A DNA stretch of 48,246 nucleotides from an uncultured bacterium (GTDB lineage: Bacteria > Bacillota_I > Bacilli_A > RFN20 > CAG-826): assembly GCA_949295325.1 (NCBI GenBank), contig CASFKG010000003.1, forward strand, positions 1-48,246, written 5' to 3'. Position 1 is the first letter of the stretch, and the number at the start of each line of letters is the position of its first letter. Both the position numbers and the translations under genes were made by a program. Below, piece after piece: positions 1 to 48,246 of the stretch. The notes beneath the pieces are model-generated. The model saw only the letters and a list, made by a program, of their open reading frames with translations, made no database searches and had not been told where the DNA came from.

Positions 1-350
1 GGTTTGGCTGTTCGCCAATTAAAGTGGTACGCGAGCTGGGTTCAAAACGTCGTGAGACAGTTTGGTCCCTATCTGTCGTGGGCGTAGGAAGTTTGAAGGA
101 GCTAGTCCCTAGTACGAGAGGACCGGGATTAACGGAGCACTGGTATATCGGTTGTCGCGCCAGCGGCATGGCCGGGTAGCTACCTCCGGACCAGATAAAC
201 GCTGAAAGCATCTAAGCGTGAAGCTGTTCCTAAGATGAGACTTCCCATTCGCAAGAAGTAAGGGCCCTCCAAAGTTAGGAGGTTGATAGGTCAGAAGTGG
301 AAGCGCTGCAAGGCGTTAAGCTGACTGATACTAATAGCCCGAGGACTTAA
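1..350 (+). rRNA. rrl: 23S ribosomal RNA, 3' end (partial)
   Basis: The sequence carries the conserved 3' part of bacterial 23S rRNA: the sarcin-ricin loop core agtacgagaggacc at about 111-124, the 'tacctccggaccag' region, and the terminal 'ctgactgatactaatag' segment just before 350. The 5' part lies outside the window. The 3' end is set by homology memory and could be off by several bases. About 108 bases separate it from the 5S gene, with no tRNA between them. Confidence 0.97.
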
Positions 351-458
351 TTTCACTAATTCCTAATGGAATATAAGTCGTTTCAAGCAAAAGTTGGACA
401 AGAAAGAACGCAAAGAATATCCGGTCTTCAGAGAACAAGGAATCTCTCTAAGGAAAAG

Positions 459-568
459 TCTGGTGGCGATGGCGCGGTGGACACACCTGTTCCCATCCCG
501 AACACAGAAGTTAAGCACCGCAGTGGCGACGATAGTCCCTTCGGGGATGAAAATAGCGCGCCGCCGGG
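459..568 (+). rRNA. rrf: 5S ribosomal RNA
   Basis: About 110 bases containing the universal 5S core 'cccatcccgaacacag' followed by 'gaagttaag'. The ends pair: tctggtggcg at 459-468 pairs with the segment ending at 568 (cgccgccgg), with G-U pairs, which sets the boundaries. It follows 23S in the usual order and is followed by an intrinsic terminator. Confidence 0.95.
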
Positions 569-583
569 CTTTTTCTTTTATGG

Positions 584-602
584 GCCCCAACGGGGCTTTT
601 TT
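584..602 (+). terminator. Intrinsic terminator of the rRNA operon
   Basis: Perfect five-pair stem gcccc/ggggc with loop aac, followed by six T. It lies 15 bases after the 5S gene. Confidence 0.85.
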
Positions 603-805
603 GCTATTTTCGGATCGGCGTTCCTTGGCACCTGACGATTGCTTCCAGATTCGAGAAATTTGCTAGAAGTGGATTTGCAAGGAGCTAGAAGTAATCGCTT
701 CCAGCATCGGTTTCGAAAATGAAAAAAGAATGGCCTGGGTATGTCTATACGCCGATGGGAGCAAGGTCCACTAGGCATACTGTTACTTTTTGTGGCGCTT
801 GGCCT

Positions 806-811
806 TAGACT
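806..811 (+). promoter_or_regulatory. -10-like box (TAGACT) six bases before the start of the 818 gene
   Basis: TAGACT at 806-811, then aagcgc, then the GTG start at 818. No Shine-Dalgarno is visible. The spacing places the expected transcription start on the start codon, so the message may be leaderless. A convincing -35 box is not seen. Confidence 0.45.
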
Positions 812-817
812 AAGCGC

Positions 818-1243
818 GTGAAGAAATACTATTTCCTTGTCCGTCTTTCGTTACTAGGAGCCCTGGCCCTTCCACTTGTGCCTTTGTCGATTGTAAACGC
901 CATGGGGGAGTGGAGACTCGGTAACGATCCTTCCTATTCTTCCTTCCTCGTCTATATCGACCTCGGCCTGGCCCTTGTCCTTTTTATCGCCGAGCTTTGC
1001 TTTTGTCTGTTTTCGAGGAAACGCTACGAGGGCTTTTTCATCCGTGTTTCCCAAAGGGATACCCTGGCCGAACGGATATTCGAAATAGTTTCCGTCCTCG
1101 TCCTCATGGCGGGCCTGATACTTCTCATCTCCTCCCTTCTTACCACCCTTTCGGGGGACATGATCTATCTATCCGCGATTTTAATCGCCTACGGCGGGCT
1201 CGGCCTCGTCTACCTTTACATGAATGCGGCGAAGAGTTTCTGA
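818..1243 (+). CDS. Small membrane protein of unknown function
   Basis: 141 residues starting at GTG. The sequence shows four hydrophobic stretches at roughly residues 5-28, 43-67, 90-110 and 112-135, with short charged turns between them (for example FSRKRYEGFF after the second). It is therefore likely a four-helix inner-membrane protein with no extracellular domain. I do not recognise the family. The codon choice resembles the neighbouring genes and the frame is clean, so it is probably a real gene. It stands alone between the rRNA terminator and a decayed lipoprotein region. The start is supported by the TAGACT box exactly six bases upstream rather than by a ribosome binding site. Confidence 0.7.
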   Translation: MKKYYFLVRLSLLGALALPLVPLSIVNAMGEWRLGNDPSYSSFLVYIDLGLALVLFIAELCFCLFSRKRYEGFFIRVSQRDTLAERIFEIVSVLVLMAGLILLISSLLTTLSGDMIYLSAILIAYGGLGLVYLYMNAAKSF

Positions 1244-1322
1244 TACTTTAAGCAGCAAAAACATTTCTTGACATTATCGGCAGTTTCTGAAACTTTATAA
1301 GTAAGGTCTGGGAGGAAAGGCC

Positions 1323-1523
1323 ATGCTTAGTGAATTGCTTTTATGCACGCTTATTGGTTTAAGCGGATCCGCGTCAAGCCCGGTAGAAATGCCGGAAATC
1401 GCCGATGTCGGCGGATCGTTTCCGGCAGAAATTAACATCCCGGCTGGATTGGGTCTCCTACTTAAATTCAAGCACCTTTCGGGCGGTCGCTATTTCTTCT
1501 TGAATTGCTCTGTGGTTGATTAA
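1323..1523 (+). CDS. Short hypothetical protein, possibly a remnant
   Basis: 66 residues from ATG, with a good ribosome binding site (gggaggaaaggcc, 1310-1322). A TTGACA at 1268-1273 and tttata at 1294-1299 could form a promoter, but the spacer of 20 is too long. The product begins with a hydrophobic stretch (LSELLLCTLIGLSGS) that could be a short signal or membrane segment; I do not recognise the remainder. Its stop codon TAA overlaps the ATG of the following lipoprotein fragment. Because the downstream frame is broken, this ORF may itself be a piece of a decaying gene. Confidence 0.35.
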   Translation: MLSELLLCTLIGLSGSASSPVEMPEIADVGGSFPAEINIPAGLGLLLKFKHLSGGRYFFLNCSVVD

Positions 1524-2103
1524 TGAAAATTACTGGTTTGGCATTATGCCTAATAGGACTTTGCCTGTTTTCCTGCGGCCCTTCGGAGAATCCCGGTTTT
1601 TCTTCTAGCGGCCCCCTTCCCACTTGGGAAGCAAGGGTGGAGGAAGACGGCACCGCGGCCATATACGGCTATAACGGCTAGGCGGCGGACGTAGTCGTCT
1701 CGACCGCGTCCTCGTGGACGGGGAAATCTACGAGGCCGGGGGTTTCTACCCACAAGTTTAAGGGGCCACGAAGAAATAAGAAGCCTCAAACACCAGTTCG
1801 GGACCCAGAAGGGCGATTTGGACAAGAAGGCATTAGAGAAGCAAACCGAACTGGAACGGGAAATAACCGAACTCCTTCAAGGGCGATTTCGCCCGCAATT
1901 TCAATTTGGCGAAAGAAAAATTCGATAAAGCCGTGGAAAATTTCGATAGGACCATCGCCTTGCTGCAGAAAATAAAAGACGGTCTACTTGGAAACGAGAA
2001 CAATCTAAGGATCGCCAACGACAAGATCGACAAGGTAACCATAAGGAAACTCACGAGAAACGCCCCCTCGGTCGCCGAGGCCTTCAAGGAACTCGAAAAA
2101 TAA
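1523..2103 (+). pseudogene. Frameshifted lipoprotein gene remnant
   Basis: An ATG at 1523 opens a 52-residue frame with a lipoprotein signal (MKITGLALCLIGLCLFSCGP; lipobox LFSC) that ends at a TAG at 1679-1681 after ...AIYGYNG. A second frame, open from about 1700 to 1925, reads RVLVDGEIYEAGGFLPTS and then a charged coiled-coil-like part (KGDLDKKALEKQTELEREI). A third frame carries on from about 1878 (SFKGDFARNFNLAKEKFDKA) to a stop at 2101-2103 after FKELEK. Joined, these pieces make a plausible lipoprotein of about 190 residues with a C-terminal helical region. At least two frameshifts and one in-frame stop are needed, so the gene is either a pseudogene or carries sequencing errors. No family is recognised. 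Confidence 0.6.
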
Positions 2104-2124
2104 TAGTCCACCGCCGGTGGAAGC

Positions 2125-2145
2125 GGCCCTTATGGGGCCCTTTTT
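2125..2145 (+). terminator. Intrinsic terminator before asp23
   Basis: Stem ggccc/gggcc with loop ttatg, then c and five T. A further perfect hairpin (ccaccg/cggtgg, 2108-2120) precedes it. It closes the lipoprotein remnant. Confidence 0.7.
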
Positions 2146-2153
2146 AGGCTATA

Positions 2154-2182
2154 TGGATAAATGTCCCAAAGCGTGGCATAAT
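2154..2182 (+). promoter_or_regulatory. Probable promoter of the asp23-fakA-recG run
   Basis: TGGATA (2154-2159) as -35 and CATAAT (2177-2182) as -10 with a 17-base spacer. It lies just after a terminator and about 28 bases before the asp23 start, and leaves a short leader that contains agggg as ribosome binding site. Confidence 0.5.
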
Positions 2183-2209
2183 ACAGCCGCCTATTAGGGG
2201 TTCTTGAAC

Positions 2210-2572
2210 ATGGTCATAGATAAGTCCACGCCTTACGGCGGCATTGAAGTTTCGATCGAAGCCATCGCCCAAGTGGCCGGCGAAGCCGCCCTCGACTGCT
2301 ACGGCGTTTCGGGACTGGCCCCCAAGAATTCCCTGCGGGAGAACATCAACGAACTTCTCAATACCGATTTCAAGCGCGGCGTCTACTGCCGCCACGGCAA
2401 GAAAGGCGGCTACGAGGTCGACGTCTATCTTTACGTCGCCTACGGAGTGAAAATCACCGAAGTGGCCACCGAGGTACAGAAGAAGGTTCGCTACGATCTC
2501 GAAAAGACCTTCCAGATGCCGTTTAGGCAAGTAAACGTCATCGTCGCTGACATCAAGGAAATCAAGAACTAA
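2210..2572 (+). CDS. asp23: Asp23/YloU family envelope-stress protein
   Basis: 120 residues, typical of the Asp23/Gls24/YloU family. The N-terminal IEAIAQVAGEAALDCYGV and the DVYLYVAYGVKI segment match the family pattern, which consists of small cytoplasmic proteins often held near the membrane and linked to envelope stress. The ATG at 2210 is chosen over an in-frame TTG at 2204 because agggg (2196-2200) is nine bases from the ATG but only three from the TTG. The stop is followed after one base by fakA, the usual yloU-yloV arrangement, so the two genes are probably co-transcribed. Its direct biochemical role is not established from sequence. Confidence 0.9.
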   Translation: MVIDKSTPYGGIEVSIEAIAQVAGEAALDCYGVSGLAPKNSLRENINELLNTDFKRGVYCRHGKKGGYEVDVYLYVAYGVKITEVATEVQKKVRYDLEKTFQMPFRQVNVIVADIKEIKN

Positions 2573-2573
2573 T

Positions 2574-4280
2574 ATGCGGACTATCGACGGACAACAACTC
2601 AAAGAGCTGTTGATGTCGGGGGCCAATTACCTGTACAACTGCTACCCCGAAATCGACCAGCTCAACGTTTTCCCGGTTCCCGACGGGGATACCGGCATGA
2701 ACATGAATCTGACCTGCACGAGCGGGGTCAAGGAAATCCAAAACCGCAACGACGAGTCGTGCGCGAGCATCGCCACGGCCTATTCCAAAGGGCTTCTGAT
2801 GGGGGCCCGCGGGAACTCGGGCGTCATAACCTCCCAGATATTCCGGGGCTTTGCCTCCGGGATGGACGGGAAGGAAAAACTCACCGCGACCGACTTGGCC
2901 GCGGCCTTCGTCAAGGGGAGCGAGGTGGCCTACAAGGCCGTCATGCGTCCGGTCGAAGGGACCATCCTCACGGTCATAAGGGAATCCTCGGCCGCGCTTA
3001 AGGCCAGGGTCAAGAAGGACACGTCCATCGAAGACGTCTTCGACATCATGGTCGAAGAGGCCAACAAGTCGCTCCAACATACCCCGGAACTGCTTCCCAT
3101 CCTGAAGGAAGTCGGGGTCGTCGATAGCGGCGGCGCGGGGCTTCTTGCGATTCTGCGCGGGATGCGCGAGGCCAGCCACGGAAGGATGGTCGAAAGAAGC
3201 GACCTTTCTTCCCCTTCTTCCGAAAGCGGGCCGAAGGCTTCCCCCTACGCCGGGGCCAAACTCAGCGAATCGGAAGAGGGCTACGGCTACTGCACCCAGT
3301 TCATATTGAGGCTAGGTTCGCCCGATGACGGGAAGCGCCCCTTTTTGGAGAAGCGTTTCAAGAACTTCCTCAATACCCACGGCACTTCCTTGGTCATGGT
3401 CCGGGACGATGACATCGTCAAGGTCCACGTCCATACCCTTTCCCCGGGCACGATGCTCAACTATGCCCAGAACTACGGGGAGTTCGTGACCATCGTCATC
3501 GAGAACATGTCGGAAGAACACGACAACATCAGCCACGGCGAGATAGCGACCGACATGGAAGGGAATATCGCCCGGAAGTCCGCGGAAAAGAAAGCGGAGG
3601 AGAAACCCCTGAAGGAATCGGCGATGATCGCCGTTAGTTCCGGAGAAGGAATCGACGAGATGTTCAGGGAACTCGGGGTCGCCGTCCTCGTAAGCGGAGG
3701 CCAGACGATGAACCCCTCCACCCAGGACTTCATCGACGCGATAAAGAAGGCGCACGCGAAAAACGTCTTCATTTTCCCCAACAATTCCAATATCGTCATG
3801 GCCGCTTCGCAGGCCTGCGAAGTCGCTAGCAGCGGCGAAATCCGGGCCCGCGTCGTGCCGAGTAAAACCATCCTCCAGGGCTTCGCCGGGGCCATGCAGT
3901 ACATGCCGGAAGGCGATTTTGACGCGATGTACGAGGCCATGAAAGGCGCGCTCAAGACCGTGGCTTCCGGCTCGGTCACCTATTCCATCAAGGACACCGA
4001 CATCGAAGGCATCCACATAACCAAGGGCCACTACATGGCCATGAAGGAGGAAAAGGCCATCGTCGGCTGCGTGGCCGACAAGATGGAAGCCCTTTACTCC
4101 CTCTGCGGTTCCTTGGTAAACCAAGACACCTGCCTGCTCACCGTTTTGTGCGGCGAGGACGTCACGGAAAAGGAAGCCGGGGAAGCGAGGGAAAAACTAA
4201 ATGCGGAGTACCCGGATGCGGAAGTCGACGTCAAGATGGGCAAGCAGCCCGTCTACTCCTTCCTCGTCGGAGCGGAATAA
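2574..4280 (+). CDS. fakA: Fatty acid kinase ATP-binding subunit FakA (DAK2/YloV)
   Basis: 568 residues. The N-terminal DAK2 kinase domain shows FPVPDGDTGMNMNLT near residue 35 and ARGNSGVITSQIFRGF near residue 82, the nucleotide and metal binding motifs of this family. The C-terminal half (GEGIDEMFRELG, VFIFPNNSNIVMAASQA) is the YloV/FakA-type domain related to DegV. In characterised relatives FakA works with a FakB lipid-binding protein to phosphorylate fatty acids, giving acyl-phosphate for membrane lipid synthesis with PlsX. No fakB is in the window. The gene lies one base after asp23 and one base before the recG start codon. plsX, two genes downstream, acts on the same acyl-phosphate intermediate. 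Confidence 0.92.
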   Translation: MRTIDGQQLKELLMSGANYLYNCYPEIDQLNVFPVPDGDTGMNMNLTCTSGVKEIQNRNDESCASIATAYSKGLLMGARGNSGVITSQIFRGFASGMDGKEKLTATDLAAAFVKGSEVAYKAVMRPVEGTILTVIRESSAALKARVKKDTSIEDVFDIMVEEANKSLQHTPELLPILKEVGVVDSGGAGLLAILRGMREASHGRMVERSDLSSPSSESGPKASPYAGAKLSESEEGYGYCTQFILRLGSPDDGKRPFLEKRFKNFLNTHGTSLVMVRDDDIVKVHVHTLSPGTMLNYAQNYGEFVTIVIENMSEEHDNISHGEIATDMEGNIARKSAEKKAEEKPLKESAMIAVSSGEGIDEMFRELGVAVLVSGGQTMNPSTQDFIDAIKKAHAKNVFIFPNNSNIVMAASQACEVASSGEIRARVVPSKTILQGFAGAMQYMPEGDFDAMYEAMKGALKTVASGSVTYSIKDTDIEGIHITKGHYMAMKEEKAIVGCVADKMEALYSLCGSLVNQDTCLLTVLCGEDVTEKEAGEAREKLNAEYPDAEVDVKMGKQPVYSFLVGAE

Positions 4281-4281
4281 C

Positions 4282-6270
4282 TTGTTTCTTACCCGTAGCC
4301 CCAAGGTCGCCGAGGGGTTGGAAAAACTAGGAATCAGGGCCCCTTACGAGGCCCTTTGCCATTATCCCTACCGTTACGAGGACTTTTCCTATACCCCTTA
4401 CAAGGCCTTTCTCGAGGACAAGGAGAGGGTAGTGCTTTTAGGCCGTGCGGAAGGGGGAGTCAAAACCAGCCGCTTCCGGGGACATATGTCGAAGACGGCA
4501 TTTAGTTTCTCCTGCGTTAACGGAGGGCTTTACCAGGTCGTCGCCTGGAACCAGCCCTATCTATCGAAGGTGCTTTCGGGAGAGGGCCTATTTTCCTTGG
4601 TTGGAACCTACGACTATAAACGCCGGGAGATAAGCCTATCGAAGCTTTTAAAGGGGGAGATAAAGAAAGAAGACAGCCTTAGGCCCCTTTACCGCCTGCC
4701 TTCGAGCGTTCCCCAGCACACCTTCGTTTCGCTTCTTAGCAAGGGTATCGAAAACCCCGGTCCGGAGGCCGGGGAAGTCCTTCCCGCCTTCCTTAGGGAA
4801 AAGTACCGTCTCATCCCGCATCTCGAGGCCTTGAGGCGCCTGCATTTCCCGACCTCCTGGATTGATGTAAGGGAGGCTAGCCGCACCCTCAAGTACGAAG
4901 AGGCCTTGGCTTACGAAGTCGCAAACGTCTATGGACGGCGGAAAGAAGAGGCGCACAAGGAAAAGGGAAAGGCCGTCGACCTGCTCGCCTTAAAAGATAG
5001 AATAAAGGGTTTGGGCTATAGCCTTACCGGCGACCAGCTGAAGGCTTTGCGGGAGATAGTAGGGGACATGGAGGGCGATAGCCCCATGTACCGGCTGCTG
5101 CAGGGAGACGTCGGTACCGGCAAGACGCTGGTGGCGGCGTTGGCGATGTACGCGGAGGCGACTAGGGGGATGCAAAGCGCCCTACTAGCCCCGACCGAAT
5201 CGCTCGCCGAGCAGCATTATTCGGTTTTGCGCGGACTTTTCCCGGAACTAGAAGGGCGGATCACCCTTCTGACCGGGGGACTGGATTGTTCCTCGAGGAA
5301 AAAGGCCCTCGAGGATCTATCCGGCGGCAAGACGCTATTCGCGGTCGGGACGCACGCCCTGTTTTCGAAGGACGTGGTTTATTCCGGTTTGGGTCTAGCC
5401 GTCATCGACGAGCAGCATAAGTTCGGGGTTAGGCAAAGAAGGACTTTGCTCGAAAAGGGAAGGGACATGGACCTGCTCCTGATGAGCGCCACCCCCATTC
5501 CGCGGACCCTGGCCCTAACGGTCTACGGGGACTTGGAAATATCCACCATAAGGGAATTCCCGGGCGGCAAAAGGGATGTAACCACCCTCATTGCTTCCCC
5601 TAACGACAAGGACGTCTACAAGGCGGTACTTAAGCAGATTGACGAAGGCCGGCGCGTCTATGTCGTCGCCCCGGAAATAGAGGAAGGGGAAGACAAGGCC
5701 TCGAGCGTCCTTTCGGTCTACCGTTTCTTCGACCGCCTCCTTCCTAAACGCATCGCTCTTATGCATGGGAAAAGGAAAAGGGAGGAAAACGAAGCGGCCT
5801 TGCTTGCCTTCAAAAGCGGCATTTCGCCAATTCTCGTCGCCACCAACCTCATCGAGGTCGGAATAGACGTCAAGGAAGCCTCGATGATGCTGGTCTATAA
5901 TCCCACCCATTTCTCCCTGTCGGGACTTCACCAGTTGAGGGGCCGTATCGGCCGGGACGGGAGTCCTTCCTGCTTCTATCTCCTCTACAAAGGCAACGAC
6001 GAAAAGGAAATGGAAAAACTGAACGTCCTTGTCGGCACTTCGGACGGCTTCAAGATCGCCGAAGCCGATTTGAGGCTAAGGGGGCCCGGCGATATCGCCG
6101 GTACCGCCCAAAGCGGTCTGCCGGAATTCGCGCTTTGCTCGATAATCGACGACTACCCGATATTTAAGACGGCCCGGGAAGACGCCTCTCTACTTGCCTC
6201 TAACCCTAAGGGTATCCAGTTTGTTAGAATGCTACTAAAGCGGTCCTCTTCCCTTCCGGGAAGGGACTAG
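4282..6270 (+). CDS. recG: ATP-dependent DNA helicase RecG
   Basis: 662 residues when started at the TTG at 4282. That codon lies immediately after the fakA stop and nine bases after ggag (4269-4272); the frame is open further upstream but only inside fakA. The N-terminal wedge region is followed by the helicase core with Walker A GDVGTGKT near residue 275, the DEQHKFGVRQRR box near 375, and LLMSATPIPRTLALT (motif III). The C-terminal part holds QLRGRIGRDG (motif VI) and the RecG family tail. RecG remodels stalled forks and branched DNA in the cytoplasm. The length is slightly short of the usual 680-690, which fits the later start. The recG-plsX order matches other Bacillota, except that fapR is missing. 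Confidence 0.95.
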   Translation: MFLTRSPKVAEGLEKLGIRAPYEALCHYPYRYEDFSYTPYKAFLEDKERVVLLGRAEGGVKTSRFRGHMSKTAFSFSCVNGGLYQVVAWNQPYLSKVLSGEGLFSLVGTYDYKRREISLSKLLKGEIKKEDSLRPLYRLPSSVPQHTFVSLLSKGIENPGPEAGEVLPAFLREKYRLIPHLEALRRLHFPTSWIDVREASRTLKYEEALAYEVANVYGRRKEEAHKEKGKAVDLLALKDRIKGLGYSLTGDQLKALREIVGDMEGDSPMYRLLQGDVGTGKTLVAALAMYAEATRGMQSALLAPTESLAEQHYSVLRGLFPELEGRITLLTGGLDCSSRKKALEDLSGGKTLFAVGTHALFSKDVVYSGLGLAVIDEQHKFGVRQRRTLLEKGRDMDLLLMSATPIPRTLALTVYGDLEISTIREFPGGKRDVTTLIASPNDKDVYKAVLKQIDEGRRVYVVAPEIEEGEDKASSVLSVYRFFDRLLPKRIALMHGKRKREENEAALLAFKSGISPILVATNLIEVGIDVKEASMMLVYNPTHFSLSGLHQLRGRIGRDGSPSCFYLLYKGNDEKEMEKLNVLVGTSDGFKIAEADLRLRGPGDIAGTAQSGLPEFALCSIIDDYPIFKTAREDASLLASNPKGIQFVRMLLKRSSSLPGRD

Positions 6271-6284
6271 AAAGAAGGTATTTC

Positions 6285-7256
6285 ATGAAAATCGTCGTGG
6301 ACATGATGGGCGGGGACAACGGACTATATGCGACCCTGCCAGCCGTAAAGGAATTCCATAAACGCCACGGCGACGTCGAACTGACCATCGTCGGCGACGC
6401 CGCCCAGATAGGCGGAATCGAAGGCGTCGAGGTAATAGACGCGAAGAAGATCATGAAGATGGACGCGGGGGCTTTGGAGGTTTTCCGCGACAAGGAGACC
6501 TCGATGGCCAAGGCCGTCATGGCGGCCCTCGAGGAAAAGGCCGATGCGATAGTCTCGAGCGGCTCGACGGGGGCTTTCCTCTCGCTTTGCGCCCTCCGCC
6601 TGAAGAAACTCCCGGGCGTTCTTAGGCCCGCGCTGGTCTGCGACTTCCCGACCTTGGTGGAAGGGAAGAAGGTCACGCTTCTTGATATCGGCGCCTCGAG
6701 CGAGAACACGCCGGAGGAACTAAACCAGTTCGCCACGATCGGCTCGCTTTACAGCAAGTTCGCCAACGGAATCGAGGAACCGCAGGTATATCTGCTTAGC
6801 AACGGCACCGAAGAGGAGAAAGGCACCCCGGTCGTGAAAGCCGCCCACCAGCTCCTCAAGGAAAACAAGAACATCGTCTTCCGCGGCAACATCGAAGCCC
6901 GCGAGGTCATGGCCGGCTTCGCCGACGTCATCGTCGCCGACGGCTATTCCGGGAACGTCCTGCTCAAGTCCTGCGAGGGCACCGCGAAAACCATGTCCGC
7001 CCTCATCAAGAAGGCCTTCAAGAAGAACGCCCTGACGATGATAGGCTACCTCTTCGCGAAATCGGGTTTCCGGGACATGGCCAAGACCATGGACTACAAG
7101 AATACGGGCGGTGCCCTGCTTTTGGGGGTAAACGCCGCCGCGGTCAAGGCGCACGGGAATTCCGACACCCGGTCTTTCCTCAGCGCCCTCGAGGTGGCTT
7201 ACCGGCTTTCGAGCAGGCAGCTGCTCGCCAAGATAAAAGAAGGCCTATCCGCCTAA
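6285..7256 (+). CDS. plsX: Phosphate acyltransferase PlsX
   Basis: 323 residues beginning KIVVDMMGGDNG, the family signature, with the SSGSTGAFL segment typical of PlsX. It interconverts acyl-ACP and acyl-phosphate; the acyl-phosphate feeds PlsY for phosphatidic acid synthesis at the membrane. The ribosome binding site agaagg precedes the ATG. In many relatives plsX is followed by fabD, fabG and acpP. Here its stop (TAA) overlaps the rnc start by one base, so those genes are absent at this site. Together with fakA two genes upstream it gives a route from exogenous fatty acids to phospholipid. Confidence 0.95.
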   Translation: MKIVVDMMGGDNGLYATLPAVKEFHKRHGDVELTIVGDAAQIGGIEGVEVIDAKKIMKMDAGALEVFRDKETSMAKAVMAALEEKADAIVSSGSTGAFLSLCALRLKKLPGVLRPALVCDFPTLVEGKKVTLLDIGASSENTPEELNQFATIGSLYSKFANGIEEPQVYLLSNGTEEEKGTPVVKAAHQLLKENKNIVFRGNIEAREVMAGFADVIVADGYSGNVLLKSCEGTAKTMSALIKKAFKKNALTMIGYLFAKSGFRDMAKTMDYKNTGGALLLGVNAAAVKAHGNSDTRSFLSALEVAYRLSSRQLLAKIKEGLSA

Positions 7257-7924
7257 TGGAAGTTTCCGGCTTGCTCAACGGCCTGGGAATAAAGGCCAAG
7301 GACCCCGGCGTCTACGGGGCGGCCTTTCGCCATCCCTCCGCGAATGCCGAGGATAGCACCGCGCCCGACTACGAACGCCTCGAGTTCCTCGGCGATTCGC
7401 TGATCGGCTTAATCGTAAGCGAGATACTATTCAGGCTCTATCCGGACATGGACCAAGGGGAACTGTCCGCCCTCAAGGCCCATTTCGTGAAGACCAAAAG
7501 CGAGGCCGGCTACGCCAGGGAACTGGGCCTAGGGCCCTACATCGTCTTCGGGGGAAGCGTCCAGGGGGATATTCCCGAACACGTCCTCGAGGATGTCTTC
7601 GAATCCTTCTCCGGGGCCCTGCTCATCGACCAGGGGCTGGACGTTGCCTATTCCTTTTTGTCCGGCTTTCTCTACGGCAAGATCAAGGAAGGCCCCAAAC
7701 GCGTCGATAATCCCAAAAGCGACCTGCAGGAAGCCTTCCAGGCGGAACACAGGGAACCGGTTACCTACAAAATAATCAAGGAAGAAGGACCGGCCCACCG
7801 GCGCAACTTCGTCGCCGCGGTCTATTTCGAAAACGAGGAACTGGGAAGGGGCGAGGGCCATTCCAAGAAGGAAGCCGAGACCAACGCGGCCGCGGACGCC
7901 TTGGAAAAGATGGCCAAATACTAG
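7256..7924 (+). CDS. rnc: Ribonuclease III
   Basis: 222 residues. The RNase III signature YERLEFLGDSLIGLIVSE lies near residue 38-56, the second acidic pair is in LEDVFESFSGALLID near 111-125, and a double-stranded RNA binding domain occupies about 155-222 (NPKSDLQEAFQAE through the alanine-rich KKEAETNAAADALEKM). It cuts double-stranded RNA, including rRNA precursors. Start ATG overlaps the plsX stop (TAATG), indicating translational coupling. smc, which often follows rnc, is absent and ftsY comes next. Confidence 0.95.
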   Translation: MEVSGLLNGLGIKAKDPGVYGAAFRHPSANAEDSTAPDYERLEFLGDSLIGLIVSEILFRLYPDMDQGELSALKAHFVKTKSEAGYARELGLGPYIVFGGSVQGDIPEHVLEDVFESFSGALLIDQGLDVAYSFLSGFLYGKIKEGPKRVDNPKSDLQEAFQAEHREPVTYKIIKEEGPAHRRNFVAAVYFENEELGRGEGHSKKEAETNAAADALEKMAKY

Positions 7925-7925
7925 G

Positions 7926-8894
7926 ATGGGACTGCTTTCATTTTTGAAAAACCGCTTCGCGAAGAAAGACGAGAAGACGGAAAAATACGAAAAGGGACTC
8001 GAGAAATCGCGGGCCGCTTTCGCGAGCCGGCTGAACGAACTTAGCCGGCGCTACAAGTCGGTCAACGGGGAATACTTCGAGGAACTAGAGGAGATACTCA
8101 TATCCGCGGACGTCGGGGTGGAAACCACGATTTCCTTGATCGATCAATTGCTCGAAAAGAGCAAAAAGGAAGGGATAAGCGACCCCAAGGCCATAAACGA
8201 CCTGCTCGTCGACAACATGTTCGTAAGCTACCTCGCTAGCGGCGGGGCGATCGAAAACGACGTCAGGTTTTCTAATAGCGGCACGACCGTCCTTCTGATG
8301 GTCGGGGCCAACGGGGTGGGGAAGACAACTTCCATCGCCAAATTGGCCTACCGCTACAAAAAGCGGGGGAAATCGGTGATGCTCGTGGCCGGCGATACCT
8401 TCCGGGCCGGGGCGAGGGAACAGCTCGGGATCTGGGCCAAGCGCCTCGATTGCCCGATACTGATTGGAAAAGACGGGGCCGATCCGGCCTCCGTGGCCTA
8501 CGACGGGGTAAGAAAGGCCAAGGAAGACCATATCGACCTCTGCATCGTCGATACGGCCGGAAGGCTGCAGACCAAGACCGCCCTCATGGCGGAACTTTCG
8601 AAAATAAAACGCGTCATCGGCAAGGAAATCGAAGGCGCCCCGCAGGAAACATTCCTGGTCATCGACGCGACCACCGGCCAAAACGGGGTCAGCCAGGCCA
8701 AGGCCTTCGGCGAGGCCACCCCGCTTACCGGCATCGTGATAACCAAGATGGACGGCACGAGCAAAGGCGGGATCATCCTTTCCATCAGGGAAGAGCTCGG
8801 GGTTCCGGTCCGCTTCATCGGGCTGGGCGAGAAGATGGACGACCTCGAGGAATTCGACCTCGAGCGTTACCTAAACGGACTTTTGGTGGAATGA
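7926..8894 (+). CDS. ftsY: Signal recognition particle receptor FtsY
   Basis: 322 residues. A short charged N-terminal segment ([14 protein letters not shown]) replaces the long acidic A domain of E. coli FtsY. The N domain follows, then the G domain with [15 protein letters not shown] (P-loop, near residue 127), [21 protein letters not shown] and [10 protein letters not shown]. FtsY is the membrane-associated GTPase that receives SRP-ribosome complexes. It overlaps ylxM by four bases (ATGA), and ffh, its partner GTPase, follows in the same operon. Confidence 0.96.
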
Positions 8895-9205
8895 GCGACA
8901 ACGGGAAGCTTCAAAAAAGCCTGAGGGAAACCGACCTCTTCGACCGCTACGGCAAACTGCTTACCGAGCGGGAAGAAGGCATTTTCAGGCGCTATTATTT
9001 CTACGACCTCTCGCTTTCGGAAATCGCCGAGGAACTCGGAATCTCCCGCACCGCGGTAAGCCTGAGTCTCAAGGCCGCGGCCAGCAAGCTTGCCCGCTAC
9101 GAGGAAAAACTCGGACTCTGCGCGCTGAGGCGCGAGGCCAAGAAGAGAATTGAATCCGGGGACGAGGCCGGGAAAATACTGGAGGATCTGCTGAATGGCA
9201 TTTGA
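8891..9205 (+). CDS. ylxM: YlxM family SRP-associated helix-turn-helix protein
   Basis: 104 residues from the ATG at 8891, which overlaps the ftsY stop. It is a small all-helical protein with a sigma-70 region-4-like helix-turn-helix: LSLSEIAEELGISRTAVS near residues 41-58. YlxM-type proteins sit between ftsY and ffh in many Bacillota and modulate SRP activity. The frame is open further upstream only because it runs inside ftsY. It overlaps ffh by 11 bases. Confidence 0.9.
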   Translation: MSDNGKLQKSLRETDLFDRYGKLLTEREEGIFRRYYFYDLSLSEIAEELGISRTAVSLSLKAAASKLARYEEKLGLCALRREAKKRIESGDEAGKILEDLLNGI

Positions 9206-10532
9206 ATCGCTGAGCGACCGCTTTGCGGCCATATTCAAGAAACTGAAGGGCGAATCGCGCCTGAGCGAGAAGAACATGGCGGAGATGCTGCGCGAAATCC
9301 GCGTGGCGCTTCTGGAGGCCGACGTCAATTTCAAGGTCGTCAAAAGCTTCGTCAAGGACGTCGAGGAAAAGGCTTTGGGGCAAAGCGTCTACCAGTCGGT
9401 AAACCCGTCGCAGATGCTGGTAAAGATCTGCCACGACGAAATACAGAACCTCCTGGGCAGCGAAAACGAGGGTATCCGCTTCGTAAACGGCGGGGTCACG
9501 ACCATCATGCTCGTGGGCCTTCAGGGCACCGGCAAGACCACGACCGCGGGCAAGCTGGCCCTTTATCTCAGGGAAAAGATGAGGAAGAAGAGCCTGCTAT
9601 GCTCGCTCGACGTCTACCGTCCGGCCGCCCGGGAACAGCTTAGGGAAATCGCCGGCTCCATCGGCTGCGATTTCTATAGCCTCGATATTTCCGACCCCTT
9701 GAAGATAGCAAGGCAGGCCAAGGAAAAGGCAAGGCTTTCGGCCTACGACGTCCTCATACTCGATACCGCCGGGCGGCTGCAAATCGACGAGGCCCTCATG
9801 GACGAACTCAAATCCATCTCCAAGGAAATCCATCCCGAAGAGACGCTTCTTCTGGTGGACGCCGCCGCGGGCCAAGACGCGGTCAACGTGGCCCTGGCCT
9901 TCCATGAGGCCCTAAGCCTTACCGGGGCCATCATGAGCAAGCTGGACGGCGACGCGAAAGGCGGCTCGGCCTTGTCGCTTAAATACCTGACCGGCATTCC
10001 CATCAAGTTCCAGGGCGTGGGCGAGAAGATCACCGATTTGGAACCCTTCTATCCCGATAGGCTCGCCGATAGGATCCTCGGGATGGGTGACGTGGTCTCC
10101 CTCGTCGAAAAGGCCAAGGAGGCCATCGACGAGAAGACCGCCGAAAAGGAAGCCAACAAGCTCTTCGGCGGCCATTACGACCTCGAGGACATGCTCCGGC
10201 AGATGAAGATGGTCAGGAAACTAGGCTCCATCTCCTCGCTTGTGAAGCTGATCCCGGGTGCCCCGAAAGTCAGCGAAGAAGACAGCGAACGGGCCGAAAA
10301 GGAGATGAAGACCTTCGAGGCCGTCATCAATTCCATGACCCCATACGAAAGAAAGCACCCGGAGGTGCTTAAGTTCAGCCAGAAGACCCGTATCGCCAAG
10401 GGGTCCGGGAAGACCAACGCGGACGTGAACAGGGTTCTCAAGCGTTATGAAGCGAGCAAGGAAATGATGAAGAAGTTCAAGGGCTTCGGGAAAAAGGGCG
10501 GCTTCATGGGCGGCGGTTTCCCTAAGATTTGA
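9195..10532 (+). CDS. ffh: Signal recognition particle protein Ffh
   Basis: 445 residues. NG domain with GLQGTGKTTTAGKLALYL (P-loop near residue 108), DVYRPAAREQLR, DTAGRLQIDE and SKLDGDAKGG, then a methionine-rich M domain from about residue 320 (MLRQMKMVRKLGS, MTPYERKHPEV) and a glycine-rich tail (GFMGGGFPKI). It binds SRP RNA and signal peptides and pairs with FtsY. Its 3' end overlaps the 3' end of trmD on the other strand by 11 bases, and two terminator-like hairpins for it lie inside trmD. No SRP RNA gene was found in the window. Confidence 0.96.
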   Translation: MAFESLSDRFAAIFKKLKGESRLSEKNMAEMLREIRVALLEADVNFKVVKSFVKDVEEKALGQSVYQSVNPSQMLVKICHDEIQNLLGSENEGIRFVNGGVTTIMLVGLQGTGKTTTAGKLALYLREKMRKKSLLCSLDVYRPAAREQLREIAGSIGCDFYSLDISDPLKIARQAKEKARLSAYDVLILDTAGRLQIDEALMDELKSISKEIHPEETLLLVDAAAGQDAVNVALAFHEALSLTGAIMSKLDGDAKGGSALSLKYLTGIPIKFQGVGEKITDLEPFYPDRLADRILGMGDVVSLVEKAKEAIDEKTAEKEANKLFGGHYDLEDMLRQMKMVRKLGSISSLVKLIPGAPKVSEEDSERAEKEMKTFEAVINSMTPYERKHPEVLKFSQKTRIAKGSGKTNADVNRVLKRYEASKEMMKKFKGFGKKGGFMGGGFPKI

Positions 10533-11292
10533 TGAACTTGCGGCCCTTTTCGAGGGCCTTTTTCTCCCAGGAAGGCGTTTCGCCTTCCTTTTCTTCCAAT
10601 AGCTTTCTGTCTTGTTTTGCAAGGGTGAGTTTTCCGAAGAGGTCCGGGCGGTACTTCCTTGTTAGTAGAAGCGATTGCTTCCTTCTCCATTTGGCTATGG
10701 CTTCGTGGTTACCGCTATAGAGGATATCGGGGACCTTCTGGCCGTCGAACTCGTAGGGTTCGGTGTACTGGGGGTATTCGAGGAGACTATTGTCGAAGGA
10801 TTCCTCGCTAAGCGATTCGCTCGCGATGGCCCCGTCGAGCAACCTGATGATTGAGTCCATCACGCAAAGGGAAGCGCATTCCCCGCCGGTCAGTATGTAG
10901 TCGCCGATCGAAAGCAGTTCGTCGCAGTAGGCGTTGACCCTTTCGTCGACCCCTTCGTAATGGCCGTTTACCAATACGAGGTGGCTTTTCCCGGATAGTC
11001 TCCTGGCATCGGCTTCCTCGTACCTTTTGCCCCTCGGGCTAAATAGTATGACGTAGCCGTCATCGCCTTTGACGTCCTTTATCGCGTCGACGATGGGCTG
11101 GGCCTTTTCGATGAGCCCGGCACCCCCGCCCACCGGCGGGGTGTCGGTTCTCCCGTACTTGTCCTTGGTGTAGGAACGGATGTCGACGGGATTTATCTCG
11201 ACCAGCCCTTTTCCTATCGCCCTTTTGATTATCGAAAAATCAAGAAAGGAGGAATAGAAGGCGGGGAAGAGGGTCAGGCAGTCTATTTTCAT
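10522..11292 (-). CDS. trmD: tRNA (guanine-N1)-methyltransferase TrmD
   Basis: 256 residues. N-terminal MKIDCLTLFPAFY, PPVGGGAGLIEKAQPI, and the trefoil-knot SAM-binding segments LVLVNGHYEGVDERV and IGDYILTGGECA are TrmD hallmarks. The enzyme methylates G37 next to the anticodon and prevents frameshifting. It overlaps rimM by four bases (ATGA) and is the last gene of the minus-strand rpsP-khpA-rimM-trmD operon. Its last codons overlap the end of ffh in convergent orientation. Confidence 0.96.
   Translation of the reverse strand: MKIDCLTLFPAFYSSFLDFSIIKRAIGKGLVEINPVDIRSYTKDKYGRTDTPPVGGGAGLIEKAQPIVDAIKDVKGDDGYVILFSPRGKRYEEADARRLSGKSHLVLVNGHYEGVDERVNAYCDELLSIGDYILTGGECASLCVMDSIIRLLDGAIASESLSEESFDNSLLEYPQYTEPYEFDGQKVPDILYSGNHEAIAKWRRKQSLLLTRKYRPDLFGKLTLAKQDRKLLEEKEGETPSWEKKALEKGRKFIKS
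10542..10592 (+). terminator. Tandem terminator hairpins for ffh, embedded in trmD coding sequence
   Basis: First hairpin ggccc/gggcc (10542-10558, loop ttttcga) followed by five T. Second hairpin ggaaggcg/cgccttcc (10570-10588, loop ttt) followed by four T. Both are oriented to end plus-strand transcription from ffh, and both fall within the 3' coding part of trmD on the opposite strand. Confidence 0.65.
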
Positions 11293-11801
11293 AGCATGCC
11301 CTCGATGACGTTTATTCCCATCTCGCCTTTTTCGAGGTCGACTTCCCTTACGAATTTACCGAGGACGAAGGGGACGAAGAAGTCCTTTTCCCCATTTCTT
11401 CCGATCCTGAAGGTCGGGGTCGGTCCGTACTGGAGGACGTCTTTGACGGTACCGATTTGCCTGCCTTCCTGGTCTATGGCCTTTAAACCGATTAGGTCCT
11501 TGATGCGGTAGGCGTCTTTGGGCAGGGGTGCGTCTTTCTCGTCAATTAATAGTTCGGCGTTACGTAGGGTTTCCGCCTCGTCGACGGTCGTTATTTCCTC
11601 GAAGGAGAAGACGAGCGAGTCGCCGCTGATGCGGCAACTAGACAAAGTTACTTCCCTTTGGGATTTCCGGTCCCCGGATTCGAGGACGAACTTCGCCCCG
11701 CGCTTAAAACGCTCCTTGGGGTAGGAGGTGAGGCTCATGGCCTTGATTTCGCCCTTCAAGCCGAAGGGCTTCCCCAGTTTTGCCAGGGCAATGAGGGCCA
11801 T
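11289..11801 (-). CDS. rimM: 16S rRNA maturation factor RimM
   Basis: 170 residues. The N-terminal RimM domain begins IALAKLGKPFGLKGEIKA, and the C-terminal PRC barrel includes YRIKDLIGLKAIDQEG and VPFVLGKFVREVDLEKG. It assists assembly of the 30S head, binding ribosomal protein S19. It lies 15 bases after khpA and overlaps trmD by four bases. Confidence 0.94.
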   Translation of the reverse strand: MALIALAKLGKPFGLKGEIKAMSLTSYPKERFKRGAKFVLESGDRKSQREVTLSSCRISGDSLVFSFEEITTVDEAETLRNAELLIDEKDAPLPKDAYRIKDLIGLKAIDQEGRQIGTVKDVLQYGPTPTFRIGRNGEKDFFVPFVLGKFVREVDLEKGEMGINVIEGML

Positions 11802-11816
11802 AAACGGAAAGAGGGC

Positions 11817-12098
11817 TTATTCGCCCTCTTCCTCCTTTCCTTCCGAGAAGGATTCGAATTTCAAATGGATGCGGACATTGCTGTCGTCGGCCTTGCCGGC
11901 GATGCCCACGGCTTCGCGCAGGGCGCTAGCCACGCTCCCGTGGCGGCCGATAAGGCGGGCGGTGTCGTCGTCTTCGGCGACGACGAGGATGGTGACGTCG
12001 CGGGAAGTGCTTCCCGGGAGGGTCCTGACCATGACCGCGTCCTTATGTTCGACCAAGGGCTCGATGAGGCCGCGGACGACCTGCTCGTAATCCGCCAT
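11817..12098 (-). CDS. khpA: KH-domain RNA-binding protein KhpA (YlqC)
   Basis: 93 residues with a single KH domain; the RNA-binding loop is GRHG (IGRHGSVASALREAVG, near residue 50). An acidic tail (FSEGKEEEGE) ends the protein. KhpA-type proteins bind RNA, often with KhpB, and influence division and small RNA function in Gram-positives. Its ATG overlaps the rpsP stop (TAATG), so the two are likely translationally coupled. Confidence 0.9.
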   Translation of the reverse strand: MADYEQVVRGLIEPLVEHKDAVMVRTLPGSTSRDVTILVVAEDDDTARLIGRHGSVASALREAVGIAGKADDSNVRIHLKFESFSEGKEEEGE

Positions 12099-12364
12099 TA
12101 CTTATCTCCCTTTAGGGCCTTTTCGATCAGTCCTTTTTCGCTTAATAGCGAGCGGACGGAATCGCTCGGGATGGCACCGCTGCGGAGCCACTTGAGGGCG
12201 ACTTCCTCGTTGATTTGGGCCTTTTCGCCCTTGGCGGAGGGATCGTAGGTGCCGATCTGCTCGATATAGCGTCCGTCCCTGGCGTACCTGCCGTCGGCGG
12301 CGACGATGCGGTAGAAGGGATCCTTGTGGCGGCCCATGCGGGTCAATCTGATTTTTACTGACAT
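12098..12364 (-). CDS. rpsP: 30S ribosomal protein S16
   Basis: 88 residues beginning [20 protein letters not shown], the diagnostic S16 start. The ATG at 12364 is preceded by gagg on the coding strand; the frame stays open 18 codons further upstream but that stretch lies over the promoter and has no family match. It is the first gene of the rpsP-khpA-rimM-trmD operon, which in many Bacillota follows ffh on the same strand but here is inverted. Confidence 0.96.
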
Positions 12365-12389
12365 TTTCTTTTCCTCTTTTTCACCGCGG

Positions 12390-12418
12390 ATTATAGGCGG
12401 GTTGGATAGGACTGTCAA
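12390..12418 (-). promoter_or_regulatory. Consensus sigma-A promoter of the rpsP operon
   Basis: On the minus strand TTGACA (12418-12413), a spacer of exactly 17, and TATAAT (12395-12390): both boxes match consensus at every base. The -10 box ends 25 bases before the rpsP ATG, leaving a short leader with a Shine-Dalgarno. This fits a highly expressed ribosomal protein operon. Confidence 0.93.
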
Positions 12419-12525
12419 TGTAAATCACTTAACACCATTGGCAATAGGAATCAATGGAGGAATCCGGGGGTCTTCGGGGGAGCTATAAAACCAGCCTGCC
12501 GAAACCGAACTTTGGGTATTGGGCG

Positions 12526-12554
12526 TTTCAATGAAAAGGCAGGGCTAGTAAACT
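12526..12554 (+). promoter_or_regulatory. Weak candidate promoter of the deoxysugar cassette
   Basis: TTTCAA (12526-12531), spacer 17, TAAACT (12549-12554), then eight bases to the rfbF ATG. Both boxes are poor matches. The 144-base gap between rpsP and rfbF must hold divergent promoters, and this is the best plus-strand candidate seen. Confidence 0.3.
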
Positions 12555-12562
12555 AGGCAGGT

Positions 12563-13342
12563 ATGAAAGCTGTGATTCTCGCCGGGGGCAAGGGGACCCG
12601 GATTTCGGAAGAAAGCCATCTTAGGCCGAAACCGATGATCGAGATCGGCGACCTGCCGATACTCGTGCACATAATGCGCAATCTGGCCGAGCAGGGCCTG
12701 ACCGAGTTCGTCGTCTGCGCCGGCTACAAACAGGCGGCCATAAAGGAATATTTCGCCAACTATGCCCTGTATACCCACGATGCGGTATTCGACATCGGCG
12801 AGAACTGTTCCACCAGGATCCTGCCGGGGAAAGCCACTTCGATTTCCGTCACGGTGGCCGATACGGGGCTCGAAACAAATACCGGGGGCCGCGTCCGCCG
12901 AATCAGGAAGTACATCGGGGACGAGCCCTTCCTTCTTACTTACGGGGACGGGGTCGCCGATATCGATCTGAAGGCGCTTATCAAGTGCCACGGCGATTCC
13001 GGGAAGCTCGGTACCATATCGGTTTACAACTTCGGCCAGTCCAAGGGCGTGGTCGACCTCGATGGCAAAGGGAACATAACCTCCTTCCGGGAGAAAAGCG
13101 ATTACGACGGGGACCTTATCAACATCGGCTTCATGATATTGGAACCGAAGGTATTCTCGCTGATTGGCGACGATTCGGTATCCTTCGAAAACGGGCCGAT
13201 GAGGAAACTGGCGGAAATGCACGAACTCAATGCCTACGTTCACCGCGGATTCTGGCAGTGCATGGACACGATGAGCGAGAAAAACCGGCTCGAGGCCCTT
13301 TGGGCTTCCGGCAACGCCCCATGGAAAAACTGGGATTATTGA
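12563..13342 (+). CDS. rfbF: Glucose-1-phosphate cytidylyltransferase
   Basis: 259 residues. KAVILAGGKGTRISEES followed by RPKPMIEIGDLPIL is the nucleotidyltransferase signature, and GDGVAD near residue 130 supplies the metal-binding Asp. The length and the next gene (CDP-glucose 4,6-dehydratase) identify the substrate as CTP rather than dTTP. It makes CDP-glucose, the first step of CDP-deoxysugar synthesis for surface glycans. It is the first gene of a tightly packed four-gene cassette placed between rpsP and rplS. Confidence 0.93.
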   Translation: MKAVILAGGKGTRISEESHLRPKPMIEIGDLPILVHIMRNLAEQGLTEFVVCAGYKQAAIKEYFANYALYTHDAVFDIGENCSTRILPGKATSISVTVADTGLETNTGGRVRRIRKYIGDEPFLLTYGDGVADIDLKALIKCHGDSGKLGTISVYNFGQSKGVVDLDGKGNITSFREKSDYDGDLINIGFMILEPKVFSLIGDDSVSFENGPMRKLAEMHELNAYVHRGFWQCMDTMSEKNRLEALWASGNAPWKNWDY

Positions 13343-13343
13343 T

Positions 13344-14414
13344 ATGGCATTGAAGGATTTGTATAAGGGCAAGAAGGTCCTCATTACCGGCCACACCGGT
13401 TTCAAGGGGAGTTGGCTCTGCAAGGTTCTGCTTTACATGGGCGCCGATGTCCACGGGTATTCGTTGGAAGCACCGACCCGGCCTTCTTTGTTCGAGTTGC
13501 TGGATTTATCCAGGCACATGCATTCCCATATCGGCGATATCCGCGATTTCCGGGAACTGAAAGCCGTGATTGCCGAAGTCGAGCCGGAAATCGTCATCCA
13601 CCTCGCGGCCCAGCCCATCGTCTTAGATTCCTACAAGGACCCCCGTTATACCTACGAAACCAACGTGATGGGGACCGTGAATATTCTCGAAGCCATAAGG
13701 GAAACCGGGGGAGTGAAGTCGTTCCTCAACGTCACCACCGACAAGGTATACGAGAACAACGACCTAAAGGACCATCCGTTCAAGGAAGACGAGAAGCTCG
13801 ACGGGTACGATCCCTATAGCAACTCCAAGTCCTGTTCGGAGCTCGTTACCCATTCCTATAAAAAGTCGTTCCCGATGGGCACGGCCATATCGACCGCGCG
13901 GGCCGGCAATGTCATCGGCGGAGGCGATTTCTCGCCACACCGGATACTTTCGGATGCGATGAAGTCCGTACTCGAAAACAAGCCCGTCGAAATAAGAAAC
14001 CGTTTTTCGACCCGGCCTTACCAGTTCGTACTCGAGCCATTGTTCGTCTACCTCCTGATTGCCAAGGAGCAGATGGAAAATCCAGCCAAGCAGGGCTATT
14101 ACAACGTCGGCCCGGACAAAATAGATGCGGTGACCACCGGTGAACTCATGGACATCTTCTGCGATATATACGGCGAAGGTGCGGGCTATGTTGACAAAAC
14201 AAACCCAAACGCTCCCCACGAAGCAGCCTATTTGGCTTTGGACAACACATTATTAAAGAAGACTTTCGGGTGGGTGCCGGCCATGCATATAAAACAAGCC
14301 GTTTCCCTTGTCGTCGATTGGATCAAATGCTATAGGGACAAAGGGGATCTGGCGGATTTGATGGATAGACAGATCGAGGAGTTCGACAGGAAATTTTTAT
14401 GCCAAGGGCGATAG
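13344..14414 (+). CDS. rfbG: CDP-glucose 4,6-dehydratase
   Basis: 356 residues of the extended short-chain dehydrogenase family. The NAD-binding motif is ITGHTGFKGSWL near residue 15, and YDPYSNSKSCSE carries the catalytic Tyr and Lys. TGHTGFKGSW and the RPYQFVLEP segment are typical of RfbG rather than dTDP-glucose dehydratase. It converts CDP-glucose to CDP-4-keto-6-deoxyglucose. One base separates it from rfbF, and it overlaps the next gene by 16 bases. Confidence 0.93.
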   Translation: MALKDLYKGKKVLITGHTGFKGSWLCKVLLYMGADVHGYSLEAPTRPSLFELLDLSRHMHSHIGDIRDFRELKAVIAEVEPEIVIHLAAQPIVLDSYKDPRYTYETNVMGTVNILEAIRETGGVKSFLNVTTDKVYENNDLKDHPFKEDEKLDGYDPYSNSKSCSELVTHSYKKSFPMGTAISTARAGNVIGGGDFSPHRILSDAMKSVLENKPVEIRNRFSTRPYQFVLEPLFVYLLIAKEQMENPAKQGYYNVGPDKIDAVTTGELMDIFCDIYGEGAGYVDKTNPNAPHEAAYLALDNTLLKKTFGWVPAMHIKQAVSLVVDWIKCYRDKGDLADLMDRQIEEFDRKFLCQGR

Positions 14415-15301
14415 TTACGGGTGCCGACGGTTTCGTCGGGAGTTATCTGGTAAAGGAACTGGTGGAACACGATTACGAAGTTTTGGCTGTCGATTTGCCG
14501 CCAAAACCAAACCGGCTTGTTCCGCAAAAAGGGCTTCAATATCTTCAGTTTTCCGTGGATAATCCGTCGTTTTTGGAAAACTACCGGGGTTTTGACGTCC
14601 TTTTCCATCTTGCTTGGGCGGGCTCTAGCGGCCCGGCTAGGGCGGATGAATCCGTTCAACTTGGCAATGCCTTGACCAGCGCAAGGCTTCTTAGAGCCGC
14701 GGCGAAGAACGGAATCAAGCGTTTCGTCATGGCCGGCAGCATCATGGAATTCGAAACCTACGATGTAATATACGAAGACGGCAGCAAGCCGGGAAGCGGA
14801 TATATCTACGGGGCCGGCAAAGCCATTGCCCATGAAATTTTAAAGCCGATTGCAAATAGCCTTGGGATCGACTTGGTCTACGGCTATATAACGAATGCCT
14901 ACGGCGTCGGTGAACGTTCCCCGCGGTTCCTCAACTCCACCCTGATCAAACTTATCGGCGGGGAGGTGCCGGAATTCACAAGCGGCATCCAAAACTACGA
15001 TTTCATCTACGTAAGCGATGTCGCCAAGGCCTTCCGCTTCATTGCCGAAAGGGGATTGCCCGGATACGGCTACATGATAGGTTCGGGCCAAGCCAAACCC
15101 TTGAGGGAATTCGTTACCGAAATCTTCGAGGAAATCGTTCCTTCGGAAAAGCCCCGCTTTGGGGACGTCCCCTATACCGGAGCCATGACGCCGTTACGGA
15201 CTTTCGATACTTCTCTACTAAGGGGGCTCGGCTTTATTCCCGAAGTCAGTTTCAAAGAAGGCATTAGGAGGACATACGAATGGCTGAAGAACCAAAAATG
15301 A
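14399..15301 (+). CDS. NAD-dependent epimerase/reductase of a CDP-deoxysugar pathway
   Basis: 300 residues of the extended short-chain dehydrogenase fold. NAD(P)-binding motif VTGADGFVGSYLVKE at the N-terminus; YIYGAGKAIAHE holds the YxxxK pair near residue 140; DFIYVSDVAKAF is the usual C-terminal substrate-domain motif. Given its position between CDP-glucose 4,6-dehydratase and a 3,5-epimerase-like gene, it most likely reduces or epimerises a CDP-4-keto-6-deoxyhexose. No rfbH-like 3-dehydrase is present, so a 3,6-dideoxy sugar is unlikely unless that gene is elsewhere. The exact product cannot be read from the sequence. Overlaps both neighbours. Confidence 0.82.
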   Translation: MPRAIVTGADGFVGSYLVKELVEHDYEVLAVDLPPKPNRLVPQKGLQYLQFSVDNPSFLENYRGFDVLFHLAWAGSSGPARADESVQLGNALTSARLLRAAAKNGIKRFVMAGSIMEFETYDVIYEDGSKPGSGYIYGAGKAIAHEILKPIANSLGIDLVYGYITNAYGVGERSPRFLNSTLIKLIGGEVPEFTSGIQNYDFIYVSDVAKAFRFIAERGLPGYGYMIGSGQAKPLREFVTEIFEEIVPSEKPRFGDVPYTGAMTPLRTFDTSLLRGLGFIPEVSFKEGIRRTYEWLKNQK

Positions 15302-15864
15302 CCAAATTCGCGTTCGAGAAGCTTCCACTGGAGGGTGCCTATCTCATCACGCCGTTTTTCGCACCCGACCTAAGGGGCGGGTTCGTCAAGGACTATTCAA
15401 AGGAAACCTTTCGTAATGCCGGCATCGACTACGATTTGGCCGAGGTTTTCTATACCTACTCGCATAAGGGCGTGGTCCGGGCCCTCCATTTCCAAAGGGT
15501 CAAGCAGCAGCCCAAATTGGTCCGCTGCGTCCATGGACGCGTTTACGACGTCATCTGCGACCTCCGCAAGGATTCCCCGACATTCAAGAAATGGATGGGG
15601 TTCTATTTGACCGGCAATAACCACAAGGAACTGCTCGTTCCGGCCGGCTTCGGACACGGCTATCTCGTTTTGGAAGAGTCCATCGTCTCTTACAAGTGCG
15701 CGGAAAAATTCTACGGGGAGTACGACGGCGGGGTGCTTTACGACGATCCCGAACTTGCCATCGACTGGCCGTTTGAAGAAATCGGCGGCAAAGACAAGGT
15801 AATCCTTGCCGATAAGGACAAGGCTCTCCCATCCTTCAGAGAATTCCTGGACATGGAGTTTTGA
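15280..15864 (+). CDS. rfbC: RfbC-like sugar nucleotide 3,5-epimerase
   Basis: 194 residues of the dTDP-4-dehydrorhamnose 3,5-epimerase cupin family. VRALHFQ holds the catalytic His, followed by KLVRCVHGRVYDVICDLR and VPAGFGHGYLVL. The ATG at 15280 is set by a strong aggagg eight bases upstream (15266-15271); it overlaps the previous gene by 22 bases. Relatives act on dTDP sugars, but the rest of this cassette makes CDP sugars, so the substrate here is probably CDP-4-keto-6-deoxyglucose. It is the last gene of the cassette. No T-tract terminator follows, only a perfect hairpin. Confidence 0.88.
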   Translation: MAEEPKMTKFAFEKLPLEGAYLITPFFAPDLRGGFVKDYSKETFRNAGIDYDLAEVFYTYSHKGVVRALHFQRVKQQPKLVRCVHGRVYDVICDLRKDSPTFKKWMGFYLTGNNHKELLVPAGFGHGYLVLEESIVSYKCAEKFYGEYDGGVLYDDPELAIDWPFEEIGGKDKVILADKDKALPSFREFLDMEF

Positions 15865-15867
15865 TTA

Positions 15868-15884
15868 TTCCCTTTACAAGGGAA
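15868..15884. other. Perfect hairpin between rfbC and rplS, overlapping the rplS -35 box
   Basis: ttccctt/aagggaa with loop tac, a seven-pair perfect inverted repeat. It has no T tract, so it is a poor intrinsic terminator; it overlaps the candidate -35 box of rplS and could instead be a protein-binding site. Function not determined. Confidence 0.4.
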
Positions 15885-15901
15885 GTGCTTTGCCATAGAC
15901 T
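15873..15901 (+). promoter_or_regulatory. Promoter of rplS
   Basis: TTTACA (15873-15878), spacer 17, TAGACT (15896-15901). It gives a leader of roughly 75 bases before the rplS ATG. The leader contains GC-rich self-complementary parts such as gcgc-gattt-gcgc near 15909-15921 and may be a regulatory L19 leader, but I cannot confirm a match. Confidence 0.6.
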
Positions 15902-15982
15902 TTCAAACGCGCGATTTGCGCTACGCGGGCTATGCTGGATGCGTCCAAGGAACCCGAAGAGAGCAGAGATTGGAGAAAAGCA

Positions 15983-16342
15983 ATGAACAACAATATCGTA
16001 AACGAAATCACCGAGCGGCAGCTCCGCCACGACCTGCCGGAATTCTCGAGCGGCGACACCGTCAAGGTCTACGTCCGCATCGTCGAGAACAAAAAGGAGA
16101 GAACCCAGGTTTTCGAAGGCGTCGTCATCCAGCGCCGCGGACACGGCGTCAGCGAAACCTTCGTCGTCCGGAAACTTTCTAGCGGCATCGGCGTCGAGAG
16201 GACCTTCCCGGTCAATAGCCCGGCCATCGCCAAGATCGAAGTTGTCCGCCGCGGCAAAGTCAGAAGGGCCCGCATCCACTATATGCGTGGTCTATCCGGC
16301 AAGGCTGCTAGGATCAAGCCGGCCGACGAAAAGTCGAAGTAA
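15983..16342 (+). CDS. rplS: 50S ribosomal protein L19
   Basis: 119 residues from the ATG at 15983, with ggag at 15972-15975. [38 protein letters not shown], and [17 protein letters not shown] are L19 hallmarks. The longer open frame upstream (from 15932) has no family match and is rejected. In many relatives rplS follows trmD; here it is separated by the inverted rpsP block and the sugar cassette, and has its own promoter and terminator, so it is a single-gene unit. Confidence 0.95.
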
Positions 16343-16355
16343 GGCAAATAGGTTG

Positions 16356-16387
16356 ACCGCGGGTGTTGCCCCGCGGTTTTCCTTTTG
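16356..16387 (+). terminator. Intrinsic terminator of rplS
   Basis: Perfect eight-pair stem accgcggg/cccgcggt with a six-base loop, followed by ttttccttttg. Strong terminator 13 bases after the rplS stop. Confidence 0.9.
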
Positions 16388-16400
16388 TCCTCGAAGTACC

Positions 16401-16406
16401 TATAAT
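16401..16406 (+). promoter_or_regulatory. -10 box (TATAAT) six bases before the lepB start
   Basis: Perfect TATAAT at 16401-16406, then gggcag, then the GTG start at 16413. It follows directly after the rplS terminator. The expected transcription start coincides with the start codon, so lepB mRNA may be leaderless. A clear -35 box is not seen. Confidence 0.6.
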
Positions 16407-16412
16407 GGGCAG

Positions 16413-17228
16413 GTGCCAAGCCCCCTTGCCGAGAAAGACGTTATCGATATAGATTCCCCGCTCCCCATCAAGAAGAAGGAAAAGAAACCGGCTTGGAAGC
16501 GGGTGGTTTTGATCGTCCTCCGCGTCGTTGTCGGAATCACCATCGTCCTTGCCGCTTTGTACTCCATCGAGATTATCTGGCTATATAGCGTCTATACCCC
16601 GTTCTATGTGGTCGGCGATTCGATGTGGCCGACCCTAAATAGCGATGCGCGCCGGGAGGCAGGCGGGGAAGCGACCCATGCCGGGGACTGGGGCAACTAT
16701 TCATTCGGTACCTCTAGCTGGTATACGATCGATTTCGGTTTCATGGATACCACCGATTTCCTTCCGGAACTAGAACGTTTCGACGTGGTAGTCACGCATT
16801 ATCCAGACGATCCGCCGGGCGTTGGCTACAAGATAAAAAGGATCGTCGGCCTTCCAGGCGAGACCATCTATTTCGACGCCGAAGGCGAACTCTACATAAA
16901 AGGCCTAGGGGAAAGCCAATTCGAATTGATCCCCCAGGTCGGCTTCGCCATGCGTGACAAAGACAAGACCAATTTCGGCAGCGAGTACGCCTATAACGAG
17001 GAACACGCCTACGAGATTCCCGAGGGGAGTTACTTCATAGTCGGGGACAATAGGAGCGCCTCGACTGATTCCCGATCGGTCGGGGCCATAGGCGGGGAAT
17101 ACATGCGGGGCAAGGCAATCTACGTGGTCGGGACCTGCCAATATACCGCCGACGTCGCTAACGGCAGGGCATCCCCGGGGGTCAATTGGCTATCCTTCGT
17201 GCCGCCTTGGGCGTTTCAGGAACTATGA
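16413..17228 (+). CDS. lepB: Type I signal peptidase
   Basis: 271 residues from the GTG at 16413; upstream frame lies inside the terminator and rplS. A cytoplasmic basic segment (KKKEKKPAWKR) is followed by one membrane helix at about residues 32-55. The catalytic serine is in VVGDSMWPTL near residue 70, the catalytic lysine in YKIKRIVGLPGETI near 140, and the VGDNRSASTDSR box near 210. It cleaves signal peptides of exported proteins outside the membrane. An extra segment between the Ser and Lys boxes (about 45 residues) is longer than in E. coli-independent Gram-positive forms I know. Its stop overlaps rbgA by four bases. Confidence 0.92.
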   Translation: MPSPLAEKDVIDIDSPLPIKKKEKKPAWKRVVLIVLRVVVGITIVLAALYSIEIIWLYSVYTPFYVVGDSMWPTLNSDARREAGGEATHAGDWGNYSFGTSSWYTIDFGFMDTTDFLPELERFDVVVTHYPDDPPGVGYKIKRIVGLPGETIYFDAEGELYIKGLGESQFELIPQVGFAMRDKDKTNFGSEYAYNEEHAYEIPEGSYFIVGDNRSASTDSRSVGAIGGEYMRGKAIYVVGTCQYTADVANGRASPGVNWLSFVPPWAFQEL

Positions 17229-18073
17229 ATCAGCAGCAAAAAGGAATCCATTATTTCCCTGGGCACATGGCCAAGGCCCTGAAGAGCCTCGGCGAGCTTT
17301 CGCGTCTATGCGACATCATAATCGAAATCGCCGACGCCCGGGCCCCGGAATCAACGCGCAATCCGCTTTTGATGCAGGCAAGCGCGCAAAAACCACGCCT
17401 TTTGCTGTTAAACAAGGAAGATTTGGCAGATCCCAAGGCTACGGATAGTTGGATTGCCTTTTACGCGGATAACGGGATTGCCGCCAAACCGCTTTCCGCG
17501 GTCAAAAAGGGCGTTTATGCGTTGATTGGGGCGTGCCTTGCGGATTTATCGAAGGCCAAGCGGGAAAAGGAAAAGCGCTACGGCATGAAAAGACAGCCGC
17601 TGAAGCTTGCCGTCTTCGGCATACCGAACGTCGGAAAGTCGACGTTTGTCAATTCCCTGGCGGGCAAAAAGGCCGCAAGAGCCGCGGACCGTCCCGGCGT
17701 GACAAGGGCCGAGCAATGGATAAAAATCGGGAACGAGATATTGCTCTTGGATACCCCCGGCATTCTTCCTATGAACTACGAGGACCGGAAAAAAGCGGTC
17801 AACCTCGCCTTGCTTGGCTCCATAAAGGAAGAAGTTCTTCCCACGTCGGAACTGGCCTCGGAACTTCTTGCCTTCCTGAACGAAAGATATCCGGATGCCC
17901 TCAAGGACCGTTATGGCTACGAGGCCGGAGAACCCCTGGAAGCCATCGCCAAGAGGAGGGGACTCCTCCTTAAGGAAGGGAAGCCAGACATTTCGAGGAC
18001 AGTATCCCTGCTGCTTAAGGAATTCCGTTCGGGTGCCCTTGGAAGGCTCAGTTTGGAATTTCCCGATGCTTGA
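17225..18073 (+). CDS. rbgA: Ribosome biogenesis GTPase RbgA (YlqF)
   Basis: 282 residues from the ATG that overlaps the lepB stop. It is a circularly permuted GTPase: the NKxD motif (LLLNKEDLADP, near residue 63) comes before the P-loop (FGIPNVGKSTFVNSL, near 132) and DTPGIL. N-terminal YFPGHMAKALKSL is typical. It acts in late 50S assembly. The lepB-rbgA-rnhB order is common in Bacillota. It overlaps rnhB by eight bases. Confidence 0.95.
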   Translation: MNQQQKGIHYFPGHMAKALKSLGELSRLCDIIIEIADARAPESTRNPLLMQASAQKPRLLLLNKEDLADPKATDSWIAFYADNGIAAKPLSAVKKGVYALIGACLADLSKAKREKEKRYGMKRQPLKLAVFGIPNVGKSTFVNSLAGKKAARAADRPGVTRAEQWIKIGNEILLLDTPGILPMNYEDRKKAVNLALLGSIKEEVLPTSELASELLAFLNERYPDALKDRYGYEAGEPLEAIAKRRGLLLKEGKPDISRTVSLLLKEFRSGALGRLSLEFPDA

Positions 18074-18677
18074 TTACGAGGAAAGGTTCCGCAGCGGCGA
18101 CATTTTGATTGCCGGTACCGACGAGGCCGGGCGCGGGCCCTGCGCGGGTCCGCTTTATGCCGCAGCCTGCGTTTTCCCGATCGGCTATAGAAACGAGGAG
18201 ATTAACGATTCAAAGAAGCTGACCGCCAAGAAACGGGAGGAGCTGTTCGATATCATCCGGCGCGATGCGCTCGACTACGCGGTCGCCGATGTATCGGCGG
18301 AGGATGTCGATAGGCTGAACCCTTACCAAGCCTCGAGAAGGGCGATGGAAACGGCGCTGGGGAAGCTCAGGGTCAAAATTGGCCTGGTCGTTACAGACGC
18401 GATGCCATTGCCGGGTTTCCGTATACCCTACGTCGATCTCGTAAAAGGGGATGCCAAATGCCTATGTATCGCCGCCGCATCGATTCTGGCCAAGGTCAGC
18501 CGGGACCGCTACATGGTCGAATTAGACAGGAGGTACCCGGAGTACGGCTTTGCCAAGCACAAGGGCTATGCGACCAAGGAACATATGGAGGCCCTGCGCA
18601 AATACGGACCGATAGAGGGGGTGCACCGCTTAAGCTACAAAAACGTGGCTTCCTTGAAACAGATTTCGCTATTTTAG
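18066..18677 (+). CDS. rnhB: Ribonuclease HII
   Basis: 203 residues from the ATG at 18066. AGTDEAGRGPCAGPLYAA near residue 17 carries the catalytic Asp-Glu, INDSKKLTAKKREELF follows, and VKGDAKCLCIAAASILAKV holds another active-site acidic residue. It removes ribonucleotides from DNA-RNA hybrids. The upstream open frame is within rbgA and is discarded. It is followed by dprA after a 44-base gap. Confidence 0.95.
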   Translation: MLDYEERFRSGDILIAGTDEAGRGPCAGPLYAAACVFPIGYRNEEINDSKKLTAKKREELFDIIRRDALDYAVADVSAEDVDRLNPYQASRRAMETALGKLRVKIGLVVTDAMPLPGFRIPYVDLVKGDAKCLCIAAASILAKVSRDRYMVELDRRYPEYGFAKHKGYATKEHMEALRKYGPIEGVHRLSYKNVASLKQISLF

Positions 18678-18721
18678 GTACTTTTGGCACCGTTGCCCCC
18701 TATTTACGGATGGGAGGTAAC

Positions 18722-19510
18722 ATGAAAGCAAGAGACATACTCATCGCCCTTGCCGTCAACTGCGACGGCGATTGGGACCGCATCATGGACATGATCCATG
18801 CCCGCAAGGTGATGCCGGAAGAAGAAATCAACACCATAGCCGCCAAGGGCCTTCAGGCCATTACGATCATAGACGACGATTATCCGAGGTACCTGAGGAA
18901 TTCCTATAAGCCGCCAATCTGCCTTTTTTACAAAGGCGACAAATCCCTGATCAAAGACGGCGAGAACCTTGTCGGATATGTCGGGTCCCGCGATGCCACG
19001 CCGTATGCTCTCAAAATGGCCGGGAAGATATGCGCCGGTATCAGCGACAAGGGGTTTACCGTCGTTTCCGGCATGGCCAGAGGGGTTGACGGAGCGGCCT
19101 TGCGCGCTGCGATCAAGGGAAAAGGAAAGGCCGTGGCCTTTCTTGGCAGCGGCATCGATAGACCGTATCCCGAAAGCAACCGCGATTTATACAACGAATT
19201 ATGTACCTCGGGTCTCGTCCTGAGCGAATACCCCTTCGAAATAGAGCCGAAGCCCAGCAATTTCCCTTTCCGCAACCGAATGATCGCCGCTTCCTGCCGG
19301 GCCCTGATAGTAGGCGAGGCCAAACCAAGAAGCGGGACGTCGGTTACCGTAAACTACGCCGTAAGCGCCAACTGCGACGTAGGGGCCGTCCCCTTCGAAG
19401 CCGGGGCGGAGTTCATTAACAACCAGCTTATCAAAGAGGGGGCCGCGCTTATAGAAAATGCCGGGGACGCCATCGACCTCATCATGCCGTCAGGCAAATG
19501 CCGAAAATAA
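18722..19510 (+). CDS. dprA: DNA processing protein DprA (Smf)
   Basis: 262 residues from the ATG at 18722, which has a strong gggaggt four bases upstream. The Rossmann-like core shows LVGYVGSRDATPYA near residue 82, TVVSGMARGVDGAALRAA, AFLGSGIDRPYP, and FPFRNRMIAA. DprA loads RecA on incoming single-stranded DNA. At 262 residues it is short: the N-terminal helical domain is partial and there is no C-terminal winged-helix domain. The dprA-topA-trmFO-xerC order is conserved in Bacilli. Confidence 0.93.
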   Translation: MKARDILIALAVNCDGDWDRIMDMIHARKVMPEEEINTIAAKGLQAITIIDDDYPRYLRNSYKPPICLFYKGDKSLIKDGENLVGYVGSRDATPYALKMAGKICAGISDKGFTVVSGMARGVDGAALRAAIKGKGKAVAFLGSGIDRPYPESNRDLYNELCTSGLVLSEYPFEIEPKPSNFPFRNRMIAASCRALIVGEAKPRSGTSVTVNYAVSANCDVGAVPFEAGAEFINNQLIKEGAALIENAGDAIDLIMPSGKCRK

Positions 19511-19516
19511 AAAATT

Positions 19517-19544
19517 CCTTATAAATAAATACCTTATTTATAGG
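19517..19544 (+). terminator. AT-rich hairpin after dprA, weak terminator
   Basis: ccttataaataa and ttatttatagg form an imperfect hairpin of about 11 pairs with one bulge, followed by gttttc. Stem is AT-rich, so termination would be inefficient. Confidence 0.4.
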
Positions 19545-19567
19545 GTTTTCGGCGGCCTCCGTGAGTG

Positions 19568-19596
19568 TTGACACCACTTTCCCCATCTTCTAGATT
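19568..19596 (+). promoter_or_regulatory. Promoter of topA
   Basis: Perfect -35 TTGACA (19568-19573), spacer 17, -10 TAGATT (19591-19596). Its position shows that the ATG at 19597 would lie upstream of the expected transcription start and supports the GTG at 19606 as the start codon. Confidence 0.8.
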
Positions 19597-19605
19597 ATGG
19601 CCGCT

Positions 19606-21729
19606 GTGAAATTAGTAATCGTCGAATCACCCAAGAAGTGCGATACCATCGGCCGGTATCTAGGCTCGCCTTACAAGGTCATGGCCAGCCAAGGCCACAT
19701 CCGCGATTTGTCCACCCGCGGCAAGGGCGGATTGGGCATCGATTTGGAACATGGTTTCAAACCGGATTTTGTAATAGCCGAAGGCAAGGAAAGGATCGTA
19801 AACGCCCTCAAGAAGGCCTCGGGCGAGGCGGACGAAGTCCTGCTTGCAACCGACCCGGACCGCGAAGGGGAGGCCATATCGTGGCACCTTGCCGAGGTAT
19901 TGCACCTAGACGAGGAAAAGACCAAGCGCCTCCGTTTCCACGAAATTACAAAACCGGCTATATTGGAAGCCATAAATTCGCCTAGCCACATCGACATGAA
20001 CCTGGTCAATTCCCAGGAAACGCGCCGCATGTACGACCGCATAATCGGTTTCAAGCTGAGCAAGCTCCTCAACCAGAAGATGGGCTCGCCCAGTGCCGGA
20101 CGCGTCCAGTCGGTAACTTTGAGGATGATTGTCGATAACGATGCGGAGATCAAGGCGTTTGTGCCCGAGGAATATTGGGTACTACACGTTTCCGTCGACG
20201 TAAACGGCACCACCCTTGACATAGACCTCGACAAAATCGATGGGAAACCGGCGAAGATCAAGACCAAGGAAGAAGCCGAGGCCGTCCTTTCGCGAATTCC
20301 GGACGAGATACCGCTGACGTCTTTGACGACCAAGCCGAGGAGCATTCCCAGCGGCCTTCCTTTCACCACCTCCACGATGCAGCAAGAAGCCTACAACCGT
20401 TTCAAGTTCCCGACGGTAAAGACCCAACGCATTGCCCAAAGGCTTTACGAAGGCCTCGATATTGGCGGCGACCACGTCGGCCTTATTACCTACATGCGTA
20501 CGGATTCGGCGCGTATTTCGCCCGAATGGTTCCACAAGCATGCCGAACCTTACATTATCGAAACCTTCGGGCAAGAGTACCTCGGAGCTCCCAAGTCCGC
20601 TAAGCATGGGGTAAATGCCCAGGATGCCCATGAAGCCATCCGCCCAACCGGAACCCACAGGACCCCGGATGTAGTCGCCAAGTACGTCAGCGCCGACGAA
20701 GCCAAGCTCTACCGGTTGATTTATACGCGGGCCATGGCTTCCTTGATGGCTCCGAAGAAGGTGCTTTCGACGGTCGCGACTTTCGAGGCAAACGGGCTTT
20801 CCTTCAAAGCAACCGGATCGATAACGACATTCAAGGGCTACGAAGCCATCTACGGCAATTACGCCGAAAAGGACGATAATGAACTCCCACTCCTGAAGGA
20901 AGGGGACAGCTATCGCATTTCGAAGAAGGACGGGGAACAGAAATTCACCCAGCCCCCGGCCCGTTATAGCGAAGCCAAGGTCGTGAAACTCATGGAGGAA
21001 AAGGGCATCGGCCGTCCTTCGACCTATGCTTCCACCATCGATACGCTAGAAAAGAGGAAGTACATCGTTTCCAAAGGCGGCATTTTGACTCCGACGGAAG
21101 ACGGAATCAGAACCACCGTGGTTTTGGAAAAATATTTTCCCGAAATCGTCAGCGACAAATATACAGCCGACATGGAAAAGACGTTGGACGAAATCGAGGA
21201 AGGCAAGGAAACCAAACTCAAGGCAATGGAGGATTTCTATTCTCCGTTCATCAAGAAGTTCGACGAGGTGACCAAGGTCATGTACAAGGACCCGCCGGTG
21301 GAAACCGGCGAGAAATGCCCCGAATGCGGAGCTCCTTTGATTATCCGCAAGGGACCTTATGGTACCTTCATAGGATGCTCGAATTACCCCAAGTGCCGCT
21401 ATATCAAGAAGCCGGAAAAGGAAAAGCCCAGGGAAACCGGCGAACTTTGTCCCGAATGTGGGAAGCCCTTGGTCTACCGCAAAGACCGGAAAGGCAACGA
21501 ATTCGTCGCCTGCTCCGGATTCCCTGAGTGCCACTACATAAAAGGAAGCGAAAACGCGCCCAAGAAGGAGAAGAAGGCCTATACCGAGGCCGACTACGTA
21601 AAGCCGTGTCCGAAGTGCAAGACCGGACATCTTGTCTACAAACAGGGCAAGAAGGTCAAGTTCCTCGGATGCACGAATTTCCCCAAGTGCCACTACCATG
21701 AGTTCCTGCCAAAAGACGGCGACAATTGA
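19606..21729 (+). CDS. topA: DNA topoisomerase I
   Basis: 707 residues if started at the GTG at 19606, giving the canonical N-terminus KLVIVESPKK; an in-frame ATG at 19597 abuts the -10 box and would not be transcribed. The Toprim domain has LLATDPDREGEAISWHL near residue 80. The catalytic tyrosine is in GLITYMRTDS near 295. Three C-terminal four-cysteine zinc ribbons follow (CPECGAPL, CPECGKPL, CPKCKTGH) between about 565 and 700. It relaxes negative supercoils. Its 3' end overlaps trmFO by 32 bases. Confidence 0.95.
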   Translation: MKLVIVESPKKCDTIGRYLGSPYKVMASQGHIRDLSTRGKGGLGIDLEHGFKPDFVIAEGKERIVNALKKASGEADEVLLATDPDREGEAISWHLAEVLHLDEEKTKRLRFHEITKPAILEAINSPSHIDMNLVNSQETRRMYDRIIGFKLSKLLNQKMGSPSAGRVQSVTLRMIVDNDAEIKAFVPEEYWVLHVSVDVNGTTLDIDLDKIDGKPAKIKTKEEAEAVLSRIPDEIPLTSLTTKPRSIPSGLPFTTSTMQQEAYNRFKFPTVKTQRIAQRLYEGLDIGGDHVGLITYMRTDSARISPEWFHKHAEPYIIETFGQEYLGAPKSAKHGVNAQDAHEAIRPTGTHRTPDVVAKYVSADEAKLYRLIYTRAMASLMAPKKVLSTVATFEANGLSFKATGSITTFKGYEAIYGNYAEKDDNELPLLKEGDSYRISKKDGEQKFTQPPARYSEAKVVKLMEEKGIGRPSTYASTIDTLEKRKYIVSKGGILTPTEDGIRTTVVLEKYFPEIVSDKYTADMEKTLDEIEEGKETKLKAMEDFYSPFIKKFDEVTKVMYKDPPVETGEKCPECGAPLIIRKGPYGTFIGCSNYPKCRYIKKPEKEKPRETGELCPECGKPLVYRKDRKGNEFVACSGFPECHYIKGSENAPKKEKKAYTEADYVKPCPKCKTGHLVYKQGKKVKFLGCTNFPKCHYHEFLPKDGDN

Positions 21730-23005
21730 CGTTATCGGCGGCGGTCTTGCCGGAAGCGAGGCCGCCTACTATCTGCTAAAGCGGGGCTACAAGGTCAATC
21801 TTTTCGAGCGGCGTCCAAGCCACGACGACCATGCCCATGAAACCGGTCTTTACGGCGAGCTTGTCTGTTCCAATTCCCTGAAAGGGAAAGGCCTCACCAA
21901 CGCCTGCGGACTTTTAAAGGAGGAGATCCGCGAACTGGGCTCCATCGTGATGGAGGCAAGCGCAGTGAGCGAAGTACCTAGCGGCAACGCCCTTTCGGTC
22001 GACCGTGATATTTTCGCTGGGGAGATAACAAAAAGGTTAAAATCATTCCCTAACCTTACGGAAATCTCTATAGAAGCCGCCTCTTTTTCCGAAAATCCTA
22101 CTATTTTGGCTACCGGGCCTTTGACTGACGGCCCTCTTCTCGAGACCATTTCCAAAATAAGCGGGGCGGATGGTTACCATTTCTTTGACGCTTCCGCTCC
22201 CATTGTAAAAAAATCATCCCTTGATTTCGGCGTCTGCTATTTCAAGTCGCGTTACGAACAGGGCGATGATAGTTACATCAATTGCCCCTTCCATCAAAAA
22301 AGCGACTTCCTGAATTTCTATAACGAGCTTGTGCATGCCAAAAGGGCCTTGCTTCACGAAGGGGACGATGATTACTTCGAGGGATGTCTGCCGATTGAGG
22401 TAATCGCTTCCCGGGGTCCCGATACGCTTAGGCACGGCCCTCTTAAGCCGATGGGCCTCGAAATCGAAGGAATGAGAAGACCTTACGCGGTTGTACAGCT
22501 GAGACAAGACGACATGCTGGGCGAGTGCTACAACATGGTCGGCTTTCAGACGAATCTGACCTACCCGGAGCAGAAACGGGTTTTCTCCATGATTCCGGGT
22601 TTGGAACATGCGGAATTCGTCCGTTACGGTCTCATGCACCGGAACTTCTATCTCGATTCGCCGAGGGTACTTTCCAGCGATTTTTCATTCGTCAGCAAGC
22701 CGAACGTCTTCGCCGCCGGCCAGCTGACCGGGGTCGAAGGCTACGTCGAAAGCGCCGCTTCGGGAATCGCTTCGGCGATTTACCTCGACCAGAGGCTGTC
22801 GGGAATGCCGCTTTGCCGGGCCCCGGAAAAGACGATGCTTGGGAATCTGCTCAATTACGTAAGCCGATTCCCGGGGAAGCGGATGGAACCCATGAACGCC
22901 AACTGGGCCTTGTTCCCGGGAGTCAAAAAAGAGGATCGGGCAACGTATGCCAAAAATTCACTGGAGATAATAAAATCTTGGCGTGGCTTATTACCCGGAT
23001 ACTAG
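21698..23005 (+). CDS. trmFO: tRNA m5U54 methyltransferase TrmFO
   Basis: 435 residues from the ATG at 21698, the length usual for the family. The FAD-binding motif VIGGGLAGSEAAYYLL starts near residue 12; LKGKGLTNACGLLKEEIR and GQLTGVEGYVESAASG are TrmFO hallmarks, and YINCPFHQKSDFLNFYNEL is a conserved central block. The enzyme uses folate and FAD to methylate U54 in tRNA, the Bacillota alternative to TrmA. The start lies within topA with no clear ribosome binding site, so translation is probably coupled. Confidence 0.95.
   Translation: MSSCQKTATIDVIGGGLAGSEAAYYLLKRGYKVNLFERRPSHDDHAHETGLYGELVCSNSLKGKGLTNACGLLKEEIRELGSIVMEASAVSEVPSGNALSVDRDIFAGEITKRLKSFPNLTEISIEAASFSENPTILATGPLTDGPLLETISKISGADGYHFFDASAPIVKKSSLDFGVCYFKSRYEQGDDSYINCPFHQKSDFLNFYNELVHAKRALLHEGDDDYFEGCLPIEVIASRGPDTLRHGPLKPMGLEIEGMRRPYAVVQLRQDDMLGECYNMVGFQTNLTYPEQKRVFSMIPGLEHAEFVRYGLMHRNFYLDSPRVLSSDFSFVSKPNVFAAGQLTGVEGYVESAASGIASAIYLDQRLSGMPLCRAPEKTMLGNLLNYVSRFPGKRMEPMNANWALFPGVKKEDRATYAKNSLEIIKSWRGLLPGY
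22971..22976 (+). promoter_or_regulatory. -10-like box (TAAAAT) six bases before the xerC start
   Basis: TAAAAT at 22971-22976, then cttggc, then the GTG at 22983. It lies inside the end of trmFO. The TAA of this box also closes the xerC frame upstream, so GTG 22983 is the first possible start. Confidence 0.4.
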
Positions 23006-23903
23006 GCTTGAGGAATTCGTCGACTACCTTCTTTATGAATGCCGTTTCAGTCAACTGACCGCGGGAAGCTATGCGGAGGACATTTCCTTGTATCTCCGCT
23101 ACATGTCGCGGAAGGAAAAGGACTACCTCAAGGCCAACAGGCAGGATATCCGCGAACACCTCGCCCATTTGCTGAAAAAAGGTCTGAGCAAACGTTCCAT
23201 TTCAAGGCATCTGTCGGCTTTGAAGGATTTCTACGGCTACCTCAAAAGAAAAAACTACATTGCCGAGAATCCCACGTTATTGGTCAGGGCCCCAAAGGGG
23301 GAAATACGCTATCCCGAAGCCATTAGCGAAGAGAACATCGACAAACTATTCGCCTTGAACTCCCTTAGGACCGATCCATTGGTTCTACGCGACCAGGCCA
23401 TCCTCGAACTCCTGTATTGTTCCGGCATGCGGGCCGGCGAACTCATCTCGCTGACCAAGAGAAATATACTTTATTCTTCCTCTGCCGCACGTGTGGTCGG
23501 CAAGGGGAACAAGGAAAGGCTCGTGCCCTTGTCCGAACATGCTAAAAGTTCGATTGTCCGTTACCTTAGGGAGTTGCGTCCGGTCTTGTCTTCGAAAGCC
23601 GAGTCCCAGACCGACAGGCTTTTTCTCAATTCCAAAGGGGGGCCGCTGACCGTTAGGGGACTTGAGTACGTATTGTCGCGGATAGAGGAAAAGGCAGGCA
23701 TGGATTTGGGCCTTCATCCCCATGAACTCCGCCATTCCTTCGCCACCCATTTATTGGAGCGCGGAGCCGATCTGCGGCTCATACAGGAACTGCTTGGGCA
23801 TGCCTCCCTTAATACCACCCAGGTCTATACCCACGTTTCCAGCAAAGCGATGATCGAGGAGTACAAGGCCCATTTTCCCCGCCGCGAGAAGAAAGAAGAC
23901 TGA
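22983..23903 (+). CDS. xerC: Tyrosine recombinase XerC
   Basis: 306 residues. An N-terminal SAM-like core-binding domain (LTAGSYAEDISLYLRYM) is followed by the catalytic domain with Arg in SGMRAGELISLTK near residue 150, Lys in VVGKGNKERLVPL, the HELRHSFATHLLERGAD box near 245, and the nucleophile Tyr in NTTQVYTHVSS near 285. Position after trmFO matches codV/xerC of Bacilli, whose product resolves chromosome dimers with XerD. It overlaps trmFO by 23 bases. Start GTG has only a distant ggag, 16 bases away. Confidence 0.9.
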   Translation: MAYYPDTRLEEFVDYLLYECRFSQLTAGSYAEDISLYLRYMSRKEKDYLKANRQDIREHLAHLLKKGLSKRSISRHLSALKDFYGYLKRKNYIAENPTLLVRAPKGEIRYPEAISEENIDKLFALNSLRTDPLVLRDQAILELLYCSGMRAGELISLTKRNILYSSSAARVVGKGNKERLVPLSEHAKSSIVRYLRELRPVLSSKAESQTDRLFLNSKGGPLTVRGLEYVLSRIEEKAGMDLGLHPHELRHSFATHLLERGADLRLIQELLGHASLNTTQVYTHVSSKAMIEEYKAHFPRREKKED

Positions 23904-23932
23904 TTTCCCTTTCTTATAGAAAGAAGCGATGG

Positions 23933-23938
23933 TATGAT
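23933..23938 (+). promoter_or_regulatory. Extended -10 box of rpsB
   Basis: TATGAT preceded by TGg (23930-23932), an extended -10. The -35 region 17 bases upstream is TTTCTT, weak. It follows directly after xerC. Confidence 0.5.
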
Positions 23939-23944
23939 ACGCCT

Positions 23945-24066
23945 CGGCCGTTTTTTGATGCGGCCAATACGCACCCCATGGATTCAGCGCCTTGTTCTCC
24001 GACGGGCGAAGCAGCTTAAAAAGCGCCGGAGTGGTCGGCTGTTGGAAGTGGGGGAGGCCTAAACAA
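23945..24066 (+). other. Structured 5' leader of rpsB
   Basis: About 120 bases without a credible gene. It contains ggccg/cggcc (from 23947, loop of ten) and a longer hairpin with ctccg (23998-24002) pairing with cggag (24028-24032), within which aagc-a-gctt forms a small stem. No T tract follows. S2 leaders are known to be autoregulatory in some bacteria; the same role here is inference. Confidence 0.4.
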
Positions 24067-24081
24067 ATGGAGGTCACCGAA

Positions 24082-25116
24082 ATGAGTGACGAAGTAAAGG
24101 AAACCCCGGTCGCGGAAGCCGCGCCGGCCCCGGAAGCAGCCGGGGAAACCATGGCGGAGATCATGCATGATCCCAACGCCCCCATCATCACCGTCCGCAA
24201 GTTGCTGGAAGCCGGCGTCCAGTTCGGCCACCAGACCCGCCGCTGGAACCCGAAGATGAGCAAGTTCATCTACGGTGCCCGCAACGGCATTTACATCATC
24301 GACCTCGTCAAGACCGTAGAACGCGTCACCGCTTCCTACAAGGCGCTCCGCGCTATCGTCGAAGGCGGCGGAAAGGTCCTCTTTGTCGGTATCAAGCCGG
24401 CCGCCCGCCAGATCGTCGCCGACGAAGCCGCCCGCAGCGGATCCTTCTATATCACCAACCGCTGGCTCGGCGGGACCCTCACCAACTTCCGCACCATCTT
24501 GGGCCGCGTGAAGAAACTGAGGGACCTCGAAGCTCAGGAAACCGACGGCACCTTCGAAAGCATCTCCAAGAAGGAAGCCGCCATCCGGCGCAAGGAACTT
24601 GCCAAACTCCAGAAGAACCTCGAAGGCATTAAGGAAATGCGCCGTCTCCCGCAGGCAGTCGTCGTTTGCGATCCGACCAGCGAGCACAACGCCGTTACCG
24701 AAGCCCGCAAGCTCAATATCCCCGTCTTCGGGCTCTGCGACACTTCCGACGACCCCGATCTCGTCGATTTCCCGATCGGGACCAACAATGACGCCCAGAG
24801 CGCCATCAAGCTATTGGTCGGCGTCCTTGCCGATGCCATCGTCGAAGCCAAGGGCGGCGTGACCGAAATCGCCTACACCAAGGACAACGCGGAAGAAGCC
24901 ACCATGAAGGACGCCATCCGCGCCGCCGATATCGCCAACGAAGCCCGCAAGGCCGCCATCCGCGCCCAGCGCAAGGAACGCGAAGAACGCTATGCCAAGC
25001 TTCAGGCCGAAAGGATGGCCCGCTATGCTGCCCGCGCCGCCGAACGCGCCAAGGCCGCCGAAGCCGGCAAGACCGAGCCTGCCAAGGCCGAAAAGAGCGA
25101 AGGAGAAACCAAGTAA
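24082..25116 (+). CDS. rpsB: 30S ribosomal protein S2 with long terminal extensions
   Basis: 344 residues from the ATG at 24082, which has ggagg eight bases upstream. An alternative ATG at 24067 has its own gggggagg and would add five residues. The S2 core begins ITVRKLLEAGVQFGHQTRRW and includes YIIDLVKT, FVGIKPAARQIV, NRWLGGTLTNFRT and PVFGLCDTSDDP. The core is flanked by an acidic, proline- and alanine-rich N-terminal segment of about 30 residues and a charged C-terminal tail of about 70 residues rich in Ala, Lys, Glu and Arg, probably helical. Typical S2 is 230-260 residues. tsf follows with a one-base overlap. Confidence 0.94.
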   Translation: MSDEVKETPVAEAAPAPEAAGETMAEIMHDPNAPIITVRKLLEAGVQFGHQTRRWNPKMSKFIYGARNGIYIIDLVKTVERVTASYKALRAIVEGGGKVLFVGIKPAARQIVADEAARSGSFYITNRWLGGTLTNFRTILGRVKKLRDLEAQETDGTFESISKKEAAIRRKELAKLQKNLEGIKEMRRLPQAVVVCDPTSEHNAVTEARKLNIPVFGLCDTSDDPDLVDFPIGTNNDAQSAIKLLVGVLADAIVEAKGGVTEIAYTKDNAEEATMKDAIRAADIANEARKAAIRAQRKEREERYAKLQAERMARYAARAAERAKAAEAGKTEPAKAEKSEGETK

Positions 25117-25964
25117 TGGCCGACAAGAACTTCATCGAACTCCTAAAGGCCCTCCGCGAGAGGACCGGAGCCGGCATGATGGACTGCAAACGCTCCCTGA
25201 TCGAAGCCAACAACGACATCGAGAAGGCCATCGACCTTCTCCGCGAAAAAGGCGTGGTCAAGGCCGCGAGCAAGGCCAGCCGCATTGCCGCCGAAGGCCT
25301 CACCAACGTCAAGATCTGCGACAAGTGCCGCACCGGCATCATCCTCGAAGTAAACTGCGAAACCGACTTCGTCTCGGCTAGCGATAAATTCCACGAGTTG
25401 GTAAACAAGGTCACCGACGCCCTTCTCGAAAAGAAGCCCGCGAGCTTGGAAGAAGCCCGCGAACTTACCGCCCCCTTCTTCGCCGATGCCACGATTGCAA
25501 TGGGCGAGAAGATGGAACTAAGACGCTATGTCCTTATTTCCCTCGGGGAAGGCGAGGCCTTTGCTTCCTACATCCACATGGGCGGGAAGATTTCCGTCCT
25601 CGCGGTCCTAAGCAAGGAAAGCGAACTCGCCAAGCCGCTGGCGATGTCGATTGCCGCCAACCGTCCCAGCTACCGCACTTTGGAAGAAGTGCCGGCTGCC
25701 GAAAGGGAACGCGAAGTGGCCATCGCCACCGAAGAAGTCAAAAACGATCCGAAACTCGTCAACAAGCCCGACAATGTCAAAGCTACCATTGTCGAGCGCA
25801 AGGTCGACAAGGTCCTCTCGGGATCCTGCTTCTATCTGCAGAAATACGTCCTCGACGAATCGGTCGTCATCGGCGATTTGCTCAAGAAGAACGGCTTAGA
25901 CGTCGTCCGCTTCGTCCGCTACCAGGTGGGCGAGGGCATCGAAAAAGCCGCCGCTGCCGAATAG
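25116..25964 (+). CDS. tsf: Elongation factor Ts
   Basis: 282 residues. N-terminal UBA-like domain with LLKALRERTGAGMMDCKRSL, then IILEVNCETDFVSASDKF, the core motif that contacts EF-Tu. A short CxxC (KICDKCRTG) inside the first core domain is unusual. The start ATG overlaps the rpsB stop (TAATG). It recycles EF-Tu. A strong terminator follows, so rpsB-tsf form a two-gene unit. Confidence 0.96.
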   Translation: MADKNFIELLKALRERTGAGMMDCKRSLIEANNDIEKAIDLLREKGVVKAASKASRIAAEGLTNVKICDKCRTGIILEVNCETDFVSASDKFHELVNKVTDALLEKKPASLEEARELTAPFFADATIAMGEKMELRRYVLISLGEGEAFASYIHMGGKISVLAVLSKESELAKPLAMSIAANRPSYRTLEEVPAAEREREVAIATEEVKNDPKLVNKPDNVKATIVERKVDKVLSGSCFYLQKYVLDESVVIGDLLKKNGLDVVRFVRYQVGEGIEKAAAAE

Positions 25965-25972
25965 CCTGAAGG

Positions 25973-25998
25973 GGAGGGGTTAATACCCCTCCTTTTTT
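25973..25998 (+). terminator. Intrinsic terminator of rpsB-tsf
   Basis: Perfect stem ggagggg/cccctcc with a short loop, followed by six T. It lies nine bases after the tsf stop. Confidence 0.92.
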
Positions 25999-26015
25999 CA
26001 TAACCGCATTTTCTT

Positions 26016-26021
26016 TAGAAT
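26016..26021 (+). promoter_or_regulatory. -10-like box (TAGAAT) six bases before the PAP2 gene start
   Basis: TAGAAT at 26016-26021, then atccac, then ATG at 26028. No Shine-Dalgarno. The gene follows a terminator, so a promoter is needed here; leaderless expression is likely. Confidence 0.55.
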
Positions 26022-26027
26022 ATCCAC

Positions 26028-26972
26028 ATGCGCAGAAAGGTGCTTTCGTTTCTCAAAAACGATTGGCAATTCATTGCCGCCCTTTTGGCAATCTATATCT
26101 GCGTGACCGGATTGTTTGTCTACGGTAGCGTATGCGATCTCGACTTGGCCTTGGGTTCCTATTCCCCTTCCTCCGCCCTAGGACGCTTCGTCGCCGGCTT
26201 CGGGATGATGCCTCTATACATCACGATGTTCGTCGTCGGCGGCTTGGCCGCCGTGATGAAACTGTCGAAGAAAGCCTACGTGCGGATCATCCAGTGGGTA
26301 GTGGCCGTGGCCTTGTACGCGCTTGCCATTTATCTGGGAACCGTCAACGGCATCGACTACCGGAGCGGGTATCCTTTGGCCGCGACCTTCGCGGTCATGG
26401 CATTGAGCGCCATCCTAAGCGGCGGCCTGACCTACTATTTTTGCCGCAACGTTTCCGGCAAGGCATTGCTCAGGGCCTCGGTTATGCTGGCGGCCATCCT
26501 CCTCGCCGAATACGCGATAGGCGAAATAGTGAAGCCCCTTTGGTCGCGCCCCCGGCCGTATCTTTTGTTCGAGCTCGGCGACACCGGCTATTTCCTAAGT
26601 TGGTTCCAGGCCGGTGCCGGCAAGGCCCTGATGGCGAAGGTCGACACCTCGCTTCTGCTTGATCCAGAGGATCTGCCCATGTACTTCGAGTCATTCCCGA
26701 GCGGCCACACTTCCCATGCGGCGCTCCTCATCCCGCTTCTGGGCATCATGCTTTCCCTAAAACCCTTTACCCGCCGCTTCGCTTATCTTGGGGCCGTTTT
26801 GGGTTTCGGATATGCGCTTCTTGTCGCTTACGGCCGCATGGTCATGGGCGCCCATTATCTGAGCGACACGATGGCAGGCCTTTGTCTTACCTTCCTGGTT
26901 TATCTGGCCGCGATGTTCACCGATGCGGCTTTGAGAAAAGATATTTCGCCCATGACGGAGGGAAAAAGATAG
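26028..26972 (+). CDS. PAP2 family membrane phosphatase
   Basis: 314 residues with about six to seven hydrophobic segments. The three phosphatase motifs are KPLWSRPRPYL near residue 168, SFPSGHTS near 222 (catalytic His), and GRMVMGAHYLSDTM near 270 (catalytic His and Asp). PAP2 enzymes dephosphorylate lipid phosphates such as undecaprenyl diphosphate or phosphatidic acid at the outer face of the membrane. It is inserted between tsf and pyrH, which are usually adjacent. With uppS and cdsA downstream, a role in undecaprenyl phosphate recycling or phospholipid metabolism is reasonable but unproven. Confidence 0.87.
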   Translation: MRRKVLSFLKNDWQFIAALLAIYICVTGLFVYGSVCDLDLALGSYSPSSALGRFVAGFGMMPLYITMFVVGGLAAVMKLSKKAYVRIIQWVVAVALYALAIYLGTVNGIDYRSGYPLAATFAVMALSAILSGGLTYYFCRNVSGKALLRASVMLAAILLAEYAIGEIVKPLWSRPRPYLLFELGDTGYFLSWFQAGAGKALMAKVDTSLLLDPEDLPMYFESFPSGHTSHAALLIPLLGIMLSLKPFTRRFAYLGAVLGFGYALLVAYGRMVMGAHYLSDTMAGLCLTFLVYLAAMFTDAALRKDISPMTEGKR

Positions 26973-26975
26973 AAT

Positions 26976-27707
26976 ATGGAAAGCATGGAACCGTTGTATT
27001 CCCGGGTGGTCGTAAAACTTTCGGGGGAGGCCTTGGCCGATTCCCGCGACAAGACCATCCTTGACCAAGTGAAGATATCCGAAACCGCCAAGGCCATAAA
27101 GGCCGTTGCCGACTCGGGAGTCCAGGTTGCCGTCGTCGTCGGTGCCGGCAACATCTGGCGCGGCCGCTTGGCCGACAAAATCGGCATCGACCGCTCCACG
27201 GGCGACTACATGGGGATGCTGGGAACGATAATAAACGCCCTGGCCCTCCAAAACGCCTTCGAGCAAAAGGGGCTTTCTACGCGGGTCATGTCTTCGATTA
27301 ACGTACCGCAGGTATGCGAACCCTATATCAGGCGGAAGGCCATAAGCCACCTGGAAGGCGGCAAGGTCGTGATATTCGCCGGCGGTACCGGCAATCCCTA
27401 TTTCACAACCGATACCACGGCGACGCTCCGGGCACTCGAAATCGGGGCGGAAGCGATACTCATGGCGAAAAACGGCATAGACGGCGTCTACGACAAAGAC
27501 CCGAACAAGTTCCACGACGCGGTCTTGCTGAAGCACCTCGGCTTCCGGGAAGTACTGGAACGCAAACTGGAGGTCATGGACCTTACCGCGGTCGCGATGA
27601 TCGAAAACAGCGATCTAAAAATACACGTCTTCGGCATGAAGGACGCGGGCAGCATAAAGGATGCCGTCTTCGGCCAAGCCGGCGGCACATTAATAGAAAA
27701 GGAGTAA
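26976..27707 (+). CDS. pyrH: Uridylate kinase
   Basis: 243 residues. VVVKLSGEALAD, VVGAGNIWRGR, DYMGMLGTIINALALQ and FAGGTGNPYFTTDT are UMP kinase hallmarks of the amino-acid kinase fold. It phosphorylates UMP to UDP. Two starts are possible: ATG 26976, 13 bases after ggaggg, and ATG 26985, which gives the N-terminus MEPLYSRVVVKLSG closer to the family norm. A TAGAAT directly precedes the first ATG. The gene begins three bases after the PAP2 stop and is followed by frr. Confidence 0.95.
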   Translation: MESMEPLYSRVVVKLSGEALADSRDKTILDQVKISETAKAIKAVADSGVQVAVVVGAGNIWRGRLADKIGIDRSTGDYMGMLGTIINALALQNAFEQKGLSTRVMSSINVPQVCEPYIRRKAISHLEGGKVVIFAGGTGNPYFTTDTTATLRALEIGAEAILMAKNGIDGVYDKDPNKFHDAVLLKHLGFREVLERKLEVMDLTAVAMIENSDLKIHVFGMKDAGSIKDAVFGQAGGTLIEKE

Positions 27708-27712
27708 TCAAC

Positions 27713-28258
27713 ATGGACGCGATAGTCAAAGAAGCCAGCGGGAAGATGGATAAATCCATCCTTTCCTACAAGGAGCACCTCGCCAGGCTCAGGTCCGGAA
27801 GGGCCAACCCCGCGATGCTTAACGGCATCATGTGCGACTACTACGGCGACAAGATGGACATAATGGCCCTCAGTTCGGTTTCCATTCCGGAACCCAGACA
27901 GCTATTGGTCAAACCCTATAGCCGCGAGGACGTGAAGACCATCGCCGCGGCCATCGCCTCCGCCAACCTCGGTGTCAATCCCCAGGTCGAGGCCGACTGC
28001 ATAAGGATCATCATCCCGCCTCTGACCGAGGACATCCGCCGCGGAATCGCCAAGGAAGCCAAGGCCCTGAGCGAAGACGCCAAGGTCAGCATCAGGAACA
28101 TCCGCCGCGACTACATGGATCTCGTCAAGGAGGACGATACCATGAGCGACGACTACAAGGTCCGCGTCAAGGCCGACATGGAAGAGGAGACGAGCAAGCA
28201 TCTTGTCCAAGTCGAGTCGATCCTCTCCGAGAAAACCAAGGAAATCATGACCATCTAG
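27713..28258 (+). CDS. frr: Ribosome recycling factor
   Basis: 181 residues from the ATG at 27713, with aaaggag nine bases upstream. LRSGRANPAMLNGI and the C-terminal VSIRNIRRDYMD are RRF hallmarks. It splits post-termination ribosomes with EF-G. Standard pyrH-frr-uppS order. Confidence 0.96.
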   Translation: MDAIVKEASGKMDKSILSYKEHLARLRSGRANPAMLNGIMCDYYGDKMDIMALSSVSIPEPRQLLVKPYSREDVKTIAAAIASANLGVNPQVEADCIRIIIPPLTEDIRRGIAKEAKALSEDAKVSIRNIRRDYMDLVKEDDTMSDDYKVRVKADMEEETSKHLVQVESILSEKTKEIMTI

Positions 28259-28260
28259 GC

Positions 28261-28986
28261 ATGGGCGATTTCGAACTTTCAAAGAAACTAGACCACGTTG
28301 CCTTCATCATGGACGGCAACGGCCGCTGGGCCAAAGCCAGGGGGCTTGCCCGTTATTTCGGGCACCGCGAAGCCTGCCTGCGGCTCCGCGAGATTTTCGA
28401 TACATGCCTCGAATTCCACATCCCCTTTGCCTCCTACTTCGCCTTTTCTACCGAAAACTGGAACAGGCCCGAAGACGAGATCGACCATCTCATGGATTAT
28501 CTCGAGGAGTTCTTCAGGCGGGATCTGCCTTACATAAAGGACAGAGGGGGCAGGATCCTTATTTCGGGCGATTTGGGGCGGATTCGCGAAAAAACCCGCA
28601 AGGTGTGCATGGAAGCCGTCGAAATGACCAAGGGCAATCGGGTGCATACGATGAACATCTGCCTTAATTACGGGGGCCGGGACGAGATAGTAAGGGCAGC
28701 GAAGGCCTTTGCCGAAGAAGTAAAGGAAGGCAGTAAGGAAACTTCCGATTTGACGGAACGGCTTTTTGCCCGGTATCTATATAATCCCGATGTCCCCGAC
28801 ATCGATCTATTGATCCGTACTAGCGGCGAGGAGCGTATAAGCAACTTCATGCTCTACCGTCTCGCTTATTCGGAACTCGTGTTCACCAAAACCATGTGGC
28901 CGGACTTCAGACGCGATGCCTTCATCGAATGTCTTAGGGAATTCGACTCCCGCCACCGGAGGTACGGAGGCCTGAAAGATGAATAG
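28261..28986 (+). CDS. uppS: Undecaprenyl diphosphate synthase
   Basis: 241 residues. VAFIMDGNGRWAKARGL is the isoprenyl transferase signature with the Mg-binding Asp; FAFSTENWNRP and the C-terminal DLLIRTSGEERISNFMLYRLAYSE segment complete the match. It makes the C55 lipid carrier for cell wall and surface glycan synthesis. It overlaps cdsA by eight bases. Confidence 0.96.
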   Translation: MGDFELSKKLDHVAFIMDGNGRWAKARGLARYFGHREACLRLREIFDTCLEFHIPFASYFAFSTENWNRPEDEIDHLMDYLEEFFRRDLPYIKDRGGRILISGDLGRIREKTRKVCMEAVEMTKGNRVHTMNICLNYGGRDEIVRAAKAFAEEVKEGSKETSDLTERLFARYLYNPDVPDIDLLIRTSGEERISNFMLYRLAYSELVFTKTMWPDFRRDAFIECLREFDSRHRRYGGLKDE

Positions 28987-30034
28987 ACCGATTCCGCGTC
29001 CCATGGACGAAAAGGCCAAAGCCTCGCTGAAATCGAGGATCATTGTCGCCTTCATCCTCATCGCCATCGTTGCCCCTTCCATCGTTTTCGGGGGATGGGT
29101 CCTCTTCTTTGTGATTCTGGCTTTCCTTTTGATCGCCGTGCACGAAATGGTCAAAGCGCCCGGAAAGAAATACAAATGGTGGGTCTATGCCCTTTGCTAC
29201 TTGTTCGTGCTAGTTTTCTTCTGCTGGTACATGTTCAAGAACAACATACGGGAGTACATGCTCCTTCCGGAAGGGGACTTTTCCTTTTCCCTTGAACGTT
29301 ACTACTCGACAATAAACGTCTCGATCTTCGCGGTCGCCGCGATGATAGGTTTATTTTTCCTCGGTGCCATCGTCGACAAGGATTTCGGCTTCCACGACCT
29401 CGCCTATATGGTCACCATGTGCCTGCTTATCGGAATCGGCTTCCAGTCGATACTGTTCGTGCGTTATTTCCCTTTCTACCAATTCACGTTCGATCCATCC
29501 TACAGCGGGAACATATTCATACTCGGCACTCCGGGTGCCGATCTGCCCGGTACCTCGGTTTTCGACTGGGGGACCTCCGCCTGCCTGTTCTTCTATGTCG
29601 CTGCCGGGGTTGTCTTCAACGATACCTTCGCTTATTTCTTCGGATCGGCCTTCGGGAAGCATCCGCTCAACAAGCGGGTATCCCCGAAGAAGTCCTGGGA
29701 AGGTTTCTTCGCCGGCTGGATACTGTCGTTCGTATTGACCTTTGCCTTCGGCATCGGACTGGCCGCCGGAGGTTATCCGATGCTTCCCACCTTGGATCTG
29801 GGCCACTGGTACTGGATATTGCTTCTTAGCTTCGCCCTTCCGGGTTTTGCCAATCTCGGGGATCTTTCCTTCTCCCTCATAAAAAGGCAATTCAACGTCA
29901 AGGACTACGGGACCATCCTCCGCGGACACGGCGGCGTTTTGGACCGGGCCGACTCGATTGTCTTTGCCTTCGCCGGAACGGCCCTCTTCCTCGTTCTTAT
30001 ATCCGGAAACTGGAACGTATTCTTGATGGCATGA
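28979..30034 (+). CDS. cdsA: Phosphatidate cytidylyltransferase
   Basis: 351 residues with many membrane helices. The CdsA signature is at the C-terminal end: SLIKRQFNVKDYG, then RGHGGVLDRADS. VSPKKSWEGFFAGW is a second conserved block. It makes CDP-diacylglycerol from phosphatidic acid and CTP. It is longer than the common 260-280 residues, with the excess in the N-terminal membrane part. Overlaps uppS and dxr, so the genes are one transcription unit. Confidence 0.93.
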   Translation: MNRPIPRPMDEKAKASLKSRIIVAFILIAIVAPSIVFGGWVLFFVILAFLLIAVHEMVKAPGKKYKWWVYALCYLFVLVFFCWYMFKNNIREYMLLPEGDFSFSLERYYSTINVSIFAVAAMIGLFFLGAIVDKDFGFHDLAYMVTMCLLIGIGFQSILFVRYFPFYQFTFDPSYSGNIFILGTPGADLPGTSVFDWGTSACLFFYVAAGVVFNDTFAYFFGSAFGKHPLNKRVSPKKSWEGFFAGWILSFVLTFAFGIGLAAGGYPMLPTLDLGHWYWILLLSFALPGFANLGDLSFSLIKRQFNVKDYGTILRGHGGVLDRADSIVFAFAGTALFLVLISGNWNVFLMA

Positions 30035-31182
30035 AACTTATTCTTTTAGGGGCAACGGGGAGCATCGGCACCCAGACCCTCGATTTGCTTAGGGACGGCG
30101 GCTTCGAATTGGTCGGCATTTCTTTGGGCCGCCAATCCGATAAATTAGAAAGCATTTTGCGGAGATTTCCTTCGATTGGAATCGTAAGCGCCTTGGAGTA
30201 CGGGGCTTTTGGCCATTTGAGGGAAAAATACCCGCACGTCCGATTCCTGGAAGGCGAAAATGCCGCCTTCGACCTGACCAGAATCGCCGATTACGACATA
30301 GCGGTCAACGCCATCGTCGGCTTTGCCGGCTTGAAGCCGACATTGGGCGTGCTCGAACGCGGGAAGACGCTTTGCCTTGCCAACAAGGAATCCCTCGTCG
30401 TGGGCGGCGAACTGGTCAAGGAATGCCTTGCCAAATACGGAGGCAAGCTATACCCGATAGATTCCGAACACGTGGCAATCGCCAAGTGCTTGGCTTTTTC
30501 CGGCGGTTCGAAGGTCAAGAAGGTCATCCTTACCTGTTCCGGCGGCCCCTTCCTCTATAAAGACGAAAAGGAAATCTACGGCGTAAAGCCGGACGCGGCC
30601 TTGGCACATCCCACATGGAAGATGGGGAAGAAAATATCAATCGATTCCGCTACCTACATGAACAAGGCCTTCGAGGTCGTCGAGGCATGCCATCTATTCG
30701 ACTTGGTTCCCGAAGACATCGAGGTTATCGTCAATCCCGAGTCCTACGTCCATAGCGGTCTCCTCCTCGAAGATGGAAGCTATCTCCTCGACTGCGGGAA
30801 ACCAGACATGCACGGGCCGATCGCATATGCCCTGAGCCGGGGGAAGAAAATCGAAGGCATAGTCAGGGTGAAATCGCTCTCCGAAATCAAGGACTGCCGC
30901 TTCCTCAAGCCCGATTCCCGATTCGTAATGCCCCTGGCCCTTGCCCGCGGCGTCATGCTGCTGAAAGGAAATGCCGGGGCCTTGGTCAACGGGGCCAACG
31001 AGGAAGCCGTCAACCTCTTCTTGGACGGGAAACTGCCCTTCGGGCAAATCGTCGGGGCGTCGTTTTATGCCCTTGCCCGGGAATATAGCGGAAGTCGAGT
31101 TGATTACGATTCCCTGGCGCGTTACGATGCCCTTTCCAGGAGGATCGTCCGCTCTTATGCCGCTAGTAGCGATGCCGAATAG
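30031..31182 (+). CDS. dxr: 1-deoxy-D-xylulose 5-phosphate reductoisomerase
   Basis: 383 residues. NADPH-binding LLGATGSIGTQTLDLL at the N-terminus, ANKESLVVGGELV, PIDSEHVAI, and HPTWKMGKKISIDSATYMNK are Dxr hallmarks. It makes MEP, the committed precursor of isoprenoids, which feeds uppS. It overlaps cdsA by four bases. Confidence 0.96.
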   Translation: MKLILLGATGSIGTQTLDLLRDGGFELVGISLGRQSDKLESILRRFPSIGIVSALEYGAFGHLREKYPHVRFLEGENAAFDLTRIADYDIAVNAIVGFAGLKPTLGVLERGKTLCLANKESLVVGGELVKECLAKYGGKLYPIDSEHVAIAKCLAFSGGSKVKKVILTCSGGPFLYKDEKEIYGVKPDAALAHPTWKMGKKISIDSATYMNKAFEVVEACHLFDLVPEDIEVIVNPESYVHSGLLLEDGSYLLDCGKPDMHGPIAYALSRGKKIEGIVRVKSLSEIKDCRFLKPDSRFVMPLALARGVMLLKGNAGALVNGANEEAVNLFLDGKLPFGQIVGASFYALAREYSGSRVDYDSLARYDALSRRIVRSYAASSDAE

Positions 31183-31197
31183 ATATAGGATTTGATT

Positions 31198-32682
31198 ATG
31201 TGGGACATTGTCATAACGATCGTCATGCTTATCGTGCTTCTCTTGGTACTGATAGGTTTCCATGAGGCTGGGCACTTCGCCGTTGCCAAGCTTTGCAACG
31301 TCTATTGTGCCGAGTTCTCCATCGGCTTCGGCCCGAAGCTCTTCTCTCTCAAGCGGAAAAAAGGCGAAACCGCTTTTACCGTCCGCGCATTGCCTTTGGG
31401 CGGCTATGTTTCCATGTATGGCGAGGAAGGGGAACTGGAGGGGGAAGAAGCCACCAAAATCCCGAAGGAACGCTCTTTGGAAGGAGTGGGCAAGCTGAAG
31501 AAGTGCGCCATTTTGCTTGCGGGAGTCTTCGTTAACTTCCTTCTTACTTTCGTCTTTTGCTATGCCTACGCGCTTTGCTTTCCCGATTATTCCATAATCG
31601 CCGCGCCGAGCACGACGCCGGAACTCAGTTACCAAGGTGGCTACCTGACACGTACTTACTTCAAAGGCATAGAAGGCGGCCTTGTCGAGACCAAGACGCC
31701 CGTCGGCGTATTGACTTTGGAACAGGACGCAAACGGCCAGTACTACGTGGAGGGAGAGGATTTCCCGTTCTATGCCGGTATTGCCCTAAGCCAGCCCCCC
31801 GAACCGGACATTGCCCAGGTCGGCGGCTATATCTTCGATACCGAGACGACCATAAACGGGGAAGATTACGTGACCCTGTTCCTGGCCTCGACTCTGACCG
31901 GCGAATCCGATTTGACCGATTCCCTTGTCTTCTATCCGGCGATCAGCCTCGGCGAGGCAAGGGAGCGGAAATCCGAGTACGTGGCGGGCAGTCACGGGGC
32001 CATTCCGGACATGCTGACCCTGAGCGACGAGGAACTCTCACTGGTCGGCATTACGAGCTATCCCGATCTCCGCCAAGGTCCTTATGTCCTCGAAAACGGA
32101 GACGAGGTCGCTTTCCATATCAATACGCTTTCCCGGAGCGAAGTCGAGGATTTCGAAGGCAATGTCGCCTTCGTCCTGGATACATCGACACTCGTTCGCC
32201 ACGAGGTAAGCCTTACTGCCGTCCCGATGGGCGAGGAGTTCGTTCTTTCCGGAAGCGGCCTTACCTTGAAGCCGCTCGAGGTTTGGTACTCCTTTTCCGA
32301 GCGCATGGGCAACGGCACCAATCTCTGGTGCAACCTTTGGGCCAATATGGGTGCCGGCCTCTATGCCATCTTCACCGGCAATATCGGTTCCCTGAGCGGC
32401 CCGATCGGAATCGGGGCCGCCCTAGGAAGCATCGCCCAGACCAGCGGCTGGGCCTATTCCTTCTTCTATCTCGGGGCCTTGGTTTCCCTAAACCTCGCCA
32501 TAATTAATCTGTTCCCGTTCCCGGGACTAGATGGATGGCAACTCGTTACCACCGCCTATGAAGCCGTTACCCGCAGGAAGATCAAGGAAAAGACGAAGAA
32601 CATCGTTTCCTACATCGGCCTGGGCCTGCTTCTGGTTTTGGCCGTCTACATCATGGTCATGGACGTCCTGAGGCTGGTCTGA
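31198..32682 (+). CDS. rseP: Site-2 (RIP) zinc metalloprotease RseP
   Basis: 494 residues from the ATG at 31198, placed by agga seven bases upstream; a TTG at 31192 is closer and less likely. First membrane helix carries the zinc site GFHEAGHFAVAKL near residue 20. The C-terminal helix has NLFPFPGLDGWQL, the second conserved motif. Between them lie a membrane helix near 100-120 and a large extracytoplasmic region of about 250 residues replacing or extending the usual PDZ domain. It cleaves anti-sigma factors or remnant signal peptides in the membrane. The stop overlaps the polC start (TGATG). proS, often between rseP and polC, is absent. Confidence 0.92.
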   Translation: MWDIVITIVMLIVLLLVLIGFHEAGHFAVAKLCNVYCAEFSIGFGPKLFSLKRKKGETAFTVRALPLGGYVSMYGEEGELEGEEATKIPKERSLEGVGKLKKCAILLAGVFVNFLLTFVFCYAYALCFPDYSIIAAPSTTPELSYQGGYLTRTYFKGIEGGLVETKTPVGVLTLEQDANGQYYVEGEDFPFYAGIALSQPPEPDIAQVGGYIFDTETTINGEDYVTLFLASTLTGESDLTDSLVFYPAISLGEARERKSEYVAGSHGAIPDMLTLSDEELSLVGITSYPDLRQGPYVLENGDEVAFHINTLSRSEVEDFEGNVAFVLDTSTLVRHEVSLTAVPMGEEFVLSGSGLTLKPLEVWYSFSERMGNGTNLWCNLWANMGAGLYAIFTGNIGSLSGPIGIGAALGSIAQTSGWAYSFFYLGALVSLNLAIINLFPFPGLDGWQLVTTAYEAVTRRKIKEKTKNIVSYIGLGLLLVLAVYIMVMDVLRLV

Positions 32683-35600
32683 TGCGTAGCAAGATGGAAC
32701 GTTTCCTCGAATCAATCGGGATAAGCGATCCCGAGAGATTCGACATGGACTTCACGAGTCTCGGCTACGTGGCCAAAGGCGGTAGGCAGGTCTTCCGGAT
32801 GGTAATCAGAAAACATAGTTTCTGGACCTATCCGGAAGTGAGGGATTTCCTCGACGGATTGGTGAATATCGCTTATCCCTACGAACTTAGTTTTCACTAC
32901 GATGCCGAACCAAGCCTCCAGGACATCGATTCTCTTTTTTACGATAAATGCCTTGATGCCTTTCATCTACTCCCGCATTCCCATATCCGGGAGGCCGGCG
33001 GTAACCTCAGGTATTTCGAGGAAGGCAGCTCCTTTAGGAAAATCGTCGACGATTTCAATGATTTGCTGAGATTTCTCTGTTTTCCGAAAACGGTAATCTT
33101 CGGAGATGATCCGGCGGAAGCCGCCGAGAAGACGCCCGTGGAAACCCCTTTATTCGATTCAGAAAAGCCAGTAGAAGCCGGCAGGGGAGAAAACGGAGAG
33201 GAAGAACCCGAAAACGCCGCTGAAAGCGCCCAAGATCCTAAGGAATTTTCCTCCGACATAGACGACAAATCGCGCGAAGAATGGGAAGAGATGAAGAAGC
33301 AGGCCGAAGCGGACTATATCAAAAACGTCGTGGAGGAAAGGCAGCAGAACCTGCGAAAGAGCAAGGAGTACGTCATGCTCCATAACGTCCGCGAACTGCT
33401 TAGCTATTCCAGCGGCAACTTCACGGTGGACGGCTATGTCTACGAGGCCAATCCCCGACCCAACAAAACGGGTCGGATGACCAACCTGCTTTCCTTTGCC
33501 GACGAAACCGGAGGTATCCACGTCCGCATGATGGAAATGCGCGGAGGGCTCACGGCGGACGAAGTCAACAGTATCCAGAAAATCGATAAATTGGAACAAT
33601 GCAAACGTTACCGTATATCGGGAAACCTGGAGTATGACAGCTATCTCAGGGAAACCATTTTGATGTGCAAGGCCATCGAGCCGGCACCGGAACTGCCACT
33701 GAGAAAAGACGAAGAACCGGAAAAGAGGGTGGAACTCCACCTCCATACCAAGATGTCCGCGATGGACGCGACCGGTGAAATCGAAGACTACTGCAAGGCC
33801 GCGAAGGCCATGGGCATGAAGGCGCTGGCCGTGACCGACCACGGCGACCTGCAGTCCTTTCCGGCTGCCGAAGCCGCGGGGAAGAAGTACGGGGTAAAAA
33901 TCATTTACGGCTGCGAATTCTACATGTTCGATTGGCCGACCTATGCCTTCAATCCGTCCGATGTCGAATTGAACAAGGGGCGCTACTGCGTCTTCGACTT
34001 CGAAACCACCGGCCTAAGCAACGAACTTGACCGCATCACCGAATTCGGAGCGGTCCTCATAGAGGACGGCGTTTTGACTAGGCGCATCGACTTCTTCGTA
34101 AACGCCGGCATAACCATTCCGGATAAAATCGTCCAGAAAACCAAGATTACCAACGAAATGATCAAGTCGCAGGGGATAAGCGAATCGGAGGCCATAAAAC
34201 GGATCGAGGAATTCTCTAGGGACGCGATTATGGTTTCCCATAACGCCCCCTTCGACGTCGGCTTTCTCAACGCCATGCGGAGGAGGCAGGGGCTAGGCAA
34301 GATAGAGAATCCCGTTATCGATACCTTGGCTATTTCCTACTTCCTATATCCCGAAGCCTCGAGGCATACCCTGGGCGCCCTTTCCCGGGCCCTGGGACTA
34401 AGCGTTTACGATGACGGCGACGCCCATAGGGCGGACTACGACGCCGAGGTTCTCAGCCACGTCTGGTTCGCGGTCATCGCGATGCTTGAGAAGGATAGGC
34501 CCAATCTCACCATGAAGGATCTGGCGGCACTTTCCCATAACGAGAGGGGCATTTATACCCATCTGAAGACCCAGCACGTAATCGCCTTGGCCAAGAATCA
34601 GGAAGGGCTCAAGGCCCTATACCGTTTGGTCAGCGATTCGTCGACGACCTATTTGGCAACCGGCCAGGTTTCCCTTCCCAAGATTCCGAGGGAAGAGCTC
34701 CAGAAGGAAAGAAAGAACCTCCTATTGGGCAGCGCGTGTTTCAACGGCGATGTTTTCAAGACCGCAAGTGAGCGGTCGAAGGAGGACCTGCTAAACGCCG
34801 TGCAGTTCTACGACTACATCGAAATCCAGCCCAAGGAAAACTATTCCTACCTCATCAACATCGGGGAACTGACGAGCGAACGCCTTGACTTCGTGCTTGC
34901 TTCGATAGTCGAAGCGGCGGACAAACTCGGCAAGCCCATCGTCGCGACGGGGGACTGCCACTACGTGAATCCGGAAGACAAGGAAACAAGGGACGTCTAT
35001 ATTTCCTCATTCGGAATGGGCGGCGTCAGCCACCCACTGTTCCCGCGCTTCAGGGAGAGGATGGACTATTTTCCGAACCCCGACCAGCACTTCAGGACCA
35101 CCCGGGAGATGCTGGACTGCTTCGAATGGATGGGAAAGGACCGGGCCAGGGAAGCCGTCATCAGGAATTCCAACATGATCGCCGACGAAATCGGGGAAGT
35201 CGAGATTCTCAAGAAAAAGCTCTATACCCCGGATAGCAACCTTCCGGGTTCCGCGGAGAAACTCCGGGCCATCTGCTACGATACGCTCCATAAGACTTAT
35301 GGGCCCAATCCCGACCCCCTCATCGTCGAACGCCTCGAAAAGGAACTAAACGGTATAATTTCGAACGGCTATTCCGTCACTTACTACATTGCCCACCTTA
35401 TTTGCAAGAAGGTTAGGGAGGACGGCTACGTCTTCGGAAGCCGCGGCTCGGTAGGCTCTTCCTTTACAGCCACCATGGCGGGGGTAACCGAGGTAAATCC
35501 CCTGCCGCCCCATTACGTTTGCCCGAAGTGCTACCACTTCGAATGGGCGGATCCGGAAGTACGCTCAGGCTTCGATTTACCCGATAAAAAATGCCCGGTC

Positions 35601-37172
35601 TGCGGGGAAAAACTCAAAAAGGACGGACAAACCATCCCTTTTGAGACCTTTTTGGGATTCCATGCCGAAAAGGTCCCTGACATCGACCTTAACTTTCCGC
35701 CTGATTACCAAGCGACCGCCCATGCCTTCGCCCGCACCCTGCTTTCCACGCCCGAGGAAAACGAGAAGTACGCCCGCCACGAGGAGGTCAAGAATCCGCA
35801 CGTGATCAGGGCCGGTACCATTTCGACTGCCGAAAAGAAAAACGCCTTCAGCTACATAAAGAAATTCTACTATCCCCGCCTTTTGCATAAGGACCCCGAA
35901 AGTGCGAACAAGGTGGCTTTGGGCTGGCTTGCCATGCGCTGCACCGGCGTCAAGCGGACGACCGGGCAACATCCCGGCGGCATTGTCGTCATCCCCTCCG
36001 ATATGGACATATTCGACTTCACGGCCTATCAGCACCCGGCGGACAACCTCGAGAAGGACTGGCTTACCACCCATTACGAATTCGCCAGCATGCACGACTC
36101 CGTTTTGAAACTGGACCTATTGGGACACGTCGATCCCCAGGCCCTGCGCATGATGTCCCTGCTTACCGGCGTGTCCATCTACGACATTCCCATGGACGAC
36201 AAGAAGGTCATTTCCCTTTTCTCGAGCGAAAAAGAACTCAAACTGAAGAAAAACCCCCTTGGTTTCAAGACCGGGGCCATCGCGCTTCCCGAATTCGGGA
36301 CGAACTTCGTGCAGGGCTTGCTCGAAGAAGCAAGGCCGAAGAACTTCAACGAGCTCCTTTGTGTTTCGGGTCTAAGCCACGGTACGAACGTCTGGCATTC
36401 GAATGCCGAGGACATCATCAATAGCGGCATCGCCAAGCTGACCGAAGTCATCGGTTGCCGCGACGACATCATGAACTTCCTTATCGGGAAGGGCATGGAG
36501 CCGGGCACGGCCTTCGACATCATGGAAAAGGTCCGTAAGGCCAAAGGCCTATCGCCGGAGCACGAAGCGGCGATGCGCAAGGCCGGCGTGCCCGATTATT
36601 ACATCGATTCCTGCAAGAAAATCAAATATCTCTTCCCGAGGGCCCACGCGACTGCCTATGTCATGGGGGCCGTCCGCGTCGCCTATTTCAAGCTCTATCA
36701 TCCTCTCGAATTCTATGCGACCTATTTCACCTGCCGCTGCGAGAAATACAATCTCGAAGCCATGGCCAAGGGCTTTGATGCCCTTATCGCGGATATCGAT
36801 AAGCTCAGGTCTTCCGACGATCCATCCGGCACCGACGACGAAATCATCAAGTCCGATATCGCCGCCCTCGAAATGTACGACAGGGGCTTCAAAATACAAA
36901 ACGTTTCCCTCGAAAAGTCTCTTTGCGAAGAGTGGCGGGTCGACCGTGAATCCGGCAGCATCATCCCGCCCTTCACTTCGATTTCCAATTTCCCGATCAA
37001 GACGGCCGAATCGATAGTCAAGGCGAGGGCGGATGGGCCCTTCATCAGCAAGGAAGACCTTGCCGACCGCGCTCAGGTCGGGGGATCCCTCATGAAGGTG
37101 CTTGACGAAATGAAGATTACCGACGCCCTTGGAGAGTCAAACCAGATGTCGTTGTTTGATTTTGCCTTCTAA
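32682..37172 (+). CDS. polC: DNA polymerase III alpha subunit, PolC type
   Basis: 1496 residues. The order is N-terminal domain; an acidic linker (about 150-200); an OB-fold (FTVDGYVYEANPRP, near 245); PHP domain (ELHLHTKMSAMDATGEI, near 352, split by the exonuclease); DEDDh exonuclease with DFETTGLSNELDRI near 437, SHNAPFDVGFL and HRADYDAEV; zinc finger CPKCYHFEW/CPVCGEKL near 947-975; and the polymerase core with PDIDLNFPPDYQ near 1000. PolC is the main replicative polymerase of Bacillota. Last gene of the long operon; a tRNA-Pro promoter follows at once. Confidence 0.97.
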   Translation: MRSKMERFLESIGISDPERFDMDFTSLGYVAKGGRQVFRMVIRKHSFWTYPEVRDFLDGLVNIAYPYELSFHYDAEPSLQDIDSLFYDKCLDAFHLLPHSHIREAGGNLRYFEEGSSFRKIVDDFNDLLRFLCFPKTVIFGDDPAEAAEKTPVETPLFDSEKPVEAGRGENGEEEPENAAESAQDPKEFSSDIDDKSREEWEEMKKQAEADYIKNVVEERQQNLRKSKEYVMLHNVRELLSYSSGNFTVDGYVYEANPRPNKTGRMTNLLSFADETGGIHVRMMEMRGGLTADEVNSIQKIDKLEQCKRYRISGNLEYDSYLRETILMCKAIEPAPELPLRKDEEPEKRVELHLHTKMSAMDATGEIEDYCKAAKAMGMKALAVTDHGDLQSFPAAEAAGKKYGVKIIYGCEFYMFDWPTYAFNPSDVELNKGRYCVFDFETTGLSNELDRITEFGAVLIEDGVLTRRIDFFVNAGITIPDKIVQKTKITNEMIKSQGISESEAIKRIEEFSRDAIMVSHNAPFDVGFLNAMRRRQGLGKIENPVIDTLAISYFLYPEASRHTLGALSRALGLSVYDDGDAHRADYDAEVLSHVWFAVIAMLEKDRPNLTMKDLAALSHNERGIYTHLKTQHVIALAKNQEGLKALYRLVSDSSTTYLATGQVSLPKIPREELQKERKNLLLGSACFNGDVFKTASERSKEDLLNAVQFYDYIEIQPKENYSYLINIGELTSERLDFVLASIVEAADKLGKPIVATGDCHYVNPEDKETRDVYISSFGMGGVSHPLFPRFRERMDYFPNPDQHFRTTREMLDCFEWMGKDRAREAVIRNSNMIADEIGEVEILKKKLYTPDSNLPGSAEKLRAICYDTLHKTYGPNPDPLIVERLEKELNGIISNGYSVTYYIAHLICKKVREDGYVFGSRGSVGSSFTATMAGVTEVNPLPPHYVCPKCYHFEWADPEVRSGFDLPDKKCPVCGEKLKKDGQTIPFETFLGFHAEKVPDIDLNFPPDYQATAHAFARTLLSTPEENEKYARHEEVKNPHVIRAGTISTAEKKNAFSYIKKFYYPRLLHKDPESANKVALGWLAMRCTGVKRTTGQHPGGIVVIPSDMDIFDFTAYQHPADNLEKDWLTTHYEFASMHDSVLKLDLLGHVDPQALRMMSLLTGVSIYDIPMDDKKVISLFSSEKELKLKKNPLGFKTGAIALPEFGTNFVQGLLEEARPKNFNELLCVSGLSHGTNVWHSNAEDIINSGIAKLTEVIGCRDDIMNFLIGKGMEPGTAFDIMEKVRKAKGLSPEHEAAMRKAGVPDYYIDSCKKIKYLFPRAHATAYVMGAVRVAYFKLYHPLEFYATYFTCRCEKYNLEAMAKGFDALIADIDKLRSSDDPSGTDDEIIKSDIAALEMYDRGFKIQNVSLEKSLCEEWRVDRESGSIIPPFTSISNFPIKTAESIVKARADGPFISKEDLADRAQVGGSLMKVLDEMKITDALGESNQMSLFDFAF

Positions 37173-37176
37173 GTGG

Positions 37177-37182
37177 TATAAT
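37177..37182 (+). promoter_or_regulatory. Extended -10 box of tRNA-Pro
   Basis: TATAAT preceded by TGg, 19 bases before the tRNA and five bases after the polC stop. The -35 region lies in the polC end and is weak. Confidence 0.65.
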
Positions 37183-37201
37183 CACACCCGCCGCAAGGCA
37201 A

Positions 37202-37278
37202 CGGGACATAGCACAGCTTGGTAGTGCGCCTGGTTCGGGACCAGGAGGTCGCGGGTTCAAGTCCCGCTGTTCCGACCA
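37202..37278 (+). tRNA. tRNA-Pro (anticodon CGG)
   Basis: 77 bases. Acceptor CGGGACA pairs with TGTTCCG; anticodon stem cctgg/ccagg encloses loop ttcggga with anticodon CGG; T-arm gcgggttcaagtcccgc; encoded CCA. Reads CCG. Confidence 0.95.
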
Positions 37279-37294
37279 TCCGAAATGAGCAGGG

Positions 37295-37322
37295 CTGATG
37301 CCGCCGGCACCAGTCCTTTTTT
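37295..37322 (+). terminator. Terminator after tRNA-Pro
   Basis: ctgatgcc/ggcaccag stem (one mismatch, loop gcc), tcc, then six T. The following 180 bases to the GNAT stop hold no supported gene; only a small hairpin (caaggca/tgccttg near 37397-37417) is seen. Confidence 0.75.
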
Positions 37323-37505
37323 CATGCTAGAGAGGCCGGCAAAGGGGGAGACGCATAACCGCCGGCGCATTTCGGCAAACCTGATATGAATCCGCCAAGG
37401 CATTATCTCTGCCTTGCCGGCTTTGGGAAAATGCCGTTTTCCGATCGCCGCCATTGCACGGCCATCCGGATTTCCAATTCGTTCTATGTGCCATGCCCCT
37501 TAGGG

Positions 37506-37976
37506 CTATCTCGAATCCTGCTTAAGTTTCATGAAGCCGGCCGCCCGCCGGAAGCCGAGCCCGGAGTAAAGTCCGGCCCCGGCTTCGGTGGCTTCGAGAT
37601 ATATCTTCCCCGCTCCCTTTTCCTTGGCCCTTTGTATGAGCCAGCCGACGACGGCCCTGCCTATTCCCTTCCTTCTGGAGGACGGCTCGGTATAGACATT
37701 CATGAGGTAGGCACATTGCCCGGAGGGATTGTCGGGGGAGGGCATTTCCGTCTGGAAGCATATTCCCCCGCAGCCGACAACGTTGCCGTCGAGTAGGGCA
37801 AAGCAGGCGATGTGGCCGCCGTCCGAAAGGGCGTTTTGATAATAGGCAAGGTTTTCTTTTTCCAATAGACCCGTGTCGTAATCCTCGGGGAGCCGGAAAA
37901 CATCGCGGATTACTGTTATCCGCCAATGCAACAGCGTATCCAGATCTTTCAGGGTCGCCCGTCTGATTTCAACCAT
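37506..37976 (-). CDS. GNAT family N-acetyltransferase
   Basis: 156 residues with a single GNAT domain. The acetyl-CoA pyrophosphate loop is RRKGIGRAVVGWLIQRA near residue 100, preceded by the beta4 strand AYLMNVYTEPSS and followed by IYLEATEAGAGLYSGLGF. The N-terminal MVEIRRATLKDLDTLLHWR is typical. The substrate is unknown. It overlaps the adenylation enzyme gene by eight bases and is the last gene of the MarR operon, so it probably acts on the product or substrate of that enzyme. Confidence 0.88.
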   Translation of the reverse strand: MVEIRRATLKDLDTLLHWRITVIRDVFRLPEDYDTGLLEKENLAYYQNALSDGGHIACFALLDGNVVGCGGICFQTEMPSPDNPSGQCAYLMNVYTEPSSRRKGIGRAVVGWLIQRAKEKGAGKIYLEATEAGAGLYSGLGFRRAAGFMKLKQDSR

Positions 37977-39450
37977 TGTACTTGCCTTCCTTGAGAACTA
38001 CCGGAAGCTCTCGAATATCCGGTTTGCCATTCACGTTAAGGGGGATGGTTTTCATTCTCACGAAAAATTCGGGAATCATGAAAGAGGTGAGATTTTCGGA
38101 AAGTTCCTTCCTTATCTCGGATACTTTCATTTCGGAACCCTCCGGAACGACATAGGCCACCATATAGGCCAGAGCGTCCTCGTCCTTGAAGGCCCGGACA
38201 AGCGCTTGCTTGACGCCTTTGCAGCGGTTGAGGCGCGATTCTACTTCGGATACCTCAACGCGTTTCCCGTAAATCATTATCTGGCTATCCTTTCGATGAA
38301 GAAACGCTATATTCCCGTCCGGGAGGATATAACCCATGTCACCGCTGTGGTAGATGCGTCTCGTGCCGGCCTTCTTTTCGAAGGCTTTGTTTTCCTCTTC
38401 GTGATCGCCTATATATCCTAGGGCTACGCCGTCTCCGAAAATGCATATTTCACCGATTTGGCCGTTTGGAACCCTCCGTCCTTGCTTGTCGAGAATCTCG
38501 ATTCCCGTTCCCAGCACGGGGCGGCCGATGGGATAGGTTCCGTCTTTTAGGGGTACTCCCTCGTTGCAGCGGTAATAGGTGGCGCAAACGGTGGTTTCCG
38601 ACGGGCCGTAGGTGTTGTAGACCTCTGCCTGCGGCAAAAGGTTATCCACGTATTTTTCGCGGAGGACATCGCCTCCGCTTATAAGGAGCCTGATGGAAGG
38701 GGGTATTTTCCCCAAACGGTTCATGTCGGCCAGAAGATAGGGGAATCCGCTGATTATCGTGACGCCATGCCGCTCTACGAAGTCCATGAGCGCATTTATG
38801 GTGGATTTCTCTTGGTCTGATGGAATCGCTATCGCCGCGCCGTTAAGAAGGCTGGCGAAAACTTCTTCTACGAAGATATCGAATGAGCAGACGGAGTACT
38901 GCAGCACGATGTCGCCCGGGCCGATATGGAATTCTTTCTCGAAGGCACGCACATAGTGGCAGACGTTTCCGTTGGTTACGCAAACGCCCTTTGGCCGCCC
39001 CGTTGTCCCGGATGTGTAGAGGACATAAGCCGGGCTTGCCGGGTCAATAGGGGTCGCGGCATGGCACCCGGCAATGTTTTTCCCTATGACTTCATCTTCG
39101 TAAAAACGCAGGGCAAGGCCTTGCAGTTTTTCGGCAAAAGGGCGCTCGGTCAAAACAAAATCGACATGGGCTTCCTCCATCATTCCGTGGATGCGGCCCT
39201 TTGGGAAGGCGGGCTCGGCTGGAACGTATCTGGCACCGCATTTAAGAACCGCCAAAATCGAAGCAATCATCTTGACACCGTGAGCCATGACGATGCCGAC
39301 GCTATGGATTTTCTCGGGAAAGGTAGCTGCAATTGCCTCGGCCATATCGTCGAGTTCGCCGAAAGTAACTGTCCGGTTATCCTCGATAACGGCGGGTCTG
39401 CCCCTGTTTTCCCTTACTTTGTTTTCAAAAAGCGAACTGATGTTTTCCAT
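37969..39450 (-). CDS. Stand-alone amino-acid adenylation enzyme (NRPS/DltA-like A domain)
   Basis: 493 residues from the ATG at 39450, which has ggagg six bases upstream on the coding strand. It is a complete ANL-superfamily adenylation domain: YVLYTSGTTGRPKGV near residue 143 (P-loop), SFDIFVEEVFASLLNGA near 189, NTYGPSETTVCATYY near 279, SGDMGYILPDGNIAFLHRKD near 390, and the C-terminal catalytic Lys in NVNGKPDIRELP. Asp191 matches the NRPS residue that binds an amino group, so the substrate is likely an alpha-amino acid. No carrier-protein or condensation domain is attached and no dltC-like gene is nearby. Other possible roles are D-alanine ligase or another amino-acid-activating enzyme. 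Confidence 0.85.
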   Translation of the reverse strand: MENISSLFENKVRENRGRPAVIEDNRTVTFGELDDMAEAIAATFPEKIHSVGIVMAHGVKMIASILAVLKCGARYVPAEPAFPKGRIHGMMEEAHVDFVLTERPFAEKLQGLALRFYEDEVIGKNIAGCHAATPIDPASPAYVLYTSGTTGRPKGVCVTNGNVCHYVRAFEKEFHIGPGDIVLQYSVCSFDIFVEEVFASLLNGAAIAIPSDQEKSTINALMDFVERHGVTIISGFPYLLADMNRLGKIPPSIRLLISGGDVLREKYVDNLLPQAEVYNTYGPSETTVCATYYRCNEGVPLKDGTYPIGRPVLGTGIEILDKQGRRVPNGQIGEICIFGDGVALGYIGDHEEENKAFEKKAGTRRIYHSGDMGYILPDGNIAFLHRKDSQIMIYGKRVEVSEVESRLNRCKGVKQALVRAFKDEDALAYMVAYVVPEGSEMKVSEIRKELSENLTSFMIPEFFVRMKTIPLNVNGKPDIRELPVVLKEGKYNG

Positions 39451-39470
39451 GTTTTGCCTCCTTCGTTTGC

Positions 39471-40148
39471 CTATTTGCATTCGAGCATCCACTTGATGCC
39501 GTCCGCCGTCCTTTCGTTGCATTTTTGGTAATGGCTTCCGCGGTTGAGGACGTAGGCCGTTTCAATCCCCATCGAACGGAAATGTTCCTCGATGGCCTCG
39601 GTATTGGATTGGACTGGTTGGAAAGCCTTGATTTTCGAAGAACTTTCCTTGTCACCTAGCGAGAAATAAATGCATTCCGGGACTCGGACTAGTTTATGTT
39701 CCATGACGTATTCCTTTATGCCGTCGAACCACAGGGAACCGGACATGCTGCCGACGCGGCTGAATGCATCGGTGCGGAATATGGAATAGACCGCGAAGAG
39801 ACCGGCAAGGGAATATCCGGCTAGACCCCGCCAAAGCGGTTTGCCGGGAAGCCGTCCCTCGGCTTCCGGGACGATTCTATCGACAAGGAGTCTCAAATAA
39901 CCGTCGGCGCCGCCGGTACATGGGGAATCGTGTTTGGCGGTGGGCGGAAGGTACCAAGGGGTCATGTCGTGGTTCCACTTCAGCCTACCGATGGTTACCA
40001 AAGTGAAATCCGGGGTCCCGGCCTTTTTGACGGCTTCGTAAAGCTTTTCGCCGGCGAGGGCGAAATTGTTTAGGTAAATGATCGGGGCACCGGGATTAAC
40101 TGCCGCGAATATTTGGATGTTTTTCCCTTCTATCTCGAGAGTTTCCAT
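39471..40148 (-). CDS. Esterase-D/enterochelin-esterase-like alpha/beta hydrolase
   Basis: 225 residues. The nucleophile elbow is LAGYSLAGLFAVYS (Ser113, GxSxG), followed by VGSMSGSLWFDG, as in the family that includes Fes, IroE and other carboxylesterases. Asp166 (SLGDKESSS) and His206 (NRGSHYQKC) are candidates for the rest of the triad. No signal peptide, so it acts in the cytoplasm. It follows MarR with a 53-base overlap and a good aggggaaata ribosome binding region, and precedes the adenylation enzyme by 20 bases. Substrate not known. Confidence 0.83.
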   Translation of the reverse strand: METLEIEGKNIQIFAAVNPGAPIIYLNNFALAGEKLYEAVKKAGTPDFTLVTIGRLKWNHDMTPWYLPPTAKHDSPCTGGADGYLRLLVDRIVPEAEGRLPGKPLWRGLAGYSLAGLFAVYSIFRTDAFSRVGSMSGSLWFDGIKEYVMEHKLVRVPECIYFSLGDKESSSKIKAFQPVQSNTEAIEEHFRSMGIETAYVLNRGSHYQKCNERTADGIKWMLECK

Positions 40149-40599
40149 TATTTCCCCTTTCTTTTGCGGCCGTCAGCTTTCGTTCGGCCTCATCGCAGAA
40201 TTTGTTGAACAGAACGAGGAGTTTTTCAGCTTCCTTGGTTCCCATGGCCTTCAATATGCCGGCTTCGATGGCAATAAGTTCTTCAACGATCGGCTTGGCA
40301 AGTTCCTCGCCGTCTTTTGTCAGGAGCAGTTTCGTTTCCCGCCCGTCGTGGTCGCTTTTGAGTATCCTCAAGTATCCGTGTTCGCATAGTTGCTTGCATA
40401 GGGTATTGACGGTCTGTTTTGGCAAAGCCCATTCCTCGCAGACGACTTTCTGGGTCGATTCTGGATCCTTGTAGGCGACGTATAGGACGGCCAAGACGTT
40501 GTAGCTGATTCCATGGGCCTTCGCCCATTTGTAATAGAGATGGTCGACCCTGTTAGAACGTTCGCCCAGCACTCTCATGAATTCATATGTTTCCATCAC
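40096..40599 (-). CDS. MarR family transcriptional regulator
   Basis: 167 residues. The winged helix-turn-helix spans about residues 48-97: STQKVVCEEWALPKQTVNTL is the recognition helix region and SDHDGRETKLLLTKDG the wing. It is likely a ligand-responsive dimeric repressor of its own four-gene operon. Start GTG 40599 has ggag eight bases upstream; the next codon ATG 40596 is also possible. The last 20 or so residues (GNNGNSRDRREKHPN) overlap the esterase and look unlike MarR tails. One extra A in the A-run before them would give a TAA overlapping the esterase ATG, so this tail may come from a frameshift. Confidence 0.88.
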   Translation of the reverse strand: MMETYEFMRVLGERSNRVDHLYYKWAKAHGISYNVLAVLYVAYKDPESTQKVVCEEWALPKQTVNTLCKQLCEHGYLRILKSDHDGRETKLLLTKDGEELAKPIVEELIAIEAGILKAMGTKEAEKLLVLFNKFCDEAERKLTAAKERGNNGNSRDRREKHPNIRGS

Positions 40600-40616
40600 T
40601 TCGGGGTCTCCAAAGA

Positions 40617-40645
40617 AATATAGTCAAAAATCGGACTAATATCAA
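40617..40645 (-). promoter_or_regulatory. Promoter of the MarR operon with an operator-like inverted repeat
   Basis: On the minus strand TTGATA (40645-40640), spacer 17, TATATT (40622-40617), each one base from consensus. The spacer contains the inverted repeat TAGTC-N8-GACTA (40621-40638), reaching into the -10 box. This is where an autorepressor would block polymerase. The link to the MarR protein is inference. Confidence 0.75.
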
Positions 40646-40721
40646 TTGTAGCGCCTATGCCTAGGACCGTACGGCAAGGGCATCAATAAGGAGTTTCTTT
40701 TATTTCTTTCCGTCTTGGTGT

Positions 40722-40727
40722 TATTAT
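40722..40727 (+). promoter_or_regulatory. -10 box (TATTAT) of tRNA-Arg(CCT)
   Basis: TATTAT nine bases before the mature tRNA end, with TTTATT 17 bases upstream as a weak -35. Confidence 0.4.
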
Positions 40728-40736
40728 TCTTCCGCT

Positions 40737-40813
40737 GCGCTCGTAGCTCAGCTGGATAGAGCACCTCCCTCCTAAGGAGGGGGTCAGGCGTTCGAATCGC
40801 CTCGAGCGCGCCA
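40737..40813 (+). tRNA. tRNA-Arg (anticodon CCT)
   Basis: 77 bases. Acceptor GCGCTCG pairs with CGAGCGC; anticodon stem cctcc/ggagg with loop ctcctaa, anticodon CCT; T-arm aggcgttcgaatcgcct; encoded CCA. Reads AGG. Confidence 0.95.
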
Positions 40814-40824
40814 GTAAACTATTT

Positions 40825-40848
40825 CCCGGCTCCGGCCGGGATTTTTTT
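40825..40848 (+). terminator. Terminator after tRNA-Arg(CCT)
   Basis: Perfect stem cccggc/gccggg, loop tccg, followed by a and seven T. Confidence 0.92.
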
Positions 40849-40875
40849 GCCTATATTTAGCCACCAAACCAAACA

Positions 40876-40881
40876 TATAAT
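40876..40881 (+). promoter_or_regulatory. -10 box (TATAAT) six bases before the choloylglycine hydrolase start
   Basis: Perfect TATAAT, then gttcat, then ATG at 40888. There is no purine-rich ribosome binding site in the preceding 30 bases. Strong candidate for leaderless expression. Confidence 0.65.
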
Positions 40882-40887
40882 GTTCAT

Positions 40888-41811
40888 ATGTGCACCGGTG
40901 CTTATCTTAACCAATCCACCCCGGTTTTCGGGCGGAACCTTGACTTGTCGGCCCATTTCGGGGAAGGGGTGATTGCGATCCCGGGCGGTTATGCAATCAA
41001 TAGCAAGAAGGAGGGCATCCATCCCTCTTTTTTCCCGATGCTCGGAATCGGTGCCTTCTACGGCGGCTATCCCCTTTATGCGGATGCGGTGAATTCCAAA
41101 GGCCTGGCCGGGGCTTCTCTATATTTTCCCGGAAATGCCCATTACGGAAAACCGGCGGAAGGTAAGCACAATGTCGCTCCTTACGAACTCATTCCCGAAA
41201 TACTCTCGAGGTTCTCTAACCTTAACGAGGTACGGCAATATGCCCGCGAGGTTAATTTAATTGCCGAACCTTTCGCCGTCGGTTTGCCCCTTACCGATCT
41301 CCACTATATATTCGCCGACAAAACGGGTGCCATCATAATCGAGCCCCGGGAGGAGGGACTAAGACTGTTCGAACCAAAGGTACCATTGCTTACCAACAAT
41401 CCGCCTTACGAATATCAGGAAGATTCGTTGGCTAGGCTTGCCAACCTCGGCCCCGTTTATCCCGAGTCCGGGAAGGGGGTTCCCGATTCGGTCGGCTTCG
41501 GGGCGATGGGTTTACCCGGTGACCAAAGTGCCAGGTCTCGTTATCTAAGGGGTGCATATCTTTTGCAAAACGCCGCAAATGGCGGAGAAAAAGACATAAA
41601 ACGGGATATTTCCAGTGCATTCGATTTCTTTGGGAAGCTGGCTTTTTTCAAAGGAGAAGCCCTGGATAAGGACGGCAAGGAGGAGATGACCATCTATACT
41701 TCCGTCTACTCTTTGGAAGAACCGGCCCTTTATTACCGAAAGGTCGGAGACTACGAGATATACCGGGTTGATTTCGGGATGGTGAAGAAGCCGCTTTTCA
41801 ACCCCTTTTAA
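40888..41811 (+). CDS. Choloylglycine hydrolase family protein, penicillin V acylase-like
   Basis: 307 residues of the Ntn-hydrolase family. After Met removal Cys2 (MCTGAYL) is the nucleophile; Arg16 and Asp19 (VFGRNLDLS), Asn170 (LLTNNPP) and an Arg in SARSRYLRG near 218-221 match the catalytic set. Position 79 is Tyr (SLYFPG) where bile salt hydrolases usually have Asn, as in penicillin V acylases. The segment after Asn170 is shorter than in typical bile salt hydrolases. No signal peptide, so it is cytoplasmic. It hydrolyses an amide bond; bile salts, penicillin V or N-acyl homoserine lactones are candidate substrates. It is a single gene between two tRNA units. Confidence 0.88.
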   Translation: MCTGAYLNQSTPVFGRNLDLSAHFGEGVIAIPGGYAINSKKEGIHPSFFPMLGIGAFYGGYPLYADAVNSKGLAGASLYFPGNAHYGKPAEGKHNVAPYELIPEILSRFSNLNEVRQYAREVNLIAEPFAVGLPLTDLHYIFADKTGAIIIEPREEGLRLFEPKVPLLTNNPPYEYQEDSLARLANLGPVYPESGKGVPDSVGFGAMGLPGDQSARSRYLRGAYLLQNAANGGEKDIKRDISSAFDFFGKLAFFKGEALDKDGKEEMTIYTSVYSLEEPALYYRKVGDYEIYRVDFGMVKKPLFNPF

Positions 41812-41825
41812 GAAATTCTTTCTTA

Positions 41826-41854
41826 TTGACAAAGATTGCCCCCATCCATATATT
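41826..41854 (+). promoter_or_regulatory. Promoter of tRNA-Ala
   Basis: TTGACA (41826-41831), spacer 17, TATATT (41849-41854), 25 bases before the tRNA. Near-consensus. Confidence 0.9.
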
Positions 41855-41879
41855 AGGCAATGCGCATCCGCGCGGTGTT

Positions 41880-41955
41880 GGGGCGTTAGCTCAGCTGGGA
41901 GAGCGCCTCCATGGCATGGAGGAGGTCGAGAGTTCGATCCTCTTACGCTCCACCA
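41880..41955 (+). tRNA. tRNA-Ala (anticodon GGC)
   Basis: 76 bases. Acceptor GGGGCGT pairs with ACGCTCC (one G-U); anticodon stem cctcc/ggagg with loop atggcat, anticodon GGC; T-arm gagagttcgatcctctt; encoded CCA. Reads GCC. Confidence 0.95.
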
Positions 41956-41967
41956 ACATGAGAAATT

Positions 41968-41987
41968 CGGCCGTGAGGCCGTTTTTT
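41968..41987 (+). terminator. Terminator after tRNA-Ala
   Basis: Stem cggcc/ggccg, loop gtga, then six T. Confidence 0.9.
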
Positions 41988-42010
41988 GTTCCATTTTGTT
42001 CGCCTTCGGT

Positions 42011-42016
42011 TATTAT
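42011..42016 (+). promoter_or_regulatory. -10-like box (TATTAT) six bases before the GH13 gene start
   Basis: TATTAT, then catggc, then ATG at 42023; no ribosome binding site. TTGTTC at 41986-41991 is a possible -35 with a 19-base spacer. Confidence 0.5.
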
Positions 42017-42022
42017 CATGGC

Positions 42023-43744
42023 ATGAACAAACAAGCGATATTCCATCTAAACGATTCCCCTTTTTGCTTTGCCAATTCCCTTGATTCTTTGGTGATACGT
42101 CTTAAAACCGCCAAGGACGATCCGGACATCAGATCGATAAAGGTTATGGTCATGCGTAAATTCGCGATAAAGCAGATACGCCATTACTACGATATGGTCC
42201 GGGTTGGCTCGGACGACCTTTTCGACTATTACGAAACGCGTCTACGTATTTCCGATTCGCGTTTGATGTACGGTTTCGTAATCTCCGACTCCAAAGGCGA
42301 AGACCATCTTTTCGGGGAGATGGGTTTCTGCCACGACTTCGACGATTATCCATCAGGCTCCGGCTATTTCCAGATGCCTTACGTGAACGCGACGGATGTT
42401 ATCGGAGAGAACGGAAAATTCGCCGGCCGCGTCTTTTATCAGATTTTCCCCGATAGGTTTGCAAGGGACGAAAAAGGCCCTGGCAATCCGACGATGAAAT
42501 GGGGAGAAAAGCCTGACCGCATGCATTTCGCCGGCGGGAATATCCAAGGGATAATGGAAAAACTCGACTATCTAAGGGAACTCGGCATCGGAGGCATTTA
42601 CTTTACTCCTTTGTGGAAATCCGATTCGAACCACCGCTACGACACCTTGTCCTATGGGGAAGTTGATCCGCGTTTGGGGACCAACGAAGATCTGGTCAAG
42701 TTGGTAGATGAGTGCCATAAGCGCGATATCCTCGTGGTATTCGATTTGGTCTACAACCACGTTTCCTACCGGCATCCCTTCTTCCAGGACGTATTGAAAA
42801 ACGGACGTAGATCAAAATACTACGAATGGTTCATCGTCCATAAGGATCCCGTCAAATTTGCTGATGGATATTTTGAGCATTTCGGCAAGGCTCCTTTTAT
42901 GCCGAAACTCAATATGTCCAATCCCGAATGCGCGAAATATTTCGTTGACGTTGCCACCGATATCGTCAGGCGTTACGGCAACGACGGTTACCGTATCGAC
43001 GTTGCCGACGAAATAGCCCATGGCTTCTTCAACAAACTGAATCAGGCCATGAGGGAAATCGACCGGGATTTCCTATTGATATCCGAAGACTGGCACGAAG
43101 CTTCCACCTTTCTCAACTCCGGCCATGAGTGCGACGGGGTGATGAACTATTCGCTCCGGGCTTTGATCATCGAGGCTTTTGCCGAAAGGAAAATGAATCC
43201 GTCCGACTTTGTCGAGGGGATACATAAGATCTGGTACCGTTACAAGGAAGGGACGAATCTCCGGATGTTAAACCTTTTGTCCAGCCACGACGTTCCCAGA
43301 TATCTGAACATCTGCGGCCACGATATCGACAGATATCTGGCTAGTTTTGCCTTCTTGCTACTGTTCCCCGGGATTCCCTATATCTACTACGGGGACGAGA
43401 GGGGCATGGACGGATGCGATGATCCGGATTGCCGCAAGTGCGTTCTTTGGGACGAAAACAATCTGGTAATCTATCGCCCGATCAGGGAGTTGGTTAGATT
43501 CCGCAATGCCCTGGGCAAGGGGTTCAAAGGAATGAATCTCAAAGAAGAGAAGGGAGTCTTGATTCTCGAAACTTCTTATGAAGGCGGAAGTGCCTCCCTA
43601 GTAATCAATCTATCCGGCCACGATGTCGGATTGTCTAGCCAAGCCAGTCCGTCTACCAGCCGTCTATATGAAAGTAACAAACTTAAAGATTTGGGTTTTG
43701 CGTTGTTTTTGAACCTCAAGGCCTCTCTTTTTACGACTAACTGA
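42023..43744 (+). CDS. GH13 alpha-amylase family enzyme (cyclomaltodextrinase/neopullulanase type)
   Basis: 573 residues from the ATG at 42023. An N-terminal beta-rich domain of about 125 residues resembles CBM34 of neopullulanase-type enzymes. The barrel starts at FYQIFPDRFARDEKG; catalytic residues are the Asp nucleophile in GYRIDVADE near 320, the Glu in LISEDWHEA near 353, and the Asp in LLSSHDVPR near 420. GMDGCDDPDCRKCVLWDE is a typical loop of this subfamily. There is no signal peptide, so it degrades maltodextrins or cyclodextrins inside the cell. The C-terminal domain is short. No sugar transporter is adjacent. Confidence 0.9.
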   Translation: MNKQAIFHLNDSPFCFANSLDSLVIRLKTAKDDPDIRSIKVMVMRKFAIKQIRHYYDMVRVGSDDLFDYYETRLRISDSRLMYGFVISDSKGEDHLFGEMGFCHDFDDYPSGSGYFQMPYVNATDVIGENGKFAGRVFYQIFPDRFARDEKGPGNPTMKWGEKPDRMHFAGGNIQGIMEKLDYLRELGIGGIYFTPLWKSDSNHRYDTLSYGEVDPRLGTNEDLVKLVDECHKRDILVVFDLVYNHVSYRHPFFQDVLKNGRRSKYYEWFIVHKDPVKFADGYFEHFGKAPFMPKLNMSNPECAKYFVDVATDIVRRYGNDGYRIDVADEIAHGFFNKLNQAMREIDRDFLLISEDWHEASTFLNSGHECDGVMNYSLRALIIEAFAERKMNPSDFVEGIHKIWYRYKEGTNLRMLNLLSSHDVPRYLNICGHDIDRYLASFAFLLLFPGIPYIYYGDERGMDGCDDPDCRKCVLWDENNLVIYRPIRELVRFRNALGKGFKGMNLKEEKGVLILETSYEGGSASLVINLSGHDVGLSSQASPSTSRLYESNKLKDLGFALFLNLKASLFTTN

Positions 43745-43824
43745 AAACGAAGCGACGCGTTTTTTGCGGAATTTATAGGGAAAAGCCGACTTTGATAGTA
43801 AAATATAAAAAAGGAGCGAATCGT

Positions 43825-44037
43825 ATGGCAGGCGAAAATAAGACTTACCACATCAAGAAACGTACTTCCGATAACAAATGGGAAGTTAAGTACGCCGGCG
43901 GCGAAAAGGCGATAAAGCTATTCGACACCAAGAAAGAAGCCCTCGAGTACACCCAGAAGATGGCCCTGAACCAAGAAAGGGCCATCGTCGTTCACGCCTC
44001 GAAAGGCAAGAACAAGGGGAAATTCCGTAAGGCCTAG
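43825..44037 (+). CDS. DUF2188 domain protein
   Basis: 70 residues from the ATG at 43825, with aaggag ten bases upstream; the frame upstream (from 43792) is not supported. YHIKKRTSDNKWEVKYAGGE and FDTKKEALEYTQKMA followed by a basic GKNKGKFRKA tail match the small DUF2188 family, in which the pattern is a three-strand sheet plus helix. Function is unknown; the strong ribosome binding site and own terminator suggest good expression. Confidence 0.85.
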   Translation: MAGENKTYHIKKRTSDNKWEVKYAGGEKAIKLFDTKKEALEYTQKMALNQERAIVVHASKGKNKGKFRKA

Positions 44038-44050
44038 GTTTCTCCGGCAG

Positions 44051-44071
44051 CCGGGTTTTCCCGGTTTTTTT
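44051..44071 (+). terminator. Terminator after the DUF2188 gene
   Basis: Stem ccggg/cccgg, loop tttt, then seven T. Confidence 0.9.
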
Positions 44072-44073
44072 AA

Positions 44074-45015
44074 ATGCTTATGCTGATAACTTGTCTCATA
44101 ATCAACCATGCTTTGGACGGGGTTTTCGGGAAAAGAAAAGACGGTTCGACCCTTTTGGATTATTACGATGCCCCAAGCCTCGGTTTGACCGATTCGCGTT
44201 TCTTCTTCGATTCCGGCAAATATCGTCTGCAGGGGTCCCGCTATTACAAGAAAGGTTTAGGCAGGCCCAGGGCCGTCGTAGTTTTCTTCCACGGTCTAGG
44301 GGGAGGGCGTACCGGCTATCTCCATTTGATTTCCAGAATCGTCGATCAAGGCTATCTGGTCTATGCCTTTGACAATACCGGTTCGAACCAAGGAGAAGGA
44401 AAGTCCGTCGTCGGCCTCGGCCATTATTTTCTCGATCTGAAGGCCTTCTTTTCCTTTCTCGATAACGACGAAGCGGCAAAGGGACTTTGCCGTTATGGAA
44501 TCGGGCATAGTTGGGGTGGCTATGCGGCGATGCTTTCACTACATCCTGATTTTAATGTCGAAAGGGCCGTTTCCCTTGCCGGTTTCGTGGATCCGCTATC
44601 GATAATCTCCGCCTCCGCCAATTCCAGGTACCTGGATAAAATGTCGTTTTTGACCGATTGGATACTAAGAAGGAGGGAGGGGAATACCGGCAATCTCAAT
44701 GCACTGGATATCGCAGTTTCCAGCAACAAGCCACTGCTTTATATCCAAGGCAGGGACGACCCCATAGTCCCTTTTTGCAAAAGCGGCGCCATTGTCGAAA
44801 CGGCCTCGAGAAAACATTCGAAGATCGAAACGATGTTTATCGAAGGCAGAAGGCATTCCTGCTATCTGACGGACGACGCGGAAACGGCCGTGGAAGCCTT
44901 ATGGGGCGTCTGCCGCGACATAACGAAGGCGGGGAAAATCAATACCGATTTGGAAAAAGCAAGTGAAGAAGATCCCACAGTGCTAAAAAGGATATTCGAC
45001 TTTTTGTCCCGATAG
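44074..45015 (+). CDS. Alpha/beta hydrolase
   Basis: 313 residues. VVVFFHGLGGGRTGY is the oxyanion-hole region; the nucleophile is Ser in GIGHSWGGYAAM near residue 147; Asp in QGRDDPIVPF near 229 and His in GRRHSCYL near 264 complete the triad. A short hydrophobic N-terminus (MLMLITCLIINH) may be a membrane anchor or may lie upstream of the true start; the ATG at 44074 directly follows a terminator T-run and has no ribosome binding site, so the start is uncertain. Substrate unknown. It stands between the DUF2188 gene and a tRNA pair. Confidence 0.82.
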   Translation: MLMLITCLIINHALDGVFGKRKDGSTLLDYYDAPSLGLTDSRFFFDSGKYRLQGSRYYKKGLGRPRAVVVFFHGLGGGRTGYLHLISRIVDQGYLVYAFDNTGSNQGEGKSVVGLGHYFLDLKAFFSFLDNDEAAKGLCRYGIGHSWGGYAAMLSLHPDFNVERAVSLAGFVDPLSIISASANSRYLDKMSFLTDWILRRREGNTGNLNALDIAVSSNKPLLYIQGRDDPIVPFCKSGAIVETASRKHSKIETMFIEGRRHSCYLTDDAETAVEALWGVCRDITKAGKINTDLEKASEEDPTVLKRIFDFLSR

Positions 45016-45024
45016 GGTTATATT
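44996..45024 (+). promoter_or_regulatory. Promoter of the tRNA-Leu/tRNA-Arg pair
   Basis: TCGACT (44996-45001), spacer 17, TATATT (45019-45024), ten bases before tRNA-Leu. The -35 box lies in the end of the hydrolase gene. Confidence 0.6.
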
Positions 45025-45034
45025 AACCAAGCGT

Positions 45035-45119
45035 GCGCTGGTGGCGGAATTGGTATACGCGCTAGTCTCAGGAGCTAGTCGGGCAACCGGTGTGAGTTCA
45101 AGTCTCATCCAGCGCACCA
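45035..45119 (+). tRNA. tRNA-Leu (anticodon CAG)
   Basis: 85 bases with a long variable arm (cgggcaaccggt). Acceptor GCGCTGG pairs with CCAGCGC; anticodon stem ctagt/gctag with loop ctcagga, anticodon CAG; encoded CCA. Reads CTG. Confidence 0.94.
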
Positions 45120-45125
45120 CTTATT

Positions 45126-45202
45126 GCGCTCGTAGCTCAGTTGGATAGAGTGCAAGCCTCCGAAGCTTGAGGTCAGGCGTTCGAATCGCCTCGGGCGCGC
45201 CA
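45126..45202 (+). tRNA. tRNA-Arg (anticodon CCG)
   Basis: 77 bases. Acceptor GCGCTCG pairs with CGGGCGC (one G-U); anticodon stem caagc/gcttg with loop ctccgaa, anticodon CCG; T-arm same as the CCT tRNA-Arg; encoded CCA. Six bases after tRNA-Leu, so co-transcribed. Reads CGG. Confidence 0.95.
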
Positions 45203-45214
45203 ATATTCAAGAAC

Positions 45215-45234
45215 CCCTGCCTAGCAGGGTTTTT
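45215..45234 (+). terminator. Terminator after tRNA-Arg(CCG)
   Basis: Perfect stem ccctgc/gcaggg, loop cta, then five T and a second T run. Confidence 0.92.
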
Positions 45235-45266
45235 CTTTTTCCGCTTGTTTCTTTCCCAGCCTTTTG

Positions 45267-45272
45267 TAGCAT
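45267..45272 (+). promoter_or_regulatory. -10-like box (TAGCAT) six bases before the GH31 gene start
   Basis: TAGCAT, then aaggcc, then ATG at 45279. TTGTTT (45245-45250) is a possible -35 with a 16-base spacer. It follows a terminator directly. Confidence 0.55.
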
Positions 45273-45278
45273 AAGGCC

Positions 45279-47837
45279 ATGGAAAAATTAATTCTGGCCA
45301 ACTTCGCCTTGTCCTCACCATACGAAGACGTCCTCTACCTGCAGTACTCGCGTAGCGGAAACTTCAAAGACGATCCAACTTTGTACTGCCGGAAGGAGAA
45401 GAGTCCCGGTCCGAAAGATCTCGAAATAAAAAGGGCCGGGGTTCCGTATGAAATAGACTTCGGTGGCTACCAGGTCTGGTTTGCGGTTGGGAATGGCAAA
45501 ATGCCTAATCTCACGGTTACAAAACAAGGCAACGAAATTTATAAATTCTCGGAAATCAAAAACTCCGGCGAATTACCTTTTCCATCCAAGACTCCGGACG
45601 TATTCGGCTTAGTCGACAATCCTAAGATCTATATGCCCAGCCATGGGTATACGGCGGTCGGCGGCGGGAAGTATAACGGAGTGGAAATAGACGAAGATTC
45701 CTATGACCTATATCTTATTTTCGCCCACGGGGATTTCCGCAGGCTAAGGAAAGCCTATATCAAGATTACCGGCCGGACGCCGATGGTCCCCTACAGTGCT
45801 TTAGGTGCCTGGGATTCCAAGTACTTCGAGTACGACGACAAATCCATTCAGGAAGAAATAGATCTCTATGCCAGATACGGCTTGCCGTTAGACAATTTCG
45901 TTATCGATACCGATTGGAGGATAAACGACAATAACGGTGCCGGTTATAACGTCAATACAAAAGATTTTCCCGACATCCGACAGACCTTCGCGATGCTTCA
46001 TAGCCAAAACCTCCGAATCATGTTCAATGACCATCCGGAACCCGTACCCGGGGCTGACAATGTTTTCGACCCGATAGAAGTGGAGTTCAGGCAAAGCAAT
46101 CTGACCAGGCTATTAGAAGATGGACTCGATTATTGGTGGTATGACCGCAACTGGTGGACGAGGCTCAAGTCTCCCGTTTCCTCCCTAACCCCGGAAACCT
46201 GCGGCTTCTATCTTTATAACGACATTGCTTGGCGTTTCAACAAAAACCATCAGGCTGGCGATTATCCAGCAAGGACGATGATGATGGGCAACGTCGATCA
46301 GATCAGAAACGGATTGTACGAAGGTATAAGCAACAGTGCTTCCCACCGTTACCAAATCCAATGGACGGGCGATACCTACATGTCCGGGAAGAGTTTGTCC
46401 CAAGAATTTGCCAATATGCTCAAAGGCGGAAACAATTTAATCACATACATAAATAGCGATATTTCCGGACATATGGGAGACGGCGACGATAATCTCTATA
46501 TCCGTTGGCTCGAATATGGTGCTCTTTCGCCGATCTTCCGGCTCCATTCGACAAAAGGACAGAAACGTTACCGCCAGCCTTGGCTATACGGCAACCGGGC
46601 CCTAAAGGAAGCAAGGAAACTTTACGCTTTGAGGTATTCGCTTTTGCCATTGTTCTATTCCCTTGCCCACAAATCCTTCGAAGAAGGGCTGCCGCTGGTC
46701 TCTAGTCCCGATTACTTCGGCGCCGGAATTTCATCCTTGAAGGAGCCGGCTGCCATGCTCGGCGATAGCCTGGCCTATGCAGTTCCGATTCCCGACGACA
46801 AGATAGAGCCGCTGAAAAAGGCCAACGTTCCCGGTGGTTTCCGCGTCGATTACTTCCTTAACCGTAATTGCCGGGGGAAGCCCTTCCTTTCGAAATGCCA
46901 GTCCAAGATAGATTTTTCAGCCAAGCCGGGTGAGTCTCTTGATCCGGGAGTACTGCCAGATACGGATTATTCCTTTATTGCGCGCGGCACCTTGGTTGGC
47001 GATTCGACCGACAAGAGGCTTGTGGTCGGCAGCGATGACGGTATCAAGGTCTATCTTGACGGGAAACTCGTAATTTCATCTTGGCTGGAAAGGGCTTTTG
47101 CCCTCGACCAAGGCCCTTTGATAGAAAAAGGATCTACCCATGAACTCGTAATCAAGTACTTCCAAGGTGGCGGAGGCGCCTCCCTGGCAGTCGGCCTCCA
47201 AAACGCGAACGAAGGCAAGGATGCCTGCGCTTTCTATCTTCCAAAGGGAAGATGGCTCGGTTTATTCGACGGGGATTCGGTCCGAGTAAACGGCAGACAG
47301 AGTCTCGTAAGTGGAAATTACGGTTTCGGCGTCTTCCCGCTATACGTCCGGGAAGGTTCCGTCATTGTGAAGGCCAAGGCCACCGAAAGGACTGACTACC
47401 AGAACTACGATACCCTCTATGTGGATTTGTTTCCTTCCATCGAACACGACGGCCGTTTCGAACTATATGAAGACGACCGCAACACCGAAGCCTACATGGA
47501 TGGCTTTTTCCGCAAGACCGATTTTTGCCTCAAGGTCAGCGAAGACAAAGCCGTTCTTTCAATATCTGCCGCCGTCGGCAAAGGCTATGCGGGAGACGAT
47601 GCCTTTTCCCAAAGAAACATTGTCGTCCGTTTCCATTGCATCAATGGTTTCAAACCAAAAACGGTTTTATATGCTGGGGAAGAAGTACCAACCCAATTCA
47701 TGAGGAAATCGAAAAAGGCGTTTCCTCTTTCGAACGAAGGACCGGCTCCCGATTCCCCGATAGTGCAAGCCAAAATAACCATCGGGACTTCGAATGCGGG
47801 TGAGCTATCCTTCCTTTTCGGCGAAAGGAAGGTATAA
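45279..47837 (+). CDS. Glycoside hydrolase family 31 enzyme with PA14-like domain
   Basis: 852 residues. The GH31 barrel begins around residue 165 (TPMVPYSALGAWDSKYF); DNFVIDTDWR and IMFNDHPEPV mark early strands; the nucleophile Asp is in DYWWYDRNWW near 287 and the acid/base Asp in WTGDTYMSGKS near 362, with RLHSTKGQKRYRQPW further on. A PA14-like domain of about 85 residues (LVVGSDDGIKVYLDGKLV, near 585-600) is inserted in the C-terminal beta region. No signal peptide. Family activities include alpha-glucosidase, alpha-xylosidase and others; the exact one is not readable here. It could act with the GH13 enzyme on alpha-glucans. Confidence 0.88.
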   Translation: MEKLILANFALSSPYEDVLYLQYSRSGNFKDDPTLYCRKEKSPGPKDLEIKRAGVPYEIDFGGYQVWFAVGNGKMPNLTVTKQGNEIYKFSEIKNSGELPFPSKTPDVFGLVDNPKIYMPSHGYTAVGGGKYNGVEIDEDSYDLYLIFAHGDFRRLRKAYIKITGRTPMVPYSALGAWDSKYFEYDDKSIQEEIDLYARYGLPLDNFVIDTDWRINDNNGAGYNVNTKDFPDIRQTFAMLHSQNLRIMFNDHPEPVPGADNVFDPIEVEFRQSNLTRLLEDGLDYWWYDRNWWTRLKSPVSSLTPETCGFYLYNDIAWRFNKNHQAGDYPARTMMMGNVDQIRNGLYEGISNSASHRYQIQWTGDTYMSGKSLSQEFANMLKGGNNLITYINSDISGHMGDGDDNLYIRWLEYGALSPIFRLHSTKGQKRYRQPWLYGNRALKEARKLYALRYSLLPLFYSLAHKSFEEGLPLVSSPDYFGAGISSLKEPAAMLGDSLAYAVPIPDDKIEPLKKANVPGGFRVDYFLNRNCRGKPFLSKCQSKIDFSAKPGESLDPGVLPDTDYSFIARGTLVGDSTDKRLVVGSDDGIKVYLDGKLVISSWLERAFALDQGPLIEKGSTHELVIKYFQGGGGASLAVGLQNANEGKDACAFYLPKGRWLGLFDGDSVRVNGRQSLVSGNYGFGVFPLYVREGSVIVKAKATERTDYQNYDTLYVDLFPSIEHDGRFELYEDDRNTEAYMDGFFRKTDFCLKVSEDKAVLSISAAVGKGYAGDDAFSQRNIVVRFHCINGFKPKTVLYAGEEVPTQFMRKSKKAFPLSNEGPAPDSPIVQAKITIGTSNAGELSFLFGERKV

Positions 47838-47838
47838 T
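47833..47838 (+). promoter_or_regulatory. -10 box (TATAAT) of tRNA-Leu(CAA)
   Basis: Perfect TATAAT overlapping the GH31 stop codon (TAA at 47835-47837), nine bases before the tRNA. -35 region TTCCTT at 47811-47816, spacer 16, weak. Confidence 0.6.
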
Positions 47839-47847
47839 CAACCCGGC

Positions 47848-47934
47848 GGCCCTCTGGTGGAATGGTAGACGCGGTGGACTCAAAATCCACTGAGCGATGA
47901 ACTCGTGCCGGTTCGAGTCCGGCGAGGGCCACCA
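47848..47934 (+). tRNA. tRNA-Leu (anticodon CAA)
   Basis: 87 bases with a long variable arm (gagcgatgaactc). Acceptor GGCCCTC pairs with GAGGGCC; anticodon stem gtgga/tccac with loop ctcaaaa, anticodon CAA; T-arm gccggttcgagtccggc; encoded CCA. Reads TTG. Confidence 0.95.
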
Positions 47935-47936
47935 TA

Positions 47937-47974
47937 GGTTTGATACAGTGAAAATCGCTGGTCAAACCTTTTTT
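47937..47974 (+). terminator. Terminator after tRNA-Leu(CAA)
   Basis: ggtttga (47937-47943) pairs with tcaaacc (47962-47968); an inner cag/ctg stem extends it; six T follow. Confidence 0.85.
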
Positions 47975-48246
47975 GTGCCAAAATGAGCAAAAAATAGCAG
48001 ATATTTAACATAATTTGAACTTTAGTTTGATTTCGCTCATCTCATTTTAAAAATGATTGGGTTTGTTACAAAAGGTTGTTTTAGAAAATGTGGTTTTTGC
48101 GCTAATAAAAAAGTGGACGGAGTGGCTCTGAATACACGGTTTTATCGGAAATTTGGCCAGTCCCTCAGTCTGTTTGTGACAGACGGAACGCTGACAGTAA
48201 CAAATGCAGGCCTGTCAAAAACCATAAAATGAATAGTGATTGACAT
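47975..48246. other. AT-rich end region with inverted repeats
   Basis: The base composition changes sharply: 34 G or C among 120 bases at 48001-48120. aaaatgag (47980-47987) and ctcatttt (48041-48048) are an inverted pair, as are atgagc (47983-47988) and gctcat (48035-48040); gtctgt/acagac (48168-48184) is a short perfect hairpin. One short ORF overlaps it. Nature unknown. Confidence 0.5.
48053..48232 (+). CDS. Short hypothetical protein, faintly L28-like
   Basis: 59 residues from an ATG without ribosome binding site. It has a CxxC (KCGFCANKK) and a C-terminal VTDGTLTVTNAGLSKTIK. The layout of a zinc knuckle, a basic centre and a terminal strand recalls bacterial ribosomal protein L28, but the central PNLQ motif of L28 is missing, so this is weak. 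Codon use is AT-rich, unlike all the other genes here. It may be spurious. Confidence 0.25.
   Translation: MIGFVTKGCFRKCGFCANKKVDGVALNTRFYRKFGQSLSLFVTDGTLTVTNAGLSKTIK

Follow-up and report, generated by a model that had tools for sequence, protein, structure and literature searches.

Candidate leaderless mRNAs in an uncultured Bacilli genus: a promoter-like hexamer six or seven bases before the start codon

In the bacterial genera Mycobacterium and Deinococcus, a part of the transcriptome is leaderless. Within the Bacilli, differential RNA-seq classified 8.6% of Streptococcus pyogenes mRNAs as leaderless, a value of 9% is quoted in the same article for both S. agalactiae and S. pneumoniae, and 81% of the leaderless cases of S. 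pyogenes are also leaderless in S. agalactiae (PMC6431027). A 2011 in-silico survey described TA-led genes, in which a TANNNT hexamer stands approximately 12 bases upstream of the start; its passages on Firmicutes report 56 of 209 genomes with a mean of 4.2% leaderless genes (2.4-16.6), place these cases mostly in Lactobacillales and Mycoplasma, and note a TG before the box in Lactococcus (PMC3160421).

The DNA examined in this study (the window) is a stretch of 48,246 nucleotides from the genome of an uncultured member of the Bacilli. The sequence-only reading of the window had listed seven genes in which a TANNNT hexamer is followed by exactly six bases and then ATG or GTG, and all seven were read back exactly at these positions, all on the forward strand, with gene products assigned by Pfam. 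In six of the seven the hexamer is a candidate -10 box: TAGACT (806..811) lies upstream of GTG 818, which opens a gene of 141 aa without a Pfam match; TATAAT (16401..16406) precedes GTG 16413 of a signal peptidase (lepB, Peptidase_S26) and follows a terminator-like sequence at 16355-16378; TAGAAT (26016..26021) precedes ATG 26028 of a PAP2-family protein and is itself preceded by an inverted repeat and a T-run; and the remaining three follow tRNA genes, namely TATAAT (40876..40881) before ATG 40888 of a choloylglycine hydrolase-family enzyme, downstream of tRNA-Arg 40737-40813, TATTAT (42011..42016) before ATG 42023 of a GH13 enzyme, downstream of tRNA-Ala 41880-41955, and TAGCAT (45267..45272) before ATG 45279 of a GH31 enzyme, downstream of tRNA-Arg 45126-45202. 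The seventh is TAAAAT (22971..22976), six bases before GTG 22983 of a gene that had been named xerC and in which Pfam finds phage-integrase domains. Two of these starts are fixed by the proteins themselves, since the choloylglycine hydrolase-family protein begins MC, with a second residue that we take to be the catalytic cysteine of that family, and the N-terminal domain match of the GH13 enzyme begins at residue 1. Starts were also assigned by a gene caller that relies on codon usage alone and ignores the upstream sequence. It agreed with four of the seven starts (lepB, xerC, PAP2 and GH31), missed the choloylglycine hydrolase gene and placed the starts of 818 and GH13 further downstream, so that start prediction without a leaderless model errs on such genes. 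Among the 43 genes that it called in the window, five had the hexamer at a gap of six bases, the fifth being TAGGAT (31186..31191, forward strand) before ATG 31198, a match missing from the earlier list.

The same caller was applied to the genome at large (1,102,061 bases in three contigs), sampled as 20 stretches of 20 kb plus the window, for a total of 448 kb and 350 genes. Outside the window (307 genes, 400 kb), TANNNT was found at gap 6 in 28 genes and at gap 7 in 13, compared to between 0 and 7 genes at each of the remaining gaps from 0 to 15. With the window included (350 genes), the counts were 33 at gap 6 and 13 at gap 7, against a background mean of 3.58 over gaps 10-35, and gap 7 is part of the same peak as gap 6. 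The excess at the two gaps amounts to 38.8 of the 350 genes (11.1%, about one gene in nine), and approximately 7 of the 46 genes at gaps 6 and 7 are expected by background alone (2 x 3.58). When all 1483 candidate in-frame starts were considered, the peak again fell at gap 6 (49) and gap 7 (26), with 3-19 at the other gaps. In the whole genome TATAATN6ATG occurs 17 times, compared to once for the reversed pattern; since TATAAT may in its own right be the more frequent of the two hexamers, the reversed pattern was dropped as the sole control and a gap-11 control was used instead. The sequence-only reading had itself named genome-wide enrichment of TANNNT at this position as the test by which it might be refuted, and the outcome favours it. 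Taking position together with the evidence below, it is very probable that approximately 11% of the sampled genes carry a promoter -10 box six or seven bases before the start codon and would be transcribed as leaderless mRNAs.

The sequence around the hexamer in these 46 genes was observed to be promoter-like. The commonest hexamers were TATAAT and TAAAAT (8 genes each). A C stands at -1 in 79% of the genes at gap 6 and 62% of those at gap 7, or 34 of the 46 compared to 21.7% of the 304 other genes (p = 6e-14), and in three congeners in 31 of 49 compared to 29.9% (p = 1e-6), as expected if transcription begins on the start codon. Start codon usage differs as well, with GTG in 11 of 46 genes compared to 23 of 304 others and TTG in 1 of 46 compared to 16 of 304; the enrichment of GTG and near absence of TTG are what would be expected if transcription starts on the purine of the codon, although a purine at +1 is weak evidence taken alone because ATG and GTG account for 288 of the 304 starts elsewhere. 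Signal in the -35 region was slighter: at a 17-base spacer, T occupied each place of a TT in 24 of 46 genes (p = 0.0007), a preference that the three congeners did not share (12 of 49 at each place), and the best match to TTGACA over spacers 16-19 reached at least four matching bases in 10 of 46 genes where approximately 7 were expected, barely above shuffles.

There are alternative ways to read a promoter-like hexamer at this distance. One is that the hexamer is a -10 box but the first transcribed base lies a few positions to either side of the codon, giving leaders of 1-4 bases or a true start codon nearby. The topA gene of the window lends this reading its best example. Its start is most likely GTG 19606, as a start codon occurs at the corresponding residue in 10 of 14 relatives' loci with an aligned N-terminus (two of the 10 being from one genome) and one or two codons earlier in the remaining 4, and a promoter-like TTGACA-17-TAGATT (19568..19596, forward strand) ends nine bases 5' of this probable start. 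In the nearest congener compared (G394) this site is kept, followed by 11 bases and then ATG (spacing counted by eye). The spacing of nine bases that had led to topA being listed as a near variant of the leaderless set holds for GTG 19606; the topA mRNA would be better described as having a leader of a few bases. In addition, gaps 8 and 9 are slightly over background (6 and 7 genes compared to 3.58). Against such nearly leaderless transcripts as a general account, C is the favoured base at -1 whether the gap is 6 or 7, as if the transcription start site and the codon were locked together, and we consider this account of the set quite unlikely.

A second alternative places the AT-rich hexamer within a leader, as a ribosome-recruiting or low-structure element rather than part of a promoter, and AT-rich signals other than Shine-Dalgarno (SD) sequences have been described in other phyla (PMC9581028, PMC5397173). 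Several features of the set fit a promoter instead. The pattern is TANNNT, it is positioned with one-base precision and it is followed by the C at -1 described above. Counting back from the hexamer, 19 of 46 genes have TG at -3/-2 or -5/-4 (control offsets: mean 3.4, maximum 7), as do 20 of 49 in the three congeners (mean 3.8, maximum 7). Sigma-A promoters of Gram-positive bacteria have an extended -10 element, TRTGN, which the TG found here resembles. In a rough division of genes by operon position, the hexamer at gap 6 or 7 was more frequent among operon heads, with 29 of 152, than among internal genes, with 14 of 179; at stretch edges it was present in 3 of 19. This anatomy points to a sigma-70/sigma-A-type promoter as the probable setting of the hexamer and makes a ribosome-recruiting element very improbable.

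The SD signal was observed in the same genome, with SD words most frequent at 5-9 bases upstream of the start codon. No such word, among those used, accompanies 42 of the 46 genes with the hexamer at gap 6 or 7, an absence to be expected in part, as the hexamer takes up the bases where an SD word would lie. Some Flavobacteriia have lost the SD system, with CCUCC missing from the 16S tail. The 16 bases of the usual 16S tail with the anti-SD, GGATCACCTCCTTTCT, have a single match without mismatch in the present genome, at C1:651202, which is taken to be the 16S tail; on this match, loss of the anti-SD was rejected. With the anti-SD present, both initiation routes can coexist. That two modes of initiation occur side by side had been proposed from the window, and the SD peak at 5-9 bases and the separate set of hexamers ending 6-7 bases before the start bear this out at the scale of the genome.

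The arrangement was also observed in the nearest congener, G394 (topA identity 82%). Among 67 orthologues with aligned N-termini, it was kept in 7 of the 9 genes that have it in the window genome and present in none of the 58 others (Fisher 4e-8). In four more congeners pooled (G143, G205, G239 and G260) it was kept in 3 of 9 gene pairs and present in 3 of 92 pairs lacking it here, and conservation beyond G394 is thin. Six of the seven examples from the window are kept in a relative. In G394, the gene at 818 has TAAACT seven bases upstream of a GTG that aligns with the start (L063, 53% identity), lepB has TATAAT seven bases before ATG, PAP2 has TACAAT six bases before ATG (48% identity), GH13 has TAAACT six bases before ATG (L107, 62% identity) and GH31 has TAACAT seven bases before ATG (L107, 55% identity); the choloylglycine hydrolase gene has TATAAT six bases before ATG in G143 (L050, 39% identity).

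The seventh example, xerC, was probably listed in error. Its hexamer lies within the end of an overlapping upstream ORF (21632-23005), is lacking in G394 and is probably a coincidence. The xerC locus of G421 (L169) has TAGAAT at gap 6, but this hexamer occupies the same position in nine more of the 16 loci shown. Those nine have no start codon at the aligned residue, and the next one lies four or five codons further on. This pattern suggests that TAGAAT is conserved at these loci as part of the coding sequence of the gene upstream. The match at 31198 was likewise set aside as a leaderless example, the hexamer being absent from the G394 orthologue at 84% identity, and is probably due to chance. 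That the whole set arose by chance, TANNNT being a loose motif for which matching genes had been picked, draws on these two fortuitous-looking cases and on the approximately 1% of genes that match at any single gap, but it is very unlikely indeed given the 28 of 307 genes at gap 6 alone outside the window and the conservation in 7 of 9 compared to 0 of 58 genes; chance is refuted for the set as a whole, and single genes may still be chance matches.

The proposal that these genes have probable leaderless mRNAs is supported by the genome-wide peak and the conservation in a near relative, from which we infer the 5' ends of the transcripts. A housekeeping-sigma (sigma-A) promoter would have its -10 box end six or seven bases before the start codon, and RNA polymerase would start on the A or G of that codon, with the C at -1 as initiator context. 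The ribosome would then have to engage a 5'-terminal AUG or GUG on the resulting leaderless mRNA and could start by a 70S or IF2-dependent route, both described for leaderless mRNAs of other bacteria. Other genes of the genome would use SD leaders or have neither signal.

In order of size, the two gaps together were in excess by 11.1% in the window genome and, in five congeners sampled as 11 to 13 stretches each, 7.4% in G394, 6.9% in G143, 6.3% in G205, 5.0% in G260 and 3.3% in G239, the last being weak (13 seen, 7.4 expected). In G267, from another genus of the same family, the excess was 0.0% (6 seen, 5.9 expected), and G123, G178, G191 and G246, with one or two usable stretches each, are too small to judge. 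A small and partly masked pool of 166 genes from other genera of the family had 11 matches at gap 6 and another 11 at gap 7, compared to a mean of 7.7 over gaps 10-35. No peak was seen at these gaps in equally small and partly masked pools from the order (3 + 2 of 131) or the class (2 + 6 of 123). Across 149 genomes of the class, TATAATN5CRTG (gap 6) was compared with the gap-11 control, which is imperfect in that some families have ratios below 1. The pattern was in excess at gap 6 in the window genome's family (186 compared to 47, and higher in 15 of 15 genomes), in family f21 (256 compared to 103) and, more weakly, in family f14 (111 compared to 60). The other 115 genomes showed no excess in sum (966 compared to 1005); they are flat in sum and not in each family, as counts varied from 17 compared to 8 in f20 (one genome) and 27 compared to 14 in f18 to 43 compared to 83 in f24 and 8 compared to 18 in f5. 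The trait is patchy across the class, and the survey points to lineages where the reasons for retaining leaderless mRNAs could be studied. It is possible, and we suggest this tentatively, that leaderless initiation has spread independently in a small number of little-studied Bacilli families (that of the window genome and f21), with promoter and start codon evolving as a unit, such that the codon shifts by one base between relatives (gap 6 to gap 7), perhaps also changing from GTG to ATG or back, as the transcription start remains locked to it; it might be a main initiation route for single genes behind tRNAs and terminators.

Leaderless genes are probably a sizeable class, beside a working SD signal, in this Bacilli genus known from metagenome assemblies. 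No mention of them in this lineage was found in the titles and abstract openings of the literature searched, which does not prove absence. As in Mycobacterium and Deinococcus, leaderless and SD genes probably coexist here, whereas those genera belong to other phyla and have larger leaderless fractions in published work (up to 40% of transcripts). The suggestion that leaderless genes are less expected in Bacilli is weakened by the published fractions in streptococci and Firmicutes (PMC6431027, PMC3160421). The signal and its distance are the same as in the TA-led genes of the 2011 survey, the passages of which mention no lineage like the present one, and the 11.1% found here lies toward the upper end of the survey range, though by a different method (PMC3160421). 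Compared to streptococci, the likeness is that of Bacilli with a minority of leaderless mRNAs, and the difference is that the streptococcal cases were measured by differential RNA-seq and those of the window genome were deduced from sequence (PMC6431027); the window genome has approximately 55% G+C and presumably belongs to another family. Leaderless mRNAs are already established in Bacilli, and the window genome probably adds a further lineage to them.

At two pairs of divergent genes in the sampled stretches, the TANNNT hexamer stands exactly six bases ahead of both start codons (gap 6, a putatively leaderless spacing). A DEAD helicase gene and LytB (L036:16754-18987) are separated by 35 bases, and because both have a gap-6 hexamer, the predicted promoters of the two genes would have this interval in common. 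A LysR-type regulator and a cyclophilin-like gene (L027:11522-12851) are likewise divergent, with 85 bases between them and a gap-6 hexamer at both. At 40737-45279 of the window, a tRNA gene and a T-run immediately precede each of three conserved examples (40888, 42023 and 45279).

Across 193 genes of G267, which belongs to another genus of the window genome's family (stretches L079, L086 and L157-L166), TANNNT at gaps 6-7 was not above background; at gap 9 it preceded 10 of the 193 genes (background 2.96), a count that may be accidental or may point to a leader just a few bases long. In f21, another family of Bacilli, TATAATN5CRTG showed a strong gap-6 excess over the gap-11 control in G099 (39 vs 4), G133 (32 vs 5) and G140 (29 vs 7), but none in G076 (18 vs 22) or G120 (12 vs 12). 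Stretches from genomes assigned to a single genus, g1, ranged from 36% to 63% G+C.

In G260, a more distant congener of the window genome, a LytB-like gene aligned to the L036 LytB (41% identity) carries a gap-6 hexamer, and at the helicase TATAAT lies farther away, 9 bases ahead of an ATG as counted by eye.

Follow-up and report, generated by a model that had tools for sequence, protein, structure and literature searches.

Comparative sequence evidence strongly supports the view that a serine hydrolase (EST), an amino-acid adenylation enzyme (ADE), and a GNAT protein form a functional unit whose reach extends well beyond the stretch of DNA in which we first describe it (48,246 nucleotides from an uncultured bacterium, hereafter the window). 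Our preferred reading, to which we give a probability of about 0.52, is that this triad is a mobile, inducible, carrier-free NRPS-like module that would activate lysine or ornithine and build or remodel an acylated conjugate.

The operon is laid out in Table 1. The preliminary description had placed four tightly packed minus-strand genes here, and this arrangement held, with each protein scoring above its Pfam cut-off: 41.4 bits for the MarR-family regulator (cut-off 27), 35.1 bits for EST (cut-off 22), and 60.7 bits for GNAT (cut-off 20.7), while ADE scored 233.5 bits against PF00501 and also matched PF13193. MarR and EST overlap by 53 nt, EST and ADE are separated by a 20-nt gap, and ADE and GNAT overlap by 8 nt. 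A longer open reading frame would start ADE at 39522, but this start is unlikely, and we preferred the ATG at 39450, which has GGAGG in front of it. It was also correct that the operon has no adjacent carrier, condensation, or export gene. The near-consensus promoter reported upstream stood in part. Its match to the consensus holds and its position is compatible with the operon start, but it is the best of three such sites where 2.5 are expected by chance, so the promoter call is not significant on its own. An inverted repeat within the promoter spacer (TAGTC-8-GACTA, spotted by eye) was considered as an operator and set aside as too short for such a claim.

Table 1. Features of the operon and of the tRNA-bounded segment that contains it (window coordinates).
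Feature	Position	Strand	Details
GNAT	37506..37976	-	PF00583; canonical acyl-CoA loop
ADE, complete amino-acid adenylation enzyme	37969..39450	-	PF00501 + PF13193, TIGR01733; code DIESIGTVCK
EST, Fes/IroE-like alpha/beta serine hydrolase	39471..40148	-	PF00756
MarR-family regulator, first gene	40096..40599	-	PF12802; ATG at 40596, GTG directly before at 40599
Sigma-70-like promoter, 5' of MarR	40617..40645	-	TTGATA-17-TATATT; 10/12 match
tRNA-Pro to tRNA-Arg segment containing the operon	37279..40736		tRNAs 86–276 nt apart in six congeners

Scanning GTDB genomes, we obtained 80 loci that encode ADE relatives (51–71 per cent identity), from Blautia, Faecalibacterium, Ructibacterium, Catenisphaera, Absicoccus, Selenomonadales, Prevotella, Atopobiaceae, and others. 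Together with three loci from a search within the window's own family and the window itself, these make up a set of 84 loci (given below as L numbers) that is spread across Lachnospiraceae, Oscillospiraceae, Erysipelotrichaceae, Selenomonadales, Prevotella, and Coriobacteria. Many of the loci are near-identical or related, so the following counts indicate breadth rather than independent trials: a GNAT of a single subfamily lies no more than 108 nt downstream of ADE, overlaps it, or is fused to it in 81/84 loci (including one with a broken ADE and a gap of 276 nt), and in 64/84 EST is either fused or found no more than 3 kb away in the same orientation. Three loci (L061–L063) have ADE without GNAT, and no same-strand EST was found in about one-quarter of the set, where some loci stop at contig ends. 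Gene order varies, with EST-ADE-GNAT, ADE-GNAT-EST, and ADE-GNAT-HxlR-EST all present. The association is thus one of linkage more than of synteny, which argues that selection, and not recent common descent, maintains it.

The genes are also joined outright in some relatives. ADE and GNAT form a single protein in six loci (L005–L007, L106, L108, and L112), with a linker that is nearly absent in some, and EST and ADE form one in Absicoccus porci (L058). The predicted structure of a fused ADE-GNAT has good confidence (pLDDT 90.5, pTM 0.77). As a measure of the redundancy, the fifty-nine rows of the tree hold 55 different ADE proteins. The distance-matrix correlations between the families (0.85 for ADE-GNAT, 0.78 for ADE-EST, and 0.65 for GNAT-EST) each exceed all 999 permutations. 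The preliminary description had proposed a functional set and would have given up the idea had the neighbourhood not been conserved in relatives; for EST, ADE, and GNAT, the conserved neighbourhood, natural fusions, and covarying distances bear it out. Its term ‘stand-alone’ for ADE applies locally, but not to those relatives in which ADE is covalently joined to GNAT or EST. Separately, ADE appears to be split into three ORFs beside an intact GNAT at L044 (4336–5916), reflecting either decay or an assembly error in this MAG.

The operon was gained in this lineage. The family search found no match in any of the 12 other genomes of the genus that were sampled (12/12). Six congeners have tRNA-Pro and tRNA-Arg behind polC in the window's order, with 86–276 nt between them; in the window, the segment from one to the other is 3,458 nt, with the operon filling the space. 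The four genes were gained here as one block. Elsewhere, Faecalibacterium and Blautia luti share a 4.5-kb segment with the triad (L035, 4769–9293) at 99.5 per cent identity, although its surroundings differ, and Faecalibacterium and Blautia wexlerae have the same ADE protein sequence. The L035 segment holds EST, ADE, and GNAT plus a radical SAM gene that is apparently frameshifted. With the patterns used, no relative could be confirmed on viral contigs, and a plasmid scan returned just one NRPS (35 per cent identical). PADLOC matched none of the four proteins to anti-phage defence; it did match the DUF1848 neighbour at L046 to a DRT-associated model. Beyond the operon, between tRNA-Arg and tRNA-Ala, the window encodes a choloylglycine-hydrolase-family enzyme (40888–41811, plus strand) that scores 246 bits against a bile-salt-hydrolase cut-off of 350. 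As these two tRNA genes are only ~530 nt apart in congener L123, this gene also seems to be genus-variable.

ADE belongs with the amino-acid adenylation domains (TIGR01733, 331.7 bits, cut-off 317.4) and retains the A8 and A10 motifs, with D191 at code position 1 and K476 as the A10 Lys. Using the GrsA motifs, we assigned the ten classical code positions manually. The resulting code, DIESIGTVCK, is found in 81/83 ADE homologues, although their identity to the window protein has a median of only 57 per cent; the remaining two have DIESVGTVCK and DIEDVGTCCK. PosA, an ornithine-polymer enzyme, binds the alpha-amine through the Asp at code position 1 and the side-chain amine through the Glu at position 3 (PMC10522769). 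For lysine, the bacitracin code (BacB-Lys) reads DAESIGSV, and position 2 has been proposed to set chain length, with Met giving Orn and Ala giving Lys (PMC3207962). The Ile of ADE at position 2 fits neither rule exactly, so Lys and Orn are both possible. The earlier suggestion that the Asp marks an alpha-amino acid substrate is supported and can be sharpened: with Glu at position 3 and a near-invariant code, the substrate is probably a basic diamino acid, lysine or ornithine, bearing in mind that adenylation codes are imperfect predictors. The pocket apparently holds both amines, so the diamino acid is probably still unacylated when it is activated, and GNAT would then act later or on another molecule. 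One of the loci without GNAT (L062, 4665–8442) has an ADE with the same code and no EST, flanked on one side by an O-acetylhomoserine-sulfhydrylase-like gene and on the other by a cysteine-synthase-like gene (named by eye); the same MAG also has a full triad (L052).

The partners of ADE keep their catalytic residues. In EST, Ser113 (in GYSLAG), His206, and Asp166/Glu168 are conserved in the alignment, in keeping with a PF00756 esterase, and the nearest solved structures are BES, EstB, IroE, Fes-type siderophore esterases, and the TAFC esterase. GNAT has the conserved acyl-CoA loop (R101xxG104xG106) and Tyr137 of a GNAT acetyltransferase. Its predicted model (pLDDT 94.3) is closest to 3mgd (Z 20.2), a structure solved with acetyl-CoA, and acetyltransferases for aminoglycosides, polyamines, and tabtoxin also appear among its structural neighbours; no Ebony domain is among the structure matches listed. 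Given this ordinary acetyl-CoA architecture, aminoacyl transfer by GNAT is a conjecture. The segment GCGGxC...EMPSPDN..G.C.YLMN is invariant or nearly so and is shared only in part by 3mgd. It marks the GNATs as a subfamily, which may have its own acceptor.

The regulator did not keep its place in the set. MarR had been described as a member, but most relatives have no MarR homologue beside the triad, and in several an HxlR or AraC regulator takes its place, so we place MarR outside the core. HxlR is divergent and 57–360 nt upstream in seven loci and lies within the operon, between ADE-GNAT and EST, in four, and an AraC gene is directly 5' of ADE in most Prevotella loci. We also considered whether the window's MarR might be the radical SAM mobile pair regulator (TIGR04472) and rejected this, as the model's sole match in the genome is another protein and falls below the cut-off. 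Sensors of the MarR and HxlR types are often responsive to xenobiotics or redox signals. The triad recurrently neighbours radical SAM mobile pair protein B relatives (20 loci), Sir2 paralogues (21) together with a microbial-PARG macrodomain (18), and nitroreductases, with DUF1848, Fpg, and an HhH-GPD glycosylase in a few loci. Regulators and neighbours together suggest an inducible accessory function, perhaps tied to chemical stress. The neighbouring genes vary between lineages too much to give any single pathway.

Two of these arrangements are worth recording. At L075 (399–4256), and in the similar loci L069–L091 from many Lachnospiraceae/Clostridiales, a nitroreductase, Sir2 paralogues, and a PARG macrodomain protein (TIGR02452) precede the triad; the Sir2 paralogues number two or three, are diverged, and lack the usual GIPDFR segment. 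At L046 (3330–10297), MarR, nitroreductase, DUF1848, EST, ADE, GNAT, radical SAM mobile pair B, Fpg, and HhH-GPD glycosylase genes form a nine-gene run in which several nearly touch or overlap.

That these genes travel jointly, fuse occasionally, and sit under changing stress-type switches makes it very likely that they make or remodel one small molecule. As we picture it, ADE would adenylate a basic diamino acid whose amino groups are both free, with L-lysine and L-ornithine the most likely candidates. GNAT would dock directly behind the C-terminal subdomain of ADE, at the usual site of a carrier domain, and would perform an acyl transfer that either acts on the activated amino acid or uses it. 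In this step GNAT could N-acetylate the aminoacyl product with acetyl-CoA, or it could transfer the aminoacyl group to an amine in the manner of Ebony. EST would trim, release, or degrade the resulting ester or amide, and in this lineage a MarR repressor would probably silence the operon in the absence of a small ligand or redox signal. We regard one specific, carrier-free route to an amide as doubtful, in which the aminoacyl-AMP passes to CoA or directly to the GNAT site and GNAT then places the lysyl or ornithyl group on an amine; if this route is true, GNAT and CoA together substitute for both the carrier and the condensation domain of an NRPS. Literature searches mostly outside subscription journals, directed at the gene set, aminoacyl-CoA/GNAT coupling, the exact code, and the radical SAM mobile pair, turned up no description. 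The near-invariant code, the fusions, the recent transfer between the abundant gut genera Blautia and Faecalibacterium, and the occurrence in several phyla point to a shared gut metabolite or detoxification product.

Detoxification is in fact the main rival to this reading, although we consider it unlikely. The triad would then be a cassette that inactivates an amine- or ester-containing antimicrobial or an electrophile by aminoacylation, acetylation, and hydrolysis, induced through MarR/HxlR sensing. These regulators are of the xenobiotic/redox sensor type, some loci adjoin nitroreductase, Fpg, HhH-GPD glycosylase, or radical SAM mobile pair genes, and rapid horizontal spread is compatible with such a role, as are the aminoglycoside, polyamine, and tabtoxin acetyltransferases among the structural neighbours of GNAT. 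However, it would be odd for drug resistance to rely on ATP-dependent activation by an enzyme whose amino-acid code is nearly invariant, the lineages differ in their neighbours, and no known resistance family scored above its cut-off.

It seems quite unlikely that ADE instead serves a conventional NRPS in trans, loading a carrier protein from another locus, with GNAT and EST off-loading or tailoring the product. ADE has kept its A8 and A10 motifs, and the fused model gives good alignments to thiolation-state A domains. Neither ADE nor the adjacent genes contain a PP-binding domain, so they do not form a canonical NRPS module, and the whole genome has two PP-binding matches. One is a 91-aa stand-alone frame of carrier type, which would suit this explanation, but the other lies in an AMP-binding protein that is unrelated and has an MFS-like gene after it. 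In addition, no conserved small carrier-candidate gene lies beside the triad in the mapped loci, and the fusions join GNAT straight to ADE, so that GNAT occupies the carrier's position.

A siderophore-like pathway, as for fungal triacetylfusarinine, would combine ornithine-type activation, N-acetylation by GNAT, and IroE/EstB-like ester hydrolysis. We consider this very improbable, even though the code allows ornithine and EstB and the TAFC esterase are among the nearest solved relatives of EST. The sole PF13434 match in the genome (26 bits) is partial (118–226 of 339) in a 300-aa frame and unconvincing as an N-hydroxylase, the operon has no adjoining transporter, and many carriers are anaerobic gut bacteria. 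The chance that ADE is DltA for teichoic acid D-alanylation, accidentally linked to the other genes, which the preliminary description had said would overturn its proposal, is negligible: DltA is among the nearer families (242.4 bits), but this is far below the NCBIfam equivalog cut-off of 559.85, the genome (95 per cent complete) has no MBOAT protein (DltB, PF03062), so that both defining features fail, and neither the basic-amino-acid code nor the conserved linkage to GNAT and EST fits.

Several known systems resemble parts of the triad. Epsilon-poly-lysine synthetase and PosA also adenylate Lys or Orn, and their pockets follow the same Asp/Glu logic (PMC10522769), whereas the triad has GNAT and EST in place of a carrier and a membrane-bound terminal domain. 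EST shares its Pfam family, the GxSxG motif, and the catalytic triad region with the siderophore esterases Fes, IroE, and EstB, but it is ~50 residues shorter, is distant from them (best profile E 5e-9), and lacks siderophore genes in its vicinity. DltA and ADE are both single-domain amino-acid adenylating enzymes that differ in code and partners. For the radical SAM mobile pair system (TIGR04470/TIGR04472), protein B relatives recur near the triad, but protein B is absent from the window's genome and is dispensable for the triad. We regard insect Ebony, a beta-alanyl-amine synthetase, as the closest mechanistic precedent; it consists of A-T followed by a GNAT-like condensation domain. Ebony (Izore et al. 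2019, cited in PMC8072286 and PMC10531068) and the triad both couple an amino-acid adenylation enzyme to a GNAT-fold partner that replaces the condensation domain, and the A domain and GNAT of the triad are joined in the six fused relatives and adjacent in the window. No T domain lies between them (from the alignment and a Pfam scan of L112), so the triad does not belong to the Ebony type. The Ebony code is for beta-alanine and that of the triad for a predicted basic diamino acid, and the triad further differs in having a linked serine hydrolase and a GNAT that retains its canonical acyl-CoA site.
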